From Sinorhizobium arboris LMG 14919 (GTDB lineage: Bacteria; Pseudomonadota; Alphaproteobacteria; Rhizobiales; Rhizobiaceae), in the NCBI RefSeq assembly GCF_000427465.1, contig NZ_ATYB01000008.1:868001-932000 (forward strand): a stretch of DNA of 64,000 nt, written 5' to 3'. Positions 1-64,000 of the stretch are shown one piece after another. Position 1 is the first letter of the stretch. The number at the start of each line of letters is the position of its first letter. A program made the translations under genes and the position numbers. Below the pieces are notes generated by a model. The model was not told the DNA's origin. It ran no database searches and saw nothing but the letters and a program-made list of their open reading frames with translations.

Positions 1-58
1 CGAGAAGGATCATCCCGAAGAGCGAGAGAGCGATCCCGTCACGAATGGATTTGGTCAT
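1..58 (-). CDS. N-terminus of a secreted or membrane protein (partial)
   Basis: Only 19 codons are inside the window. The reading begins MTKSIRDGIALSLFGMILL: a short basic start followed by a hydrophobic run, as in a signal peptide or membrane anchor. A strong ribosome binding site (GGGAGG, 5 nt before the ATG) supports the start. It lies 18 bp downstream of the DUF3300 gene on the same strand, so the two are probably co-transcribed. In many proteobacteria a DUF2950 gene follows a DUF3300 gene; that is a guess from context, because nothing diagnostic is visible here. Confidence 0.6.
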   Translation of the reverse strand, partial: MTKSIRDGIALSLFGMILL

Positions 59-76
59 CGTAGCCTCCCGATCTGA

Positions 77-1453
77 TTACCGCCGACGTCCGCCGCCACG
101 CTTCACCATCTTGTGCCCGCCGCCGCCCCGATGGCCGCCGCCCATGGAATGATGCCCACGGTTGGACGAGATATGCGTCTGGTGCTTGCTGCCCACCTTG
201 CCGAGAGCCGAATGCTTGCCGCCTGAGGAATGGCGCACGTTCGCGCCGGGCTTCGGCGCATGCGCCTTGCGGTGGACGTTCGACCGGGCGCCCGCGGCCT
301 TGCCGGTGCTTGCGCGGGCGCGGTTCGCCGCCGGCCCGCCATCCCGGCGCGGTGCGTCTACGCGCCGCTGGACATTTCCCGGCCGCTCGCGTTCGGCCCG
401 GGCGCGGCTCGCATCGACCTTGCTTTTGCGGATGTCGTCGACGGAAACCTTGCCGGATCTGCGGGCGATTTCTCCGCCGCCGCGCACATCCTTCGCGCGG
501 TTGGCGATGTTGTTGTTGCGGTTGGCCTTGAAATCGTTCTTAAGCTTGTCGCGATCGATATTGGCGAGCTGGTTTCTGTCGAACTTGATTTTGGACCGGT
601 CGACGTTCTTCCAGTCGACGTCGTTCATCTTGAACTTGTCCCGGTCGATATCAATGTCGTTGAAGCAATTGTCGCAATCGATGTCGACATCGCCGTCCCA
701 GTGTCCGCCCCAAACGCCCCAGTCGTCCCAGTCGACCGCTGCCGCCCATATGGCGGCACCGGTGATCGCGGCGGCAAAGTAGGGCGCCGACGGATAATAG
801 TAATTCGGATAGGGATCGGGGTAATAGGCAACTGGCGCCGGGGCATAGCCCGGCTCATAGAGCATTTCCGGCTCGTATCTCGGAACATAGATCTTTTCCG
901 GATCCGCCGCCTGGATGACGATCTTGTCGCCCTCGTTGACGACTTTCACTTTTTCGTCGGTCTTTATGACGCCATCCGCTACGGCCTTGTCGCGCAAGGT
1001 CTGGATCGCGATCAGCACGTCCTTCTGCTGGTAGGCGAGCGCGCTTCCCAGTGCCTGGGTCCAGTCGAGGTCGTCGCTCATCATCTTGACGATCTCGGGA
1101 TAGTTGAGAAGCGATATCACACTGTCGTCCCAGCTATCCTTCGGCTGCAGGTCCTTGGCCGTCTTCTTCTCGTCGATGAATCGGGCGGCCTCCACGATCT
1201 GCAACGGATAGAGCGAAGCCGAACTGACGAGGGCGACGAGCTCGTCCGGGTAAAGCGCTATGCGCGCGACCATGATTTCGAGCTCTTCCTCGGTCAGGAG
1301 ATCGGGTTGGCCCTCGCTGGGCGCACTCGCCTCGCCCTGGGTGGCCCCCTGGGCAAGACCTCGGGGAACCGAGGTTGGGCTGGCAGCCATCAAGATCGCC
1401 AGGCCCGCAACACCGATCGGACGGGCGATCAGTCTGAGCAACTCAGTCGGCAT
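77..1453 (-). CDS. DUF3300 domain-containing secreted protein
   Basis: A 458-residue protein with an N-terminal signal peptide (about residues 1-35). The DUF3300 core spans roughly 50-230 and includes the characteristic stretches ELEIMVARIALYPDELVA and KIYVPRYEPEMLYEPGYAP, followed by a Tyr/Pro-rich segment (PDPYPNYYYPSAPYF). The middle (about 245-320) is an Asp/Asn/Lys-rich low-complexity repeat (DIDRDK, DVDWKNVDRS). The last 120 residues are Arg/Ala/Gly/His-rich and basic, ending GGGRRR. The family has no established biochemical function; members are exported. The start has AGGGAG upstream. It heads a likely transcription unit with the partial secreted gene at the window edge. The acidic middle and basic tail suggest a surface-associated or metal- or polyanion-binding protein, which is speculation. 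Confidence 0.85.
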   Translation of the reverse strand: MPTELLRLIARPIGVAGLAILMAASPTSVPRGLAQGATQGEASAPSEGQPDLLTEEELEIMVARIALYPDELVALVSSASLYPLQIVEAARFIDEKKTAKDLQPKDSWDDSVISLLNYPEIVKMMSDDLDWTQALGSALAYQQKDVLIAIQTLRDKAVADGVIKTDEKVKVVNEGDKIVIQAADPEKIYVPRYEPEMLYEPGYAPAPVAYYPDPYPNYYYPSAPYFAAAITGAAIWAAAVDWDDWGVWGGHWDGDVDIDCDNCFNDIDIDRDKFKMNDVDWKNVDRSKIKFDRNQLANIDRDKLKNDFKANRNNNIANRAKDVRGGGEIARRSGKVSVDDIRKSKVDASRARAERERPGNVQRRVDAPRRDGGPAANRARASTGKAAGARSNVHRKAHAPKPGANVRHSSGGKHSALGKVGSKHQTHISSNRGHHSMGGGHRGGGGHKMVKRGGGRRR

Positions 1454-1607
1454 AGCCTCACTCCCTGCTTTGCGCTTCAGGTTACTGTCTCGAGCGACCG
1501 CCCGATCTCATCTCGTGCTTTGCTCTGCGGCAGCCCGGCATGGGTGCTGAGCAAGGCGGATTGGACTCGCCGCGAGGCGCTTCCGGAGAACTCTGCGCGG
1601 ACACCAC

Positions 1608-2477
1608 TCATTTCGGGAACAGGAACGTGACGGCGAGGCGCGCGCCCCAGCCCTGCGGTCCGTTATCGGGTGCCGCCGCCCAATAGCGGGCGCCGGCAGT
1701 AATGCTCACCGGCTGCTCGCCGACCTTGACCAGCTTGGACACCTGGAAGTTGATCGGGACGGACCACTCGTCGCTCTCCCAGTCGTAGGTGCTTTCGGTA
1801 TTGACCGCGAATGTCCAGGCGTCCGGCGTCGTGTAGGACAAGAAGGGCTGCAGGAAGGTCGAATTGACGTCTGCCCTGTCGTCGTCGCCGGCGAAGGACC
1901 AGATGTGGTTTGCGAGCGCTCCATATGTCCAGGGACCGTCCTGCTTCAAGACGACGGCGGTGGGACCGATGCCCCATTTCTCGCCGCCGAGAAGATCGTC
2001 GGTTCCTGTCGGAATCAGGAACACGGGACCGGCACCCCAGATGATCCCGCCGGCGGTCGGCTCTTTGGGGGAGAAGAAAAAGCTCTGCACGGTATCGCCG
2101 AGGCCGAACTGATCCCCCGAAGGCCCGGCAATGTCGCTCTGCGAGATCACCGGCAAGATCGTGCGCGAAATCAGGTTCCAGTCCTCGTTGAGGCTCACCG
2201 GTATCACGGGCTGGACGTTCAGCGTGACCCGATGCCCGTCATCCGGGCCGAAGCCGCGATCGTAGTTCAACTGGAACGGCACGCTGATCAGCGAGGCGAT
2301 CGGGTTCGACAGTTGCTTGGCGAGGTCTGCGCCCGAGGAATCCTGTGCCTGGGCAACGCCGCAAGCCGCGGCAGTCGCAACAGCAGCAATCGCCGCAAGC
2401 CGGACGTTCAAAGCCTGCTTTCCCGCCCCACGCACCGAACCGTATACTCCCGATCGTGGACAGCCAGGATAATCCAT
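1608..2477 (-). CDS. outer-membrane transporter-like protein (MetA/phenol-degradation-like beta-barrel)
   Basis: A 289-residue exported protein. An Ala-rich signal sequence ends near AACGVAQAQ (about residue 45), followed by QLSNPIASLISVPFQLNYDRG. This opening is typical of the transporter / neuromedin-U-like / MetA-pathway outer-membrane beta-barrel group. Alternating aromatic strands run to a C-terminal ARLAVTFLFPK, resembling a barrel's last strand. I chose the ATG at 2477 because AAGGAGA precedes it by 6 nt; an upstream in-frame start at 2516 lacks this. It may facilitate passage of small hydrophobic or aromatic compounds, but the substrate is unknown. It is transcribed away from the HAD gene across a 390-bp gap that carries two copies of the proposed regulon motif. 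Confidence 0.7.
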   Translation of the reverse strand: MDYPGCPRSGVYGSVRGAGKQALNVRLAAIAAVATAAACGVAQAQDSSGADLAKQLSNPIASLISVPFQLNYDRGFGPDDGHRVTLNVQPVIPVSLNEDWNLISRTILPVISQSDIAGPSGDQFGLGDTVQSFFFSPKEPTAGGIIWGAGPVFLIPTGTDDLLGGEKWGIGPTAVVLKQDGPWTYGALANHIWSFAGDDDRADVNSTFLQPFLSYTTPDAWTFAVNTESTYDWESDEWSVPINFQVSKLVKVGEQPVSITAGARYWAAAPDNGPQGWGARLAVTFLFPK

Positions 2478-2609
2478 GATCTCTCCTTGCCTGCAACTGC
2501 GCATCCGCGAAAGCAACCAGACGCGAGCCTCGTGCGCCCACCGATGGCTGGCATCCCGTCCGAGCCTGTCTGCACGCCAACCATCGCGAGTACCTGCGGA
2601 CTTCCCTTA

Positions 2610-2702
2610 CTGGCCTGGGCCAAACTATTACACCACTGGCACTGCTTGCGAGTTACGCGGCGAATTGAACAGCGGCAAGTTGGCCTTTGGTCCAACTATC
2701 AC
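2610..2702 (+). promoter_or_regulatory. two tandem copies of the TTGGnCC..TTGGTCCAACTATC motif
   Basis: The gap between the divergent genes (2478-2867) holds a 3' copy at 2680-2702, beginning TTGGCCTTTGGTCCAACTAT, and a weaker copy at 2610-2631 (TGGCCTGGGCCAAACTATTA). Their ACTAT(T/C)AC cores are 71 bp apart and in the same orientation, pointing to the HAD gene. Related copies lie before three other transcription units (4582-4605, 7263-7285, 24551-24573). The TTGGTCCAA core is an odd palindrome (TTGG-N-CCAA), as expected for a dimeric NarL/FixJ-type regulator. I infer binding by the regulator encoded at 4561-5226. No other clear feature is visible in this gap. Confidence 0.5.
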
Positions 2703-2867
2703 TGCTCCGAAAACAGCCGGATGATATTGTGGGCGGTCGCCTGACGAAGGAATGCCTCATGATGCTGCGTTTGGTCCGCGAGCCATACTCATAAGGCCCT
2801 CCCGGCGGCGTCCTCCCGCAAGCCACCTCCTTCCTTCTCCGGCAACGCCAGTCCAGAGAGATAGAAC

Positions 2868-3869
2868 ATGCTCGAGATCAGCCGCCGTTCGGCATTGCAA
2901 ATCGCCGCGTTCGCCGTTGCCGCCTCCTCGATACGCCCGGCACAGGCCGAAGACTCCGCGATCCTGCCCTCTTGGGCCGATGGTGAGGCGAAGGCAGGCA
3001 TCATGGATTTCGTGGCGGCGACGACGACGGAGGGCAGTTCCGATTTCGTCGAGCCGGCGGCGCGCATTGCGGTGTTCGACAACGACGGTACGCTTTGGGG
3101 CGAACAGCCCATGTATGTGCAACTCGCTTTCGCGCTTGACCGCGTCAAGCAGCTGGCGCCGCAGCATCCGGAATGGCAGACGACCGAACCCTTCAAATCG
3201 GTGCTCGCCGGAGACATGGCCGGTGTCGCGGCCAGCGGCGAGCGTGGGCTGCTCGAACTCGTCGCCGCCACCCACGCCGGCGTGTCCGCCGAGGAATTCG
3301 AAAAGATCGTTTCCGACTGGATCGCAAGTGCCCGGCACCCGGCGTCGGGCAAGCCCTATACCGCGCATATCTTCCAGCCGATGGTCGAACTGATCGACTA
3401 TTTGAAGACCAACCAGTTCGAAGTCTTCATCGTCTCGGGCGGCGGCGTGGAATTCATGCGTCCCTGGACCGAGCGCGTTTACGGTATCCCGCCGGAAAAC
3501 GTCGTCGGCTCCAGCATCAAGACGAAATACGAGCTGCGCGACGGCGTACCGGCGATCATGCGCCTGCCGGAGGTCGACTTCATCGACGACGGCCCCGGCA
3601 AGCCCGCCGGCATCAACAAGTTCATCGGCAGACGCCCGATTGCCGCCTTTGGAAATTCCGACGGGGACTTCGAAATGCTGGAATGGACGACCGCCGGTCC
3701 CGGACGCCGGTTCGGCCTTCTCGTCCATCACGACGATGCAGAGCGCGAAAATGCCTACGACCGCCAGTCCCACTTCGGCCGGCTGGCGCGCGGCCTCGAC
3801 GAGGCGTCCGCGCGCAGCTGGACGGTAGTCAGCATCAAGAACGACTGGAAGATCGTGTATCCGGAGTAA
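2868..3869 (+). CDS. secreted HAD-family phosphatase
   Basis: A 333-residue haloacid-dehalogenase-superfamily hydrolase. An export signal with a twin-arginine look (SRRSALQIAAFAVAASS) covers residues 1-27. Motif I is FDNDGTLW with nucleophile and acid D71/D73; motif II is IVSGGG; a Lys follows in SSIKTKYELRDG; motif IV is FGNSDGDFEML. This is the layout of phosphoserine-phosphatase-like HAD enzymes, so it probably dephosphorylates a small substrate in the periplasm. The substrate cannot be read from sequence. The gene stands alone on its strand, preceded by two copies of the proposed regulon motif and followed by a 291-bp gap. Its family assignment is secure; its role is not. Confidence 0.85.
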   Translation: MLEISRRSALQIAAFAVAASSIRPAQAEDSAILPSWADGEAKAGIMDFVAATTTEGSSDFVEPAARIAVFDNDGTLWGEQPMYVQLAFALDRVKQLAPQHPEWQTTEPFKSVLAGDMAGVAASGERGLLELVAATHAGVSAEEFEKIVSDWIASARHPASGKPYTAHIFQPMVELIDYLKTNQFEVFIVSGGGVEFMRPWTERVYGIPPENVVGSSIKTKYELRDGVPAIMRLPEVDFIDDGPGKPAGINKFIGRRPIAAFGNSDGDFEMLEWTTAGPGRRFGLLVHHDDAERENAYDRQSHFGRLARGLDEASARSWTVVSIKNDWKIVYPE

Positions 3870-4160
3870 ATCCGGGTCCCGCAGCGGCGCTCCTCTCCAG
3901 CCGACGAGCGCGAAACGGCCGCTCTCCTTTAATAGGGGCGGCAATGGGCGAGCTGATGACCCGCAAGCAGGAAGCCGGTATCCGCGTCGGACTCGACGAG
4001 TGGGCGACGTCATTCTACGAAGCCGACGCACCAGCAAGGGATGGTCAATCCGACGGTCGGCGCCGGGCAGATCTACAAGCTCAATGTTTCAGAGCATGTG
4101 CCGGTCGTCCAAGGTTCTTGGGCGTCGCCACAACCGAATGTGGGAAGTTAAGCGGTCGCT
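3870..4160 (+). other. gap with a possible 36-codon gene remnant
   Basis: No normal gene fits here. An ATG at 4041 directly after AGCAAGGG opens a 36-codon frame ending at 4151 (MVNPTVGAGQIYKLNVSEHV and onward). The frame is also open upstream of that ATG for several codons. The composition looks protein-like, so it could be the 3' end of a decayed gene; I do not recognise the family. Confidence 0.25.
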
Positions 4161-4553
4161 TCACCCTTGGAGGAGGCGCATGTCTTTGCCTCTCACCGCT
4201 TCGATTGCCGAGGTGAGCGAGTCGCGGGAGAGCGGCTTGTTGAGGAAGCCTGCTGCGCCGGCCCGCATGCAGCTCTCCCGCACGCTATCGTCATCTGCGC
4301 CCGTGATAACGATGACCGCAGCCTCGAAGCCACGGGCGCCAAGCTCGTGCAATATGTCGAGGCCATTCATGTTCGGCATGTGAAAATCGAGGAGAACGCA
4401 GGATGGCCTGGCATCTTCGAGATGCTGCAGAAACGCCTCGCCGGAGGCAAATGCCACCGGTTTCAAGGACAACGACAGCACGAGACGGCAGAGCGCGCGA
4501 CGAACCAGTTCGTCATCGTCCACGATCGCAACAATGCGCTGTTTCTCGCTCAT
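4161..4553 (-). CDS. stand-alone response-regulator receiver (CheY-like)
   Basis: A 130-residue single receiver domain with no output domain. The acidic pair D12/D13 (VDDDELV), phospho-acceptor D56 (VLLDFHMPNMNGLDIL), T84 (VITGADD) and K106 (LNKPLSR) are all present, so it should be phosphorylatable. It is the last gene of a kinase - FixJ-type regulator - receiver set, starting 7 bp after the upstream stop. A copy of the proposed regulon motif sits in the 3' end of the upstream gene only 29 bp before this start, so it may also have its own autoregulated promoter. It may be a phosphate sink or a second output for the kinase at 5236-7116. Confidence 0.85.
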   Translation of the reverse strand: MSEKQRIVAIVDDDELVRRALCRLVLSLSLKPVAFASGEAFLQHLEDARPSCVLLDFHMPNMNGLDILHELGARGFEAAVIVITGADDDSVRESCMRAGAAGFLNKPLSRDSLTSAIEAVRGKDMRLLQG

Positions 4554-4560
4554 CCATCAT

Positions 4561-5226
4561 TCATATATCATGGCCTTGTCTGATCGTAGTTGGACTTGGG
4601 CCCAATGCCTCACCTGCCGGCTCTGCAACCGCAACGAGGCGAACGAGGTCGGCGACCGTTCGCACGCCCAATTTCGCCATCATGCGACCGCGGTGAACTT
4701 TGATCGTCTTTTCCACCGTCCCGAGATCGGCAGCTATCTGCTTGTTCAGGAGCCCGGCCACGACGAGATGCATGACCTGCGTTTCGCGCGCCGTCAGGCT
4801 GTCGAGCCGCTTCAGCACGCTCGCCCTCTTCTCCTCCATTTTACGCCGGGAGCGTGAGAGCTGGCGCCCCACGTCCACGGCGGCAAGCAGCGCATCGGCC
4901 TCGACCGGCTTGGTAAGGAAGTCCACGGCCCCCGCTTTCATCGCCCGCACACTTGCCGGGATATCGCCCCTGCCCGTCAGAAAGACGATCGAGTGGCTTC
5001 CGCCTGCCGCGGCGAGCGCTTCCTGCACGCGGAAACCGTCGGAGTCCGGCAGGCTGAGGTCGAGGATGATGCAATCGGCCGTATCGAGATCGTCGGATGC
5101 CAGGAATGCTCGAGCGCTCTGATACACGGTCACGAAGTAACCCGAAGCCGAGAGCAGCCTCCTCAGCGACCGCAACACGAGCTCGTCGTCGTCGAGCAGC
5201 AATATTTTGCCGGCGCTTTCCCCCAT
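4561..5226 (-). CDS. FixJ/NarL-type response regulator with LuxR output
   Basis: A 221-residue two-domain regulator. The receiver (about 1-120) has D12/D13, phospho-acceptor D56 (CIILDLSLPDSDGF), T84 (FLTGRGD) and K106 (FLTKPVEAD). The C-terminal LuxR/FixJ helix-turn-helix (about 145-205) reads LTARETQVMHLVVAGLLNKQ followed by a KTIKVHRGRMMAKL recognition region. It starts 9 bp after the kinase gene stops, and the pair is a textbook kinase-regulator operon. It is the obvious candidate to bind the TTGGTCCAA motif found before several nearby units. Its input is probably the extracytoplasmic ligand sensed by the partner kinase. Confidence 0.9.
   Translation of the reverse strand: MGESAGKILLLDDDELVLRSLRRLLSASGYFVTVYQSARAFLASDDLDTADCIILDLSLPDSDGFRVQEALAAAGGSHSIVFLTGRGDIPASVRAMKAGAVDFLTKPVEADALLAAVDVGRQLSRSRRKMEEKRASVLKRLDSLTARETQVMHLVVAGLLNKQIAADLGTVEKTIKVHRGRMMAKLGVRTVADLVRLVAVAEPAGEALGPSPTTIRQGHDI
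4582..4605 (-). promoter_or_regulatory. regulon motif copy before the CheY-like gene
   Basis: Read on the minus strand the site is TTGGGCCCAAGTCCAACTAC, sharing GTCCAACTA with the copies at 2680-2702 and TTGG at its left end. It lies inside the last codons of the upstream regulator gene and points to the start at 4553. This is the most divergent left half of the set (TTGGGCCCAA is itself a perfect palindrome). Confidence 0.4.
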
Positions 5227-5235
5227 GATGCACCT

Positions 5236-7116
5236 CTAGGCTGAAGGTAGAATTACAACGGCCCTCGCCCCTCGCTTCACACCGTCGTCAAAGAATAACT
5301 TTCCTCCCTGCGCCTCGACGATGCTTCGACAGATTGCGAGGCCGAGGCCAAGTCCGCCCTTCTTCGAACTCACGAAGGGCTTGAACACTTCGCTCCGCAT
5401 CTCGACCGGGATGCCGGGTCCCATGTCCGCCACGGAAAGTTCACAATATCCATTCTTGCCGCTGTCGACCGCGATTTCAACCCGCCGTTGTCTCGGCGGG
5501 ATGTCTGCCATGGCGTCGGCCGCATTTACGAGCAGATTGAGGATCACCTGCTGGAGCTGCACGAGGTTTGCCTTGACCCGAACGCTCGTAAACTCGTCTT
5601 GTACCTCCACCTCGGTGCGCCGCGCCACCATCTCTGCACGGGCCAGAGCAACGGTCTGGCGGACCGCCTCGTTCAGGTCCAGGATTTCCTGCGTTGCTTC
5701 ACCCTTCAGCATCATGCTGCGCAATTGCGAAATGACCGAGGAGGCCCGTCTGTCGTCCGCCGCGATATCGTCGAAAATTGCACGAATCTCATCCATATCC
5801 GGGACCGGTTCCGTGGCGAGCTTCTGCCCGGCCTCGGCGTTGGCGAGAATGGACGTCAGCGGTTGCGTCAGTTCATGCGCGAAGGCGCCGGAAAGTTCGC
5901 CGAGTTGAGAGCGCCTCGAGAGATGGGCAAGCTCCACGCGTTCGGAGGCAAGAGTGGCTTCCAGTCTGCGGCCCCGCTGGTTTTGATAGACAAGCGCGGC
6001 GATCGTCAGCATCTGTGCCGCGATCACCAGCAGCGCCGCGCTGATGGGCACCCGGTAACGCTCCCAGGCGCTCGGCGAATAACTCAGGATTTCGGCATCT
6101 TCGGGTATCAAAACGTCATCGATTCCGAGACGCTGGACTTCACCCCAGTCGACGATCGCCGTCTCCCGGGCGGGCGTGGTCCGGGGCGCCGAAAGATCGC
6201 CGCGCATCATCTCCAGCGCCAGTGCCGCCATTTGCGCTCCGACCGACTGGAAGGTGCCCACATAGCCGCCCACGACATTTTTCCCGAAATAGGAACTATA
6301 AACCGTGTAGACCGGCGCGCCTGAGGCTTCCGCGATCGTCCTCGCCGCGTCCCGCGGGACGAATTTCGTGCCCTCCGCGTCCTGAAACACGGTGAGTATC
6401 ACCAGGGCTGCGTCGGAGGACAGTCCGGCGGCGGTCTTCCTAAAACCATCGATCGAAAGGCCGGACACATATTCGACATCAAGACCGGCGTAACGCTCTC
6501 CCAGAACGGCGAGCGCCGTCTCGCCCCATTTCCGGTCGAAGGGCGCCGAACCATACATGACCACCACCTTGCGCGCCCTCGGTTGAAGGCGGCTGGCCAG
6601 CTGGACGGTCTTGCCCAGATCGAAGCGGCTGACGACGCCCTTCACATCGGCCGGCAGGTTCTCGGCGACCGAACCCTCCGTGACCGCACCGAAGACCACG
6701 GGGACACCCTTGGCAAGACGCTCGCGCATCTCCAGCACAAACCGCAGGGCGCCCGGGCCGCCAGTGACCACGACGTTCAGATCCATTTGCCCGTATTTGG
6801 CCTCCAGAAACTCTGCAACACGGCGTGAATGATCCGTCGACGAAAATCGGAGAGTATCGAGATATTCGGTATAGTATTCGATGTGCTCAGCCGCGTTCGC
6901 ATCCATGTATTCGCCGAAACCCGACGCCAGTTGCCTGGCGGCGAGGAGCGTGCTTTCGCTTTCATAGATCAGGAGCACGCGTTTCGGATGATCGGCACGA
7001 CCTCCGAAGGCCCCCGCCAGCAGAACGAACAACGTAAGGATGACCGCTCGCGGTCGAATTCGCAGCACTATGCCCCCCTGGCCGTCCTCGATGCATTCAA
7101 CCAGCCGGTCCGCCAA
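5236..7116 (-). CDS. sensor histidine kinase with ABC-substrate-binding-like periplasmic domain
   Basis: 626 residues. A signal/anchor segment (about 20-40) is followed by an extracytoplasmic region of about 310 residues (KRVLLIYESESTLLAARQLA to WGEVQRLGIDDVLI) that resembles the ABC-transporter substrate-binding-like fold (PF04392 type). One transmembrane helix follows at about 357-378 (ISAALLVIAAQMLTIAALVY). The cytoplasmic kinase has the phospho-acceptor H414 in AFAHELTQPL, an N-box (NLLVNAADAM), a G1 box (DMGPGIP) and a G2 box (GLGLGLAI). The cytoplasmic His-kinase order resembles FixL-type kinases without the PAS domain. It heads the operon with the two response regulators and is divergent from the membrane-protein/AspT operon. 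It probably binds a small organic ligand directly; the ligand is unknown. Confidence 0.9.
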   Translation of the reverse strand: MADRLVECIEDGQGGIVLRIRPRAVILTLFVLLAGAFGGRADHPKRVLLIYESESTLLAARQLASGFGEYMDANAAEHIEYYTEYLDTLRFSSTDHSRRVAEFLEAKYGQMDLNVVVTGGPGALRFVLEMRERLAKGVPVVFGAVTEGSVAENLPADVKGVVSRFDLGKTVQLASRLQPRARKVVVMYGSAPFDRKWGETALAVLGERYAGLDVEYVSGLSIDGFRKTAAGLSSDAALVILTVFQDAEGTKFVPRDAARTIAEASGAPVYTVYSSYFGKNVVGGYVGTFQSVGAQMAALALEMMRGDLSAPRTTPARETAIVDWGEVQRLGIDDVLIPEDAEILSYSPSAWERYRVPISAALLVIAAQMLTIAALVYQNQRGRRLEATLASERVELAHLSRRSQLGELSGAFAHELTQPLTSILANAEAGQKLATEPVPDMDEIRAIFDDIAADDRRASSVISQLRSMMLKGEATQEILDLNEAVRQTVALARAEMVARRTEVEVQDEFTSVRVKANLVQLQQVILNLLVNAADAMADIPPRQRRVEIAVDSGKNGYCELSVADMGPGIPVEMRSEVFKPFVSSKKGGLGLGLAICRSIVEAQGGKLFFDDGVKRGARAVVILPSA

Positions 7117-7262
7117 TTATGACGGAATACTGATGTCAAGCCGGTGACAATGCAACGTTGTGCGGGTTGCATCACTCAATTGCAAGCCATCAGGATTTAG
7201 GGGTTCCCAACCGCCAGCGGACATCCGCCGCCGATCGTCGGCCAATATTCGGCGGGCTTGGG

Positions 7263-7285
7263 TTGGCCCTTGGTCCATCTATCGC
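7263..7285 (+). promoter_or_regulatory. regulon motif copy before the membrane-protein/AspT operon
   Basis: TTGGCCCTTGGTCCATCTAT is nearly identical to the 2680 copy (20 of 23 positions over the full site). It lies in the 247-bp gap between the kinase gene and the operon starting at 7364, pointing to the latter with 79 bp to its ATG. This spacing leaves room for a promoter immediately downstream of an activator site. Confidence 0.5.
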
Positions 7286-7363
7286 TCATACGGAAAATCG
7301 CTGATGGATAGATCGTGGGCTCGCCGGCATGGGAATGCCGGGGCCATGCTTGGGCAATGAGCT

Positions 7364-8596
7364 ATGGTGGTCATGAGCGTGAACGGCGTTACGCATCCGT
7401 CGACGGACAATGACGCGGTAACGGGATCTCCCTCTCCCGGGCTTGCCGACTTTCGTGCTTCGCATGGCGGACCGTTTTTCGAGCTGCAGGCGCAGTTGAA
7501 GCTCCTTCGAGAGAACACGCTTCGGTCGGGGATGAGGGCGACCCTTTTCGTCGCGCTGGCCTGGGGCGTACCCATCCTGCTCGGCATTCCGCGCAGCTTC
7601 TCCCTCGATCACAGCCAGAATGCCTATCTTGCGGACCCGGGAGTATGGGCGAAGTTCTTCATCGGCATTGGCGCTTTCATTCTGGCGGAGCAGCAGGTCG
7701 AGCGCGGTCTCAGAGCCCGACTGGCGCAGTTCGTGCGCGCTCCGATCATCGCGCCGACTGCGATGGACCAGGCTACGCTCGATCTGTCGCATGCGTTGCG
7801 CCAGCGCGATTCGCGCGGAGCGGAGCTCGTCTGCCTCGTGGTTGCGATATTCGCCGCAGCCCTGTCCTACCTCAACTTCCACACGGTCGACGTGTCTTCC
7901 TGGGCGGTCGAGCACCGGCCCGAAGGCAACAGGATCACTGCAGCCGGCTGGTGGTCGATCTGCGTCAGCCTTCCCCTTTTCGTCTTCCTCTTCCTGCGAG
8001 GCATGTGGCGGCACCTCGTCTGGGCGCAACTGCTGCGCCGCATCGCCAGGCTCGAGCTTCGACTCGTTGCGACGCATCCGGACGGCAAGGCGGGAATGGC
8101 CTTTCTCGCGCGATACCCGAACGCCTATGTCTTCTTTGTCTTCGGCATGAGTTCGGCAATTGCCGCGGCGATCGCGAAAAACCTCCTGCAGGAAGGGCTT
8201 TCGATGACGACGTTCAGCATGGTCATGACCGGCTGGCTGGCGATCGTCATCGCATTCTTCGCCTACCCGCTTTCGGCCTTCACCCCTCCGCTATCCCGCT
8301 TGAAGCAAAAGGGCCTGGCATTGCTCGACGCGCGGGCGACGCGTTACCACCGGGCGGCCGAACGCAAATCCGTGGGCCGAAACATCTTCGAGGACCCGAC
8401 GCCCGAGCCGGAGGAAGATATCCCCGATCCGAGCAAGCTTTACGACGCGACGCAGAAGCTCAAAACCGTTCTGGTCAGCCGAGAGGCCGTAGTGCCGGTG
8501 GCGGCAGCCGCGCTCATTCCCTTCGCCGTCGCCGGCGCAACGAAGCTGCCCTACAAGGAGGTCTTTTCCGTGATGAAGAAGCTGCTCCTGTTGTAA
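7364..8596 (+). CDS. integral membrane protein of unknown function
   Basis: 410 residues; I do not recognise the family. The Ser/Pro-rich N-terminus is cytoplasmic in appearance. Hydrophobic segments lie at about residues 58-75 (FVALAWGVPILLGI), 95-110, 165-180 (ELVCLVVAIFAAALSYL), 205-225 (WWSICVSLPLFVFLFLRG), 265-280 and 290-312. The segment PTPEPEEDIPDPSKLYDATQ is an acidic loop, and the end is again hydrophobic. There is an alternative in-frame ATG at 7373. It is the first gene after a copy of the proposed regulon motif and is followed at 122 bp by an AspT-type exchanger, so it may act in the same transport or stress response. Confidence 0.7.
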   Translation: MVVMSVNGVTHPSTDNDAVTGSPSPGLADFRASHGGPFFELQAQLKLLRENTLRSGMRATLFVALAWGVPILLGIPRSFSLDHSQNAYLADPGVWAKFFIGIGAFILAEQQVERGLRARLAQFVRAPIIAPTAMDQATLDLSHALRQRDSRGAELVCLVVAIFAAALSYLNFHTVDVSSWAVEHRPEGNRITAAGWWSICVSLPLFVFLFLRGMWRHLVWAQLLRRIARLELRLVATHPDGKAGMAFLARYPNAYVFFVFGMSSAIAAAIAKNLLQEGLSMTTFSMVMTGWLAIVIAFFAYPLSAFTPPLSRLKQKGLALLDARATRYHRAAERKSVGRNIFEDPTPEPEEDIPDPSKLYDATQKLKTVLVSREAVVPVAAAALIPFAVAGATKLPYKEVFSVMKKLLLL

Positions 8597-8718
8597 GGAG
8601 CGGTGTCGGGGTCAGTTCGACGCTCCTCAGGTGTATTGATCTTCTCACTCGTATAAATTGCCATCGCACCCAGTCTGCACGTTCGTGTTCTTTCAAATGG
8701 TTTTCAACGGGGGCACCA

Positions 8719-10407
8719 GTGACATTCATCCAGTCTCTTCTGCACCAGTCTCCCGAAATTGCGCTGTTTCTGGCGCTCGCGGGCGGGTATTGGATCGGCA
8801 AGTTCCAGTTCGGCAAGTTCCAGCTTGGCGGCGTGGCCGGTTCGCTCCTCGTTGCAGTCCTGATCAGCCAAGTCGGCGTGACCATCGACAACGGCGTCAA
8901 GGCCGTCCTGTTCGCGCTTTTCATTTATGCTGTCGGCTTCGAGAGCGGGCCCCAGTTCTTTCGTTCGCTCGGCCGGCAATCCATACGCGAAATCATCATG
9001 GCTGCGGTGCTGGCGATCACCGGCCTCCTCACCGTCGTCGTTCTTGCCCGCCTGTTCGGGCTCGACAAAGGCCTTGCCGCGGGTATTGCCGCCGGCGGCC
9101 TGACCCAGTCCGCGATCATCGGAACGGCCGGCGCAGCCATCGGGAAGCTCGGCCTTGCCGCCGAGGAGGCGCAACGGCTGCAGGCCAATGTCGCCATCGG
9201 CTATGCCGTCACTTACATTTTCGGCTCCTTCGGCGCGATCATCGTCTGCGTGAACATCCTCGAATGGTTTATGGGCCGCAGCATCCGCGACGAAGCCATC
9301 AAGGCGGAAGCGGAGATGCTGGCCGGTGCCAGCGTCTACGGCATCGGCGAACAACCTGCGCTGCCCATGCTGGTCGGTCGCCTTTTCAGCATCGAGAAGG
9401 CAGCCGGCCGGACAATCTCCGAACTCGAGGGTCGGGGACCGGCGGCAACGATTTCGATCGAACGGGTCAAACGCGGCGGAAAGCTCATCGGCAACGACCC
9501 GGGGCTGAAGCTTGAACCGGGCGACATCGTGCTTGTCGTCGGCCGGCGCGATGCCGTCGTTTCGGCTGCGCCGATACTCGGTGCCGAGCTTCAGTCCTCC
9601 GAAGGAATGGACGTCATCGTCGTCACACGCGACGTCGTCATCTCAAACCGCGATTTCGTCGGCCACACGGTGGCGGACATTCGCGAGAAGACCAGTCCTG
9701 AACTGAAGCATGGAATCTTCGTAATCGAAGTCAAGCGTGGCGGGCAGAAGCTACCCCTTGCCAAGGACACGCTGATTGCGGCCGGCGACGTGGTGACCCT
9801 CTACGGCACGACCGACGACGTCGCGCGCGTCGCAAAGCGCGTGGGCACGACCATCGTTCCGAGCGACAAGACCGACTTCGTCTATCACGGCCTCGGCCTG
9901 GTCTTCGGCCTTCTCATCGGTCTGATCGTGATCCGCCTCGGCTCGATACCGCTGACGCTTGGAAGCGGCGGCGGCGCGCTTCTTTCGGGCCTCGTCTTCG
10001 GTTGGCTGAGGACACGGAATATGGCCATCGGCAACATGCCGACCGGCGCTTCGACGCTTTTGCGGGACCTCGGCCTGGCCGGCTTCGTGGCAGTGGTCGG
10101 GCTGCAATCGGGGCAGCAGGCGGTAACCACCATCGCCGAACACGGCCTGTCGATCTTCCTGATCGGCGTGGTGGTCACCATCCTTCCGCTGCTCGTGACC
10201 ATGGCGGTGGGCAGATATCTGCTGCGCTATGACAATACGGCCATCTTTGCCGGCGCCCTGTCCGGCTCCCGCAGTGCCAATCCGGCCTTCGGCGAGGTTC
10301 TCGACAAGGCCGGCAACTCCGTTCCGACGGTCCCGTTCGCAATCACCTATGCCCTGGCGAACGTCTTCCTGACGCTGCTCGGGCCGCTGGTCGTCGCCTT
10401 TGCCTGA
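8719..10407 (+). CDS. AspT/YidE-type amino-acid exchanger, first copy
   Basis: 562 residues from a GTG start preceded by a GGGGG run, chosen because the protein then begins with the family's first membrane helix (PEIALFLALAGGYWIGKFQF). Two membrane bundles (about 10-165 and 385-560) flank a hydrophilic middle with two RCK_C/TrkA-C-like domains (SIERVKRGGKLIGNDPGLKL, IFVIEVKRGGQKLPLAKDTL). Paired GSGGGALLSGLVFGWLR and GSRSANPAFGEVLDKAGNSV motifs mark the aspartate:alanine exchanger family (TC 2.A.81). In Tetragenococcus AspT exchanges aspartate for alanine, making decarboxylation electrogenic. It lies 24 bp before the aspartate 4-decarboxylase gene, which strongly supports this substrate pair. 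Confidence 0.88.
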   Translation: MTFIQSLLHQSPEIALFLALAGGYWIGKFQFGKFQLGGVAGSLLVAVLISQVGVTIDNGVKAVLFALFIYAVGFESGPQFFRSLGRQSIREIIMAAVLAITGLLTVVVLARLFGLDKGLAAGIAAGGLTQSAIIGTAGAAIGKLGLAAEEAQRLQANVAIGYAVTYIFGSFGAIIVCVNILEWFMGRSIRDEAIKAEAEMLAGASVYGIGEQPALPMLVGRLFSIEKAAGRTISELEGRGPAATISIERVKRGGKLIGNDPGLKLEPGDIVLVVGRRDAVVSAAPILGAELQSSEGMDVIVVTRDVVISNRDFVGHTVADIREKTSPELKHGIFVIEVKRGGQKLPLAKDTLIAAGDVVTLYGTTDDVARVAKRVGTTIVPSDKTDFVYHGLGLVFGLLIGLIVIRLGSIPLTLGSGGGALLSGLVFGWLRTRNMAIGNMPTGASTLLRDLGLAGFVAVVGLQSGQQAVTTIAEHGLSIFLIGVVVTILPLLVTMAVGRYLLRYDNTAIFAGALSGSRSANPAFGEVLDKAGNSVPTVPFAITYALANVFLTLLGPLVVAFA

Positions 10408-10419
10408 TCTCGCTCATGA

Positions 10420-12018
<1,599 letters not shown>

Positions 12019-12144
12019 AAGGCTTCGGCAGGCGTGCGGGCGGCAACGTCGCCTTCGCGCGGATGAGTGAAAGCAGGCGCGGGAAATACGATCCCCGCGC
12101 CGATCCAGGATTACATCGAACGTCGATGCGCAACGGACTTGTCC

Positions 12145-13818
12145 ATGTCGTTTCTCACTGACCCGGTCATAGCGCTCTTCATATCGCTCGCGCTGGGCTA
12201 TCTCATAGGTCGGTTGAAGGTGGGTCCCGTCCAGCTAGGCGGGGTCTGCGGCACGCTTTTCGTCGCGCTGGCGCTTGGACAGCTCGGCGTGCGGATAGGC
12301 CCCGACCTCAAGGACGCCGCCTTCGCACTTTTCATCTACGCGCTCGGCTTCTCGGCCGGACCGCAATTCTTCGCCAATATCCGCGGCGGATGGCGATATG
12401 GGGTCTTCTCGATCATCGAGGTGGTCTGTGTCCTCCTGCTGCTGGCGATATCGATCCTCGTCTTCCGACTCGACGTGGGCACCGCCGCCGGCCTTTTTGC
12501 GGGGTCGGCAACCGAGTCGGCCGTCCTCGGAACAGCGTCGGAAGCGATTTCGCACCTTCCTCTGCCGCCTGGGGACATAGATCAGTTCCAGGCCAACATC
12601 GCGACCGCCTATAGTCTCACCTATCTCTTCGGCCTCATCGCCATCGTCATTTTCACGACCCAGATCGCGCCGCTGATCCTGAAGGCCGACCTCAGACAGG
12701 AGGCGCAGAAGCTCGCACGCAGGCTCGGATCGACCGAAGACGACGAGGACCAGGCGGAAGGCCTTCCCGTATTCGTCGGGCGCGCATTCCTGTCCGGTCC
12801 CGCCGCGGGCCGGACCGTCGGCGAATTCGAGAAAAGCCGGAACTTTGCCGTCGCTCTCGAACGCGTGAAGCGCGGCGGCGAAATTCTCGAAACGACGGCC
12901 GATTTCCTGCTGGAGCCGGACGACGTCGTCTTCGTCCGCGGACGCCGCAACGCAGTGATCGCGGTTCGCGACCGGCTGGGCGAAGAAGTGCCGGTTCCCC
13001 AGGAGACGAGTTTCGCTCTGGCGACCCGCGAGGTCGTACTCGTGCGCAAGGAGGCTTTCGGCCGCCAGATACGGCAATTGAGGCAAATGGCGGCGCCCGA
13101 GTTGCAGCGCGGCATATTCATCTCGAGCGTCCGGCGGATGGGACAGCACATCCCCGCCCTCTCCGGGACGATCCTCCAGCAAGGGGACGTCATCACGCTC
13201 TACGGCCCCGAAAAGGCGGTCGACAGGGCTGCAGCCGAACTCGGCAAGACGCTTCCCCCGGGAGAGAGGACCGATTTCATCTTTCTCGGGCTCGGCATCG
13301 TCGTCGGCCTCCTGATCGGCCATTTCAATCTCACGATCGGCGCGCTGGAGCTGACGCTCGGCTCGGGCGGCGGCGCCCTGATCTCCGGCCTTGCATTCGG
13401 TTGGCTCAACATGCGCAACCCGGCGCGTGCAAGCCTGCCGGTCGCCGCAGCGGATTTCGCGAAAGAGTTCGGTCTGGCAGCGTTCATCGCCGCGATCGGC
13501 CTCAGCGCCGGACCCGACGCCATAAAGCTCGTCATGCAATACGGCCTGATCCTGCCTGTCCTGGGCCTGCTCGTCTCCTTCATCCCGGCCTTCGTATCGT
13601 TGTTGGTCGGCTGGAAGCTGATGAAGATCGAAACGCCCATTCTCCTGGGCGTGATCGCCGGCCAGCATTGCAGCACGCCGACGATAAGCGCGCTCGTTTC
13701 CCAGGCGGGGAATTCTATCCCGGTGATCGGATATACGGTCACCTACGCGATCTCGAACGTATTGCTGCCGCTGATGGGACCTGTGGTGGTCGCCCTGGCC
13801 ATGGTGCTGGCAAGTTAA
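12145..13818 (+). CDS. AspT/YidE-type amino-acid exchanger, second copy
   Basis: 557 residues, a divergent paralogue of the protein at 8719-10407 with the same plan: N-terminal membrane bundle from DPVIALFISLALGYLIGR, two RCK_C-like domains (ALERVKRGGEILETTADFLL, GIFISSVRRMGQHIPALSGT), then a second bundle with GSGGGALISGLAFGWLN and QHCSTPTISALVSQAGNSIP. I chose the ATG at 12145 because it aligns with the paralogue's start; a GTG at 12067 is an alternative with a better ribosome binding site. The GQHCSTPT motif replaces the first copy's GSRSANPA, so substrate or kinetics may differ. Having two exchangers around one decarboxylase is unusual. Confidence 0.85.
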   Translation: MSFLTDPVIALFISLALGYLIGRLKVGPVQLGGVCGTLFVALALGQLGVRIGPDLKDAAFALFIYALGFSAGPQFFANIRGGWRYGVFSIIEVVCVLLLLAISILVFRLDVGTAAGLFAGSATESAVLGTASEAISHLPLPPGDIDQFQANIATAYSLTYLFGLIAIVIFTTQIAPLILKADLRQEAQKLARRLGSTEDDEDQAEGLPVFVGRAFLSGPAAGRTVGEFEKSRNFAVALERVKRGGEILETTADFLLEPDDVVFVRGRRNAVIAVRDRLGEEVPVPQETSFALATREVVLVRKEAFGRQIRQLRQMAAPELQRGIFISSVRRMGQHIPALSGTILQQGDVITLYGPEKAVDRAAAELGKTLPPGERTDFIFLGLGIVVGLLIGHFNLTIGALELTLGSGGGALISGLAFGWLNMRNPARASLPVAAADFAKEFGLAAFIAAIGLSAGPDAIKLVMQYGLILPVLGLLVSFIPAFVSLLVGWKLMKIETPILLGVIAGQHCSTPTISALVSQAGNSIPVIGYTVTYAISNVLLPLMGPVVVALAMVLAS

Positions 13819-13959
13819 CGCGCGTCAGGGAGCGCTGCGCAGCCTTGGCGCGATATTTTGTTCTGATGTAGCCTTGACGTGCGCCGCATCGTCGCGCCGT
13901 GGACCGAAGGAACGGGTGAATACGCAACACGCATACGCGAATGCACAGAGGGAAGCACG

Positions 13960-14931
13960 ATGGGAAATCGGGAAGACATCCAGGCGCTCGGCAAAAGGAT
14001 CGGGCAATCGATCATCGGTCAGGAAGCCATGATCGAGCGTCTGCTGCTCGGCCTGCTCGCAAATGGCCACCTTCTCGTCGAGGGTCTGCCCGGGCTTGCC
14101 AAGACCAGGGCGATCAAGAGCCTGGCCAAGAACCTCGAAGCGAGCCTGTCGCGCATCCAGTTCACCCCCGACCTGCTGCCCTCCGACATCACGGGCTCCG
14201 AAGTCTATTTCAGCGAGGGCGGCAAGGGCGAGTTCAAGTTCCAGCAGGGGCCGGTCTTCGCCAATCTGATCCTCGCCGACGAGATCAACCGCGCGCCGGC
14301 AAAGGTTCAGTCGGCATTGCTCGAGGCGATGGAAGAACGGCAGGTCACGGTCGGCGGGCAAAGCCATCCGCTGCCGCCGCTCTTCCTTGTCATGGCAACG
14401 CAGAACCCCATCGAGCAGGAGGGTACCTATCCCCTGCCGGAGGCTCAGCTCGACAGGTTCCTGATGCATGTCCGCGTCGACTACCCGGATGCGAATTCGG
14501 AAATCGCGATTATGGAGCTCGTCCGTTCCGAGGAAAAGGCGCCGCACGCCAGGAGCGCCGAGGCGCAGAGGCTCGCCGCGGACGTCGTGCTCGCCGCGCG
14601 CAGCGAAATAACCGAGGTCGCCGTCTCCAAAGCGGTCGAGGACTATATCGTCGCGCTCGTCATAGCGACGCGCTATCCTGACAGGATCGATCCGGAGCTC
14701 GCCAAATGGATTCAGGTCGGCGCCAGTCCGCGTGGCGTGATCGGGCTCGACAAGGTCTCGCGTGCACACGCCTGGTTGAAGGGTCGCGATTTCGTGACTC
14801 CGGACGACGTCCAGGCAATCGTGCACGACGTGTTCCGGCACCGGCTCGTGCTCTCCTATGAAGCCCATGCCGGCGGCATCACCGCGGACCAGGCCGTCGA
14901 CCGGATCGTGGAGAAAGTGGCGACCGCCTGA
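13960..14931 (+). CDS. MoxR-family AAA+ ATPase
   Basis: 323 residues. Walker A is GLPGLAKT (residues 43-50) and Walker B is LILADEINRA (D107/E108), followed by the MoxR-typical VQSALLEAMEERQVTVGG. A sensor 1 region is in MATQNPIEQEGTYPLPEAQL, and there is a C-terminal lid with GASPRGVIGL. MoxR ATPases act as chaperones with VWA/MIDAS partners. Here the gene opens a cluster with DUF58, DUF4381, two VWA proteins and a BatD-like protein, the standard MoxR-Bat layout. AGAGGGAAG before 13960 decides the start over an upstream in-frame candidate at 13879. Confidence 0.93.
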   Translation: MGNREDIQALGKRIGQSIIGQEAMIERLLLGLLANGHLLVEGLPGLAKTRAIKSLAKNLEASLSRIQFTPDLLPSDITGSEVYFSEGGKGEFKFQQGPVFANLILADEINRAPAKVQSALLEAMEERQVTVGGQSHPLPPLFLVMATQNPIEQEGTYPLPEAQLDRFLMHVRVDYPDANSEIAIMELVRSEEKAPHARSAEAQRLAADVVLAARSEITEVAVSKAVEDYIVALVIATRYPDRIDPELAKWIQVGASPRGVIGLDKVSRAHAWLKGRDFVTPDDVQAIVHDVFRHRLVLSYEAHAGGITADQAVDRIVEKVATA

Positions 14932-14946
14932 TTGGGAGGACTTGCG

Positions 14947-15942
14947 ATGGCAATTTCTCTGCCCGCATTCGGAAGAACGAAGGAGATCGTACGCCGGGCC
15001 GCAGGCGATACCGACGGCGCCTACGTTTCCGTCGACAATCTCGTCGCGCTGGAATCGATCGCCTCCGACCTGACGTTCCTGCGCAAGGCCCCCGTTCGCC
15101 GCTTCCTCGCCGGACGCCATGAATCGCGCATGCGCGGTCGTGGCCTAAGCTTCGAGGAGCTTCGGACCTACATGCCGGGAGACGACGTCCGTACGATAGA
15201 CTGGCGCGTCACCGCCCGCACCGGGCAGCCATTCGTGCGCGTCTACAACGAAGAGAAGGACCGCCCCGCCCTCATCATCGTCGACCAGCGCACCAACATG
15301 TTCTTCGGGAGCCGCCGGTCGATGAAATCGGTAGCGGCTGCCGAGGTCGCGGCGCTATGCGCCTGGCGCGTGATAGCGCTCGGCGACCGCGTCGGCGGCG
15401 TGGTCTTCAACGACACGAAACAGGAGGCCGTCCGGCCGCACCGGAGCCGCGCAGCGGTGATCCGCTTCGCCGAAGCGATTTCGGTCCAGAACAACGCGCT
15501 GAGCGCAAGCTCCGATGTCGAGAGGTCGCCCGGTCAGCTGAATGCGGTCCTCGCCAAGGTCGCGGCCTTGGCCCGGCACGACCATCTGATCATCGTCGTC
15601 AGCGATTTCGACGGGCACGGGCCGGCGACACGCGACCTTCTCTTGCGGATGTCGGTCGCAAACGACGTCATCGCCATACTCGTCTACGATCCGTTCCTCC
15701 TCGACCTGCCCCGGCAGGGCGAGATGGTCATCAGCGGTGGCGCGCTCCAGGCCGAGCTGCAGTTCGGCCGCAGCAATGTTCGCGACGCGGTAGACAGCTT
15801 CGCCCGTAACAGGGGCCGCGAACTGCTTTCGTGGCAGGAGGAAATGGGGCTGCCCATGCTGCCCGTTTCCGCGGCCGAGGAAGTGGCACCGCAGTTGCGC
15901 ACGCTTCTCGGTCAGCTCGCCTGGCGGCAAAGGAGACGATAG
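14947..15942 (+). CDS. DUF58 domain-containing protein
   Basis: 331 residues. The family hallmark is intact: GRGLSFEELRTYMPGDDVRT, then IDWRVTARTG, then VYNEEKDRPALIIVDQRTNM with a VWA-like fold behind it. Members are soluble partners of MoxR ATPases and are thought to help assemble the Bat-type membrane complex. GGGAGGACTT supports the ATG at 14947, 15 bp after the MoxR stop. It is followed with no gap by the DUF4381 gene, so translation is probably coupled. Confidence 0.92.
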   Translation: MAISLPAFGRTKEIVRRAAGDTDGAYVSVDNLVALESIASDLTFLRKAPVRRFLAGRHESRMRGRGLSFEELRTYMPGDDVRTIDWRVTARTGQPFVRVYNEEKDRPALIIVDQRTNMFFGSRRSMKSVAAAEVAALCAWRVIALGDRVGGVVFNDTKQEAVRPHRSRAAVIRFAEAISVQNNALSASSDVERSPGQLNAVLAKVAALARHDHLIIVVSDFDGHGPATRDLLLRMSVANDVIAILVYDPFLLDLPRQGEMVISGGALQAELQFGRSNVRDAVDSFARNRGRELLSWQEEMGLPMLPVSAAEEVAPQLRTLLGQLAWRQRRR

Positions 15943-16464
15943 ATGGATCCGACCCCCGCGCCCGACCCTATGCTCACCGCCACCTTGAGACAGATGGCCG
16001 ACATCGCCTTGCCGCCGCCCGTGTCGATGATGCCGGCCACATGGGGCTGGGCGGTTCTCTTCGCGGCCGCCGTGCTCGTCCTCGGCGGTTTCCTCTGGCG
16101 CTGGCTCCGCCAGCGTGCGCGCAACCGTTACCGGCGCGAGGCGCTTGCAGAACTCTCGAGACTGGAAAAAGCCATCGACCAGCCGGCCGGGCGCAGACAC
16201 GCCCTGCAGAGCCTGCCGGCGCTTCTCAAGCGCACGGCGCTCGCGGCCTGGCAGAGGGAAACGGTCGCCTCCCTCAGCGGAAAAGCATGGTCCGACTTCC
16301 TCCAGGCACATGCCGGCACGGCGAGGATCGACTCCGAAACCTATCGCTTCTTTGCCGAGGGCGAATACCGCCCGGCGGCGCTCGCCTCCACGGATGAGGC
16401 CAGGGCGCGCCAGAGGCTCGCGGCGGCACGCCAATGGATCGAGGCTCACGATGTACGTTCTTGA
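15943..16464 (+). CDS. DUF4381 domain-containing membrane protein
   Basis: 173 residues with one membrane helix at about 35-53 (WGWAVLFAAAVLVLGGFLWR) followed by a basic cytoplasmic tail (RWLRQRARNRYRREALAEL) and a helical domain containing WSDFLQAHAG and YRFFAEGEYRP. The proline-rich N-terminus (ALPPPVSMMPATWGWAV) and this tail are the DUF4381 pattern. It is found only with MoxR/Bat operons and is presumed to be a small subunit of that complex. The start directly abuts the DUF58 stop, and its 3' end overlaps the next gene by 14 bp. Confidence 0.85.
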   Translation: MDPTPAPDPMLTATLRQMADIALPPPVSMMPATWGWAVLFAAAVLVLGGFLWRWLRQRARNRYRREALAELSRLEKAIDQPAGRRHALQSLPALLKRTALAAWQRETVASLSGKAWSDFLQAHAGTARIDSETYRFFAEGEYRPAALASTDEARARQRLAAARQWIEAHDVRS

Positions 16465-17455
16465 CCATCCCTGGCTGCTCATGCTTCTGCCCGTGCCCTT
16501 TCTCGTCTGGTGGCTGCTGCCGCCATACCGGGAGCAAACGCCGGCCGTGCGCATCCCGTTTTTCGAGGACATCACCAAGGCAGCAGGCATCGGCCCGACG
16601 GAAGGCTCGGTGGTGCCGCGCGCCGACCTGCTTCAGAAAATCATCGCGCCGATCTGCTGGCTCCTGGTTCTGACGGCGCTCGCCCGCCCGCAATTCGTCG
16701 AGCCGCCGATCGAGAAGACCGAGCCCCAGCGCGACCTCATGCTCGCCCTCGACCTTTCACAATCGATGGACACCCGCGACTTCAGCGATCCGCAGGGCAA
16801 ACTCGAGGCAAGGGTCGCCGCGGTGAAGACGGTGGTTGCGGAGTTTGTCGACCGTCGTCCGCATGATCGCCTGGGCCTGATCGCCTTCGGCGACGCTCCC
16901 TACCCGCTCGTTCCCTTTACCATGGACCATGCTACCGTCCGAACCATGCTGACCGGTGCCTTGCCCGGCATGGCCGGCCCCCGCACCGCGCTGGGCGATG
17001 CGATCGGACTTTCGATCAAGCTGTTCCAGGAGAGCCAGGCGCCCGACAAGGTGCTCCTCGTTCTGACCGACGGCAACGACACCGCAAGCAAGATGCCGCC
17101 CGACAAGGCAGCCGAGATCGCGAGCCAGAACCACATCCGGATCCACACCATCGGCATCGGCGATCCCAATGCCGAAGGGGAGGAGAAGCTCGACACGGCA
17201 GCTCTGCAGAAGGTCGCCTCGGCGACCGGGGGCCGCTATTTCTTCGGCCAGGACCAGCAAGCGCTTGCCGATATCTACGCGCTGCTCGACAGCATCACGC
17301 CGGCGAACCAGAAGACGCTGAGCTGGCGGCCGCGCATCGAGCTGTTCCACTATCCGCTCGGTGCCGCCGTGCTCCTCGTGCTCGGCTATCACTGTCTGAT
17401 GTGGCTGCTGTCGATCCGTGCCGCCCACCGGCGCGAAAGCGAGGCAGACGCATGA
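16451..17455 (+). CDS. BatA-like VWA domain membrane protein
   Basis: 334 residues. N-terminal helices (LLMLLPVPFLVWWLLP at about 9-24; IIAPICWLLVLTAL at about 64-77) and a C-terminal helix (GAAVLLVLGYHCLMWLLS) flank a von Willebrand A domain. The MIDAS is complete: DLSQS at residues 101-105, a Thr in MAGPRTALGDAIG, and VLTDGNDT. RIPFFEDI in the linker is typical of aerotolerance (Bat) proteins. It should project the VWA domain into the periplasm and interact with the MoxR-driven complex. Its ATG lies within the upstream gene, and its stop overlaps the next start (ATGA). Confidence 0.92.
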   Translation: MYVLDHPWLLMLLPVPFLVWWLLPPYREQTPAVRIPFFEDITKAAGIGPTEGSVVPRADLLQKIIAPICWLLVLTALARPQFVEPPIEKTEPQRDLMLALDLSQSMDTRDFSDPQGKLEARVAAVKTVVAEFVDRRPHDRLGLIAFGDAPYPLVPFTMDHATVRTMLTGALPGMAGPRTALGDAIGLSIKLFQESQAPDKVLLVLTDGNDTASKMPPDKAAEIASQNHIRIHTIGIGDPNAEGEEKLDTAALQKVASATGGRYFFGQDQQALADIYALLDSITPANQKTLSWRPRIELFHYPLGAAVLLVLGYHCLMWLLSIRAAHRRESEADA

Positions 17456-19020
17456 TCGCCGATTTCCACTTCCTTCGCCCCTGGTGGCTGCTTGCCGTTC
17501 TGGCGGCGGGACTGCTCGTGTGGCTCATGCGGCGGCAATCGGATATGCGCTCCCGCTGGAAGCACCTGATCGCTCCTAATCTGCTCGATCACCTCCTGAT
17601 CGACCGCAGCCGGTCGCGCGGCTTTCGGCCCGCCTATCTGGTGGCCGGTGTGATTGCCCTCTCCGCCCTCGCCGCGGCCGGCCCGACATGGGAACGGGAG
17701 CGTCCGCCCTTCGTCGAAGACACGGCGCCGCTGGCGATCGCGGTCGACCTCGGTCAGACGATGAACGCGACCGACATCTCGCCGACGCGGCTCGAGCGTG
17801 CCAAGCTCAAGGTGCGCGATATCATGGCAAGACGGAAAGGCGCCCGCACGGCATTGTTCGCCTATGCCGGCTCGGCCCACATGGTGCTGCCACTGACCGA
17901 GGATGCGTCTCTCGTGGCCACTTATCTCGCAGCCCTGTCGCCCGCGCTCATGCCCGTCGAAGGCAAGGATACCGCCAAGGCGCTCGAAGCCACCGAGGGG
18001 GCCCTTGCAGACGAGGAGGCACCGGGCACGATCCTGTTCCTGACGGACGGGGTCGAGCGGGGTGCGTTCGCCGCTTTCTCGCAATACGAGGGCCGCAATG
18101 ACCTGATGGTGCTGGGCATCGGCACCGAGGAAGGCGGCCCGGTGAAGATCGGGAGCGGGGCGTATCTGACCGACGGCACCGGCGCTCGCGTTCAGGCGCG
18201 GCTCGACGTGGACGCTCTCAAAGAACTCCAGTCCTCCTCCCCTGCGCAGGTGGCGACGGTCACTCTCGACGACGGCGACGTCGACTGGATCGTCCGGCGT
18301 ATACAGACGTCCTTCGCACAACGAACGGAGCAGGGTCTTACCCGGTGGCGCGACATGGGCTGGTACCTGACCATCGCAGTCGCGATCCTCGTCGCGTTCA
18401 CCTTCCGGCGGGGCCAAAACGTCCGTTGGCTCGGGGCGGTCGCGCTGTTCCTCACTTTCGCCATGCCCGGCCGGGCAGACGCGGCGGATTTCATGGATAT
18501 CTGGCTGACGCCCGACCAGCAAGGGCAGCGGGCCTTCTCTCGCGGCGACTATGCTGCCGCGTCAGAACACTTCACCGACCCGCAATGGCGCGGCGCTTCG
18601 CTCTACCGAGCCGGCCGCTATCAGGACGCGATCGACGCTTTCGCTCAGTCGACCGAACCGGAAAGCTATTTCAATCAGGGCAATGCCCTGATGCATTTGG
18701 ACAAGCCGGACGAAGCAATCGCGGCATACCGGCAAGCGCTCAAGCAGCGCGACGGCTGGACCGAGGCGAAGACCAATCTGGCACTGGCGGAACGGCGCAA
18801 GAAGGAGAAGGACAAGCAGGAAGAGGAAAGGCAGCAGGAGGCCGCCGGGCTGGACCCGGACGAGGTCCAGTTCGACGACAAGGCCAAGCATGGCAAGGAG
18901 GGCCAGGTCCAGGCGGGCGCGCAGACGGCCGAGATGTGGATGCGCAACATCCAGGTTTCGCCGGCCGCCCTTCTGGCACGCAAGTTCGCGATCGAGGCAT
19001 CGGAAGGGGACCGGCAATGA
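17452..19020 (+). CDS. BatB/BatC-like VWA + TPR membrane protein
   Basis: 522 residues, apparently a fusion of BatB (VWA) and BatC (TPR). Two N-terminal helices (about 8-26 and 62-77) precede a VWA domain starting at IAVDLGQTMNATDIS; the MIDAS there is DLGQT, not DxSxS, so metal binding may be impaired. LFLTDGVERGAF retains the second loop. A further helix (WYLTIAVAILVAFTF) leads to TPR units (about 350-440: RAGRYQDAIDAFAQS, PESYFNQGNALMHLDKPDEA) and a charged Lys/Glu-rich tail with WMRNIQVSPAALLARKFAIE, typical of BatB/C tails. Start and stop both overlap neighbours as ATGA. Confidence 0.9.
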   Translation: MIADFHFLRPWWLLAVLAAGLLVWLMRRQSDMRSRWKHLIAPNLLDHLLIDRSRSRGFRPAYLVAGVIALSALAAAGPTWERERPPFVEDTAPLAIAVDLGQTMNATDISPTRLERAKLKVRDIMARRKGARTALFAYAGSAHMVLPLTEDASLVATYLAALSPALMPVEGKDTAKALEATEGALADEEAPGTILFLTDGVERGAFAAFSQYEGRNDLMVLGIGTEEGGPVKIGSGAYLTDGTGARVQARLDVDALKELQSSSPAQVATVTLDDGDVDWIVRRIQTSFAQRTEQGLTRWRDMGWYLTIAVAILVAFTFRRGQNVRWLGAVALFLTFAMPGRADAADFMDIWLTPDQQGQRAFSRGDYAAASEHFTDPQWRGASLYRAGRYQDAIDAFAQSTEPESYFNQGNALMHLDKPDEAIAAYRQALKQRDGWTEAKTNLALAERRKKEKDKQEEERQQEAAGLDPDEVQFDDKAKHGKEGQVQAGAQTAEMWMRNIQVSPAALLARKFAIEASEGDRQ

Positions 19021-20357
19021 CGACCCCCGCGTTTCGTCCGTACCGGCTGCTTGCAGCCCTGTTCTGTTGGCTCGCCGCTGCGGGCCCGGCATTTTCCGCC
19101 GATCCGTTCGCCCGGGCAGCGCTGCAGTCCACGGGAACCCTCTATGTCGGTCAGCAAATCCTCGTAGACGTGGACGTGCTTGTTCCGAACTACTTCCTGC
19201 AACCGCCGCAGTTCCCCGCGATCGACCTGCCGGGCGCCATCGTGACGCTTGACGACGGACGGGCGCTCAACCTCAACGAAACGATCGACGGAACCTCCTA
19301 TTCCGGCATCAGGCGCACCTATATGATCACCCCCCAGTCGGCGGGCGAATTCACCTTGCCCCCTGCCGTAATCACTTTCGGCTACGCGGCCGTGCCCCCC
19401 CAGGCCGCCCGGGGCCAGGTCACGGTTCCGCCGCTGCGCTTCACGATCGAGGCCGCACCGGGGAGCGCAGGCGAAAGCCCCGGCGTCGTTGCCGCAAAGG
19501 TCGGTATCAGCCAGGAGCTGGACCAGGAACCGGCAGCTCTTAAGGCGGGGGACACACTGGTCCGGACGGTCAGCGTCCGCGCCGAGGGCCTTCGCGCCAT
19601 GATGATCCCGGAACCGGAATTTTCCGCGCCTCGAGGCGTGCGCCTCTATCGCCAGGATCCTGTGCTCTCTGAAGAGACGGACCGCAACGGCCAGGCGGTT
19701 GCCGGCCTGCGCAAGGACGTTGCCAGCTACCTCTTCCAGGATCCCGGCACCTATATCCTGCCTGCGGTGACCCTGAGCTGGTTCGACCCGGCCTCGGGGA
19801 CGACACAGTCGGCAACGGCGCCCGCCGTCCGCGTGACCGTTGCGGCCGCGACCACCCGTTCCCCGGCCATTGCGCCTCCGGCGCACGAGCCGCAACCCCC
19901 TCCCTTCGACTGGCTGCATCCGGCTGTGACCGGCGGCGGCGTATTGATCAGTGCACTCGTGCTCTGGGCGGCCGCCAACCGATTGACCAGGCTGCAGGCA
20001 CGGTGGGAAGAGCGCCGCTCGAAAGAGCGGCAGTCGGAGCCGGCGTTCTTCCGGCACGTGGAGCAGGCGTGCAGGAACGGTCCGGACGAGGCGATCGCAC
20101 GCGCGCTCGACGCGTGGTCGCGCAAGGCAGGAGTGATGCCGCTCGAATCCTGGCTTGGCCGTTTTGCCGACGCCGGGACGCAACGGATTTACCAGATCAG
20201 GCAGCGTGCGCTTTACGGCCCTGAGGAGGCATCTTCCCGGTCGGACGCGTTCCTTCCCGGGCTGAAAAGAGCACGTCAGCTTTGGTTGAGGCAGGGCGCG
20301 AAAGCGCCCGGCCGACGCGAACCCGCCCTGCTGCCTCTCAACCCCACCATGCGGTGA
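19017..20357 (+). CDS. BatD-like protein (oxygen-tolerance family)
   Basis: 446 residues. A signal peptide (cleavage near GPAFSADP, about residue 25) is followed by beta-rich Ig-like domains (about 30-290), one membrane helix at about 303-320 (AVTGGGVLISALVLWAA) and a cytoplasmic helical tail. The segments LYVGQQILVDVDVLVPNYFL and YMITPQSAGEFTLPPAVITF match the BatD plan, in which the periplasmic domains are thought to support substrate or complex assembly. It is the last gene of the MoxR-Bat operon, joined by an ATGA overlap. The bat label rests on architecture and context. Confidence 0.85.
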   Translation: MTTPAFRPYRLLAALFCWLAAAGPAFSADPFARAALQSTGTLYVGQQILVDVDVLVPNYFLQPPQFPAIDLPGAIVTLDDGRALNLNETIDGTSYSGIRRTYMITPQSAGEFTLPPAVITFGYAAVPPQAARGQVTVPPLRFTIEAAPGSAGESPGVVAAKVGISQELDQEPAALKAGDTLVRTVSVRAEGLRAMMIPEPEFSAPRGVRLYRQDPVLSEETDRNGQAVAGLRKDVASYLFQDPGTYILPAVTLSWFDPASGTTQSATAPAVRVTVAAATTRSPAIAPPAHEPQPPPFDWLHPAVTGGGVLISALVLWAAANRLTRLQARWEERRSKERQSEPAFFRHVEQACRNGPDEAIARALDAWSRKAGVMPLESWLGRFADAGTQRIYQIRQRALYGPEEASSRSDAFLPGLKRARQLWLRQGAKAPGRREPALLPLNPTMR

Positions 20358-20539
20358 CTTGAAGAATTCGAGGCCCCTTGCAGTCGATGTTAGTAACGGT
20401 TTCCGTCCCGCGAAGCACTGAAGCGCTCTGATCAGAACGTCCGTCTCCGATCAGGTATGCTACTGTAGGCAAACGGGGATTCGGGGAGATCCTGTCCTCG
20501 TCCCGCTCTTGCGCGCAAAATCAGGGGAGGTGGCGTTTG

Positions 20540-22519
20540 GTGCAGCGTTACAAGTTGAATTTGCCGGTATTCATCGGGTCGGTGGCCGTCATCGCCCTGT
20601 TCGTCGGAATAGGTGTGATCGCACCGAAAAGAGCCGAATCGATTTTCAGCGGAATGCAGTCTGCCATCCTCTCCAGCTTCGGCTGGCTCTACCTGCTCGC
20701 AGTCGCCATCTTTTTGTTTTCGATGATCTTTCTGGCATTCAGCCGCTACGGCGAGCTGAAGCTCGGACCGGACGATTCCGAACCCGAATTCAAGTACCTG
20801 TCCTGGATTGCGATGCTGTTTGCCGCCGGCATGGGCATCGGCCTCATGTATTTCGCCGTCGGCGAGCCGATGACGCATTTTGCCTCGCCGCCGGAAGCCG
20901 AACCCCTGACCATCGCCGCTCAGCGCGAGGCAATGAGCGTGACTTTCTTTCATTGGGGGGTGCACGCCTGGGCGATATACTCGGTCGTCGGGCTGTCGCT
21001 CGCCTATTTCGGCTACCGATACAATTTGCCGCTGACCGTCCGGTCCGGCCTCTATCCACTCCTCAAGGAAGGCATTCACGGGCCGATCGGACATGCCGTG
21101 GATATTTTCGCGATCTGCGGGACAATGTTCGGGCTCGCGACCTCGCTCGGATTCGGCGTCCTTCAGATAAACTCCGGCCTGCACTATCTGCTGGGCGTTC
21201 CCCAGTCGATTTACGTCCAGCTCCTGCTGGTTACCGTGGTCACGGCAATCGCTACCGTCTCAGTCGTCACCGGCGTCGAAAAGGGTGTGCGTATTCTCAG
21301 CGAAACCAATCTGCTCTTCGCGGTAATGCTGATGCTTTTCGTGCTCGTCGTCGGACCGACGAGCACTCTGATGCGAGACTTCGTCCAGAATATCGGCCTT
21401 TATCTCGATGGCCTCGTTCTGCGAACCTTCAACATCTATGCCTATGAGCCGCGCCCGTGGATCGACAGCTGGACCTTGTTCTATTGGGCATGGTGGATTT
21501 CCTGGTCGCCCTTCGTCGGCATGTTCATCGCACGCATCTCCCGCGGACGCACCGTAAGAGAATTCGTCACCGCCGTCCTCTTCGTGCCCGCCATGTTCAC
21601 ATTCCTCTGGATGACCGTTTTCGGAAATACGGCGATCTACGTGGATACGACCATCGCCAACGGCGAACTGGCGCGTGACGTGAAGGCGGACCTGTCTGTC
21701 GCCCTTTTCCAGTTCTTCGAGTATCTGCCTTGGTCGGCAGTGACCTCGACGCTCGCGGTTCTGCTCGTCAGCATTTTCTTCGTGACCTCCAGCGACTCGG
21801 GCTCGCTGGTGATCGACACGATCGCGTCGGGCGGAGAAACGGCGACACCGGCTCTTCAGCGGGTTTTCTGGTGTTCGCTCAGCGGCATCGTAGCGGCCGT
21901 TCTGCTCTCCACCGGCGGACTGACGGCACTCCAATCGGCCACGATCTCCACGGCGCTTCCGTTCAGCCTCGTGATGCTCATTCTCGTGTGGTCGCTGTTC
22001 GTGGGCATGCGGGCGGATCTCGCGCGCAAACACTCGCCCGGCTCGGTCGGTCCGCGGGCCTATCCTGCCTCCGGCGTGCCCTGGCAGCGGCGCCTGGCGA
22101 TGACCCTGAGCACGCCGGACAAGCCGGCCGTGGAGACATTCATGCAAGTCTCCGTTCTTCCGGCGCTGGACGCGGTGGCCAAGGAACTGACGCGCCGGTC
22201 CCGGCCGGCTTCCGTCGCCAGAGATGACGAAACGGGAACGCTGACGCTCACGGTTCCTGCCGAAGGCCACCGCGACTTCGTCTATGGCGTGCAGATGTCG
22301 GAACACAAGCTTCCCGCCTTCACCGCGTATGAGGCGACCATGGCTGATGTCCGCTATGAGGCGCGCACCTTCTTTTCGGACGGCAGTCGCGGCTATGACA
22401 TCATGGGCATGGCGCACAGCCAGGTCATCAACGATGTCCTGTTTCAGTTTGAGCGCTACACAGGCTTCGTGCGGTCTCCGGAGGCTTCGCTGCTGGCGAC
22501 CTCGCCCGAGCAGCAATGA
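20540..22519 (+). CDS. BCCT-family choline/glycine betaine-type transporter
   Basis: 659 residues from a GTG (20540) about 10 nt behind GGGGAGG; a TTG one codon earlier is possible. Twelve membrane helices carry the BCCT signatures [20 protein letters not shown] (the glycine-rich GMGIG stretch) and [20 protein letters not shown], the Trp box forming the quaternary-ammonium site. Residues 480-659 form a long soluble tail as in BetT-type choline carriers, where such tails sense osmolarity. Substrate is probably choline, choline derivative or a betaine. It follows the Bat operon after 182 bp with no motif copy, and is convergent with the arylsulfatase gene. Confidence 0.92.
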
Positions 22520-22542
22520 GCATTTTCCGGATTGCGCAAAAA

Positions 22543-22572
22543 GGGAAGGCGGGAGGAACCTCCCGCCTTCCC
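22543..22572 (+). terminator. 14-bp perfect stem-loop after the BCCT gene
   Basis: GGGAAGGCGGGAGG (22543-22556) and CCTCCCGCCTTCCC (22559-22572) are perfect complements separated by AA, 24 bp after the BCCT stop. There is no T run after it, so it may be a factor-assisted or bidirectional terminator between convergent genes. Confidence 0.6.
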
Positions 22573-22609
22573 AGGGACCGCACCTGGCTGGGACATGCGA
22601 TCCCTACTG

Positions 22610-22709
22610 CATGTTTCCTTTAATCGTAATCGATTGAAAGGCGAGAACATGCAGCAGATCAAAGTGCTACAGCGACTTTTGCGCGTCGGATAGGACGCGC
22701 GGCGCTGTG
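22610..22709 (+). repeat. rhizobial-type intergenic repeat, copy 1
   Basis: A palindromic element of about 100 bp containing GCATGTTTCCTTTAATCG, a central AGAACATGC and the segment GTGCTACAGCGACTTTTGCG followed by a GCGCGTC/GACGCGC hairpin. A nearly full second copy lies inverted at 59165-59262 and a half copy at 58041-58085. From memory this resembles the abundant intergenic mosaic repeats of Sinorhizobium; the exact class needs a database comparison. It occupies the gap between the convergent BCCT and sulfatase genes. Confidence 0.7.
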
Positions 22710-22800
22710 GAGCGCCGTGCGCCCGAATGGACGCAAAGGGCGCTCCAACGCTTCTGCGAGGGCTGCGCCTGTCCGAGCGCCGCCCTTCGGCCGGTCCTCA

Positions 22801-24459
22801 TCACCGTGGCGCCAGGCTCTCCAGCTCGCCAAGCCGCTTCAGCGCTGCCTGCTGTTTCAGCCAGGTGTAGCTGATGCCGCTGGCGTTCAGCGTGCTGCCC
22901 GCCTGATAGGGATACTGGTCGAAGTCCTCGAAGAACTCCTTGATCTTGCCCTGGATCGGGACAAGGAGCCACATGTTCCGAGCGATGAAGTCCATGGCCC
23001 CTCCCCCTTCTTTCGTACCCCGCTCATAGGGATCCATTCTCAGGTTTGCGATATTGGCCCAACTCGGCGTCTCGCGGGTTGCGGTAGCGATGTTGCCTTC
23101 ACTGTTGACTGCAAAGCTAAGCTTCCAGTCGTTCCACCGGATCGCATTCAGGTTTCCGCCCTGATCGAAATAGTAGACCGCTTCGCGAGGCGGCGTCGTT
23201 GCCTCACCGTTCAGGAGAGCCGTCAGGTCATAGCCGTCGAGATGGACCTTGAAGTTCTTGTCGCCGGACTGGAAGCCCGTCTTCATCTGCTCTTTGATGT
23301 CGGGGATGCCCGCGGCGGTCGCGAAGGTCGGCAGCCAGTCCATAAGCGTCACGGGATCGTTGATCTGGGTCCCCGGCTTCACGACCCCCGGCCAGCGCAC
23401 CATCATGGGAATGCGGAAGCCGCCTTCCCAGGTCGTGCCCTTTTCGCCGTGGAACATCGTCATGGCGCCGTCCGGCCACAGGGCGAGCTCAGCACCATTG
23501 TCGGTGGTGTAGAGCACGATCGTGTTTTCGGTGATGCCGAGATCGTCGAGCTGCTGCAGCAGCTGACCGACATGGCCGTCATGCTCCACCATGCCGTCCG
23601 CATGGATGCCCTTGCCCGTCTTGCCCATGGACTCCGGCTTCAGATGGGTGAAGACGTGCATGCGCGTCGAGTTGAACCAGCAGAAGAACGGCTTGTCGGC
23701 CTTGGCCTGGCGATCGATGAAGTCCTTCGCGGCAGCAAGGAACTCTTCGTCGACGGTCTCCATGCGCTTGGTGTTGAGCGCGCCGGTATCCTCGATCTTA
23801 CCATCCGCGCTGGACTTGATGACGCCGCGCGGCCCGAAGCTCTTCCGGAATTCGGGGTCCTTCGGATAGAAGTAGCCTTCCGGTTCCTCTTCGGCATTCA
23901 GGTGGTAGAGGTTGCCGAAGAACTCGTCGAAACCGTGGTTTGTCGGCAGGTGCTCGTCCCTGTCGCCCAGGTGGTTCTTGCCGAACTGGCCGGTTGCGTA
24001 TCCCTTGGACTTCAAGACGTCGGCAATCGTCGGCATCCAGTCCTGAATGCCGTGGGGGTCGCCGGGCATGCCGATCGTCAGCAGTCCCGTGCGAAACGGC
24101 TCCTGTCCGAGGATGAAGGATGCCCGCCCTGCGGTGCAGCTCTGCTGACCGTAGGCGTCGGTAAAGATGGCACCTTCCGACGCGATGCGGTCGATGTTCG
24201 GGGTGCGATACCCCATCAGGCCCATGGTATAGGCGCTGATCTGCGGGATGCCGATATCGTCGCCGAAGATGACGAGAATGTTCGGCGGTTTGCCGTTGCT
24301 TGCCGCCGGTTGCTCCTGAGCCTTTGCGCTACCAACGGCTACCGCCCCGTTTGCTGCAGCCGCAGCAGCAAGGATCGTGCCGCCCAGCAGGAGGCTCCGA
24401 CGATCTATAGAGATGGAAGCCTGGGCATTTTCACGCTTTTCAGCATCTGGAAGGCTCAT
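22801..24459 (-). CDS. Tat-exported arylsulfatase
   Basis: 552 residues. The twin-arginine signal (DRRSLLLGGTILAAAAAA, about 19-36) indicates export of a folded, modified enzyme. The formylglycine motif C-T-A-G-R starts at C108, in the context YGQQSCTAGRASFILGQEPF. Metal ligands D67/D68 (IFGDDIGI) and the DNGAE loop (YTTDNGAELALWPDG) are present, together with the GKNHLGD lysine/histidine segment. Length and motifs fit type I sulfatases. The natural sulfate ester is unknown. A regulon-motif copy 92 bp upstream of the start links it to the two-component system 17 kb away, and the neighbouring BCCT carrier suggests, weakly, a quaternary-ammonium sulfate. IS elements sit just upstream. Confidence 0.93.
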   Translation of the reverse strand: MSLPDAEKRENAQASISIDRRSLLLGGTILAAAAAANGAVAVGSAKAQEQPAASNGKPPNILVIFGDDIGIPQISAYTMGLMGYRTPNIDRIASEGAIFTDAYGQQSCTAGRASFILGQEPFRTGLLTIGMPGDPHGIQDWMPTIADVLKSKGYATGQFGKNHLGDRDEHLPTNHGFDEFFGNLYHLNAEEEPEGYFYPKDPEFRKSFGPRGVIKSSADGKIEDTGALNTKRMETVDEEFLAAAKDFIDRQAKADKPFFCWFNSTRMHVFTHLKPESMGKTGKGIHADGMVEHDGHVGQLLQQLDDLGITENTIVLYTTDNGAELALWPDGAMTMFHGEKGTTWEGGFRIPMMVRWPGVVKPGTQINDPVTLMDWLPTFATAAGIPDIKEQMKTGFQSGDKNFKVHLDGYDLTALLNGEATTPPREAVYYFDQGGNLNAIRWNDWKLSFAVNSEGNIATATRETPSWANIANLRMDPYERGTKEGGGAMDFIARNMWLLVPIQGKIKEFFEDFDQYPYQAGSTLNASGISYTWLKQQAALKRLGELESLAPR

Positions 24460-24550
24460 GCTTTACTCCTTGATTAAGCTGGTGCGTCCGGAGACATGCG
24501 GCTTCTGCCGCGTTGGAGCTTTCCAGATTATCGGCCGAAGCGGCCGGCGA

Positions 24551-24573
24551 GAGAAGTTGGACCAAGGGGCAAC
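24551..24573 (-). promoter_or_regulatory. regulon motif copy before the arylsulfatase gene
   Basis: On the minus strand the site is TTGCCCCTTGGTCCAACTTC, matching the 7263 copy at 15 of its first 18 positions. It points at the sulfatase start. The rest of the gap between the sulfatase (24459) and the IS element (about 24705) shows no gene; GAGTCGGTCAGCC and a T-rich stretch precede the IS. Confidence 0.5.
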
Positions 24574-24704
24574 ACGCGCTCCGCTGCCCGCCCATTCTGA
24601 CTCTGCGCGGCATGCTGAGCTGAGAGAACTCTGCCGCTTAGAGTCGGTCAGCCTTAAGCTGAATCGGATCGGGATTCCCTTTTTGCTGTTATTGTGATTA
24701 TGGG

Positions 24705-26047
24705 ATGGCCCGCCCCTCTCTGGAGCGCGATCCGTTAGGATTGCTCTGTTTGGAACGAGAGAGGAACGGACCGATGTCGATATTTGTGCTCGGAATTGAT
24801 CTTGGCAAGAACGTCTGCAGCCTCGTCGGGCTCGACGCGACCGGCGCCGTGGTTCTGCGCCGTCGCCTTCGGCGTGATGGTGTTGCGGACTTCGTCGGCA
24901 AGATGGAGCCCTGCATTGTGGCGATGGAAGCCTGCTGCGGTGCACATCACCTTGGGCGGGTACTTGGTGCCAGGGGTCACACGATCCGGCTGATGGCGCC
25001 GGAATATGTGCGGCCCTATGTAAAGGCGAACAAGAACGACGACCACGATGCCGAGGCGATCGCGGAAGCCGCAACGCGGCCGACGATGCGGTTTGTGCCG
25101 GTGAAGAGCGAGGCGCAATCGGACATCCAGGCGCTGCATCGGGCGCGCTCGCGCCTGGTGGCGGAGCGCACGGCGCTGATCAACCACCTACGCGCATTGT
25201 TGCTGGAGCGCGGCATCGTCGTTGCCCAGGGCCGGCGCAAGCTGGAAGATGTGCTTGGGCTTTTCGCCGATGAGGACGATTCCCGGCTGTCGTCGCGCAT
25301 GCGGCTGCTGGTCGAGGACCTGCGCGCCGAGTGGCGCAGCCTTGATGAACGGATTGCCGCCTTCGATGCTGAGTTCGTGCGGATGGCGCGTGACGACGAA
25401 GCGGCCCGTCGCCTTTCGACGATCCCCGGTATCGGGGTCATCAATGCCACCGCACTTGTTGCCGCGGTCGGCGACGCGGCAAGCTTCGGGCGCGGTCGTG
25501 ATCTTGCCGCCTGGCTCGGCCTCACACCCCGGCAGGCGACCACTGGAGGCAAGCCCCGGCTGCTCGGCATATCCAAGCGCGGCAACCGCTACCTGCGAGC
25601 AAACCTGATCCATGGTGCTCGCGCAGTCCTGCCGCGCATCATGGCTCAGGATACGCCGCTGGGCCGATGGGCCCGTGGTCTGCTGGAACGGGCGCACAAG
25701 AACATCGTCGTCGTCGCGCTGGCGGCCAAACTCGCACGTATCGTCTGGGCGATGCTGCGCAAGGAGCGTAGCTTCGATCCGGCGATCGCTGCGGCGTAGA
25801 AATAGGAGATCATCGGATGCTGATCTGATGGTCGCGATAATCTGCGGGTGGTGAGAAGAAGATGGCCTGACAGTCGAACGGTAGCCTGGAAACCTGAACC
25901 ATTGAACGGCCGATCGAGGCCGGTGTGATTATGAGGACCAGGCTGCGCGGATCTCCATCTTGGCCGGGACAAGATCCCGAGACCGGATACGTTGACGCAG
26001 ACTGAACAGAGCTACTTTCAAAAACCCTTGCGGATGGGGCGGGCCAT
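24705..26047 (+). mobile_element. IS110-family element, IS1111-like
   Basis: A 12-bp inverted repeat bounds the transposase gene: ATGGCCCGCCCC at 24705-24716 and GGGGCGGGCCAT at 26036-26047. Subterminal inverted repeats of this length are a feature of the IS1111 subgroup, so true ends probably lie a few bases further out. The transposase occupies the left three quarters. The right 240 bp after its stop are non-coding, which is normal for this family. The element abuts an IS630-type element on its right. Confidence 0.75.
24774..25799 (+). CDS. IS110/IS1111-family transposase
   Basis: 341 residues, full length. The N-terminal DEDD/RuvC-like domain begins FVLGIDLGKNVCSLVGLDAT, with VAMEACCGAHHLGRVL and VKANKNDDHDAEAIAEA carrying the acidic residues. 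The C-terminal transposase_20 domain has LSTIPGIGVINATALVAAVG, AAWLGLTPRQATTGGKPRLL and SKRGNRYLRANLIHGARA. The ATG at 24774 has AGAGGA upstream; the same frame is open 23 codons further up without a site. No internal disruption is visible, so it may be active. Confidence 0.93.
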   Translation: MSIFVLGIDLGKNVCSLVGLDATGAVVLRRRLRRDGVADFVGKMEPCIVAMEACCGAHHLGRVLGARGHTIRLMAPEYVRPYVKANKNDDHDAEAIAEAATRPTMRFVPVKSEAQSDIQALHRARSRLVAERTALINHLRALLLERGIVVAQGRRKLEDVLGLFADEDDSRLSSRMRLLVEDLRAEWRSLDERIAAFDAEFVRMARDDEAARRLSTIPGIGVINATALVAAVGDAASFGRGRDLAAWLGLTPRQATTGGKPRLLGISKRGNRYLRANLIHGARAVLPRIMAQDTPLGRWARGLLERAHKNIVVVALAAKLARIVWAMLRKERSFDPAIAAA

Positions 26048-26056
26048 ACGTTCAAG

Positions 26057-26086
26057 ATCATTGCTGGTGAGGAGGCCAGCAATGAT
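26057..26086 (+). promoter_or_regulatory. hairpin enclosing the IS630 ribosome binding site and start codon
   Basis: ATCATTGCTGG (26057-26067) pairs perfectly with CCAGCAATGAT (26076-26086). The 8-nt loop TGAGGAGG contains the Shine-Dalgarno sequence, and the start codon ATG (26082-26084) lies in the stem. Such a structure would limit translation initiation of the transposase on readthrough transcripts. Confidence 0.6.
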
Positions 26087-26510
26087 GGCGCGACCTCTTT
26101 CTCTTGATTTACGCCAGCGCGTCGCCGACGCATTGGCCGGAGGCATGACGGTGCGGACGGCCGCCTTGCGCTTTGGAATATCAGCGGCGACGGCGGTGCG
26201 GATCGGCCAGCTCGACCGGTCCGGCCGCGGTTTGGCGCCGGCGAAGATGGGTGGCCATGTCAAACCCATGCTACGGGGCGCGGCGGCCGATGAGGTTCAC
26301 CGCCGGCTGGCGGCCAAGCCCGATTGGACGGTGCGGGCGCTTGCCGCCGATCTGAAGGCGGCCGGGATCGATGTCTCCCATGACACCGTTTGGCGTTTCC
26401 TGCGCCGCGAAGGCAAGACATTTAAAAAAAACGCTGATCGCCAGCGAGCAGGACAGGCCGAAGGTGGCGCGCTTGCGAAGCCGCTGGAAGACCCATCAAC
26501 ATCGACTTGA
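26082..26510 (+). CDS. IS630-type transposase, N-terminal frame (orfA)
   Basis: 142 residues from the ATG at 26082 (MMARPLSLDLRQRVADALAG), preceded by GAGGAGG. It encodes the helix-turn-helix DNA-binding domain (MTVRTAALRFGISAATAVRI and DWTVRALAADLKAAGIDVSH). At 26424-26431 an A8 run encodes KTFKKN; beyond it this frame becomes unlike any transposase and ends at 26510. Skipping one A switches to the frame of orfB, giving KTFKKTLIASEQDRP, the normal IS630 sequence. So the product is either made by slippage or +1 frameshifting, or the gene is mutated. Confidence 0.85.
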   Translation: MMARPLSLDLRQRVADALAGGMTVRTAALRFGISAATAVRIGQLDRSGRGLAPAKMGGHVKPMLRGAAADEVHRRLAAKPDWTVRALAADLKAAGIDVSHDTVWRFLRREGKTFKKNADRQRAGQAEGGALAKPLEDPSTST

Positions 26511-27030
26511 TCCGCGCCGCCTGGTGTTCGTCGACGAAACCTGGGTCAAAACCAACATGACGCGCACCCGCGGCTGGTGCCAGCGCGGCCAGCCGCTGTT
26601 CGCCAGAATACCGCATGGCCATTGGAAGACGCTGACCTTCCTCGCCGGGCTGCGCCACGACCGCATCGTCGCGCCCTTCGTGCTCGATGGTCCGATCAAC
26701 GGCATTGCCTTCACCGCCTGGGTCGAGCAATGCTTGGCACCAACCCTCAATCCCGGCGATATCGTCATCCTCGACAATCTCGGCAGCCACAAGGGCAAGC
26801 CGGCGCGCAACGCCATCCGCGATACCGGCGCCCATCTGTTCTTTCTGCCGCCTTACAGCCCCGATCTCAATCCGATCGAGATGATGTTCGCCAAACTCAA
26901 GACCCTGCTGCGCAAATCCGACGAGCGCAGCGTCGACGCCACATGGAGGCGCGTCGGCGAACTCCTCAAAGCGTTCAGCCCGCACGAATGCGCCGCCTAC
27001 CTCAGGCATGCAGGATACGTTTCAACATAA
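26371..27030 (+). CDS. IS630-type transposase, catalytic frame (orfB)
   Basis: The open frame from 26371 contains the DDE domain, with real homology starting at the A8 run (LKKTLIASEQDRPKVARLRS). Catalytic acids: D in RLVFVDETWVKTN, D in DIVILDNLGSHKG and E in SPDLNPIEMMFAKLKTLLRK. All three are intact, and the C-terminus (ECAAYLRHAGYVST) is full length. It lacks its own convincing ribosome binding site, supporting expression as a fusion with orfA through the A8 run. Confidence 0.88.
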   Translation: MSPMTPFGVSCAAKARHLKKTLIASEQDRPKVARLRSRWKTHQHRLDPRRLVFVDETWVKTNMTRTRGWCQRGQPLFARIPHGHWKTLTFLAGLRHDRIVAPFVLDGPINGIAFTAWVEQCLAPTLNPGDIVILDNLGSHKGKPARNAIRDTGAHLFFLPPYSPDLNPIEMMFAKLKTLLRKSDERSVDATWRRVGELLKAFSPHECAAYLRHAGYVST

Positions 27031-27058
27031 ACCTGACAGACTCTAGGGGACACGGCGC

Positions 27059-27093
27059 TGTACGCGCTCCGTGGCAAGCATAGAGCGCGTACA
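27059..27093 (-). terminator. 11-bp stem-loop downstream of the mucR-like gene
   Basis: TGTACGCGCTC (27059-27069) and GAGCGCGTACA (27083-27093) are perfect complements with a 13-nt loop. It lies 50 bp beyond the stop of the minus-strand mucR-like gene and just outside the IS630 transposase, so it could terminate either transcript. Confidence 0.45.
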
Positions 27094-27142
27094 AAGGCAT
27101 TATGGCGCTATGGCGCTATCGCGCAATCCGACAGGATCGCGC

Positions 27143-27625
27143 TCAGGATTTCCTGCCCAGACCCGCCACCCGCGCCAGGTACGAGCGCTTCTGCGAGTAG
27201 TTTGGCGCGGTCATCGGATAATCGTCGGGGAGGCCCCATTTCTCGCGGTAGCGTTCGGGGGTGAGCCCGTATTTGGCCATCAGATGCCGCTTCATCGACT
27301 TGAACTTCTTGCCGTCCTCGAGGCAAATGACGAAGTCATCGGTGATCGACTGCTTGACCGGCACGGCCGGCACGGCCGGCGCTGCCGAAGTCCTGACGGG
27401 ACGCATCAGGCCTCCCATGCCGGCGAGGAAATCGTCGTTGAGCGGCGCAAACGGGTCGTTCAACGAGGCGTAGACCTGCTCGATAAGCGGTCTCAAGTCA
27501 GCGGCGGGAATGGTGTTTCGGCTGAGATACGCCGTGACGATCCTGCTCGTGAGCTCGAGTTTCCGTTGCTTGGCGGCCGAATTGGATTCGGTCAATGCAC
27601 TACTCCCTGCATAAATTGTCGACAT
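27143..27625 (-). CDS. MucR/Ros-family transcriptional regulator with degenerate zinc site
   Basis: 160 residues. An N-terminal helical dimerisation region (ELTSRIVTAYLSRNTIPAAD, LIEQVYASL) precedes the Ros/MucR DNA-binding domain (about 95-145): CLEDGKKFKSMKRHLMAKYG then LTPERYREKWGLPDDYPMTA. In Ros the zinc is held by Cys-x2-Cys and two His. Here position 104 is Asp and the place of the second His is Lys118, leaving C101 and H114. Asp for the second Cys occurs in MucR relatives; loss of the distal His is less usual. MucR proteins control exopolysaccharide and surface genes; this one lies 35 bp downstream of a giant surface-protein gene on the same strand. Confidence 0.88.
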   Translation of the reverse strand: MSTIYAGSSALTESNSAAKQRKLELTSRIVTAYLSRNTIPAADLRPLIEQVYASLNDPFAPLNDDFLAGMGGLMRPVRTSAAPAVPAVPVKQSITDDFVICLEDGKKFKSMKRHLMAKYGLTPERYREKWGLPDDYPMTAPNYSQKRSYLARVAGLGRKS

Positions 27626-27660
27626 TCCGGTACGGGCGCATCCATTACGGCCAGCCTCCT

Positions 27661-30600
27661 TTAATCCACGAAGCGTAACGACAGCGCTTTTGCGAGAGCC
27701 GCCGCATCGTTGCTTGCACGAGTCGTCTCCGCCTGGAGCGCATCCGAGAACAGCGGGCCGCCGAGGTCCGCGCGTCTCACGGCAACATGGTCCTGAACGG
27801 TGGCCGTCAGCAGATCGACGCGGAACGCGTCGCTCAGCACCGTGTCGCCGACGCTCGCCTGGACGCGCAGCTCGATGGACGGCATTCCCGCGGGCGGTGT
27901 GCCGACAGCCACGCCCTGGCGCGTCATGGCGAGCCAGCCGGGCAAAGCGCGCCCGTCCGCGCGTGTTACGCGAATTTCCTCGGCCGCCCCCCGCGCATCC
28001 GTAATAAGGATGTAGACCGTGTTGCCGCGCTTGAAGGCCTCGGCAGAGAACCAGGTACCGTCCCTGCTCCCGTCACCGGTGATTATGCTCGAGCCTACGC
28101 CTTCCATGTGGATGTGTTCCACGTCGTCAAGCTGACCGAAGCTGGTCCAGGCGGATACCTGCTCAACGGCAGCACCGACGATTCCGTTGGTGCCGAGGGT
28201 ACCAGTGCCGTTCAGGAGCTGCGTTTGATTGACGGCCGTATCGACGACGCCCTGCACATCCGTGGCGCTCCCTTCTTCGACCGCATCCAGCACGGCGCCC
28301 TCGACGGAAATTGCGACCGGAGGCAGGGCAACGCCGTTATCATAGGGAAGCTCGTCGGGCGGATCGCGTTCCAGAAGCGGCGGCTCACTGTCGTCGCTGA
28401 CCGTGATCGCCATCGTGTAGGTCACCGTCACAGTCCCGTCGCTGACGGTGTAGGTGAAGCTGTCGCTGCCGACGAAGCCCGGCGCGGGGGTATAGGTGAA
28501 CGTCCCGTCAGGCTCGATCTCGACCGTGCCGTGGTCCGGCTGACTGCCCACGCCATAGGTCAGCGGGTCCCCATCCACGTCGGTTGCAGACGGCAAGTTG
28601 CCCGTCAGCGGCCTGTCCTTCTCCGTCTCGCCGGCACCGTCCGCTGCGACGGGCGCATCGTTCACGCCCTCGACGGCGACGGTGACCGTGTAGGTGACCG
28701 TCTCCGTTCCGTCGGTGACGGTATAGGTGAAGCTGTCGGTTCCGGAGAAATCGGGATCCGGTATGTAGGTATAGCTGCCGTCCGTGCCGATGGTGACGGT
28801 GCCGTGGCTCGGCGGAGAACCTTCGCCATAGGTCAGCCGATCGCCGTCGACATCCGTCACCGGCGGCAGCTTTCCGCTTGCCGGCGTGTCCTCGGTCGTG
28901 GAGACGGTCGTATCCCGGCCCACCGGCGCATCGTTGACCGGGGTGACGGTGACCGTCACGGTCGCCGTCGCGGTGCCGCCGTGACCGTCGTCGACGAGGA
29001 TGTCGAACGTGTCGGTGCCGCTGAAGTCGGGCGCCGGCGTGAAGAGATAGCTCCCGTCCGGATTGACCACCACGGTGCCGTTGGCCGGCCCGCTGGCCAA
29101 CGTGAAGGTCAGCGCGTCGCCGTCCACATCGGTCGCGACGACCCGGCCGGAAACCGGAGTGTCTTCCGGCGTCGTATGCGCGGCATTGCCCGTCTCCGGC
29201 GCATCATTGGCGGAGCCTACGAAAATCACGGCATTGTCCGTATCGATCAACGCGCCGCCGGCACCCGTATTGCCCTGGTCGTCCGTCGCCATCGTCAGGA
29301 TGACCGGGCCATTGAAATTCGATACGGGCTCGAACACGGGCGCCGACGCGCCCGCGAGATAGGCGTTGATGCCGGCGAGCGTGCCCTGCAGCACGATCGC
29401 GCCCGTGCCCGATCCGGAGACCGTCACGCCGCTTGCCGACGAGGCCGAGAGGCGGCCGGAGTCGACGGAAAGCGTCACGCTGATCGGGCCGTTTGCCGCA
29501 TCGACATCGGCTACCGACAATCCCGTCAGCGTCAGCGGCGTGTCTTCCTTGGCGTCGAAGCTTGCCGGCAGCGTGTTGGCCGGTGCATCGTTCACCGGAT
29601 CGACGTTGAAGGTGAAGGTGTTGGCAGTCGGGTCGGCGGCGCTGCCGTCACTCACCTGAAAACTGAAGGTGCTGTAGGCCCGACCGGTTTCATCGGCGTC
29701 CGGCGTGAAGGAAAGCTTGGAAATGTCCCCGGCATTCACGACCTGGCCGGCGGCTACGGCAACTCCGTCCAGGGTAAGCATGCCATTGGTTGGAAGAGTG
29801 GTGATCGTCACGCTCGACAGCGCATCGCCTGTATCGGCGTCGCTGAAACCAAAGTCGGCGAGGCTGAAGCCATAGCTCGCGTCCTCGGCGATCGTCACCG
29901 TCTTGTTCGCGCCGGACGGCACGTCATTGACCGGGTTGACGACGATGCTCACCGTCGCGGTGGAGCTTCCGCCATTGCCGTCGTCGATCCGGTAGACGAA
30001 GCTGTCGGTGCCATGGAAATCGTCTGTCGGCGTGTAGCTGAAGGTGCCGTCGGCGTTCAGCGCCAGCGTACCGTTGGCCGGGCCCGTGACCAGCGAAACG
30101 GTGAGCGGATCGCCGTCCGGATCGCTGTCGGGGCCGGAGCCGTTGTCGGCGAGCACGTTCCCGCCCGCGAGCGACGAGTCTTCGTCTACCGTGAAGGCGT
30201 CGTCGCGGGCGGTCGGTTGCGGGTTCGTCACCGTCCAGTCGAAGCTGCGCGAAACCGTGCCGCCGTTACCGTCGCTTGCCGTGACCGTAACGCTGTAGAC
30301 GCTGGTTCCCGTCGATCCGGACGCGCCGCGGTCGATCGATCCGCTGATCAGGCCGGTGCTCGCGTCGTAGCTGAGCCCCGGCGGCAGGCCGGTGACGACG
30401 TAGCTCAGCGGATCGCCGTCCGCATCGCTGAAAGCGTCCGCGGCCGCGACGGAAACCGCCGCACCATCGGGGTCGCTGCGCGGCGAAAGCGATGTCGCGG
30501 TGGGTGCATCGTTGGCGCCGGCGACGACGACCGTCAGCCTCGCCGTATCGGTGCCGCCATTGCCGTCGGAAACGGTATATTCGATGCTGGTCGCGCGGCT

Positions 30601-30711
30601 TTCGCCCGCCTTCAGGTCATCGAAGTCCGTTCCCGGGTCGAAAGTGAAGTTTCCGTCCGCGCCGATCACGAAGGTACCGCCGCCGGAGCCGGTGACCCCG
30701 GGGGCCGACAT
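27661..30711 (-). CDS. giant tandem-repeat (Ig/cadherin-like) surface protein, C-terminal fragment
   Basis: About 1016 codons remain open in this frame. It consists of repeated domains of about 90-130 residues with the recurrent linkers VNDAPVA.DD, DVDGDPLTY, GTFTYTPAPGFVGSDSFTYT and SDGNGGT, i.e. tandem-95/cadherin-like and He_PIG-like modules. The C-terminal 260 residues are not repetitive (WTSFGQLDDVEHIHMEG, LPGWLAMTRQGVAVGTPPAG). The apparent ATG at 30711 has no ribosome binding site and sits in the middle of a module, so this is the continuation of the gene at 30617-33895. Deleting one C from the C5G4 run near 30699 joins the frames (NGSGANV to VTGSGGGTFVIG). Likely a calcium-binding, exported adhesin or biofilm protein, currently broken or mis-sequenced. 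Confidence 0.8.
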   Translation of the reverse strand: MSAPGVTGSGGGTFVIGADGNFTFDPGTDFDDLKAGESRATSIEYTVSDGNGGTDTARLTVVVAGANDAPTATSLSPRSDPDGAAVSVAAADAFSDADGDPLSYVVTGLPPGLSYDASTGLISGSIDRGASGSTGTSVYSVTVTASDGNGGTVSRSFDWTVTNPQPTARDDAFTVDEDSSLAGGNVLADNGSGPDSDPDGDPLTVSLVTGPANGTLALNADGTFSYTPTDDFHGTDSFVYRIDDGNGGSSTATVSIVVNPVNDVPSGANKTVTIAEDASYGFSLADFGFSDADTGDALSSVTITTLPTNGMLTLDGVAVAAGQVVNAGDISKLSFTPDADETGRAYSTFSFQVSDGSAADPTANTFTFNVDPVNDAPANTLPASFDAKEDTPLTLTGLSVADVDAANGPISVTLSVDSGRLSASSASGVTVSGSGTGAIVLQGTLAGINAYLAGASAPVFEPVSNFNGPVILTMATDDQGNTGAGGALIDTDNAVIFVGSANDAPETGNAAHTTPEDTPVSGRVVATDVDGDALTFTLASGPANGTVVVNPDGSYLFTPAPDFSGTDTFDILVDDGHGGTATATVTVTVTPVNDAPVGRDTTVSTTEDTPASGKLPPVTDVDGDRLTYGEGSPPSHGTVTIGTDGSYTYIPDPDFSGTDSFTYTVTDGTETVTYTVTVAVEGVNDAPVAADGAGETEKDRPLTGNLPSATDVDGDPLTYGVGSQPDHGTVEIEPDGTFTYTPAPGFVGSDSFTYTVSDGTVTVTYTMAITVSDDSEPPLLERDPPDELPYDNGVALPPVAISVEGAVLDAVEEGSATDVQGVVDTAVNQTQLLNGTGTLGTNGIVGAAVEQVSAWTSFGQLDDVEHIHMEGVGSSIITGDGSRDGTWFSAEAFKRGNTVYILITDARGAAEEIRVTRADGRALPGWLAMTRQGVAVGTPPAGMPSIELRVQASVGDTVLSDAFRVDLLTATVQDHVAVRRADLGGPLFSDALQAETTRASNDAAALAKALSLRFVD

Positions 30712-33610
30712 TCGCGCCGGAACCGTTCACCGCGGCAACGACCAGGGTGTCGCCGTCGATGTCCGTGTCGCGGCCGGCCAGGTTGTGAAGAACGTTGCCG
30801 GAGACGGGTGTGTTCTCAACCGTCGAGGCAGTATCGTCGTTGGCAACGGGGGCGTCGTTCACCGGGTTGACGGTCAATAGAACGACGGCCGTATCCGTGC
30901 CGCCCGCGCCGTCGTTCACGGTATAGGTGAAGCTCGGCGTGCCGACGAAATTGGCACTCGGCGTGAAGGTCAGCGTGCCGTTCGCATTGAGCGTGACCGT
31001 TCCGCTTTCAACCGCCACACTGCCGCCGGATGCGATCGGCTGCCCGTTGATCGCGCCGATCGTCAGCGGATCGCCGTCCACATCCGTATCGTTGAGCCGG
31101 GGATCGAAGGTGACCGGGACATCCTCGTCGGTGACGACGGTGTCGTCGGCCGCAACCGGCGCGTCGTTGACCGGCGCCACTGATATCGTGGACGTCGCGG
31201 CGGCGGAGACCGCATCCAGCTTGTCCCTGGCGGTGAAGGTCAGCGTCCGGTCGCCGGCGGTCGGGTCTTCGGTCGTGCTTTGATAGGTGATCGCCCGCAG
31301 CAGCGCGGTCACGTCCTCGCCCGGCATCGGGACCGCGGCGCCCGAAACATTGGTGAAGGCAAGGCCGGTTGCCGGGTCGTAGCGGTAGGCGAAGGTCGTG
31401 TCGCCGAAGGTGACGGTGCCGCTGCCCGCGACGCCGACGGTGACACTGTCCGCGGCACCGATTCCGATCACCTCCGCCGAGCCGTCGGCGAAGCCGCCGA
31501 GGGTCACATCGAGCCTGACGATCTCGTCCTCGGCGTCGAAGGCCGCCGCATCGCCGTCGGCAATGGCAACGGGCGCATCGCCCTCCGTGAAGGTCGCGCC
31601 ATGGCCGAGCCCGGTTCCGGAAGCGTCGAGATCGACCACCGGCGGATCGTTCACCGCCGTCACGGTTACCGTTACCGAACCGGTGCTGTAGCCCCCCTGC
31701 CCGTCGGTGACGCGATAGGTGATGGTGTCGGTACCGTAGAAGTCGGGATCGGGCACATAGTGCAAGGTGCCGTCGGCATTGATCGTCACCGTTCCGTTGC
31801 CCGCCGCGGGCGGCACCATGGTGTCGACGGACAGGACGTCGCCGTCCGGATCGGTGTCGTTGCCAATCACCGCAATGTCGACGGGCGTATCCTCTGATGT
31901 GGTCGCCGCATCGTTTTCCGCGGTCGGCGCCGGGTTGGTCACCGTGAAGGTGAACTCAGCCGAGACCTGGCCGCCCTGACCGTCATCGGCGGTTATGGTT
32001 ACGGTATAGGGACTCATCGTCGAGGCGTTGCTGGCGATCGTGCCCGTGATCTCCCCGGTCGCGGCGTCGATCGACAGACCGGCCGGAAGCCCCGTGGCGC
32101 TGAAGGTCAGCGTGTCCCCCTCGGCGTCCTGGAAATAATCGGACATGTCGAGCGCATCCTCGCCGGAAAGCAACGTGCTGTCGGCTTTGGTCACGTCCGG
32201 CAGGCCGTCCGCATCCGCCGTCGGGGCATCATTGACGCCCGTAACGATGACCGTGAGCGTTGCCGTATCCGACAAGCCGTCCGTATCGGTCAGCGTGTAG
32301 TTGATCTTGGTGACGCGGCTTTCGCCGGCCTGGAGATCCTCGAAAGCGCCGTCAGGCGTAAAGCTGTAGCTGCCGTCCGCGTTTACCACGAAGGTGCCGC
32401 CGTTCGATCCGGTCACCGTCGCGGGGCTTCCCGGCGCCACCGGCGTCTCTCCAACCGCCGTCACGCTGAAGGCGTCTCCGTCGGGGTCGCTGTCGTTACT
32501 CAGCAAGCCGTCGGCCTTAGCGACCGACGTCGTTGCAGCATCTTCCGAGACCGAACCGGTGCCGGGTAGCGTGTCGTTGACCGCCGATGGCGGCATGTTG
32601 GAGATCACCCATTTGAAGGTCTGCGTGACTGTGCCGCCATTGCCGTCGTCAGCGGTCACCGCGACAGTATAGACGCCGTCGTTGTTCGGTCCTCCTTGGC
32701 TTGCATCATTGTCAATGGTGCCGCTGACGATCCCGGTGTCGGGATCGATGGACAGCCCGCCCGGCAATCCGGTGATGCTGAAGGTCAGGTCATCCGCGTC
32801 TACGTCCTCAAAATAGCTCGACAGATCGACCGCCGCTGTGCCGGTCTTCGTCTGGCCATCGTCGTCGGCCTCGTCGGGTATGTCCTCTGCCACCGGCGCA
32901 TCGTTGACGGCCACGACAGTCACCGTGACTTGCGAGGTAGAGACGCCGCCATTGCCGTCGGAGATCGTGTAGGTGATCGTGTCCGTGCCGTTGTAATTGG
33001 CGGCCGGCGTGTAGGTGAGCGTGCCATCGGCATTGACCCTTACCGTGCCGTTGCCGGCATTGGCCGAAGTCACGCTCAGCGGATCGCCGTCCGGGTCGCT
33101 GTCGTTCTCCAGGATGGATATCGTGACCGGAGTGTCCTCGTTCGTTGTCGCCGCATCGTCCTTGGCCGTCGGAGCGGGATTCGACACCGACATGTCGAAG
33201 CTGGTCGTCGCGGAAAGGCCCGCCGCGCCGGGCCGGTCATAGGCCGTGACCGTGACGGTGTAGAGGCCGTCCGAATTTGGGCCGTTCTGGCTGGCATCCC
33301 GGTCGATCTGACCTGAGATCACCCCGGTGGCCGGATCGTAGGTCAGGCCGGCGGGCAGGCCGGTGACGACGTAGTTCAGCGGATCGCCGTCGGGATCCGT
33401 GAAGAACGGCGACAGATCCAGGGTGAAGCTGTCGCCGTCCGCCCGCACGACGTCGCCAACCGGGTCGGCACTGGGAGTGTCGTTGACCGAGTCTATCGTT
33501 ATGTCGACCGTCGCGGTGGCGGTTCCGCCGCTGCCGTCGGAAATCGTATAGGTGAAGCTCGTGCTGCCGTTGTAGCCGACGTTCGGCGCGAAGGTCAGCG
33601 TGCCGTCGCC
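28380..33610 (-). repeat. tandem protein-module array in the giant gene
   Basis: Roughly twenty modules recur at about 270-390 bp spacing across both frames. At DNA level the linker encoding VNDAPVA (seen on the plus strand as GGCGCATCGTTGAC or close variants) recurs at many positions, for example near 28655, 28927, 30858, 31168 and 32904. Such arrays change length easily by recombination and create long spurious open frames on the opposite strand. Confidence 0.75.
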
Positions 33611-33895
33611 GATATCATCTGCGATACGGCACGCAACGGCGGCCGGTTCAGCTACGTCGCGCGCGTCAAAGGCCGGAACTCGTCCTCCAGTTTCGTCGTC
33701 GCTGCCGGCGAAACCCGGGTGGCTGCGGATGGGAAAACCGGCCGGATCCGCGGGGTATTCCTGCTGCCCCGGCTTGCCGTCGAGTCTGCCGCCGAATAAC
33801 GACTCTCCACGACGACCCAGTTCGGCCAGTCGTGCCGGACTCCGCCATACCCCAACCCGGTCCCGGTCATCGGAACGGCGATTGGAGGAAGCCAT
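30617..33895 (-). CDS. giant tandem-repeat (Ig/cadherin-like) surface protein, N-terminal fragment
   Basis: 1092 codons. From about residue 95 (GDGTLTFAPNVGYNGSTSFT) it is a run of the same modules as the downstream fragment, with alternating VVTGLPAGLTYDPATGVISG (He_PIG-like) and cadherin-like units, and one non-standard unit (ASGTGLGHGATFTEGDAPVA). The first 94 residues are Arg/Pro/Gly-rich, unlike the modules. No signal peptide is seen, and the first module starts in its middle. Another minus-strand frame at 33652-33951 is also open, so the 5' end may be rearranged or frameshifted. The last 30 codons (GPRGHRLRRRYLRDRRGRKL) are out-of-frame translation past the C5G4 shift. It is most simply one gene of about 6.2 kb, now a probable pseudogene. 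Confidence 0.75.
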   Translation of the reverse strand: MASSNRRSDDRDRVGVWRSPARLAELGRRGESLFGGRLDGKPGQQEYPADPAGFPIRSHPGFAGSDDETGGRVPAFDARDVAEPAAVACRIADDIGDGTLTFAPNVGYNGSTSFTYTISDGSGGTATATVDITIDSVNDTPSADPVGDVVRADGDSFTLDLSPFFTDPDGDPLNYVVTGLPAGLTYDPATGVISGQIDRDASQNGPNSDGLYTVTVTAYDRPGAAGLSATTSFDMSVSNPAPTAKDDAATTNEDTPVTISILENDSDPDGDPLSVTSANAGNGTVRVNADGTLTYTPAANYNGTDTITYTISDGNGGVSTSQVTVTVVAVNDAPVAEDIPDEADDDGQTKTGTAAVDLSSYFEDVDADDLTFSITGLPGGLSIDPDTGIVSGTIDNDASQGGPNNDGVYTVAVTADDGNGGTVTQTFKWVISNMPPSAVNDTLPGTGSVSEDAATTSVAKADGLLSNDSDPDGDAFSVTAVGETPVAPGSPATVTGSNGGTFVVNADGSYSFTPDGAFEDLQAGESRVTKINYTLTDTDGLSDTATLTVIVTGVNDAPTADADGLPDVTKADSTLLSGEDALDMSDYFQDAEGDTLTFSATGLPAGLSIDAATGEITGTIASNASTMSPYTVTITADDGQGGQVSAEFTFTVTNPAPTAENDAATTSEDTPVDIAVIGNDTDPDGDVLSVDTMVPPAAGNGTVTINADGTLHYVPDPDFYGTDTITYRVTDGQGGYSTGSVTVTVTAVNDPPVVDLDASGTGLGHGATFTEGDAPVAIADGDAAAFDAEDEIVRLDVTLGGFADGSAEVIGIGAADSVTVGVAGSGTVTFGDTTFAYRYDPATGLAFTNVSGAAVPMPGEDVTALLRAITYQSTTEDPTAGDRTLTFTARDKLDAVSAAATSTISVAPVNDAPVAADDTVVTDEDVPVTFDPRLNDTDVDGDPLTIGAINGQPIASGGSVAVESGTVTLNANGTLTFTPSANFVGTPSFTYTVNDGAGGTDTAVVLLTVNPVNDAPVANDDTASTVENTPVSGNVLHNLAGRDTDIDGDTLVVAAVNGSGANVGPRGHRLRRRYLRDRRGRKLHFRPGNGLR

Positions 33896-34146
33896 GCCAT
33901 CACGGCCGACGAGGCGCGCAGACGAATGACTGCCCTGTTTCCAAGAACCATCCCTGCTCGGTGAAGGCCGCCGTCGTCGGGAAAATTCGCAGTTGAGGGA
34001 TTCCTTGAAAGCCCCGCGGTTTACGAGTAAAATTACGGCAGCAATTCAAAGCGTTACAGGACCGTGCGATCTGAAGCGAACGGAGTTGCAACCCAAGCTG
34101 CACGCGAGTGGTGACGCTTTGTCAAACTTCACATGTGGAGGTTGTC

Positions 34147-34503
34147 ATGCCCAGCACTCTGATGGCAGGAAGAAGAAGCCAGGATTGGGCAAATCTGATC
34201 TTGGCAGCGTGCCTGTTCCTCTCTCCCTGGGTCATCGGCTTTGCGGCTGAAGCCGCGCCGACATGGAACGCCTGGATCGCCGGCATCGTGCTCGGCGCCC
34301 TTGCGGTCGCGACCCTTTCGGCATTCGCCGAATGGGAGGAATGGGCCAATATGGTGATCGGCCTGTGGTTGATTGTTTCACCCTGGCTGCTCGGCTTTAC
34401 GGGAAATGTGAATGCGATGTGGACCCACGTCATTCTCGGCGTGCTCGTCGCCGCAATCGCAGCCTGGGCGGTGTGGGACTATCGTCACCACTCGCACGCC
34501 TGA
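34147..34503 (+). CDS. SPW-repeat membrane protein
   Basis: 118 residues with four membrane helices arranged as two SPW repeats: ANLILAACLFLSPWVIGFA and ANMVIGLWLIVSPWLLGFTG, each followed by a second helix (IAGIVLGALAVATLSAF; HVILGVLVAAIAAWAVW). The family is of unknown function and frequent in rhizobia and actinobacteria. GTGGAGG 7 nt before 34147 fixes the start. The gene stands alone, divergent from the giant surface-protein gene. Confidence 0.9.
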   Translation: MPSTLMAGRRSQDWANLILAACLFLSPWVIGFAAEAAPTWNAWIAGIVLGALAVATLSAFAEWEEWANMVIGLWLIVSPWLLGFTGNVNAMWTHVILGVLVAAIAAWAVWDYRHHSHA

Positions 34504-34562
34504 TGCATGTCACCAAGGGTGTTGCGGCACTTTTGGCTGACGATCGGCACGAAAATAGCAAA

Positions 34563-34605
34563 CTGAAGCGCGTTGCGTGAATACGGCGACTACGACGCGC
34601 TTCAG
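34563..34605 (+). terminator. 11-bp stem-loop after the SPW gene
   Basis: CTGAAGCGCGT (34563-34573) pairs with ACGCGCTTCAG (34595-34605), loop 21 nt. It lies 60 bp after the SPW stop. The rest of the 314-bp gap to thuB holds a second stem-loop at 34756-34781 and no gene that I can support. Confidence 0.4.
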
Positions 34606-34755
34606 CGCCGCCGCGCCCGCCTCTTGCCGGTCCGATTCGCAGCGTGGGGACAGTCCAATCAGCAAAGGCCGCTTGCCTCGCGGCTGAATTCCAAGCCATG
34701 ACCGTCAGAAAGACCTGTCGCGGTTTTCCGTCCGGTGTACTCGGTCCAGCGAGCC

Positions 34756-34781
34756 GGAGGCCGCCCCGGTAAACGGCCTCC
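34756..34781 (-). terminator. stem-loop after thuB
   Basis: GGAGGCCG (34756-34763) and CGGCCTCC (34774-34781) form an 8-bp stem with a 10-nt loop, 37 bp beyond the thuB stop on the minus strand. It is the likely end of the thu operon transcript. Confidence 0.5.
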
Positions 34782-34817
34782 ATTCCTGATCTCAGGACTG
34801 ATCGCGGAGGTACCGCC

Positions 34818-35900
34818 CTACCCCACTGCGCGCTCTTCCACCACCGCGTCGATGTCCGGCACGCTGAGTTCGCGGCGTGAGCGCTCCGTCTCGATCGCGA
34901 GATCGAGCACTTTCTGCAGGTCCGCGGCATGGCGGAAACTCGGCTCGACGCTTCGGCCGGCCTTCACCGCCTCGACGAAGCGCTGGTAGTTGGTGGGCAC
35001 GGCACCGGCATCGACGGTCCGCCAAACGGCCTTTTCGACATCGGCCCCCATGCAGGCGCGCAGGCTCGAACCGTCCGGCGTATGGATCACTTCCAGAGCG
35101 CCCCTGTCGCCATGCAGCCTGAGCCTCAGCTCGTTGAGATGGCCCGTCGCCCAGCGGCTAGCATGGATCACCGCCATCGCGCCGTTTTCGAACTCCGCAG
35201 TCATGGCGAAGCTGTCATTGGCGTCGAGGTCGTACTCGCCGATGCGGTTGCCGGGCGCCTTGTCGAAGGCTTTCAGGCGGGCGAAGACCCGTTCGACCGA
35301 GCTGTCGGCCCCGTAGCCGGCGAAGTCGAGGATGTGGATGCCGACATCGCCGAGAACGCCGTTCGAGCCGTGTTTCGTCGAAAGACGCCACAGCCATTTC
35401 GACTCGCTTGCCCAATCTCCCCAAGCCCTCGACACCAGCCAGCTCTGAAGATAGGAGGCCTCCAGATGCCGCACCCGGCCGATTTCGCCGGCAACCACCA
35501 GTTCGCGCGCCTTCTGCAGCGGCGCGACGTTGCGATAGGTGAGATTGACCATGGTGACGAGTCCGGCCCTCTCGGCAGCGGCCGCCATTTCTGCGGCCTT
35601 CTCGTAATTTTCCGCCAGCGGCTTTTCGCACAGTACATGCTTGCCGGCGGCAATGAGCGCCAGGGTGGTCGGGTGATGTGCCTTGTCGGGCGTCACGTTC
35701 GTCGCCGCGTCGAACTCTCCCCAGGCGATCGCCTCGTCGAGAGAGGTGAAGGTGTTCTCGATGCCGTGCGTGGCGGCAAAGGCCTTGGCACGGGACGGGT
35801 CCACGTCGACGGCGCCGACCATCTCGACGCCTTCGATCTCAGCAAAGGCTTTCGCATGGCTGTTGGCCATGCCGCCGGTTCCGAGAATAAGCAAACGCAT
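34818..35900 (-). CDS. thuB: ThuB: Gfo/Idh/MocA-family dehydrogenase of trehalose-type disaccharide use
   Basis: 360 residues from the ATG at 35900, which has AAGGG 7 nt upstream; an ATG at 35915 overlapping the thuA stop (ATGA) is the alternative. The N-terminal Rossmann fold starts LLILGTGGMANSHAKAFAE, and the conserved EKPLAENYEKA stretch carries the catalytic-region lysine of the family. The C-terminal alpha/beta domain includes DVGIHILDFAGYGA. In S. meliloti ThuA and ThuB convert trehalose, maltose and sucrose to 3-keto derivatives. It is the last gene of the thu operon here. Confidence 0.92.
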   Translation of the reverse strand: MRLLILGTGGMANSHAKAFAEIEGVEMVGAVDVDPSRAKAFAATHGIENTFTSLDEAIAWGEFDAATNVTPDKAHHPTTLALIAAGKHVLCEKPLAENYEKAAEMAAAAERAGLVTMVNLTYRNVAPLQKARELVVAGEIGRVRHLEASYLQSWLVSRAWGDWASESKWLWRLSTKHGSNGVLGDVGIHILDFAGYGADSSVERVFARLKAFDKAPGNRIGEYDLDANDSFAMTAEFENGAMAVIHASRWATGHLNELRLRLHGDRGALEVIHTPDGSSLRACMGADVEKAVWRTVDAGAVPTNYQRFVEAVKAGRSVEPSFRHAADLQKVLDLAIETERSRRELSVPDIDAVVEERAVG

Positions 35901-35911
35901 GGGATTTCCCT

Positions 35912-36703
35912 TCATCGATATCCGGCCTCGCCGGCCCGATGCAGTTTCGGGCCGCGCTCGACGATCGGCTCCAGTGCCTTCTCCACCGGGACGTTCGGCG
36001 CATCGTGGATCGCCTTGTACGTGCCCTGCGGGTTATACGCCCATTTCACCGCGTTCCGCAGCACCTTGTGTACGGTCGCGTCGTGATAGGTCGGGTAGGT
36101 TTCGTGGCCGGGGCGGAAGTAGAAGATGTTGCCCGCGCCGCGTCGCCAGGTCAGACCGGAACGGAAGACTTCACCGCCGGCAAACCAGGAGATGAACACC
36201 GTTTCCAGCGGTTCCGGCACCGAGAACTGCTCGCCGTACATCTCCTCGTTCTCGATGACGAAATTCTCGCCGAGCCCTTCGGCGATCGGGTGGCGCGGAT
36301 TGACCACCCAGACGCGCTCGCGCTCTCCCGCCTCGCGCCATTTGAGTGCGCAGGGCGTGCCCATCAGCCGCTTGAACACCTTGGAGAAGTGGCCTGAATG
36401 AAGGACGATGAGCCCCATGCCTTCCCATACGCGTTTGGCGACACGCTCGACGACGGCATCGTCGACGGCGCCATGATCCTTGTGGCCCCACCACAGGAGC
36501 ACGTCGGTCGAGGCGAGCCGCGCCTCGCTCAACCCGTGTTCCGGCTCCTGCAATGTCGCCGTCGTCGCATCGATCCCCGGGTCGGAATTGAGTGCGGCCG
36601 CGATGGTGTTGTGCATGCCGTCCGGATAGATCTCCCGAACCACCGCATTCGTCTGCTCGTGGATGTTCTCACCCCACACGATGGCATTGATAGACAAGGT
36701 CAT
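35912..36703 (-). CDS. thuA: ThuA: trehalose utilization protein
   Basis: 263 residues from the ATG at 36703 (GAGGAGA upstream). The sequence [20 protein letters not shown] and the GATase1-like core ([60 protein letters not shown]) define the ThuA family. It acts with ThuB in the keto-sugar route of disaccharide catabolism. It is separated from thuK by 317 bp, unusually wide for the operon, with a strong stem-loop between. Confidence 0.93.
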
Positions 36704-36869
36704 TCTCCTCGTTGTTGGGGCACCCGCTGCCGGATGCCAACTGTCCGTGACTTGAAGTGTGGGCGCCGGGTGGGGCCGGGAAACCATGCGAGGTCCCGCC
36801 CTTTCCTGCCCTAACGTTTTAGACTTTGGAATGATCCGAGATCGCGGATCAGACCTCGTTCGAAGCTTT

Positions 36870-36902
36870 CCGCGGGCCGGATGAAATCCGTGCGGCCCGC
36901 GG
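36870..36902 (-). terminator. stem-loop in the thuK-thuA gap
   Basis: CCGCGGGCC (36870-36878) pairs with GGCCCGCGG (36894-36902), with an inner GGAT/ATCC stem. It lies in a 317-bp gap that otherwise shows only a small GATCCG/CGGATC hairpin (about 36834-36851) and no gene. It could attenuate transcription from the transporter genes into thuAB, or end one transcript before a separate thuA promoter. Confidence 0.5.
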
Positions 36903-37020
36903 GAATTCACCTGGCTCCAATCTGAAGCGTGCTGCATCCGGCCGAATTCTTACGATGGGCTTTAGGTCATTTTTTGTGCATGCCACCCAAAAACCTCTGC
37001 GCTCGCCTGGGCGACATGCA

Positions 37021-38049
37021 TCAGGCCGCACCCCGCATTTCCATCCGCCCGAGCGCCCGGCCGCCAGCATCGAAACGGTGAACCTGGCCGGCAGCCGGCG
37101 ATATCCTGATCGCCTGTCCGGGCTGATGCCTGGCAATGCCGCTCTCGCGGACGATCACCGGCTCGCCGGTTCCGATGTCGAGATAAATATAGCTGTCGGA
37201 ACCGAGCATCTCCGAGTGGATGACGGTCCCACTCCACTCACCGCCTTGTTCATCGATCTCCAGGTGTTCCGCGCGGATGCCGATCGTGGCGGCCTTGTAT
37301 GGCTCCGCAACGGCGCCGGAAAGGAAATTCATCTTCGGCGAACCGATGAAGCCGGCGACGAAGACCGAATTCGGCGTCTCGTAAAGCTCCAGCGGCGTGC
37401 CTATCTGCTCGACGAGACCGTCCCTGAGGACGCAGATCCGGTCGGCAAGCGTCATCGCCTCGACCTGATCGTGGGTCACATAGATCATCGTCGTCTTGTG
37501 CATGCTGCGATGAAGCTTGGCGATTTCGAGGCGGGTGGCGACACGCAGCGCCGCATCGAGGTTCGAAAGCGGCTCGTCGAACAGAAAAACCTTCGGATCG
37601 CGAACGATCGCCCGGCCGATCGCCACGCGCTGGCGCTGCCCGCCCGAGAGCTGCCGCGGCAGACGTTCGAGATATGGCGTGAGCTGCAGCATTTCCGCCG
37701 CCGCCTCGACCCGGTTCCGGCACTGTTGCTTGTCTTTGCCTGCAAGCTTCATACCGAAGGCCATATTCTCGTAGACGGTCATGTGCGGATAGAGCGCATA
37801 GGACTGAAAGACCATGGCGATCCCGCGGCGCGACGGCGTCAGCTGGTTGACGATCTGGCCGTCGAAGGCAAGCGTTCCCGAGGTGATTTCCTCCAGCCCT
37901 GCGATCAGTCTCAGGAGGGTGGACTTGCCGCAGCCGGAAGGGCCGACGAAGACCATGAACTCGCCCGCCTTGATGTCCATGCTGACGCCCTTGATGACTT
38001 CGAAGGCGCCGAAAGACTTGCGGATATCCCGCAACTGAAGCTCTGCCAT
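37021..38049 (-). CDS. thuK: ThuK: ABC transporter ATPase for trehalose/maltose/sucrose
   Basis: 342 residues, MalK/UgpC type. Walker A GPSGCGKSTLLRL, Q-loop, signature LSGGQRQRVAIGRAIV, Walker B VFLFDEPLSNLD and switch His in YVTHDQVEAMTLADRI are all intact. A C-terminal TOBE regulatory domain (about 235-335: IGIRAEHLEIDEQGGEWSGT, SDSYIYLDIGTGEPVIVRE) follows. It energises uptake through ThuF/ThuG and starts 15 bp after thuG. Confidence 0.93.
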   Translation of the reverse strand: MAELQLRDIRKSFGAFEVIKGVSMDIKAGEFMVFVGPSGCGKSTLLRLIAGLEEITSGTLAFDGQIVNQLTPSRRGIAMVFQSYALYPHMTVYENMAFGMKLAGKDKQQCRNRVEAAAEMLQLTPYLERLPRQLSGGQRQRVAIGRAIVRDPKVFLFDEPLSNLDAALRVATRLEIAKLHRSMHKTTMIYVTHDQVEAMTLADRICVLRDGLVEQIGTPLELYETPNSVFVAGFIGSPKMNFLSGAVAEPYKAATIGIRAEHLEIDEQGGEWSGTVIHSEMLGSDSYIYLDIGTGEPVIVRESGIARHQPGQAIRISPAAGQVHRFDAGGRALGRMEMRGAA

Positions 38050-38064
38050 TTTTGGTCTCCCACG

Positions 38065-38895
38065 TTAACCCTTGACGCCGCCGGCGGTGAGGCCGGAAAT
38101 GATCCGCCGCTGAAAGATGAGCACGAGCACCACGAGAGGCACGGTGACGATCACGGACGCCGCCATGATGTTGCCCCAGGGAATCTCGAACTGGCTCCCC
38201 CCCGTAAGCAGGGCGATCGCGACCGGCACGGTGCGCTGCGTGTTCGACGACGTGAATGTCAGCGCGAAGAGGAACTCGTTCCAGGCCGCAATGAAGGCGA
38301 GGAGGCCGGTGGTCACCAGTGCCGGCCACATCAGCGGCATGAACACACGGGTGATCACCACCCAGGGAGAGGCGCCGTCAACGATCGCAGCCTCTTCGAT
38401 CTCGATCGGCAGATCCCGCATGAAGGTGGTCAGTACCCACACGGTGAACGGCAGCGTAAAGATCATATAGGAAAAGATGAGCGCCAATGGCGTGTTGAAT
38501 ATCCCGACGAAGCGGATGAGCTCGAAGAGACCTGCCAGAACGGCGATCTGCGGGAACATCGAAACCGACAGGATGGTCAGCAGAAGCAGCCCCCGGCCGC
38601 GGAAACGCACGCGGGCGAGCGCATAGGCGGCAGTAACGGCAAGAAGCAGCGATATGGCGACCACCAGCGTGGCGACGAGGAGCGAATTGCCGAGGTTGCG
38701 CACGAATGTTCCATGCGAAAAGATGTCGGCATAATTGGTGAGCGAAAAGTCGGTCGGCCAGTAGTCGACGCGGAACAGCGCCGTCCCGGACTTCAAGCTC
38801 GTCAGGATCGCATAATAAAAGGGGAAGACGGCGATGACGATGATGACGGCCACGAGGGCGTAGAACGCGGTCCGCTTGGCGAATGTGGCAACCAT
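38065..38895 (-). CDS. thuG: ThuG: ABC transporter permease
   Basis: 276 residues, MalG type, with six membrane helices and the EAA loop EIEEAAIVDGASPWVVITRV that docks on the ATPase. I chose the ATG at 38895, which overlaps the thuF stop (TGATG), over an in-frame candidate 39 bp upstream inside thuF. The C-terminus RRIISGLTAGGVKG is typical of MalG-like permeases. Confidence 0.92.
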   Translation of the reverse strand: MVATFAKRTAFYALVAVIIVIAVFPFYYAILTSLKSGTALFRVDYWPTDFSLTNYADIFSHGTFVRNLGNSLLVATLVVAISLLLAVTAAYALARVRFRGRGLLLLTILSVSMFPQIAVLAGLFELIRFVGIFNTPLALIFSYMIFTLPFTVWVLTTFMRDLPIEIEEAAIVDGASPWVVITRVFMPLMWPALVTTGLLAFIAAWNEFLFALTFTSSNTQRTVPVAIALLTGGSQFEIPWGNIMAASVIVTVPLVVLVLIFQRRIISGLTAGGVKG

Positions 38896-39881
38896 CAGCG
38901 TTCTCCTCCGCTCAGGTTGAGGCGCCCGAGCCACATGTAGAGGATCGTGACCGTCGCGATGATCAGGAACAGCATGGTCGAAGCCGCCGCGCCATAGGCG
39001 AACTTGTCGAAATCGAAAAGGTTTTCGCGCGCCATGACCGACATGGTCTTCGTTTGCGCGTTGTTGGGCGTCAGCACGTAGATGAGGTCGAAAATGCGCA
39101 GCGCGTCGAGCATGCGGAAGATGACCGCGACCATCAGCGCCGGCCGGATCAGCGGCAAGGTGACCCGCCAGAAGACGCGTACCGGGTGGACTCCGTCGAT
39201 TCTGGCTGCTTCATAAATATCGCCCGGCACCATTTGCAGACCGGCGAGGATCAGCAGCGCCATGAAGGGCGTCGTCTTCCAGACGTCCACGATCAGAACA
39301 GCGGTCATGGCGGTGTCGGGGCTGGCGGTCCAGGCGATCTTTTCGCCGATCAGGCCGAGGCCGAGCAGCATGTCGTTGAGGATGCCGAATTGATCGTTGA
39401 GCATCCATGCCCACATTTTCGCGGAGACGATGGTCGGGATCGCCCAGGGGATCAGGATGGCGGCACGCACAAGTCCGCGCCCGGGAAACTGCGCGTTGAG
39501 TACCAAGGCGACGATGAGGCCCAGCGCCGTTTCGATGCTGACGGAAAGAACCGTGAATTTGAGCGTGTTCCAGACTGCATTCCACCAGGCGGGGTCCGCA
39601 AGCAGGCCCCGGTAAATGGTGCGTCCGCTCTTCAGGGTGATCCATGAGAGATAGTTGGAGAAGCCGACGAATTCGGCGCCCGACAGATCGGTCAGCGTGG
39701 CGTTGGTGAAACTGAAATAGATGGTCCTGATGAGCGGCCAGCCGGCGACGAGCGCCAGGACGAGGAAGGTGGGCGCGAGAAAAAGCCAGGCCGAACGAAC
39801 CCGTTGCGCCTGCAGGTCCGAGCCTATCCTGCCGCCATGCGCGAGCGCAGCCGGCCGATCTGCGAGGGAAAGATCAGTCAT
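38895..39881 (-). CDS. thuF: ThuF: ABC transporter permease
   Basis: 328 residues, MalF type. Six helices follow a cytoplasmic N-terminus (LQAQRVRSAWLFLAPTFLVL), and the EAA loop is DIYEAARIDGVHPVRVFWRV. It pairs with ThuG. An 88-bp gap with a strong stem-loop separates it from thuE, consistent with lower expression of the membrane parts than of the binding protein. Confidence 0.92.
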   Translation of the reverse strand: MTDLSLADRPAALAHGGRIGSDLQAQRVRSAWLFLAPTFLVLALVAGWPLIRTIYFSFTNATLTDLSGAEFVGFSNYLSWITLKSGRTIYRGLLADPAWWNAVWNTLKFTVLSVSIETALGLIVALVLNAQFPGRGLVRAAILIPWAIPTIVSAKMWAWMLNDQFGILNDMLLGLGLIGEKIAWTASPDTAMTAVLIVDVWKTTPFMALLILAGLQMVPGDIYEAARIDGVHPVRVFWRVTLPLIRPALMVAVIFRMLDALRIFDLIYVLTPNNAQTKTMSVMARENLFDFDKFAYGAAASTMLFLIIATVTILYMWLGRLNLSGGER

Positions 39882-39929
39882 GACGTGAGCCTACCGGTTG
39901 GCGCGGATTCGCCCGTGCCGTTTGATCCT

Positions 39930-39959
39930 GACCCGGACGGCAGAGCTGCCATCCGGGTC
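39930..39959 (-). other. intercistronic stem-loop between thuE and thuF
   Basis: GACCCGGACGGCAG (39930-39943) and CTGCCATCCGGGTC (39946-39959) pair with one mismatch around an AG loop. It probably stabilises the 3' end of thuE mRNA or partly terminates transcription, as is common after ABC binding-protein genes. Confidence 0.6.
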
Positions 39960-39969
39960 TCGCAACTTC

Positions 39970-41241
39970 CTACCAGGCGTCGCCCTTGAGTTCGGTCAGC
40001 TCGACTTCGAGAAGCTCGAGGTTCTCCGCGGCCGTACCGTTGCCCGAGAGGGTGTTGTGCACGGCGCTCCAGAACTTGGAGGACACTTCGTTGTACTTCA
40101 CCTTTGCCACGGCCGAGGGGCGCGGCACGGCGCTCTGGAAGATCGGCTTCCAATGCGGCATGAACGGCTGGGCGGCCGCGATGTCGGGGTCGTCGTACAG
40201 CGCCGCAATCGTCGGCAGGTTCGAAAGCTCGATCGCGCGCACCTTCTGGGTCTCGGGCGAACCCAGGAACTTGACGAAGGCGATCGCAGCCTCCTGCTCG
40301 TCGGAATATTTCGAAACCGCGAGGTTCCATCCGCCGAGTGTCGAAGACGGCTGGTCGCCGTCGGTTGCAGCCGGAAGCGGGGCGACCTCGAACTTCCCCT
40401 TGACGGCACTGTCGTCGCCGTTGCCGAGTGCGTAGGCATAGGGCCAGTTGCGCATGAAGACGGCGTTGCCGGTCTGCCAGACGCCGCGCGATTCCTCCTC
40501 CTGATAGGCAAGCACGCCCTTGGGCGCGATCGTGCCGATCCATTCCTTGACCCGCTCGACGGCCGCTGCAGCCTTTTCGTTGTTGACGGAGATCGTGCCG
40601 TCGGGTTCGACGATCTGGCCGCCGCCCGAGGACTTGATCCACTCGAGCGCATTGCAGGTGAGCCCCTCATAGGCATTGCCCTGGAAGACGAAGCCCCAGA
40701 TATCGGCATTGCCGGCGGCACGTTCCTTGTCCTGAATGTCCTTGGCGGTCGCCGCCAGTTCATCCCAGGTCCTGGGTGGCGACTTGCCGTGTTTGTCGAG
40801 CAGGTCCTTCCGGTAATAAAGCGCCGGGGCGTCCGTATAGAAGGGCAGAGCGACCAGTTTGCCGTTGACGGTCTGCGACTGGATGATCGAGGGGAAATGA
40901 GCGCCGACCACGTCCTTCGTCGCCTCGGTCAGGTCGACGAACTGCTCGGCGAGCTGCGGAGCCCAGATGACGTCCGTCTGGTAGACGTCGACATCCTTGT
41001 TGCCGGCGGCGAGCCAGAGTCGGTACTGGCTGAACTGCTCGCTGCTCGAAGCCGGCATCGTCACCAGATTGACCTTGTGCCCCGTCTCCTTCTCGAACTT
41101 GGCGATCTGTTCCCGCAGAAAGCTCAGATTCTTGCCGGTCGAATTGGCCGCCATAGACAATTCGGCGGCCTCAGCAAGGTCGACTGCACCGACGATCGCG
41201 GCGCAGGAAATCAGCGTCCTTACAAAAGGCTTCACGTTCAT
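39970..41241 (-). CDS. thuE: ThuE: periplasmic sugar-binding protein
   Basis: 423 residues, MalE-like family 1 binding protein. The signal peptide (NVKPFVRTLISCAAIVGAVDLAEA, cleavage near residue 25) is followed by LSMAANSTGKNLSFLREQIA and the family signature region KDVDVYQTDVIWAPQLAEQF. The C-terminal half has LGGWNLAVSKYSDEQEAAIA. I chose the ATG at 41241 because GGAGGG lies 5 nt upstream and it begins the signal peptide. It is the first gene of thuEFGKAB and should bind trehalose, maltose or sucrose, by analogy with S. meliloti. Confidence 0.92.
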   Translation of the reverse strand: MNVKPFVRTLISCAAIVGAVDLAEAAELSMAANSTGKNLSFLREQIAKFEKETGHKVNLVTMPASSSEQFSQYRLWLAAGNKDVDVYQTDVIWAPQLAEQFVDLTEATKDVVGAHFPSIIQSQTVNGKLVALPFYTDAPALYYRKDLLDKHGKSPPRTWDELAATAKDIQDKERAAGNADIWGFVFQGNAYEGLTCNALEWIKSSGGGQIVEPDGTISVNNEKAAAAVERVKEWIGTIAPKGVLAYQEEESRGVWQTGNAVFMRNWPYAYALGNGDDSAVKGKFEVAPLPAATDGDQPSSTLGGWNLAVSKYSDEQEAAIAFVKFLGSPETQKVRAIELSNLPTIAALYDDPDIAAAQPFMPHWKPIFQSAVPRPSAVAKVKYNEVSSKFWSAVHNTLSGNGTAAENLELLEVELTELKGDAW

Positions 41242-41289
41242 TGGTCCCTCCAAAATTCCCCCCGGTCCCGTTGGCTCCTCAGCAATTCG

Positions 41290-41497
41290 AAAACGGTTTG
41301 GGTGCGCAGAAGCTGTCAGAAGGCTCATCTGCTGTCAAGCAGAGGTTGCACCGGAAGCAGCCGCCATGGTCATCTCAGATTTTCCGTTGTATATTCCGAG
41401 CGTTAAGCTAGACGCGCTTCGCGTGGCTCCACAGCCCGGCCCGACGGTCAACCGGTTGCGGGAAAATTCGTCCACAGGAATTTAAAACGATTTGGAT
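41290..41497. promoter_or_regulatory. two candidate ThuR operators in the thuE-thuR gap
   Basis: AAAACGGTTTGGGT (41290-41303) lies 49 bp before the thuE start, and AAAACGATTTGGAT (41484-41497) lies toward thuR. They match at 12 of 14 positions, have the same orientation and are 194 bp apart. AAACGrTTT is the type of short palindrome bound by LacI-family repressors, and two sites would allow looping across the 452-bp gap. No gene is visible in the gap. Confidence 0.5.
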
Positions 41498-41693
41498 CGC
41501 GCCCGGATAGCTTTCCCGATCAAGTCCCGGCGGTGTGCGCGACGCAAAGGCATGGATTGTGACTGCCGGCGAACCGGGTATAGTCCGGCGCGAATGTCTG
41601 CAGCGCCGAGCGCATGCAGCATTTCGAATTGCTGCGTGACTTTTTCGGGAAACGATACCCGGACAACACGCAGAAGGGGCGCAGGGAAAAACA

Positions 41694-42710
41694 GTGAAGC
41701 TCAAGGAATTCGCCCAACAGTTGGGGCTCTCTCCAACAACGGTCAGCCGTGCTTTGAGCGGCTATCCGGAGGTCAGCGAGAAGACCCGCAAGCGCGTTGC
41801 CGAGGAGGCCGTGCGCCTCGGTTACCGGCCGAACATCAACGCCGTGCGCCTCGTCACCGGCCGCGCAGGCGCGATCGGCGTCGTTATGGGCCGCAACGAA
41901 TTTCAGTTCTCGGAATTCATGAGCGGCATGGCCGAACGGCTGGACAGCGAGGATATCGACATTCTCGTGAGCCCGGTTGCCGACCAGGACATGAAAGCCG
42001 AGATCCAGCTCTATAGCCGCCTGGCGACGAGCGGGCGGGTCGACGCCGTGATCATCCATTCGCCTAAGCCGAACGACGAGCGCATCCTGCTGCTCCACAA
42101 GCTCGGTATTCCCTTCCTGGTCCACGGACGCTCCGAGACCGACGTGCCGCACGCCTGGCTCGACATCGACAACGAAGGCGCGATTCGTCGCGCCACCTCG
42201 CATCTTCTCGATCTCGGCCATAGGCGGATCGCACTCATCAACGGCCGCGACGGCCTCACTTTCACGCTCCACCGCGACAAGGGCTATCGCGAGGCGCTGG
42301 AGCATCGCGGGCTGCCTTTCGATCCGCGCCTCGTCACGCATGGCCAGTTCACCGACGAGATCGGCTTTCGCTCGGCCCGTTCCTTCCTCGAACAGTCCCC
42401 TCGCCCGACTGCTTTCGTCGCGGGCTCGATGATGACGGCGCTCGGCGTCTATCGCGCCGTGCGCTCGCTGGGCCTTGTCGTCGGGCAGGACATATCCGTC
42501 ATCGCCCATGACGATGTCTTCCCCTATCTCACGGCCGACAATATGGTCCCATCCCTCTCCACGAGCCGCTCGTCGCTGCGCGCCGCCGGCGCGCGTTCGG
42601 CCGACCTTACCCTGCAGCTGCTGACCGGACGGCCCGCCACGGAGATTCACGAGCTCTGGCCGGTCGAGCTGATCCTGCGCGAGTCGACAGGTCCGGCGCC
42701 GGAGGCTTGA
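41694..42710 (+). CDS. thuR: ThuR: LacI-family repressor of the thu operon
   Basis: 338 residues from a GTG with AGGG 8 nt upstream. The LacI helix-turn-helix and hinge run MKLKEFAQQLGLSPTTVSRA then LSGYPEVSEKTRKRVAEEAV; the periplasmic-binding-protein-like effector domain follows (about 60-335) with HLLDLGHRRIALINGRDGLT and VVGQDISVIAHDDVFPYLTA. It is divergent from thuE, as in S. meliloti, where it regulates the operon in response to trehalose and sucrose. Its stop lies 21 bp from the convergent GntR gene. Confidence 0.9.
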   Translation: MKLKEFAQQLGLSPTTVSRALSGYPEVSEKTRKRVAEEAVRLGYRPNINAVRLVTGRAGAIGVVMGRNEFQFSEFMSGMAERLDSEDIDILVSPVADQDMKAEIQLYSRLATSGRVDAVIIHSPKPNDERILLLHKLGIPFLVHGRSETDVPHAWLDIDNEGAIRRATSHLLDLGHRRIALINGRDGLTFTLHRDKGYREALEHRGLPFDPRLVTHGQFTDEIGFRSARSFLEQSPRPTAFVAGSMMTALGVYRAVRSLGLVVGQDISVIAHDDVFPYLTADNMVPSLSTSRSSLRAAGARSADLTLQLLTGRPATEIHELWPVELILRESTGPAPEA

Positions 42711-42731
42711 CCATCCTTCTCTGGCGGGGCT

Positions 42732-43391
42732 CTACTCGCGTCCCTTCAAGCGGAACAGCAGGTCCTCGTGCACAGCCTTGAGGTGGAAGACCAGGAAACC
42801 CGCCGCCTCTTCGAAAGCGCCTGCGCGGCAGAGGCGGATCAGCTCGGCATGCTCTTCCATCGCCCGGGTCATCGCTGCGACGCTTGAGAGCTGAACGCGC
42901 GTGTAGCGGTCGCTCGTCTGCAGCAGCGAGGCGACGATCTGCTGCGTCCGGGGCATGTCGGCGCGCCGGTAGAGCGCCATGTGCAGTTCGGCATTGAGCT
43001 GGCCGTAGGAGTCGATTTCTCCTGCGGCCGTCGCCTTGAGGAACCGGTTTTGAACCTCCTCCACCCGTGCGAAATCATCGCCGTCGAGAAGCGGCGCCGA
43101 CTTGCGGAAGAGGCGCGGCTCCAGAAGCGCACGCAGCTCGAACACGTCGTCGATCTCGGCCAGCGACAGTTCGGAGACGATCGCCCCCTTCTGCGGCACA
43201 ATCCTGACCAGGCCTTCGGCCTCGAGCTGGAACAGGACCTCACGCACCGGAATGCGGCTGACGCCATAGGTTTCGGCCAGCGCATCCTGCCGCAATTGAC
43301 TGCCGGCCGGATAGCGGCCGGAGAGAATCGCCTGCCGGATTTCCTCGATGAGTGCCCCGGAGAGGGTGCGATGCTTCAGATGTGAGACCAT
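42732..43391 (-). CDS. GntR-family (FCD) transcriptional regulator
   Basis: 219 residues. The winged helix-turn-helix reads LIEEIRQAILSGRYPAGSQL, RQDALAETYGVSRIPVREVL, FQLEAEGLVRIVPQKGAIVS. The all-helical FCD effector domain (about 80-210) has ELRALLEPRLFRKSAP and ELHMALYRRADMP with metal- or acid-binding type residues. FCD regulators respond to organic acids. It is divergent from a TRAP operon across an 87-bp gap with an AT-rich palindrome, and so presumably controls that operon. Confidence 0.9.
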   Translation of the reverse strand: MVSHLKHRTLSGALIEEIRQAILSGRYPAGSQLRQDALAETYGVSRIPVREVLFQLEAEGLVRIVPQKGAIVSELSLAEIDDVFELRALLEPRLFRKSAPLLDGDDFARVEEVQNRFLKATAAGEIDSYGQLNAELHMALYRRADMPRTQQIVASLLQTSDRYTRVQLSSVAAMTRAMEEHAELIRLCRAGAFEEAAGFLVFHLKAVHEDLLFRLKGRE

Positions 43392-43440
43392 GGAGGCTTG
43401 CTACAGGAAGACCGTTTAAAAGCATATTGACTCGCAGAAT

Positions 43441-43460
43441 GTATAAAATCTACTTTATAC
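43441..43460. promoter_or_regulatory. palindromic operator candidate between the GntR and TRAP genes
   Basis: GTATAAAATCTACTTTATAC has 7-bp inverted arms (GTATAAA / TTTATAC). It is centred in the divergent promoter region with TTGACT about 17 bp upstream, so the arms overlap a plausible -10 box. FCD-type GntR proteins usually bind short palindromes of this kind. Confidence 0.55.
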
Positions 43461-43478
43461 GCAAATAAGGGAACGGTC

Positions 43479-44084
43479 ATGAAGCATTCAGCCGCGCCGC
43501 CGCTTTTTGCGCGCGCCATCCTCGCACTCTCCGAAGCCTTGCTCGCGCTGGAAAAATTGGTTGTTGCCGGATTGATGTGCGTGCTCCTCGCGCTCATCCT
43601 CCTCAACGTCGTCACCCGATACGGCGGGCATCCGCTTTACTGGGTCGATGAATCGGCGGTCTACGCCATGGTGTGGCTCGCCTTCGTCGGAGGCTCGGCG
43701 CTGACGCGCCTCAGGCTCGATTTTGCCGTGACGCTGCTGACGGATTATCTGCCGCCTGCGGCGGCGCGCTGGATGCGCGCCGTTTCGACGCTGCTCGTCC
43801 TCCTGTTCGCACTTGCGCTTGCGGCATTCTGCTGGATGTGGATGGACCCCGCCGGCATCATCCGGGCCGGCTTCGACGCGAAGGCCTTCGCGGCCGAGAG
43901 CTTCAACTTTCTCTATACCGAGCGCAGCCAGACGCTGAATTGGCCGATCTGGGCGATCAGCCTCGTTATTCCCCTCTTCGCCGTGACCATGACCGTTCAT
44001 TGCGCCGCCAATCTCGTCGAAGACCTGGGTCTGTCGCCTCAGCGTGAGCGGCGCGAACTTTCGAGCGCCGAGGGAGTGAACTGA
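43479..44084 (+). CDS. TRAP transporter small permease (DctQ-type)
   Basis: 201 residues, four membrane helices: ALLALEKLVVAGLMCVLLAL, the second with SAVYAMVWLAFVGGSALTR, and two more toward the C-terminus (LNWPIWAISLVIPLFAVTMT). The motif NVVTRYGGHPLYWVDESAVY is the DctQ signature. AAGGGAACGG precedes the ATG, and the stop overlaps the next start (TGATG). Confidence 0.92.
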   Translation: MKHSAAPPLFARAILALSEALLALEKLVVAGLMCVLLALILLNVVTRYGGHPLYWVDESAVYAMVWLAFVGGSALTRLRLDFAVTLLTDYLPPAAARWMRAVSTLLVLLFALALAAFCWMWMDPAGIIRAGFDAKAFAAESFNFLYTERSQTLNWPIWAISLVIPLFAVTMTVHCAANLVEDLGLSPQRERRELSSAEGVN

Positions 44085-45349
44085 TGCTCACCACCGCCGT
44101 CTTTCTCGCCTTCATGCTCGTCGGCGTTCCGATCGGCGTCTGCCTCTGCCTCGGCAGCATCGTCTATATCTTCGCCTCCGGAAATCCCCTGCTCTTCCAG
44201 AGCTTTCCGACGCAGCTCTTCGGCGGCGTCGACAATTACGGCCTGATCTCCATTCCGCTCTTCGTGCTGATCGGTGAGATCATGAACGGCGGCGGCATCA
44301 CCCGGCGCATCATCGATATGACGATGGCCTTCGTCGGCGCCATGCGCGGCGGGCTTGCCTATGTCAACCTGCTCGCCAACATGTTCGTCTCCTCCATACT
44401 CGGCTCGGCCACGGCGCAGGTTGCCGTCATGGCGCAGATGATGGTGCCGGAGATGGAGAAGAAGGGCTACGACAAGACTTTCGCCGCCGGGATCACCGCC
44501 TATGCGGGCATGCTCGGCCCGATCATTCCGCCATCGATCATGTTCGTCGTCTACAGCGTGCTCGCGCAGGTTCCGGTAAGCGACATGCTGGCCGCGGGAA
44601 TTGTGCCCGGTGTTCTGTTGACCGCAGCCTTCTGCCTCGTCATCGCGGCGATGGGGTTCGTCTACAACTATCCTCGCGGCGAGCGCATGAAGCTCAAGGA
44701 ACGCGTCCGCATCGTGCTGGACGCGTTGCCGACGCTCCTCATCCCGTTTGTCATCGTCGGCTCGATCCTGTCCGGCCTCGCCAATGCGACGGAAGCCGCG
44801 GCCGTCGGAGCGGTAGCGGCGGTGCTCGTCGGCCGCTTCTGGATCGGCGAGCTCAAATTCTCCGATCTTCCGAGAATGATGCTGCGGGCCGGCATCTATT
44901 CGGCCGTGGTCCTCTTCCTTGTTGCCGCCGCCGCGGTCTTTTCCTGGGTCCTCGTATACGGCATGGTGCCGCAGCAGGTTGCCGGCTGGGTCCAGACCGT
45001 CGCCTCGGATCCGGTCACCTTCATGCTGCTCGTCAACGTCATCCTGCTCGTCATCGGCACGGTGATCGACGGCGCGCCCGGTCTCATCATGACCGTGCCC
45101 ATCCTCCTGCCTATCGCCACCGAGGTCTACGGCATCGACCCCATCCATTTCGGCGTCGTCGTGGTCGTCAACCTCGTCCTCGGCTTCCTCTCGCCGCCCG
45201 TCGGGCTCTGCTTCTTCGTGGCCGCCGCGGTGACCGGCGCCAAGCCCGGCAAGATGTTCCTGGTGACGCTGCCATTCTTCTTCGTTTCCTGCCTGATGCT
45301 CGTGCTCCTGTCGCTCATTCCCTCGCTCTCGACCTTCATCGCCCGATAA
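44084..45349 (+). CDS. TRAP transporter large permease (DctM-type)
   Basis: 421 residues, twelve helices. Signatures include FMLVGVPIGVCLCLGSIVYI, SSILGSATAQVAVMAQMMVP, GITAYAGMLGPIIPPSIMFV and DPIHFGVVVVVNLVLGFLSP. It forms the sodium-coupled translocation unit with the small subunit and receives substrate from the binding protein encoded next. Substrate is probably a carboxylate or sugar acid. Confidence 0.93.
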   Translation: MLTTAVFLAFMLVGVPIGVCLCLGSIVYIFASGNPLLFQSFPTQLFGGVDNYGLISIPLFVLIGEIMNGGGITRRIIDMTMAFVGAMRGGLAYVNLLANMFVSSILGSATAQVAVMAQMMVPEMEKKGYDKTFAAGITAYAGMLGPIIPPSIMFVVYSVLAQVPVSDMLAAGIVPGVLLTAAFCLVIAAMGFVYNYPRGERMKLKERVRIVLDALPTLLIPFVIVGSILSGLANATEAAAVGAVAAVLVGRFWIGELKFSDLPRMMLRAGIYSAVVLFLVAAAAVFSWVLVYGMVPQQVAGWVQTVASDPVTFMLLVNVILLVIGTVIDGAPGLIMTVPILLPIATEVYGIDPIHFGVVVVVNLVLGFLSPPVGLCFFVAAAVTGAKPGKMFLVTLPFFFVSCLMLVLLSLIPSLSTFIAR

Positions 45350-45377
45350 CCACAACGAACCAGCCAGAGGACCTTCC

Positions 45378-46373
45378 ATGACATTCTCCCGCAGAACCTT
45401 CCTTGGCGGCATCGCCGCCGGCGCAGCCCTTTCGCTCGCCACGCCATCGCTCGTCCGCGCCCAGGAACCGCGCACCCTGCGCCTCGGCATCGTCACTCCG
45501 CCGGGACATCCCTGGAACAATGCCGCCCTCAAGGTTGGCGAAACCCTCAAGGCCGAGACAAACGGCCGCCTGTCGATCTCGGTGTTTCCGGCCGGCCAGC
45601 TCGGCAACGAAGCGGCGATGCTGCAGCAGATGCAGAGCGGCGCGCTCGATCTCGGCTGGATCATGACCGCCGAACTCGGCTCGCGCATTCCCGCCGTTGC
45701 CGCGATCAACGCGCCCTGGGTCGTCGATTCGACCGCCAAGGTCGCCAAGCTCGTGCGTGAGCCGGTCGCCATGAAGCTCCTCGACGTTCTCCCCGCCGAG
45801 ACTGGAACGGTCGGTCTTGCCTGGGGCATTACCACCATGCGCGTCGTCTTCTCGGCCAAGGAGATCGCCGGACTCGACGACATCAACGGCATGAAGCTGC
45901 GCATCAATACGACGCCCGCGTATCGCGATTTCTACCAACTCCTCGGCGCAGCACCGACGCCGATCCCGACTCCGGCCGTTTTCGACGCCATGTCGAACGG
46001 CCAGGTTGACGGTCTGGAAGCCGACCTCGACTTCTCCTGGAACCAGCGCTTCGACAAGGTGTCCAAGACCATGCTGAAGATGAACGCCATCTTCATGCCC
46101 TGCGTGGCGCTGGCCTCAGGCCGCGTGTGGCAGACCCTCCCCGAGGCAGATCGGGAGATCATCGCCCGCCTCACCAAGGCAGCGCTTGACGAGCAGATCG
46201 ATGCAACCGTCGCCAACGAGCCGGCTCTCCTCGAAAAGTTCGACGGCGCAGGCATCCCGATCAAGGATGTGACGGTCGCCGACGCCGGCCGGATCATCGC
46301 CGAATACGACAAGATTTGGCTGCCGAAGGCGCCGGTTCTCGCCGAGCTGCGCAAGGTCGGCGCGACGCTCTGA
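45378..46373 (+). CDS. TRAP transporter substrate-binding protein (DctP-type)
   Basis: 331 residues. A twin-arginine signal (FSRRTFLGGIAAGAALSLA) precedes the DctP fold: LRLGIVTPPGHPWNNAALKV, VFPAGQLGNEAAMLQQMQSG, and the carboxylate-clamp region GMKLRINTTPAYRDFYQLLG with the conserved Arg. The specific ligand is not deducible. It completes the Q-M-P operon and is followed by a strong stem-loop. Confidence 0.93.
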   Translation: MTFSRRTFLGGIAAGAALSLATPSLVRAQEPRTLRLGIVTPPGHPWNNAALKVGETLKAETNGRLSISVFPAGQLGNEAAMLQQMQSGALDLGWIMTAELGSRIPAVAAINAPWVVDSTAKVAKLVREPVAMKLLDVLPAETGTVGLAWGITTMRVVFSAKEIAGLDDINGMKLRINTTPAYRDFYQLLGAAPTPIPTPAVFDAMSNGQVDGLEADLDFSWNQRFDKVSKTMLKMNAIFMPCVALASGRVWQTLPEADREIIARLTKAALDEQIDATVANEPALLEKFDGAGIPIKDVTVADAGRIIAEYDKIWLPKAPVLAELRKVGATL

Positions 46374-46382
46374 CGCCCTCGC

Positions 46383-46410
46383 GGGGATCGCGGCGCCCGC
46401 CGCGTTCCCC
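46383..46410 (+). terminator. stem-loop after the first TRAP operon
   Basis: GGGG.. CGCGGCG (46383-46395) pairs with CGCCGCG .. CCCC (46398-46410) with two internal mismatched bases, 10 bp after the binding-protein stop. There is no T run, as is common in GC-rich rhizobia. Confidence 0.55.
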
Positions 46411-46533
46411 ATGCGGTTTGCGGACATCGCCGCCGGCCGTCGAGCCCGCGTGCCGCGCACAACGCCTCAATCTGCTTGCGCCCCGGCGCGCCGCAGGCCA
46501 AGAGAGCCTGAGGAGCTCCTGGATGTTGGACAG

Positions 46534-47751
46534 ATGGAAAGAAAACAAGTCGCAATTATCGGCGGTGGCCCCGCCGGTCTGATGGCCGCGGAAGTCTTGT
46601 CCCGCTCGGGCCATGCGGTGACCGTCTATGAGGCGATGCCGACCGCGGCGCGCAAATTCCTGCTCGCGGGAAAATCCGGCCTGAACATCACCCATTCCGA
46701 AGATTACAAGGATTTTGCGACGCGCTTCGGCGATGCTTCGGCAAGGCTGCGCCCGGTACTCGACGTTTTTACCCCGCAGGACGTGCGCGCCTGGGCGGCC
46801 GGACTGGGTGCGGAGACCTTCGTCGGCTCCTCCGGCCGCGTGTTTCCTAGGGCCATGAAGGCCTCGCCGCTGCTGCGCGCCTGGCTCCGCAGGCTGGAAA
46901 CGCAAGGCGTCCGGCTTCTCACCCGCCATCGGTGGACGGGTTTCGCCGAGAACGGCTACATCTTCGAAACGCCGGTTGGGAAAGAAGTCGTCCGTTGCGA
47001 CGCGGTTCTCCTGGCGCTTGGCGGCGCGAGTTGGCCGCGGCTCGGCTCCGACGCCGCCTGGGTGCCGTTGCTGCGGGCGAGAGATGTGCCGATCGCCGAT
47101 TTCCGCCCCGCCAATTGCGGTTTCGAGGTCGCCTGGAGCGAAATTTTCCGCGCGCGCTTTGCCGGTCAACCCCTGAAAGCCGTCACCGCCGCATCCGATG
47201 CGGGCACGATCCCGGGCGAATTCGTCGTGAGCCGCGATGGCATCGAAGGCAGTCTGATCTATGCCCATGCGGCGAGCCTGCGCGACCGGCTGGAACGCGA
47301 CGGTAAGGCAGCGCTCCTGCTCGACCTTGCGCCTGGACGGACGGCCGAAAGGCTTGCGCGGGATCTCGCGCGGCAGGATCGCAAGACCAGTTTCTCCAAC
47401 CGTCTGCGCAAGGGCGCGGGGCTCGACGCCGTCAAGACCGCGCTGTTGCGGGAGCTTTTGCCGGATGCTGCCATGGCCGCTCCGGAGCAGCTCGCTGCAC
47501 TTATCAAGGCTGTGCCCGTTCCGGTACGCGGGACACGACCGATCGCCGAAGCAATCTCGTCGGCCGGCGGTATCCGCCTCGATGCGATCGATGAACGCTA
47601 CATGCTGAAGGCGCTCCCCGGCCTCTTCGCCGCCGGCGAGATGCTCGACTGGGAAGCACCGACCGGCGGCTATCTCCTGACCGCATGTCTTGCCACGGGC
47701 CGCGCTGCGGCGCGTGGCGTCGAGGCATGGCTCGCTCACGGGAAGCCGTAA
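46534..47751 (+). CDS. NAD(P)/FAD-dependent oxidoreductase (HI0933/BaiN-type flavoprotein)
   Basis: 405 residues. The FAD-binding motif is VAIIGGGPAGLMAAEVLSRS (residues 6-25), followed by ARKFLLAGKSGLNITHSED, typical of this family. Near the end GLFAAGEMLDWEAPTGGYLL and TACLATGRAAARG complete the FAD site. The closest description is the TIGR03862-type flavoprotein of unknown substrate. I placed the start at the ATG 46534, at which the flavin fold begins; an upstream in-frame candidate (46411) lies inside the terminator region. Confidence 0.85.
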   Translation: MERKQVAIIGGGPAGLMAAEVLSRSGHAVTVYEAMPTAARKFLLAGKSGLNITHSEDYKDFATRFGDASARLRPVLDVFTPQDVRAWAAGLGAETFVGSSGRVFPRAMKASPLLRAWLRRLETQGVRLLTRHRWTGFAENGYIFETPVGKEVVRCDAVLLALGGASWPRLGSDAAWVPLLRARDVPIADFRPANCGFEVAWSEIFRARFAGQPLKAVTAASDAGTIPGEFVVSRDGIEGSLIYAHAASLRDRLERDGKAALLLDLAPGRTAERLARDLARQDRKTSFSNRLRKGAGLDAVKTALLRELLPDAAMAAPEQLAALIKAVPVPVRGTRPIAEAISSAGGIRLDAIDERYMLKALPGLFAAGEMLDWEAPTGGYLLTACLATGRAAARGVEAWLAHGKP

Positions 47752-47790
47752 GCGTGTCGAATCAAGTCGATTAAACGCGACGCGCTTGGC

Positions 47791-48018
47791 TTAACCCGCC
47801 TCCGGTGCCGGCGGGGATTCGCCCGCCGTCAACATCTGCATGAGCGCGAGTTCGCTCCGTACGCCCTGCTGGTAGAGATGGAACAGCATCTTTCCTAATT
47901 CCGCACCGTGTTCGCTTTCCGGCTCCAGCTCCCTTGAGGAGCAGGCATAAACGTGAACACGTCGCAACATCGAGATTTCGTCGTCGTCAATGGCGAGATC
48001 CGAGAAGCGCAGCGACAT
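47791..48018 (-). CDS. small conserved-looking hypothetical protein
   Basis: 75 residues (MSLRFSDLAIDDDEISMLRR to GESPPAPEAG), soluble, acidic, mostly helical. GGAGGA 9 nt upstream decides the ATG at 48018 over a TTG further up. I do not recognise the family. It is convergent with the flavoprotein gene and divergent from the small membrane protein at 48212. Confidence 0.6.
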   Translation of the reverse strand: MSLRFSDLAIDDDEISMLRRVHVYACSSRELEPESEHGAELGKMLFHLYQQGVRSELALMQMLTAGESPPAPEAG

Positions 48019-48211
48019 TTCCTTTGATCCTCCAATCAAAGTGACTCTGTTGATGATGGCTTAATATCGGTATGGCGGGGGCACGAATCCAGAGCCTGCA
48101 ACATTCTTCGGGGAAGGCGAGGCAGGTGAGCGCCGGCCCCCACTTGCCTTTTGCCCTGCCTCCCATAGTTGAAACAGAAGACAGCGTTTTTCAACGAATG
48201 GGGCAGACAAT

Positions 48212-48373
48212 ATGTCGGTACTGATCAGCATCCTGATCACCTTTCTCGTCGTCATTCTGGTTCTTTATCTCGTCAACCGCCTTCCCCTCGACGGGCGCAC
48301 CAAGCAGATCGTCCAGGCCATCGTCATCATTATCGGCATTCTGTCGCTGCTGCGGTATCTTGCCGTGTTCTGA
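48212..48373 (+). CDS. Thivi_2564-type small membrane protein
   Basis: A 53-residue protein. It has two helices, SVLISILITFLVVILVLYLV and IVQAIVIIIGILSLLRYLA, around the conserved connector NRLPLDGRTKQ. This two-helix pattern with a P-L-x-x-x-x-K-Q turn matches the Thivi_2564 family of unknown function. GGGGCAG lies upstream of the ATG. Confidence 0.7.
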   Translation: MSVLISILITFLVVILVLYLVNRLPLDGRTKQIVQAIVIIIGILSLLRYLAVF

Positions 48374-48518
48374 CTTCGATCGGTGTTCCGGCCCACAATT
48401 TCTTTCAGGGCGGCAGCAAACATGTGAACGCGCCCTTCGGATCCACCGGGAACCTTGGCCCGGCTTCCCTATTAGGCTCGAGTGAACAGTCCGGTTCGTG
48501 AAACGAACGGAGGCGGCC

Positions 48519-49655
48519 ATGATACGGGCAGCTGTTTTCCTGGCATTGGCGGCGACAATAGCTGTTGCGCGACCCGAGACGGGGATCGCCCAGGATTCGC
48601 CGCGTCTGCTCGACACCGAAAGCGGCCCCATCGATGTCGAGATCTTCGCCGGCGGCCTTGAGCACCCCTGGGGTGCTGCGCTTCTGCCTGATGGCGATAT
48701 GCTGGTGACGGAACGTCCCGGCCGGCTGCGCCTCGTTTCGGACGAAGGCGCGGTAAGCGAACCGATCGAAGGGGTCCCGGATGTATTCGCACAAGGCCAG
48801 GGAGGACTCCTCGATGTCGCCCTCGACCCGGACTTCGCGACGAACAGGACCATCTATCTTTCCTTTGCCGAGGAAAGGCAGGGCGGCGCGGGGACCTCGG
48901 TCGGTCGCGGCCGGCTGAACGAGGATGCCACGGCGCTTTCAGATTTCGAGATAATCTTCCAGCAGGAACCGGCGGTTTCGGGAGAAAACCATTTCGGCGC
49001 CAGACTGGCCTTCGCGCCGGACGGCAAGCTTTTCATCACACTCGGCGAGCGCTTCGACATGCAGGAGGCCCAGGATCCGGGCAACCATCTCGGCACGGTG
49101 GTCCGCCTCAATCCCGATGGCTCAATACCGGACGACAACCCCTTCGTGGGCCGGGAAGGCGCCGACGAGGTCTGGTCCTATGGCCACCGCAACGTCCAGA
49201 GCGCCGCCATTCATCCCGAGACCGGCGTGCTTTGGACGGCCGAGATGGGGCCCAGGGGCGGAGACGAGTTGAACATACCCGAGGCCGGCAACAACTATGG
49301 CTGGCCCGTAGTAAGCTGGGGAAGACACTATTCGGGCAAAAGAATTCCCGACCCGCCAAACCGGCCCGACCTCGCTGGCTCCCTCCACAGCTGGACACCG
49401 GTGATCTCGCCCTCCGGAATGATGTTCTATACCGGCGACCTGTTTACGGACTGGCGCGGCGATCTCCTGATCGCCGGCCTGTCGGCGGGAGGTATCGTCA
49501 GGGTGGAGACGGACGGGGAGAAAGTGACTGGCGAGGAAGTTCTTTCGCTGGGGGCACGGGTGCGCGATCTTCTGCAGGCCTCCGATGGCTCGGTGCTCGC
49601 CCTCATCGATGCCGCATCCGGCAGGATTTTGCGCTTGAGGCCGGCCAACGATTAG
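48519..49655 (+). CDS. PQQ-dependent sugar dehydrogenase (soluble aldose dehydrogenase, YliI-type)
   Basis: 378 residues with a signal peptide (IRAAVFLALAATIAVARPET). The six-bladed propeller has the family anchors GGLEHPWGAALLPDGDMLVT, the GQGGLLDVALDPDF segment, HFGARLAFAPDGKLFITLGE (catalytic His region), YGHRNVQSAAIHPETG and the WTAEMGPRGGDELN calcium/PQQ site. It should oxidise aldoses in the periplasm with PQQ. No pqq synthesis genes are in the window. GGAGGCGGCC precedes the ATG at 48519. Confidence 0.92.
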   Translation: MIRAAVFLALAATIAVARPETGIAQDSPRLLDTESGPIDVEIFAGGLEHPWGAALLPDGDMLVTERPGRLRLVSDEGAVSEPIEGVPDVFAQGQGGLLDVALDPDFATNRTIYLSFAEERQGGAGTSVGRGRLNEDATALSDFEIIFQQEPAVSGENHFGARLAFAPDGKLFITLGERFDMQEAQDPGNHLGTVVRLNPDGSIPDDNPFVGREGADEVWSYGHRNVQSAAIHPETGVLWTAEMGPRGGDELNIPEAGNNYGWPVVSWGRHYSGKRIPDPPNRPDLAGSLHSWTPVISPSGMMFYTGDLFTDWRGDLLIAGLSAGGIVRVETDGEKVTGEEVLSLGARVRDLLQASDGSVLALIDAASGRILRLRPAND

Positions 49656-49679
49656 CTACAGTTCCGGCGCAAGCGCCTC

Positions 49680-51593
49680 TTAGGTCTGTGATTGCGTGCG
49701 CGGATGAACCAATCCGCTCGTCACGTCCGGAGCATTGGCCTCGGCAAGCCGAGAGAGGAATTGCTCCATCAGCGCGGAATCGCCGAAGCGACGCAGGGAC
49801 CGCTCGCTTGCGAGGGAAAATTCCGGATCCACTGCGGTCAGGCGCTCCATTGTGCGCTGCGCTTCCTGGACGTCTCCTCGCTGGCTCAGAACCGCCGTCT
49901 GTATCAGCAGGCAATCCGACTCCTGCGGCGCGCGGATCAGGCATTCCCGCAAGACCTCGTCGGCCTCATCGAGGCGACCGGCAGCATAGAGTGCCTGGCC
50001 GTAGACATAGGTATAGTATTCCGGCGCCATGGGATGCAGCCGCCGCGCCCGCTCGGCGTTTCGCACCGCCTCGTCATAGCTGCCGAACCGGACCTGCGCC
50101 TTTGCCAGGGCCATCAGGCTGTCCGGATCGTTCGGATTGAGCTCGACGGCCCTTTGTGCCGCCTGCATGGCGCCGGGGTAGTCGCCGGTGGCAGAGAGGC
50201 CGAAGCTGAGAACCTGATAGGCCGCAGCCAGATTCGGATCGAGGCGAACGGCCTGGCGTGCCTCGCTGAGGCCGGTTTCCACGTCGGTCATCGTCGCCCT
50301 GCCGCTGAGCTTCTGCACGAAGTCGACGATGTAGGTCATCCCGAGATTGGCACGCGCGGCGGCATAACCGGGATCGAGCTCCAGGGCCTGATGAAGCAGC
50401 GCGCGGGCAGCCATCAGCGCCTCGCCATCCCTCGAACCATGCTTGTAGCGGTCACGGGCTTTGAGAACGAGGTCGTAAGCCTGGAGATTCTCGGTGGGCC
50501 GTTCTGCCGCATTCGATACTTCCGACTCGCGCACATAGGAAACGAGATGCGAGACGATCTCGGCGGTCAGCTCGGTCTGGACCGCAAATATGTCCTCGAC
50601 CCGGCGATCGTAACTGCGCGACCAGAGATGCGCACCGCTGCGTGCATCGATCAGCTGCGCCACCACGCGAAGCTGGTCGCCCGCGCGCCGGGCACTGCCT
50701 TCCACCACATAGCCGGCACCGAGTCTTTCGCCGATCCGGCGGATGTCCTCTGCCTGGCCGCGCAGGGCGAAGGTCGAATTGCGGGCGATCACCTGAAGCT
50801 CGGGGTTTCGCGCGAGATTGGCGATTATGTCCTCGGTAAGCCCGTCGGCGAAGTAGCTCTGACCGGCGTCGCCGCTCATATTGTCGAAGGGCAGCACCGC
50901 AACCGTCGGCCTTGCGTCAGCAAGTTCGCCGCCCGTCAGGCGCGCGAGGCTACCAGCAAGGTCCGCTCCGATGGCTCTCACCTCCGGCGCCTGGGCTGCG
51001 GCAGCGACGAGGACGAGCGCCGCGGCACCGACAACGTAGGGCAATGCCGCACGCCGGCCACGGGCGAACCGCCCGATCCAGCCGCCACCGCTCTTTTCAC
51101 CCGCATCGAGCCGCACCGCGTAAACGGCGAGCGGCTCGGGAATGTTCTTCGCCTGTCTCCGGCCGATACTGTAGAAAAGCTTGCTGCGGTTTCGGTCGGC
51201 GCTGCGGACGACCGCCTCGCTTACGAAAATGCCGCCCGGTTCGGCCATCGCTTCAAGCCGCGACGCGACGTTCACGCCGTCGCCGAACATGTCGCCATCG
51301 GCTTCTATGACGTCGCCGAGATTGATGCCGAGGCGCATATCGAAGGGCTGCTCGGAAAATCCGTTCTGGATTTCGATCGCGGCGTCGAGCGCCTCGTTGA
51401 CGCTCGGAAACGTCGCGAGAAAACCGTCGCCCGTCGTCTTGAAGGTGCGGCCGCCATGCTTCTCGACCGCAGGCATGATCAGTCCGCTGAAAGTCGCCCG
51501 CAGGGCGGCATAGGTCGAGGATTCATCCTCGGACATCAGGCGGGTATAGCCGACGATGTCGCCGGCTACGATTGCTGCGAGTTTACGTTCCAT
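49680..51593 (-). CDS. class III adenylate/guanylate cyclase with TPR domain
   Basis: 637 residues. The cyclase homology domain (about 1-165) has the metal-binding Asp in AIVAGDIVGYTRLMSEDES, a second Asp in FKTTGDGFLATF and the purine/transition-state region FGDGVNVASRLEAMAEPGG. One membrane helix lies near 187-205 (YVVGAAALVLVAAAAQ). The segment PTVAVLPFDNMSGDAGQSYF is the FlgO/TolB-like domain commonly fused to such cyclases, followed by TPR units (about 395-600). Rhizobia carry many of these paralogues. The gene stands alone, and the signal it senses is unknown. Confidence 0.9.
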   Translation of the reverse strand: MERKLAAIVAGDIVGYTRLMSEDESSTYAALRATFSGLIMPAVEKHGGRTFKTTGDGFLATFPSVNEALDAAIEIQNGFSEQPFDMRLGINLGDVIEADGDMFGDGVNVASRLEAMAEPGGIFVSEAVVRSADRNRSKLFYSIGRRQAKNIPEPLAVYAVRLDAGEKSGGGWIGRFARGRRAALPYVVGAAALVLVAAAAQAPEVRAIGADLAGSLARLTGGELADARPTVAVLPFDNMSGDAGQSYFADGLTEDIIANLARNPELQVIARNSTFALRGQAEDIRRIGERLGAGYVVEGSARRAGDQLRVVAQLIDARSGAHLWSRSYDRRVEDIFAVQTELTAEIVSHLVSYVRESEVSNAAERPTENLQAYDLVLKARDRYKHGSRDGEALMAARALLHQALELDPGYAAARANLGMTYIVDFVQKLSGRATMTDVETGLSEARQAVRLDPNLAAAYQVLSFGLSATGDYPGAMQAAQRAVELNPNDPDSLMALAKAQVRFGSYDEAVRNAERARRLHPMAPEYYTYVYGQALYAAGRLDEADEVLRECLIRAPQESDCLLIQTAVLSQRGDVQEAQRTMERLTAVDPEFSLASERSLRRFGDSALMEQFLSRLAEANAPDVTSGLVHPRTQSQT

Positions 51594-51832
51594 CACGAGC
51601 CTCGACAGTCTTCACGCGCATATTTATTGGACCGACCCCACCCGTCCACTCAAAACTCCGTGTCCGCCCGAGGCTTATTCTGCGATCGACGCGTAGGCTT
51701 TCCAACTCGCCGCTGACAAGAAATTGGATGATTGGCCGCAAAGAGCAATGCTACGTCGCAGGATGCGAAGGGTCGTTCACACACTGCACATGATTGCGGC
51801 CTTTGGGTGGCGGAAACTCGATTACGGCCGGT

Positions 51833-52732
51833 TTAGCCGCTCGGCGCGATACGATCCTTGCGCCACGCGAGAACGGGCGCCACGGCCTCATGGAGAGCTG
51901 CGATATCCGCCTCTGCGACCTTCCGGAAGGGGCGTCTGGAAGCCCCCCCGGGAAGACCCATGATGCCGAGCAGCGCCTTGGACCCCGGCATGACGCCGAC
52001 CTTGATCAGCACCTGGATCACACGGTTCGCCATGGCCTGGAGCCGCCGCGCCTCTTCGATCCGCCCTGCCGCTGCACAGGCCTTGAGCGCGACGAACACA
52101 TCGCCCATGAAGTTGTAGGTGGTGCCTATCGCGCCCTGTGCGCCCATCGCGAAGCCGGCCAGGCACATTTCGTCATAGCCGTTGTAGACGATGGCGTCGG
52201 GCACTGCATGCCGGATGCGCTCGAGCTGGAACATGTCGCTCGACGTGTGCTTGATGCCGATGATGTTGGGATGCGAGAGAAGCTCGACCAGTTCCGGCAA
52301 GGTGAAGCCGCTGGTGCGGGCGGGGAAGTTATAGACGATCAGAGGCAAGGCCGAAGCATCCGCCAGCTCCCGGTAATGCGCCATGACTTCGGGCCGGGAG
52401 AAGTCGTAGTAGAAGGGCGGGATGGCCGAGACCGCCTGATAACCCGATTCGGCCGCGTGCTGCGAAAGTCCGAGCGCATCTCTCGTCGCGATCGTGCCGA
52501 CATGGGCGATCAGCTTCAGACGTCCGGACGCGGCGGCGGCGACGTCGGAGAGGTAGTCCGCGCGCTCCTCGAGCGACTGGAGCATCGCTTCGCCCGAGCT
52601 GCCGCCGACATAAACACCGTCGACGCCGAGCCGGACCTGAAAATCGACGAGCGCTCCGATGGCCTGCCGGTCGATGCTTTCGTCTTCGCAAAACGGAGTA
52701 AGGAGGGCGGAATAGATCCCTTCGAATTTCAT
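51833..52732 (-). CDS. N-acetylneuraminate lyase-like DapA-family aldolase
   Basis: 299 residues, class I aldolase barrel. Schiff-base lysine K161 (IIGIKHTSSDMFQL), tyrosine Y134 (LIVYNFPARTSG) and the carboxylate loop GGSSGEA (43-49). Several stretches follow the NanA pattern more than DapA: VDGVYVGGSSGEAML, SAIPPFYYDFS and NGYDEMCLAGFAMGAQGAIG. So a 2-keto-3-deoxy sugar acid such as N-acetylneuraminate is the likely substrate, though KDG-type acids are possible. It is the last gene of the GntR-TRAP operon; no nanE/nanK/nagAB are near. Confidence 0.85.
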   Translation of the reverse strand: MKFEGIYSALLTPFCEDESIDRQAIGALVDFQVRLGVDGVYVGGSSGEAMLQSLEERADYLSDVAAAASGRLKLIAHVGTIATRDALGLSQHAAESGYQAVSAIPPFYYDFSRPEVMAHYRELADASALPLIVYNFPARTSGFTLPELVELLSHPNIIGIKHTSSDMFQLERIRHAVPDAIVYNGYDEMCLAGFAMGAQGAIGTTYNFMGDVFVALKACAAAGRIEEARRLQAMANRVIQVLIKVGVMPGSKALLGIMGLPGGASRRPFRKVAEADIAALHEAVAPVLAWRKDRIAPSG

Positions 52733-52744
52733 CGTATTTCGCTT

Positions 52745-53680
52745 TCACTGGCTCGTGGAAAAAAGCTCGGGCAATTGGCGGCGGGCAGCGGCGCCAAGCG
52801 CGATCACCGCAGCATCGGGGGCGGAACTGTAGGGCCAGAGTAGCTGAGGCCCGATGGGGCACCAGCGGCCGGCGGCAGCCATCGCCTTGTCGAGCGCCGC
52901 GTTGGACAAGCCATGGCGCGCAGCAAGTGGCAGGACATGCTCGCTCATGAAGCCGGCGACGCGGGCCTCGAATGCCAGGGCGCCTGCCGGATCCTCCCGA
53001 AGCTGATGCCACCACCTGACGGCGCCGGCGGGGCTCAGGCAGGCGACGTTGGAATAGGAGCCGCGGCCACCCGCGAGACATCCGCTCGCCATAAAATGTC
53101 CGGGAATGAAGACGGCGAGATCCGGCAGCTTGCGCCGAAGCTCCTCGTACCAGAATTCGTTGCCGCCGGGCAGTTTGGCGCCGACGAGCATGGGGAGACC
53201 GGCCTTCAGTCTTGCGATCTCGTCTAAGTTCAGCCGGCGCTTGGCGTGGGGCGGATTATAGAGGATCAGCGGAACCTTTGGGGCCGTTGCGGCCAGGCCG
53301 GCGAAGAAATCCTCCGCCTCCTCGTAGCTCGGCGCCCACCAGTCCGGCAGGGTGACCTGAACGGCATCGGGTCGCAGAGATGCGACGCGCGCCAGGCGTT
53401 CGCGTGCGACACGCGCATTCGAATGCGAAACGCCGATCTGGAACGGCAGGGCGACGGCATGGCAGAATTCGGCGACCATTTGGCTCAGCCGATCGAATTC
53501 GTGCTCCGTCTGGCTGTGGAATTCCCCGGCAGTGCCGTTGGTGTAGATACCTTGAAGTCCGCTGCCGCGAAGCGCCCGCAGCTGCTCCTGCAAGGCGGAC
53601 CATTCGATTTCCCCTCGTCGGTCCACCGGCAGAAGCACTGCTCCCCAGACGCCTTCGGGAGGCTTGGCTTGCATGATCAT
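52745..53680 (-). CDS. DapA-family aldolase/dehydratase
   Basis: 311 residues. Schiff-base lysine K169 (MLVGAKLPGGNEFWY) and tyrosine Y141 (PLILYNPPHAKRRL); the carboxylate loop is TNGTAGE (47-53), a variant of the TTGESAT type. It is only distantly related to its neighbour at 51833-52732, so the two are not a recent duplication and probably act on successive or alternative keto acids. The start overlaps the upstream TRAP gene stop by 4 bp (ATGA). Confidence 0.85.
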   Translation of the reverse strand: MIMQAKPPEGVWGAVLLPVDRRGEIEWSALQEQLRALRGSGLQGIYTNGTAGEFHSQTEHEFDRLSQMVAEFCHAVALPFQIGVSHSNARVARERLARVASLRPDAVQVTLPDWWAPSYEEAEDFFAGLAATAPKVPLILYNPPHAKRRLNLDEIARLKAGLPMLVGAKLPGGNEFWYEELRRKLPDLAVFIPGHFMASGCLAGGRGSYSNVACLSPAGAVRWWHQLREDPAGALAFEARVAGFMSEHVLPLAARHGLSNAALDKAMAAAGRWCPIGPQLLWPYSSAPDAAVIALGAAARRQLPELFSTSQ

Positions 53681-54954
53681 CGGGCGGCTCCGAGCTGATC
53701 GGGTACGAAGGTGACGAGTGCCGGAAAGACCGTGATCAGCACCAGGACGAGGATGAGAGGCACGAGCAGCGGCAGGATACCGCGTGCAAGTACGCCGAAG
53801 GGTATGTGGGCGACCTTCGAGACGACGAAGAGCGCCACGCCCATAGGCGGCGTCAGAATGCCGATCATCAGGTTGAACACGACCACTACGCCGAAGTGGA
53901 CGGGATCCACCCCGAATTGCAGTGCGGTCGGGACCAGCACCGGTACGATCAGCAGCAGGATTGCAAGGGCCTCGATGAAGGTCCCGAGCGCAAACAGCAT
54001 GAGGTTGACCAGGATCAGAAACGTCAGCGGGTCATCTGCATAGTTGAGGAAAAACGCGGCGACGTGCTGGGGTATCTGTTCGCGCGCGATCACATAGCCG
54101 AACAGCGACACGCCCATGATGAGAAGACCGACGGCGGCCGTATGGCTGACAGTCTCGCGCAGCACGGTCACGAGTTTGGCGAACGTAATTTCACGATAGA
54201 CCACAACCCCGAGGAAGAGGGCATAGCTGGCCGCGACCACCGCAGCCTCGGTCGGCGAGAAAATCCCGGCAAAGATGCCACCTATGATGATGAACGGCGT
54301 GATGAGCGGGAGCAGCGCATGCCAGAAGGTGGACCACACCCGGCGAAGGCTGGCGCGCTTTTCGGTCGCATAGTTCCGGCGCCAGGCGATCACATAGACC
54401 ATGAGCATGAGAGAAGCGGCGCAGAGAAGGCCTGGCACGATGCCGCCGAGGAAAAGGCCACCGATCGAGGTATTGGCGATCACGCCATAGACCACGAGGG
54501 GAATGGAGGGCGGAATGAGCGGGCCAATGATCGCGGATGCGGCCGTGACCGAGCCGGAAAACTGCTCGTCATAGCCCGCATCGCGCATAGCCTTGATCTC
54601 GAGCTGGCCCAGGCCGGCCGCATCGGCGACGGCCGAACCGGACATGCCGGAGAACATAACGCTCGCCATGATGTTCACATGGCCGAGCCCGCCCCTGATA
54701 TGACCTACGAGTGCCTTGGCGAAGTCGAAAATGCGCTCCGTCACGCCCGAAAGGTTCATCAATTGCGCAGTGAGGATGAAAAAAGGGACCGCGAGAAGCG
54801 GAAAGCTGTTGAGGCCGGCGATCATGCGCTGGCCGGCGAAATTCAGCCCCGTTCCCTGCCAGAGCATATAGGCGAGCGCCGCCACGATCAGCGTGAAACC
54901 CACCGGCATGCCGACGATCAGAAGGGCAAACCATCCCCCGAAGAGCGTCGCCAT
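53677..54954 (-). CDS. TRAP transporter large permease (DctM/SiaM-type)
   Basis: 425 residues, twelve helices, with GMSGSAVADAAGLGQLEIKA, SVTAASAIIGPLIPPSIPLV and DPVHFGVVVVFNLMIGILTP. It directly follows the small-subunit gene with no gap. With the neighbouring aldolases the unit could import sialic acid or another acidic sugar. Confidence 0.93.
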   Translation of the reverse strand: MATLFGGWFALLIVGMPVGFTLIVAALAYMLWQGTGLNFAGQRMIAGLNSFPLLAVPFFILTAQLMNLSGVTERIFDFAKALVGHIRGGLGHVNIMASVMFSGMSGSAVADAAGLGQLEIKAMRDAGYDEQFSGSVTAASAIIGPLIPPSIPLVVYGVIANTSIGGLFLGGIVPGLLCAASLMLMVYVIAWRRNYATEKRASLRRVWSTFWHALLPLITPFIIIGGIFAGIFSPTEAAVVAASYALFLGVVVYREITFAKLVTVLRETVSHTAAVGLLIMGVSLFGYVIAREQIPQHVAAFFLNYADDPLTFLILVNLMLFALGTFIEALAILLLIVPVLVPTALQFGVDPVHFGVVVVFNLMIGILTPPMGVALFVVSKVAHIPFGVLARGILPLLVPLILVLVLITVFPALVTFVPDQLGAAR

Positions 54955-55473
54955 CTAGAGATACCTTTCGCAAGATGCATCGGCCGACGGACGGCGGCTG
55001 CCAAAGAGCAGCCGGGCATCCCGAGCCATGACAAGCGCGATCCGGATGGCCGACAGCAGTCCGAATACGGGAAGGGCGCCGTAAAGCCACGACTCCGGTA
55101 CGCCGATCGCGATCGACATCACCTTGTGGGCGCGCATGGCCCCGAAGGTGCCGTAGTAAACAAGGAAGAGCAGCGCGGCGAGCACCAGGACATCCAGAAC
55201 GAGCCGCAGGAAAAGCTGCGCCCGCTCCGGGAGCAATCGCGGCGCGATATCCATGGTGATGTGCGTCCGTGAGGTTACTCCTTCTGCTGCGCCAAGCGCC
55301 ACCAGCCAGACGAAAGCATAGCGCGCAGCCTCCTCCGTCCAGAACATCGGATCATGGAAGACGAAGCGGGTGACGATCTGCAGCGCAATCACGACGAAGG
55401 CGAAGACCAGGAGGATAGCAGCCAGAGTCTCTGCGATATGGGCAAAGCTTCGCCAGCGGCTTGGATGGGCCAT
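54955..55473 (-). CDS. TRAP transporter small permease (DctQ-type)
   Basis: 172 residues with four helices. QIVTRFVFHDPMFWTEEAAR followed by YAFVWLVALGAAEGVTSRTH is the small-subunit signature. It lies between the binding-protein and large-permease genes, giving the P-Q-M order. Confidence 0.92.
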   Translation of the reverse strand: MAHPSRWRSFAHIAETLAAILLVFAFVVIALQIVTRFVFHDPMFWTEEAARYAFVWLVALGAAEGVTSRTHITMDIAPRLLPERAQLFLRLVLDVLVLAALLFLVYYGTFGAMRAHKVMSIAIGVPESWLYGALPVFGLLSAIRIALVMARDARLLFGSRRPSADASCERYL

Positions 55474-55527
55474 TGCTGAACTTCCCGAAATGGGGCGCGG
55501 CCGCCTCGGGCCGCGCCTGCAGGGTGG

Positions 55528-56499
55528 TTAACGAAGGTCGAGCAGCGTCTGCACCGTACCTGCACCGAACTTTGCGTCGAGATCGGCGTAGACGGGCTTC
55601 ATCGCTTCCTGGAATGGCGCCTTGTCAGGCTCGACCACGGTGATGCCGCGCTCGCGAAAATCGCTGACGAGGTTCGCTTCCTTGTCGCTGACCAGCTTGT
55701 CGTTGAGGGCGCCGCCCGCCTCGAATGCCTCCATCACGACCTTCTGGTCGGCGGGCTCGAGCGCATTCCACGTGTCTTCCGACATGAGGATGAGCTGGTC
55801 CTGCACCAGATGCCCTGTCAAGGAGACATGGGACTGTACCTCGGTGAACTTCATCGCGTCGATGATGGGCAGGGGATTTTCCTGGCCGTCCACCTGATTG
55901 GTCTGAAGTGCAAGATAGACTTCGGCGAATGCGACCGGCGTCGGGCTCGCGCCCATCGCCTTTGCCCAGGTGAGAAGCGGCGCCGAGTTCGGAACGCGCA
56001 GCTTCATGCCGGCGAAATCTGCAGGCTTTTCGATCGGTTTCTTTGCCGTCGTGTGCCGCGTTCCGAAGTACCAGGAGTCGACCATGCGCCACTTGTGCTC
56101 GGTCCGCATCTCGTCGACGATTCCCTTACCCCAGTCGGAGGCGATGATCTTTTGAAGGTGATCGAAGTCGCCGACGACATAGGCGGTGCTCGCCAGGACT
56201 GCCCGGGGAACCCAGGCATCCATGCCGCCGAACGGATTCAGCGTGAAGTCGAGCTCGCCGAGCGTCACCTGCTCCATCATCTCGGTGAAGGTGCCGAGCT
56301 GCGAGTTCGGGAAGATTTCCAGCGTCAACCGACCGCCGGATTTCTCCTTGATGACGCGCGCGGCCTCTGTGACGCCCTCGAATTGCGGGTCCCCGGCCGT
56401 ACCCTGCATTCCCAGCCGCAACGTGCGCGCTTCCTGCGCCGTGGCTTGCGACGCCATCAGCACGCCCGCAAGCGCGAGCGAAATCAGTCCCGTTTTCAT
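55528..56499 (-). CDS. TRAP transporter substrate-binding protein (DctP/SiaP-type)
   Basis: 323 residues from the ATG at 56499 with GGGAGGAGC upstream. A classical signal peptide ends at SQATAQEA. The fold markers are GMQGTAGDPQFEGVTEAARV, FPNSQLGTFTEMMEQVTLGE and GMKLRVPNSAPLLTWAKAMG, whose Arg forms the carboxylate clamp. FAEVYLALQTNQVDGQENPL closes the site. An acidic sugar is the probable ligand, given the co-encoded aldolases. Confidence 0.92.
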   Translation of the reverse strand: MKTGLISLALAGVLMASQATAQEARTLRLGMQGTAGDPQFEGVTEAARVIKEKSGGRLTLEIFPNSQLGTFTEMMEQVTLGELDFTLNPFGGMDAWVPRAVLASTAYVVGDFDHLQKIIASDWGKGIVDEMRTEHKWRMVDSWYFGTRHTTAKKPIEKPADFAGMKLRVPNSAPLLTWAKAMGASPTPVAFAEVYLALQTNQVDGQENPLPIIDAMKFTEVQSHVSLTGHLVQDQLILMSEDTWNALEPADQKVVMEAFEAGGALNDKLVSDKEANLVSDFRERGITVVEPDKAPFQEAMKPVYADLDAKFGAGTVQTLLDLR

Positions 56500-56527
56500 T
56501 ATTGCTCCTCCCATTGCCGGCCCGATG

Positions 56528-57229
56528 CTACGGGCGCGTTTGCCTGTATTTGCGCGCGGCACTCTCCAGGTGCTCGCGCATGACCCGTCCGGCACGCTCC
56601 GCATCTCGCGCGCGGATGGCCTCCACGATCGCCACGTGCTCTTCGAAACTCTCCCGGTTGGAAATCTCCGGCCTGCTCGGCAGAGGCCGCTGGGCGATCA
56701 GCCAGTCCACAAATGCGTCATGAACCGCGACGAAAATCGGGTTCGAGACCATCTGGGTCAGCGTGCGGTGAAAGGCGACATCGGTGGCGGCAAAGGCGCG
56801 AGCCTTGCCGATCGCGGACTCGTTACGCGCCAGCGCGGCATCGATCGCCTCGATCTGCTCCGCTGTCGCGTGAGCCGCCAGGTGCCTAGCGCAACTCTCC
56901 TCCAGGAACAGACGCGCCTGCTCGAAATTGGCCACGCCCTCCGGACGGCCAAGCAGCATGCGGGCAGCGCCTGCTAGCGAAGCCAGGAAGTGGTCCGGCG
57001 TCGGCCGCGTGACTTTCGCACGCTCGCCCGTGCTGATCTTCACGAGGCCCATGCGCTCCAGAGCGTACAGCGCTTCGCGGATCGAGGGGCGCCCGACCCC
57101 GAACATTTCCATCAGGTCCCGTTCGGAGGGAAGCGTCGCCCCCAGGGGATAGATCTCGTCGCGGATCATCTCCTCCAGTTTCGACCGGACTTCGTCAGAA
57201 AGTTTTTTACGGACGGCGAGTGTGCTCAT
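56528..57229 (-). CDS. GntR-family (FadR/FCD) transcriptional regulator
   Basis: 233 residues. The winged HTH is EMIRDEIYPLGATLPSERDL, MEMFGVGRPSIREALYALER; the FCD domain (about 90-225) has ARLFLEESCARHLAAH and ATDVAFHRTLTQMVSNPIFV with the usual His/Asp ligands. It is the first gene of the minus-strand operon, 28 bp before the binding-protein gene, so it probably autoregulates. GGTGTTATACCAC (57244-57256), just upstream of its start, is a plausible imperfect operator. Confidence 0.9.
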   Translation of the reverse strand: MSTLAVRKKLSDEVRSKLEEMIRDEIYPLGATLPSERDLMEMFGVGRPSIREALYALERMGLVKISTGERAKVTRPTPDHFLASLAGAARMLLGRPEGVANFEQARLFLEESCARHLAAHATAEQIEAIDAALARNESAIGKARAFAATDVAFHRTLTQMVSNPIFVAVHDAFVDWLIAQRPLPSRPEISNRESFEEHVAIVEAIRARDAERAGRVMREHLESAARKYRQTRP

Positions 57230-57379
57230 GGGGTAATTGTTAAGGTGTTATACCACTCGAGTCAAGAGAACCTCGCGTCTGGAGCCTATCCGCCTTCAAG
57301 CTCGTCATTAGCCGCACTGTGCCGCCACCCCGCGGAGAGCGCATTGTCCAGGGTGATGGAGGTTCGGCGCCAACCTGCC

Positions 57380-57739
57380 TCAATGCCTGCGAAGAAGGAA
57401 CGCGATCGCCAAGCCGAGGCCGGCGAGTATTACGGCGGTCTGGAGAGGGCGGCGAGGTTCGGCGGTGCTCGGGCGATCTGTCGCGCGCCGGGCCGCCGGG
57501 GTATCGACGACCCTGGTGTGCGGGCGATCGAAGCCGGAGGCGACTTGCTCATGCCAGCGGCCGTCGGGGTCCTGGAATTCGATGGCCTCGGTCGAGCCGG
57601 GAAGTTCGTGGTGACGCGCCGCGATTTCGGCTGCGGCCAATGCATCGGCATGGGTAGGAAAGGCCTCGGAGAAGACGTCGTCGACTTTATAGGCCCAGCC
57701 CCCGTCATGCTCTACGATTTCATAGCGTACAGTTGCCAT
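57380..57739 (-). CDS. DUF2188 domain-containing protein
   Basis: 119 residues. The N-terminal 65 residues form DUF2188 (RYEIVEHDGGWAYKVDDVFS, FPTHADALAAAEIAARHHEL). A linker and one C-terminal membrane helix (LQTAVILAGLGLAIAFLL) ending RRH follow, so it is a tail-anchored form. GGGAG precedes the ATG at 57739. Function is unknown. Confidence 0.85.
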   Translation of the reverse strand: MATVRYEIVEHDGGWAYKVDDVFSEAFPTHADALAAAEIAARHHELPGSTEAIEFQDPDGRWHEQVASGFDRPHTRVVDTPAARRATDRPSTAEPRRPLQTAVILAGLGLAIAFLLRRH

Positions 57740-58150
57740 GGCGCTGCTCCCGTTAGATGGGAGAAACATCCGGCACCTTTCTTGGTTCCGCGATCGTCAG
57801 CATCCGCGGGCCAGCTTGTTGCCAGCTCCCGGCCGGAAATTCGTGACGGCATGTCGATGCCGGACGCGAGGCCGGGGCGCGAGCGAACGCCATCGGGCGC
57901 GACGGTCGCCGCTGGCACGGGCGCCGTCAGACGAGACGGCCGCTTCGATCAACCGTTTTTTCGATCGACCGATTTGCCAAGTATTCCCCTTGCTTGATAA
58001 AGCGCAACGATCGTAACATGCGCGCACGTGCCTTCTGCGTGTATTACAAACTGCCGCTGCGACCTTTGCGCGTCCGACAAGACGCCTGGACCTGCAGGCA
58101 TAAATCTCGGGACGGCTGCAATGGCACGCGAAGCATTATGGGAGAAATTG
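57740..58150. other. 411-bp gap upstream of the TAXI-TRAP genes
   Basis: No gene is supported here. It contains the divergent promoter region for the DUF2188 gene and, from about 57985, an AT-richer stretch (TTGCTTGATAAAGCG and TCGTAACATG) that may be the promoter of the downstream TRAP genes, followed by the half copy of the intergenic repeat at 58041-58085. Confidence 0.4.
58041..58085 (+). repeat. rhizobial-type intergenic repeat, half copy 2
   Basis: CAAACTGCCGCTGCGACCTT then TGCGCGTC..GACGC corresponds to the right half of the element at 22610-22709, in the same orientation relative to its hairpin. It lies 66 bp before the TAXI binding-protein gene, so it would be in the mRNA leader if transcription starts upstream. 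Confidence 0.6.
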
Positions 58151-59134
58151 ATGAAACATGAACGGATTACCCTGCGCGGAGCGCAGATCGCCGCTCTCTC
58201 GGCAGCATTGTTGTTTTCGGGCAGCGCCATGGCGCAGCAGAAGTTCGTGACGATCGGCACTGGCGGCGTCACCGGCGTCTACTATGCCGCGGGCGGCGCC
58301 ATCTGCCGGCTCCTGAACAAGGACCGCAAGACGCACGGCATCCGCTGTTCGGTCGAATCGACCGGCGGATCGGCGTTCAACGTGAACACGATCAAGGAAG
58401 GCGAACTCGACTTCGGCATGGCGCAGTCCGATGTCCAGTTCAACGCTTTCAAGGGCGAGGAGGCGTTCAAGGAGGGCGGCGCGCATTCCGACCTCCGGGC
58501 AGTCTTTTCGATTCATCCGGAGCCGTTCACCGTGCTGGCTCATCCGAATGCCGGCGTAACGAAGTTCGAGGACTTCAAGGGCAAGCGCTTCAATGTCGGC
58601 AATCCGGGTTCCGGAACGCGCGCTTCCATGGAGCGTCTGCTCGGCGCGATGGGCTGGACGCTCGCCGACTTCTCGCTCGCATCCGAACTCAAGGCGGACG
58701 AGCATGGACCGGCGCTTTGCGACGGCAAGATCGACGGCTTCTTCTACGGCGTCGGGCACCCCTCCGCCAATATTCAGGATCCGACGACCACCTGCGGCGC
58801 AAAGCTGGTGCCGCTGACCGGCGAAGCCGTCGACAAGCTGGTCGCCGACAATCCCTATTATGCCAAGGCGACCATCCCCGGCGGCCTTTACAACAGCAAT
58901 CCGGAAGACACGCAGACCTTCGGCGTTCTGGCCACGCTCGTGACCTCCGCCAATGTTCCTGAGGAAAGCGTGTACGCCCTGACGAAGGCGGTTTTCGAGA
59001 ATTTCGACGAGTTCAAGTCGCTGCACCCGGCATTCGCCAATCTCGAGCCCGCCAAGATGATCAAGGACGGCTTGTCGGCGCCGCTGCATCCGGGCGCGGA
59101 AAAATACTACAAGGAAAAGGGTTGGCTGAAGTAA
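58151..59134 (+). CDS. TAXI-family TRAP solute-binding protein
   Basis: 327 residues. The signal peptide ([21 protein letters not shown]) is followed by the TAXI hallmark [20 protein letters not shown], then [20 protein letters not shown] and [17 protein letters not shown]. It starts at the ATG 58151 behind GGGAGAAA. It delivers an unknown ligand to the fused permease encoded 86 bp downstream, across a full copy of the intergenic repeat. Confidence 0.92.
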
Positions 59135-59164
59135 GCTTCGCCGTCTGACTCAACCGGCGGGCTT

Positions 59165-59262
59165 GCAGCGCTGCGCGTCTGATCAGACACGCGAAGGTCG
59201 CTGTAGCCCTTGAATGCCGCATGTTCTTGTCCTTCAATCGGCTACGGCCAAAGGACGCATGC
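59165..59262 (-). repeat. rhizobial-type intergenic repeat, copy 3 (inverted)
   Basis: On the minus strand it reads GCATGCGTCCTTTGGCCGTA, then CGATTGAAGG, AGAACATGC and GCTACAGCGACCTTCGCGTG, aligning end to end with the copy at 22610-22709. It sits between the two TAXI-TRAP genes and covers the ATG at 59221. Confidence 0.7.
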
Positions 59263-61899
59263 TGTAGGCCCGCCGGCAAAAAAGCATGGGAGGGTGTCAC
59301 GAGCGAAGTTCAAGGAAAGCAGGTCGATGTCGACCTCCAGCAGCTGGTCGCCGAAGCGGATACCGGTGGACGCAACGCCAAAGGGTTGACGGGGCAGATA
59401 TTGCTCTGCACCGCTGTGGCTTGGTCGCTGTTCCAGCTCTGGTACGCGTCCCCACTGCCCTTCGTCTTTGGCTTCGGCATCCTCAACGATACCGAAGCCC
59501 GCGCCATCCATCTCAGTTTCGCGCTGTTCCTGACCTTTCTTGCCTACCCCGCGCTCAAACGGTCGCCCCGCGACCGGGTACCGCTCGCCGATTGGGTGCT
59601 CGCAGCGCTCGGCGCCTTCGCCGGCGCCTATCTGTTCCTCTTTTACGGCGCGCTTGCCGGCCGGCCCGGCCAGCCCTCGACGCTCGATCTCGTCACCGGC
59701 ACCGCCGGCATCCTGCTTCTGCTCGAAGCCACACGCCGCGCGCTCGGCCTGCCGATGGTATTCGTCGCCGGCGTCTTCATCTTCTTCACCTTCGCCGGCC
59801 AGTATATGCCCGAGGTCATCCAACACCGCGGTGCCTCTCTGGTGAAGTTCATCAACCATCAGTGGCTGACGACGGAGGGCGTGTTCGGCATTGCGCTGGG
59901 CGTGTCTACGAGTTTTGTTTTTCTCTTCGTCCTGTTCGGAACGCTGCTCGAGAAAGCCGGTGCCGGCAATTGGATGATGCAGATCTCGATCGCGCTGCTC
60001 GGACATTTGCGGGGCGGACCGGCCAAGGTGGCGGTGGTCTCATCGGCGTTGAACGGCGTGGTGTCCGGTTCATCGGTCTCCAATGTCGTGTCGGGCGGCA
60101 TCTTCACCATTCCGCTGATGAAGCGCACCGGGCTTTCCGGAGTGAAAGCCGGCGCGATCGAGGCCACGGCCTCGATAAACGGCCAGATCATGCCCCCCGT
60201 CATGGGCGCCGCCGCATTCCTGATGGTCGAATATGTCGGCATTCCCTACGCGGAAATCATCAAACATGCCCTGCTGCCGGCGGTCTTCTCCTATATCGCC
60301 CTTCTCTACATGGTGCATCTGGAGGCGGTGAAGCTGAACATGCAGCCGATCCCCCAGCGCCCGACCCCGATGCGCGAACGGTGGCTCCGCATGGGCATCG
60401 GGCTTGCCGGCAGCGTGCTTTCAATCTGCCTTCTCTATTACGGGATCATTGCCATCCGGGCCGCCTTCGGAGCAGGCGCACCTTTACTGCTCGCGATTGC
60501 CGGGGTGGCGCTCTATATCGCGACGATCTGGTATTCGTCGCGCTATCCCGACCTGGAGCTCGACGACCCCGACACGCCGATCCTGGAGCTGCCGCGGGCC
60601 TGGGATGTGACGCGAACCGGGCTCGATTTCCTCATCCCCATCATCGTCCTGCTCTGGTGCCTTATGGTCGAGCAGCTTTCGCCCGGGCTTTCGGCCTTCT
60701 GGGCGACGCTGACGATCATCGCCATCGTCGCCACCCGCAAGCCTCTGATGGCGATTTTCCGCAACGAGCATCTTGCAACTGCCCTCCGCGCCGCCGCCTG
60801 GGACCTGACCGACGGGCTGGCGCTCGGCGCGCGCAACATGATCGGCATCGCAGTCGCCACCGCCACGGCCGGCATCGTCGTCGGAACGATCACACTCACG
60901 GGCCTCGGCCTGATGATGACGGAACTCGTCGAGTTCATCTCGGGCGGCAACGTCATCATGATGCTTGTCCTCATCGCCGCGATCAGCCTGGTGCTCGGAA
61001 TGGGGATTCCGACCACCGCCAACTACATCCTGGTGGCCACGCTGATGGCACCTGTCGTCGTCGAACTCGGCTCGCAGGCGGGCCTCGCCATACCGCTGAT
61101 CGCAGTCCACCTCTTCGTCTTCTATTTCGGCATCATGGCCGACATCACGCCGCCCGTCGGGCTGGCCTCCTTCGCCGCGGCGGCGATTTCCAAGGAAGAC
61201 CCTATCGCCACGGGCTTTCAGGGCGCATTCTATTCGCTGCGCACCGCGATCCTGCCGTTCGTCTTCATTTTCAATCCGGCGATCCTGCTCATCGGCGTCG
61301 ATACCTGGGCGCACACGATCTGGATTGCCGTCATATCGCTCGCCGCCATTCTCATCTTCTCGGCTGCGACGATGAACTGGTTCGTCACGAAAAGCCGGCT
61401 GTGGGAGAGCGCGGTGCTGCTGCTCGTCTGCTTCACGCTGTTCCGCCCCGATTGGTGGCTTAACCAGATCACGCCGCCCTACGAAGAGCTCCCGGCCTCC
61501 GAGTTCCTGCGGGCCGTCGAGGAGGCGCCGGCGAAGGGCCGGATCAACTTCGTGGTCCAGGGCTTCGACCTGATGGGCGACGAGGTTCGCAAGACCGTCA
61601 ATGTGCCGCTCGGCGAGCCCGGCGAACCGCTTCAACGGTTGCGGTCGATCGGACTTACGGTCACGCCGGCGGGCGACAGTTTGATGATCAGCAATGTTGC
61701 CTTCGGCTCCTACGCCAAACGCATCGGCCTCGATGTCGGCTATGATGTCGTTGCCGTGTTGAAAAAGGCCGATCAGCCTTCGAGCGCTATCCCGGTGGGA
61801 ATTGCCCTGGCTCTGACTGCCGGCATCGCCGGCCTGCAATTCGCGCGAAAAAGGGCCGACCGCAGCCGAGCCGGCCTGCCGGGGGCCGCGCGCAAATAA
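59221..61899 (+). CDS. TRAP transporter fused permease (4TM/12TM, TAXI-type)
   Basis: Open for 892 codons, about 15 helices: a DctQ-like part (about 60-190), a DctM-like part (about 200-720, with SALNGVVSGSSVSNVVSGGI, GAIEATASINGQIMPPVMGA and MADITPPVGLASFAAAAISK) and a C-terminal soluble piece before a last helix. The coordinate given is the first in-frame ATG, but that ATG lies inside a repeat copy and has no ribosome binding site. GGGAGGG at 59288-59294 points instead to an ACG at 59299 as the real start (TSEVQGKQVDVDLQQ). It takes up the ligand of the upstream binding protein. Confidence 0.9.
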   Translation: MFLSFNRLRPKDACCRPAGKKAWEGVTSEVQGKQVDVDLQQLVAEADTGGRNAKGLTGQILLCTAVAWSLFQLWYASPLPFVFGFGILNDTEARAIHLSFALFLTFLAYPALKRSPRDRVPLADWVLAALGAFAGAYLFLFYGALAGRPGQPSTLDLVTGTAGILLLLEATRRALGLPMVFVAGVFIFFTFAGQYMPEVIQHRGASLVKFINHQWLTTEGVFGIALGVSTSFVFLFVLFGTLLEKAGAGNWMMQISIALLGHLRGGPAKVAVVSSALNGVVSGSSVSNVVSGGIFTIPLMKRTGLSGVKAGAIEATASINGQIMPPVMGAAAFLMVEYVGIPYAEIIKHALLPAVFSYIALLYMVHLEAVKLNMQPIPQRPTPMRERWLRMGIGLAGSVLSICLLYYGIIAIRAAFGAGAPLLLAIAGVALYIATIWYSSRYPDLELDDPDTPILELPRAWDVTRTGLDFLIPIIVLLWCLMVEQLSPGLSAFWATLTIIAIVATRKPLMAIFRNEHLATALRAAAWDLTDGLALGARNMIGIAVATATAGIVVGTITLTGLGLMMTELVEFISGGNVIMMLVLIAAISLVLGMGIPTTANYILVATLMAPVVVELGSQAGLAIPLIAVHLFVFYFGIMADITPPVGLASFAAAAISKEDPIATGFQGAFYSLRTAILPFVFIFNPAILLIGVDTWAHTIWIAVISLAAILIFSAATMNWFVTKSRLWESAVLLLVCFTLFRPDWWLNQITPPYEELPASEFLRAVEEAPAKGRINFVVQGFDLMGDEVRKTVNVPLGEPGEPLQRLRSIGLTVTPAGDSLMISNVAFGSYAKRIGLDVGYDVVAVLKKADQPSSAIPVGIALALTAGIAGLQFARKRADRSRAGLPGAARK

Positions 61900-61906
61900 G
61901 GGGCAG

Positions 61907-62902
61907 TCACGCCGCCGAAGATTCCCGGACGACCAGTAGCGGCGGGGCGATCGCATGCTGTGGGGGCTCCTTGCCCTCCATCGCTGCGATCAGAAGGTCG
62001 ATCGCTGCTTCCGCGACCTGATCCAGATGCAGGTTGACAGCTGTCAATGGCGGCGTCGAGAGTTTTGCCCGCATCCCGTCGTAGCGCGTGGCGAGTCGCA
62101 GCCCATGCGGAACGGAACGGTCGAGCGATCGGGCGGCATCGAGCACGCCCGTGGCGAAGGCGTCGACAGGTACGCATAACGCGTCGATATCCGGATTGCT
62201 CCGAAGGAGCGTTTCAGCAGCCGCCGCCGCCTCGGAGTCGCCACCGCCTTCGTCGACCCGGATTGCAACGGGTGAAAACCCTCTCTCCGCGGCGAAAGCG
62301 GCATAGGCGGCTTCGGTCTCGATGTAGGAATTGCGCCGCTGCTCGCCGGTGATCAGACCGACGCGGCGGCTATTCGCGCCAAGGTGCTCCAGCATCAGCC
62401 GGGCCGTCGCAGTGCTCTGGATATCCACCGACGGAATGTCCTTCCTCCCCGGCGCTCGCCCGATCGAGACAACGGGCACGCCGCGGGCCGAGAAGAAGTC
62501 AAGCAGACGGTCTTCAACCATTGGCTCGACGATGATGGCGCCATCGACCTCCAGCGAATCGAGATTGGAGTCGGGCTCCAAAGGGGGCACCAGGCAGAGA
62601 GCGAGATGCCGCGAAAGAGCCGTAACGGCAGCGGCGGCGGCGATCTCCATCAGGAAGCCCAGCCTCGCAGGGCCAGCAGCGACCGCAAAGGGCATTGACG
62701 ATGCCAGCGCGATGATCCCCGCCCCGCCCGTTCTCAGTCTGCGGGCCCGGGGATTGGCCCGGTAACCCATCTTGTCGGCCAGCGCCACAATTCTGGCCTT
62801 CGTCTCGGGGTCGACATAGCGCCGTCCGCTGAAGGCATGGGAAACCGTGGTCGGCGACACGCCTGCCGCCTTCGCCAACTCCACGATCGTCGATCTTGCC
62901 AT
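61907..62902 (-). CDS. LacI-family transcriptional regulator
   Basis: 331 residues from the ATG at 62902. HTH and hinge: MARSTIVELAKAAGVSPTTV, SHAFSGRRYVDPETKARIVA, YRANPRARRLRTG. The effector domain (about 60-325) includes LMLEHLGANSRRVGLITGEQ and ALCVPVDAFATGVLDAARSL. It is divergent from the NCS2 permease gene, with two palindromes in the gap, so it probably represses that gene in response to a nucleobase-related or sugar effector. It is convergent with the TRAP permease at only 7 bp. Confidence 0.9.
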   Translation of the reverse strand: MARSTIVELAKAAGVSPTTVSHAFSGRRYVDPETKARIVALADKMGYRANPRARRLRTGGAGIIALASSMPFAVAAGPARLGFLMEIAAAAAVTALSRHLALCLVPPLEPDSNLDSLEVDGAIIVEPMVEDRLLDFFSARGVPVVSIGRAPGRKDIPSVDIQSTATARLMLEHLGANSRRVGLITGEQRRNSYIETEAAYAAFAAERGFSPVAIRVDEGGGDSEAAAAAETLLRSNPDIDALCVPVDAFATGVLDAARSLDRSVPHGLRLATRYDGMRAKLSTPPLTAVNLHLDQVAEAAIDLLIAAMEGKEPPQHAIAPPLLVVRESSAA

Positions 62903-62957
62903 GCGAACACCCCGTCCATGAACCGGCCCGGATGATGGCATCGCGACGCCGATTTTA

Positions 62958-63016
62958 CAAATCGATTTGCTAACGGCAAAAAACGTGTTATCACGTCCTA
63001 TGCAAAACGATTTGCA
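62958..63016. promoter_or_regulatory. LacI-type operators between the regulator and the NCS2 permease
   Basis: CAAATCGATTTG (62958-62969) is a perfect 12-bp palindrome and TGCAAAACGATTTGCA (63001-63016) a near-perfect one; both share the half-site CGATTTGC. A further palindrome, ACGTGTTATCACGT (62983-62996), lies between them. The layout is typical of a LacI-family regulator controlling a divergent gene. Confidence 0.6.
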
Positions 63017-63053
63017 TAGCCAGCAGGAGAGAGGCTGGCGTGGAGGAGATCAA

Positions 63054-64000
63054 ATGACCGGGAACAAAATCGATTCAATCGACCCGACGGACGAAGTGCT
63101 GCCGCCGCGCAGCCTGGTTCTGTTCGGTCTTCAGCATGTGCTGGTGATGGCTGCTTCGCCGATTACCGCCGTATTTCTGGTAAGCAAGGCGCTCGGTTTC
63201 TCCGACGCTCTGACGGTGTCGCTGATCAGTGCGACATTTCTGATCTGCGGGCTGGGCACCATCCTGCAGAGTTTCGGGCCGGCCGGCTTCGGCGCACGGC
63301 TGCCTTTCATCATGGTGCCGGGTGGCGCGCCGATCGCGATCTTTCTTGCCATCGCCCAGCAGACCGACGTGCAGACCGCCGTCGGGGCGGTGATCCTCAC
63401 CGCCGGCTTCTACTTCCTGGCGCTGCCGGTATTCCGGCGGCTGCTGCGCTATTTCCCGCCCATCGTGGTCGGGACGATGCTCCTCCTCGTATCGGTGAAC
63501 CTCGTGCGCATCTATGGCGGCACGATCACCGGCAAGCAGGGGAGCGAAGGCTTCGCCGATCCGATGAATGTCGGGCTTGCCCTTGCCACGATCGCGCTGA
63601 CGGTCATCTTCGCAAGAGTCTTCACGGGTACGCTCCAGCGGATTTCGGTGATGCTCGGTCTCATCGCCGGTTCGGCAATCGCCATCGGAGCCGGTCACAT
63701 GGACCTTTCCGGCATCTTCGAGGGACCGGTGATTGCAGTGCCCCAGCTTCTTCCGTTCGGAATGCCGAAGTTCGACTTTTTCGCCGCCCTTCCGCTGATC
63801 GTGTTTTCGATCATATCGATGGCCGAAGCTACGGGGCAGACCGTCGCCACCGCCGAGATCGTCGGCCGCCGGGGCGACGCTCACGCGATCGTGCCCTCGA
63901 CCATCCGCGGCGATGCGGTCGCCTCGCTCGTCGGCGGCCTGTTCGGAACCTCGCTCATCATCACCAGCGGCGAAAATGTGGGGATCGTCCGGGCAACCAA
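63054..64000 (+). CDS. NCS2 family xanthine/uracil permease (partial, runs off the window)
   Basis: 315 codons are present from the ATG at 63054 (TGGAGGAGA upstream), and the frame is open at the right edge. The first helices (LVLFGLQHVLVMAASPITAV), ILQSFGPAGFGARLPFIMVP, MAEATGQTVATAEIVGRRGD and RGDAVASLVGGLFGTSLI with ITSGENVGIVRAT are the NCS2 motifs, including the acidic residue of the substrate site in MAEATGQ. It should be a proton-coupled purine or pyrimidine uptake carrier controlled by the divergent LacI regulator. Confidence 0.92.
   Translation, partial: MTGNKIDSIDPTDEVLPPRSLVLFGLQHVLVMAASPITAVFLVSKALGFSDALTVSLISATFLICGLGTILQSFGPAGFGARLPFIMVPGGAPIAIFLAIAQQTDVQTAVGAVILTAGFYFLALPVFRRLLRYFPPIVVGTMLLLVSVNLVRIYGGTITGKQGSEGFADPMNVGLALATIALTVIFARVFTGTLQRISVMLGLIAGSAIAIGAGHMDLSGIFEGPVIAVPQLLPFGMPKFDFFAALPLIVFSIISMAEATGQTVATAEIVGRRGDAHAIVPSTIRGDAVASLVGGLFGTSLIITSGENVGIVRAT

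Follow-up and report, generated by a model that had tools for sequence, protein, structure and literature searches.

The closest described relatives of the regulator at this locus belong to the StyS/StyR and FixL/FixJ two-component systems. StyR of Pseudomonas (structures 1yio and 1zn2) is its nearest solved relative (E 1.5e-47), and both proteins consist of a receiver and a GerE domain. The StyR box, however, has other ends than the box described here, its targets are those of styrene catabolism, and its recognition helix reads AEVTVKVHR (EVT) as opposed to VEKTIKVHR (EKT, residues 171-179) in the present regulator, so that the two do not share the same helix. Phosphorylated StyR activates from STY2, a site shown as inverted arrows and lying at about -40 (PMC2442086); the 16-bp repeat found here would be comparably placed, near -44.5, if a -10-like hexamer is taken as the guide. 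FixJ of rhizobia (5xso) has the same two-domain architecture and was the best NCBIfam match of the regulator, but the score of 169.7 bits lies below the cut-off of 255 and does not make the regulator a FixJ equivalog, and the FixJ helix is of the SPRT kind. TtrR of the tetrathionate two-component system TtrS/TtrR was the second NCBIfam match, and TtrS matched the kinase, both below curated cut-offs; no tetrathionate reductase was detected among the genes scanned. Titles and abstract openings of the matches listed, drawn mainly from non-subscription literature, contained no description of the operator, the regulon or the system, and the locus apparently represents an undescribed regulon and operator, as predicted from sequence, of a known regulator family.

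The window analysed is a stretch of 64,000 nucleotides from Sinorhizobium arboris LMG 14919. It contains the regulator-kinase pair, candidate target genes and neighbouring genes:

4561 to 5226, minus strand: FixJ/StyR-type response regulator (Pfam Response_reg and GerE), the proposed reader of the boxes
5236 to 7068, minus strand: sensor histidine kinase, 610-aa form with a GTG start
2868 to 3869, plus strand: HAD phosphatase with a Tat-like N-terminus (Pfam PF12710)
4161 to 4553, minus strand: CheY-like single receiver domain, a recurrent predicted target, in the same place in other genera
7364 to 8596, plus strand: membrane protein with no Pfam match, encoded directly behind box B
8596 to 10407 (start approximate), plus strand: AspT-type antiporter, first copy (PF06826 in the frame 7645-10407)
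10432 to 12018, plus strand: AsdA aspartate 4-decarboxylase (NCBIfam TIGR03801, above cut-off)
12067 to 13818, plus strand: AspT aspartate-alanine antiporter, second copy (NCBIfam TIGR03802, above cut-off)
13879 to 17455, plus strand: MoxR ATPase, DUF58, DUF4381 and VWA genes, all on the same strand and part of the recurrent neighbourhood
22801 to 24459, minus strand: Tat arylsulfatase (Pfam PF00884) with a formylglycine-type C-T-A-G-R motif at Cys108

Both the receiver (PF00072) and the GerE helix-turn-helix (PF00196) of the regulator scored above the Pfam cut-offs. The kinase frame (5236-7116) matched HATPase_c above and HisKA just below the cut-off, in some relatives the N-terminal region of the kinase gives a match to PF04392 (ABC_sub_bind), and the adjoining regulator-kinase pair is also present in relatives. 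The arylsulfatase combines PF00884 with the C-x-(P/A)-x-R motif (CTAGR, residue 108) of type I sulfatases, and a homologue of FGE is located about 1.1 kb to the left of the window.

A sequence-only reading of this DNA had proposed five sites of a shared motif, four of which were recovered in their places:

2680 to 2699, plus strand: box A, TTGGCCTTTGGTCCAACTAT, now before the HAD phosphatase and kept in five aligned relatives
7263 to 7282, plus strand: box B, TTGGCCCTTGGTCCATCTAT, before the membrane-protein/AspT/AsdA/AspT genes and kept in Sinorhizobium relatives
4586 to 4605, minus strand: box C, TTGGGCCCAAGTCCAACTAC, for the CheY-like receiver; boxes at the regulator-CheY junction also occur in other genera
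24553 to 24572, minus strand: box D, TTGCCCCTTGGTCCAACTTC, for the Tat arylsulfatase; the orthologous sulfatase is also preceded by boxes

The weak fifth copy at 2610-2631 was rejected; it was absent from the ungapped window matches (at most 5 mismatches in 20) and is not conserved in five aligned relatives that keep the neighbouring box at 2680. The conserved core of the boxes is a 16-bp inverted repeat, TTGGNCC-NN-GGNCCAA. The palindrome TTGG-N-CCAA, which had been drawn as the core, is missing from the CheY box and therefore is not the shared unit. Box B deviates from the consensus (CCAT), and box C lies inside the regulator gene, within its last codons at the 3' end. Orientation of the sites toward genes was as first described, the CTAY-like end of each of the four boxes facing a start codon, at distances of 168 nt (HAD), 32 nt (CheY), 81 nt (membrane protein) and 93 nt (sulfatase). 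The HAD phosphatase has one box instead of the two attributed to it. In S. medicae, which has kept a second sulfatase, box A marks the promoter of that sulfatase, and the HAD gene is preceded by a box of its own. S. meliloti ABS7 retains a box-A-like site, although no HAD gene was detected in this strain.

The 16-mer, with up to three mismatches, gave five matches at four places in the 64-kb window (0.96 expected), and at least five matches were reached in 1 of 100 shuffles. In the 6.85-Mb genome, for which a motif scan had been suggested, the 20-mer with up to three mismatches matched four times, exactly at boxes A to D and all within 22 kb; this search is partly circular, the pattern having been built from the same sites, whereas those made in other genera escape this circularity. 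Since a reversed-pattern control likewise gave four matches somewhere in the genome, weight is placed on clustering and conservation and not on the raw count. Four further 16-mer matches with one mismatch on contig C4 (L005-L008) were discarded; they are crossed by open frames of more than 150 codons, and in three cases the frame is 592 to 643 codons long and has a GC3 of 0.72-0.82. They resemble fortuitous hits within coding sequence, although the case is less clear for L008. The clustering itself, together with a transposase-like ORF starting 130-200 bp from box D, could speak for a mobile element or for chance palindromes in GC-rich DNA. However, the common stretch is only about 20 bp long with differing flanks, all four boxes face start codons, the same places recur across genera and control palindromes of like composition fall short of the counts given below (0 of 451; 0 of 200), which makes such an origin extremely improbable.

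Among 200 related genomes, the strict site was found in eight and a match to the local regulator at E <= 1e-47 in 11 (own genome included in both counts); all eight were among the 11, and none of the 189 others had the site. Three regulator genomes lack the strict site; two of them, G159 and G198, have a repeat with two mismatches where the regulator and CheY genes meet. In G017 the regulator match is broken up and has no box nearby (8/12 within 5 kb), though the same contig carries a 10/12 repeat by a second regulator-kinase-sulfatase group. Boxes before CheY and sulfatase (or HAD-sulfatase) genes were identified in five other genera of the order (G082, G095, G098, G159, G198 and G288) and on an E. 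adhaerens plasmid, largely in keeping with the expectation that sites would accompany the same gene families across rhizobia, as far as CheY and sulfatase are concerned. Weaker boxes included TTTCCCC before the sulfatase in S. medicae and G022, and a CheY box in G095 that differs from the first pattern at four positions. Including its AACTAY tail, the 20-mer was too strict outside the family, being present in 3 of 397 genomes of an order-wide sample, and the repeat alone was therefore used in wider tests; one genome of this sample (G368) has a perfect 20-mer, and the 12 kb read there contained nothing related to the window's proteins. From these comparisons the recurrent predicted targets are the CheY-like receiver and the sulfatase, often with a maturase and the HAD phosphatase. 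Of the single response originally envisaged, joining a phosphatase, an aspartate/alanine cycle and a sulfatase, the AspT/AsdA part is inconstant, since G012, G013 and G014 keep the box at 7263 but have no intact AspT/AsdA set; these genes are a variable addition to the predicted targets in Sinorhizobium.

Presence of the repeat was compared with the recognition helix at 93 diverse loci. A repeat of at least 11/12 within 3 kb was present at 11 of 29 E-K loci and at 0 of 64 others (Fisher 5.7e-7, a value that, like the shuffle values, is optimistic because the loci are related; on the tree, the E-K label changes 10 times, compared with 36 for shuffled labels). None of 451 control palindromes reached the E-K count, and 18 of the 29 E-K loci had no such repeat within 3 kb. 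Among the loci of 28 regulators from outside Sinorhizobium, each at least 47% identical, nine had repeats of at least 11/12 and four of 12/12 within 3 kb; the 451 controls averaged 0.73 and 0.02 at these loci, one reaching nine and none four. In a later set of 13 loci from genus g122, 12 had at least 11/12 and nine were perfect within 3 kb (200 controls: means 0.31 and 0.02, maxima 3 and 2). The half-site TTGGnCC ranked first of 4096 of the same geometry in both the 93 diverse loci and the g122 set. Besides Pseudomonadota, Acidobacteriota, Gemmatimonadota and Thermodesulfobacteriota each contributed one locus at 11/12 or better. Box presence thus correlates, by computation, with the recognition-helix residues E172-K173. 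The E-R regulators L033, L034 and L039, in the same half of the tree as E-K, are located beside sulfatases without a box; no operator could be assigned to E-R regulators in three loci inspected, and the box was present at 0 of 4 E-R loci among the 93.

The boxes might be read by another LuxR/NarL-type regulator, with the local FixJ-type gene merely among its targets, given that the genome has 26 GerE matches and a second E-K-T protein, L202, whose helix is of NarL-like kind. However, the helix of L202 is HEKTVKHHM and EKTIKVHR occurs only in the local regulator among the 26 (two other proteins, L200 and L201, have FixJ-like SPRTVEVHR helices), and the box follows the local regulator over the 200 genomes and the helix residues in the 93 and 13 loci, so that a different reader is very unlikely.

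Candidate -10-like hexamers were located downstream of the boxes, for instance:

2720 to 2725, plus strand: GATGAT, assigned to box A, at offset 21 behind its 20-mer
24527 to 24532, minus strand: GATAAT, assigned to box D, at offset 21 behind its 20-mer

In 29 hand-chosen promoters, 11 of them from Sinorhizobium (window, S. medicae and S. meliloti ABS7), the hexamer was best at offset 21, and 0 of 2000 shuffles, preserving base composition only, were as good; it is unclear at some boxes, for example, box B. This preferred offset predicts a box centre near -44.5, where class II activators usually bind, with the CTAY end, in our reading, occupying the would-be -35 hexamer position. Repression from the same boxes is unlikely, though less so than a different reader: StyR also joins in repression from further promoter sites (PMC2442086), but the mean best offset argues for an activator position here.

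The boxes are thus very probably the operator of the local FixJ/StyR-type regulator, which would activate the sulfatase, HAD phosphatase, CheY and AspT/AsdA promoters. The proposal of a shared operator and undescribed regulon of this regulator held in computational tests, namely confinement to the cluster, co-occurrence with the regulator, like genes in other genera, tracking of helix residues and the later loci. We infer a scheme, including the transcription starts, in which a signal would be perceived by the periplasmic part of the kinase and a phosphorylated regulator dimer would bind TTGGNCC-NN-GGNCCAA near -44.5, beside the -35 region. The bound regulator would then activate, rather than repress, the promoters of the exported formylglycine-type sulfatase, HAD phosphatase and CheY-like receiver, and in its own lineage those of the membrane protein and AspT/AsdA genes; the CheY-like receiver may be a feedback or phosphate-sink partner. 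With somewhat better than even confidence, we further propose that an old E-K branch of FixJ/StyR-type regulators keeps TTGGNCC-NN-GGNCCAA across several phyla and in Rhizobiales governs a recurrent sulfatase/maturase/HAD-phosphatase module via a kinase whose periplasmic part resembles binding proteins; E-R would then represent a natural switch of DNA specificity.

The analysis yields a predicted operator, specificity residue and gene set for two-component systems without known function, and would link the control of sulfatases in bacteria of soil and plants to a single branch of regulators. With this operator, the regulon may be predicted in other genomes with an E-K regulator, and the contrast between E-K and E-R would offer a direct handle on the recognition code.

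Between 2610 and 24573 the sequence-only reading had described five copies of a motif, each directed at a start codon; four of these stood as real sites (boxes A to D), and the copy at 2610 was rejected, having no ungapped match at five or fewer mismatches out of 20 and not being conserved in five aligned relatives in which the neighbouring box A is kept. The sites and the gene of the local FixJ/StyR-type response regulator are as follows.

2680-2699, plus strand: box A, real site
4561-5226, minus strand: local regulator, with Response_reg and GerE domains
4586-4605, minus strand: box C (CheY box), real site
7263-7282, plus strand: box B, real site
24553-24572, minus strand: box D, real site

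At up to three mismatches, TTGGNCCNWGGTCCAACTAT had four matches in the whole genome (6.85 Mb), exactly boxes A to D, a count that is partly circular because the pattern was derived from these same boxes and that was equalled by a reversed-pattern control (likewise four). Comparisons with other genomes and loci, made with a 20-mer or with the 16-bp inverted repeat TTGGNCC-NN-GGNCCAA (scored out of 12), are less circular. When one set of 200 genomes, which spans 155 genera and includes the own genome, was searched for both site and regulator, the 20-mer at up to one mismatch was found in 8 and a regulator match at E <= 1e-47 in 11, all 8 falling among the 11. Near full-length regulator matches of at least 81% were present in 5 of 33 genomes of the genus, the same five that carry the motif. 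Genomes G159 and G198, which have the regulator and no strict 20-mer, contained a two-mismatch repeat at the junction between the regulator and CheY-like receiver genes. In G017 the regulator match was broken up, with no box near it; a 10/12 repeat on the same contig (L145 3784) lies by a second regulator-kinase-sulfatase group, between the sulfatase and the second kinase (36% to the window's kinase). A perfect 20-mer also occurs in G368 (L167 1558), possibly by chance; the 12 kb read there gave no relatives of the window's proteins.

At 93 regulator loci that exclude the Sinorhizobium set, the repeat was scored within 3 kb against control palindromes of equal geometry and GC content. Where regulator identity was at least 47% (28 loci), it reached at least 11/12 in nine and 12/12 in four; means over 451 controls were 0.73 and 0.02, with nine attained once and four never. 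Below 47% (65 loci) the repeat was not enriched (counts of 2 and 0; averages of 150 controls, 1.71 and 0.09). The split by recognition helix was sharper than that by identity: the repeat was present in 11 of 29 loci whose regulator has E-K at residues 172-173 and in none of 64 without E-K. The loci include Lysobacter (L009), Acidobacteria (L040), Gemmatimonadetes (L028) and Desulfobacterales (L077). No repeat reaching 11/12 was found within 3 kb at 18 of the 29 E-K loci, some having 10/12 versions (TCGGACCTTGGTCCTA in L012 and L016, TAGGACCAAGGTCCGA in L042). At the place of E-K in the local regulator, StyR has E-V and FixJ has P-R; among 26 GerE matches of the own genome, EKTIKVHR occurred only in the local regulator, and one NarL-like domain has EKTVKHHM. 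Three E-R regulators (L033, L034 and L039) adjoin sulfatases and were placed in the E-K half of the tree by a weak branch (86/48); they lack the box (best repeats within 5 kb 9/12, 9/12 and 8/12), and their own operator was not found from these three loci.

A later search of 166 genomes of genus g122 gave matches in 13, and 13 loci were fetched from 12 genomes not read before. All 13 regulators have E-K, and the repeat reached at least 11/12 within 3 kb in 12 of the 13 loci and was perfect in nine (200 controls: averages 0.31 and 0.02, maxima 3 and 2), a set that is new but not independent, since it represents one genus with two loci from one genome and since G288, of the same genus, had earlier revealed both helix and box. 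The sole locus below 11/12, L196, has 10/12 at the junction and a perfect box at a distance of over 5 kb. In 11 of the 13, a repeat of at least 11/12 lies where the regulator and CheY genes meet, or within the 3' end of the former; the best repeat of L193 (11/12) is elsewhere. Nine loci contain a homologue of the sulfatase maturase FGE, all with a repeat of at least 11/12 about 60-285 nt before the match start. In both the diverse and g122 sets, TTGGnCC ranked first of 4096 half-sites of the same geometry. Co-occurrence, the E-K helix split and the g122 set support the proposal that the four boxes are operators of the regulator at 4561-5226; the operator is judged real, and its reader is very probably the local regulator.

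Regulator and kinase are central in the gene cluster. The genes downstream of the boxes encode a HAD phosphatase, a CheY-like receiver, a membrane protein and a Tat sulfatase with a C-T-A-G-R motif, with start codons 168, 32, 81 and 93 nt from their boxes, respectively. The CheY box falls inside the final codons of the regulator gene; after the membrane protein gene come AspT, AsdA and another AspT, and an FGE homologue is encoded some 1.1 kb beyond the left edge of the window. One guess for AspT/AsdA in a sulfatase response is proton balance via aspartate decarboxylation. A divergent 302-codon ORF without Pfam match (1608-2516, minus strand) lies left of box A, where relatives have frames of similar length, and box A could act in both directions. 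A transposase-like ORF, presumably of IS110 type (24705-25799, plus strand), starts 130-200 bp from box D.

Across 29 promoters chosen by us (11 from Sinorhizobium, near-identical S. meliloti copies left out), a -10-like hexamer scored best on average at offset 21 past the 20-mer (mean 2.45; mean shuffle maximum 1.50, none of 2000 as good, in shuffles that ignore relatedness). With the hexamer at -12 to -7, the repeat centre is predicted to be at -44.5, a position typical of class II activators. StyR-P is described as acting from its site STY2 at about -40 (PMC2442086).

CheY and sulfatase (or HAD-sulfatase) genes likewise have boxes in front of them in G082, G095 and G098, on plasmids of E. 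adhaerens, S. meliloti and S. medicae, and in the more distant G159, G198 and G288; in G288 an FGE gene and two sulfatases come after the box. Two boxes of G082 (L133 9454 and 12708) share all 20 bp and resemble each other downstream; one stands before a DUF1254/DUF1214 gene pair, the other before the sulfatase. In S. medicae (L150 16116-19150), a second sulfatase (about 52% to the window's) lies behind a box-A promoter that aligns with window 2680-2867, and HAD has its own separate box; no sulfatase lies between box A and HAD in the window. S. medicae shows the history of box A: HAD in the window now follows the former sulfatase promoter. G012, G013 and G014 retain box B and showed no intact AspT/AsdA set, and AspT/AsdA is therefore not a constant target. 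A box-A-like site persists in S. meliloti ABS7 (L151 20105), with no HAD found in the 30 kb read and autotransporter genes annotated nearby. A G095 box (L134 9493) stands between a TRAP gene and a DUF3141 gene, behind which comes a phosphotransacetylase gene; on an Eleftheria plasmid, genes for DUF3141, phosphate acetyltransferase, acetate kinase and FabI (L153 1-4146) are situated about 11 kb from an E-K regulator.

The N-terminal part of the window's kinase had no Pfam match; PF04392 (ABC_sub_bind) is present in two relatives, P0018 and P0022 (48-49% identity), which suggests that the periplasmic sensor is binding-protein-like. No description of the operator or regulon was found in the literature, judged from titles and abstract openings among the matches listed. 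The regulator family is known; its DNA specificity here and the regulon look new.
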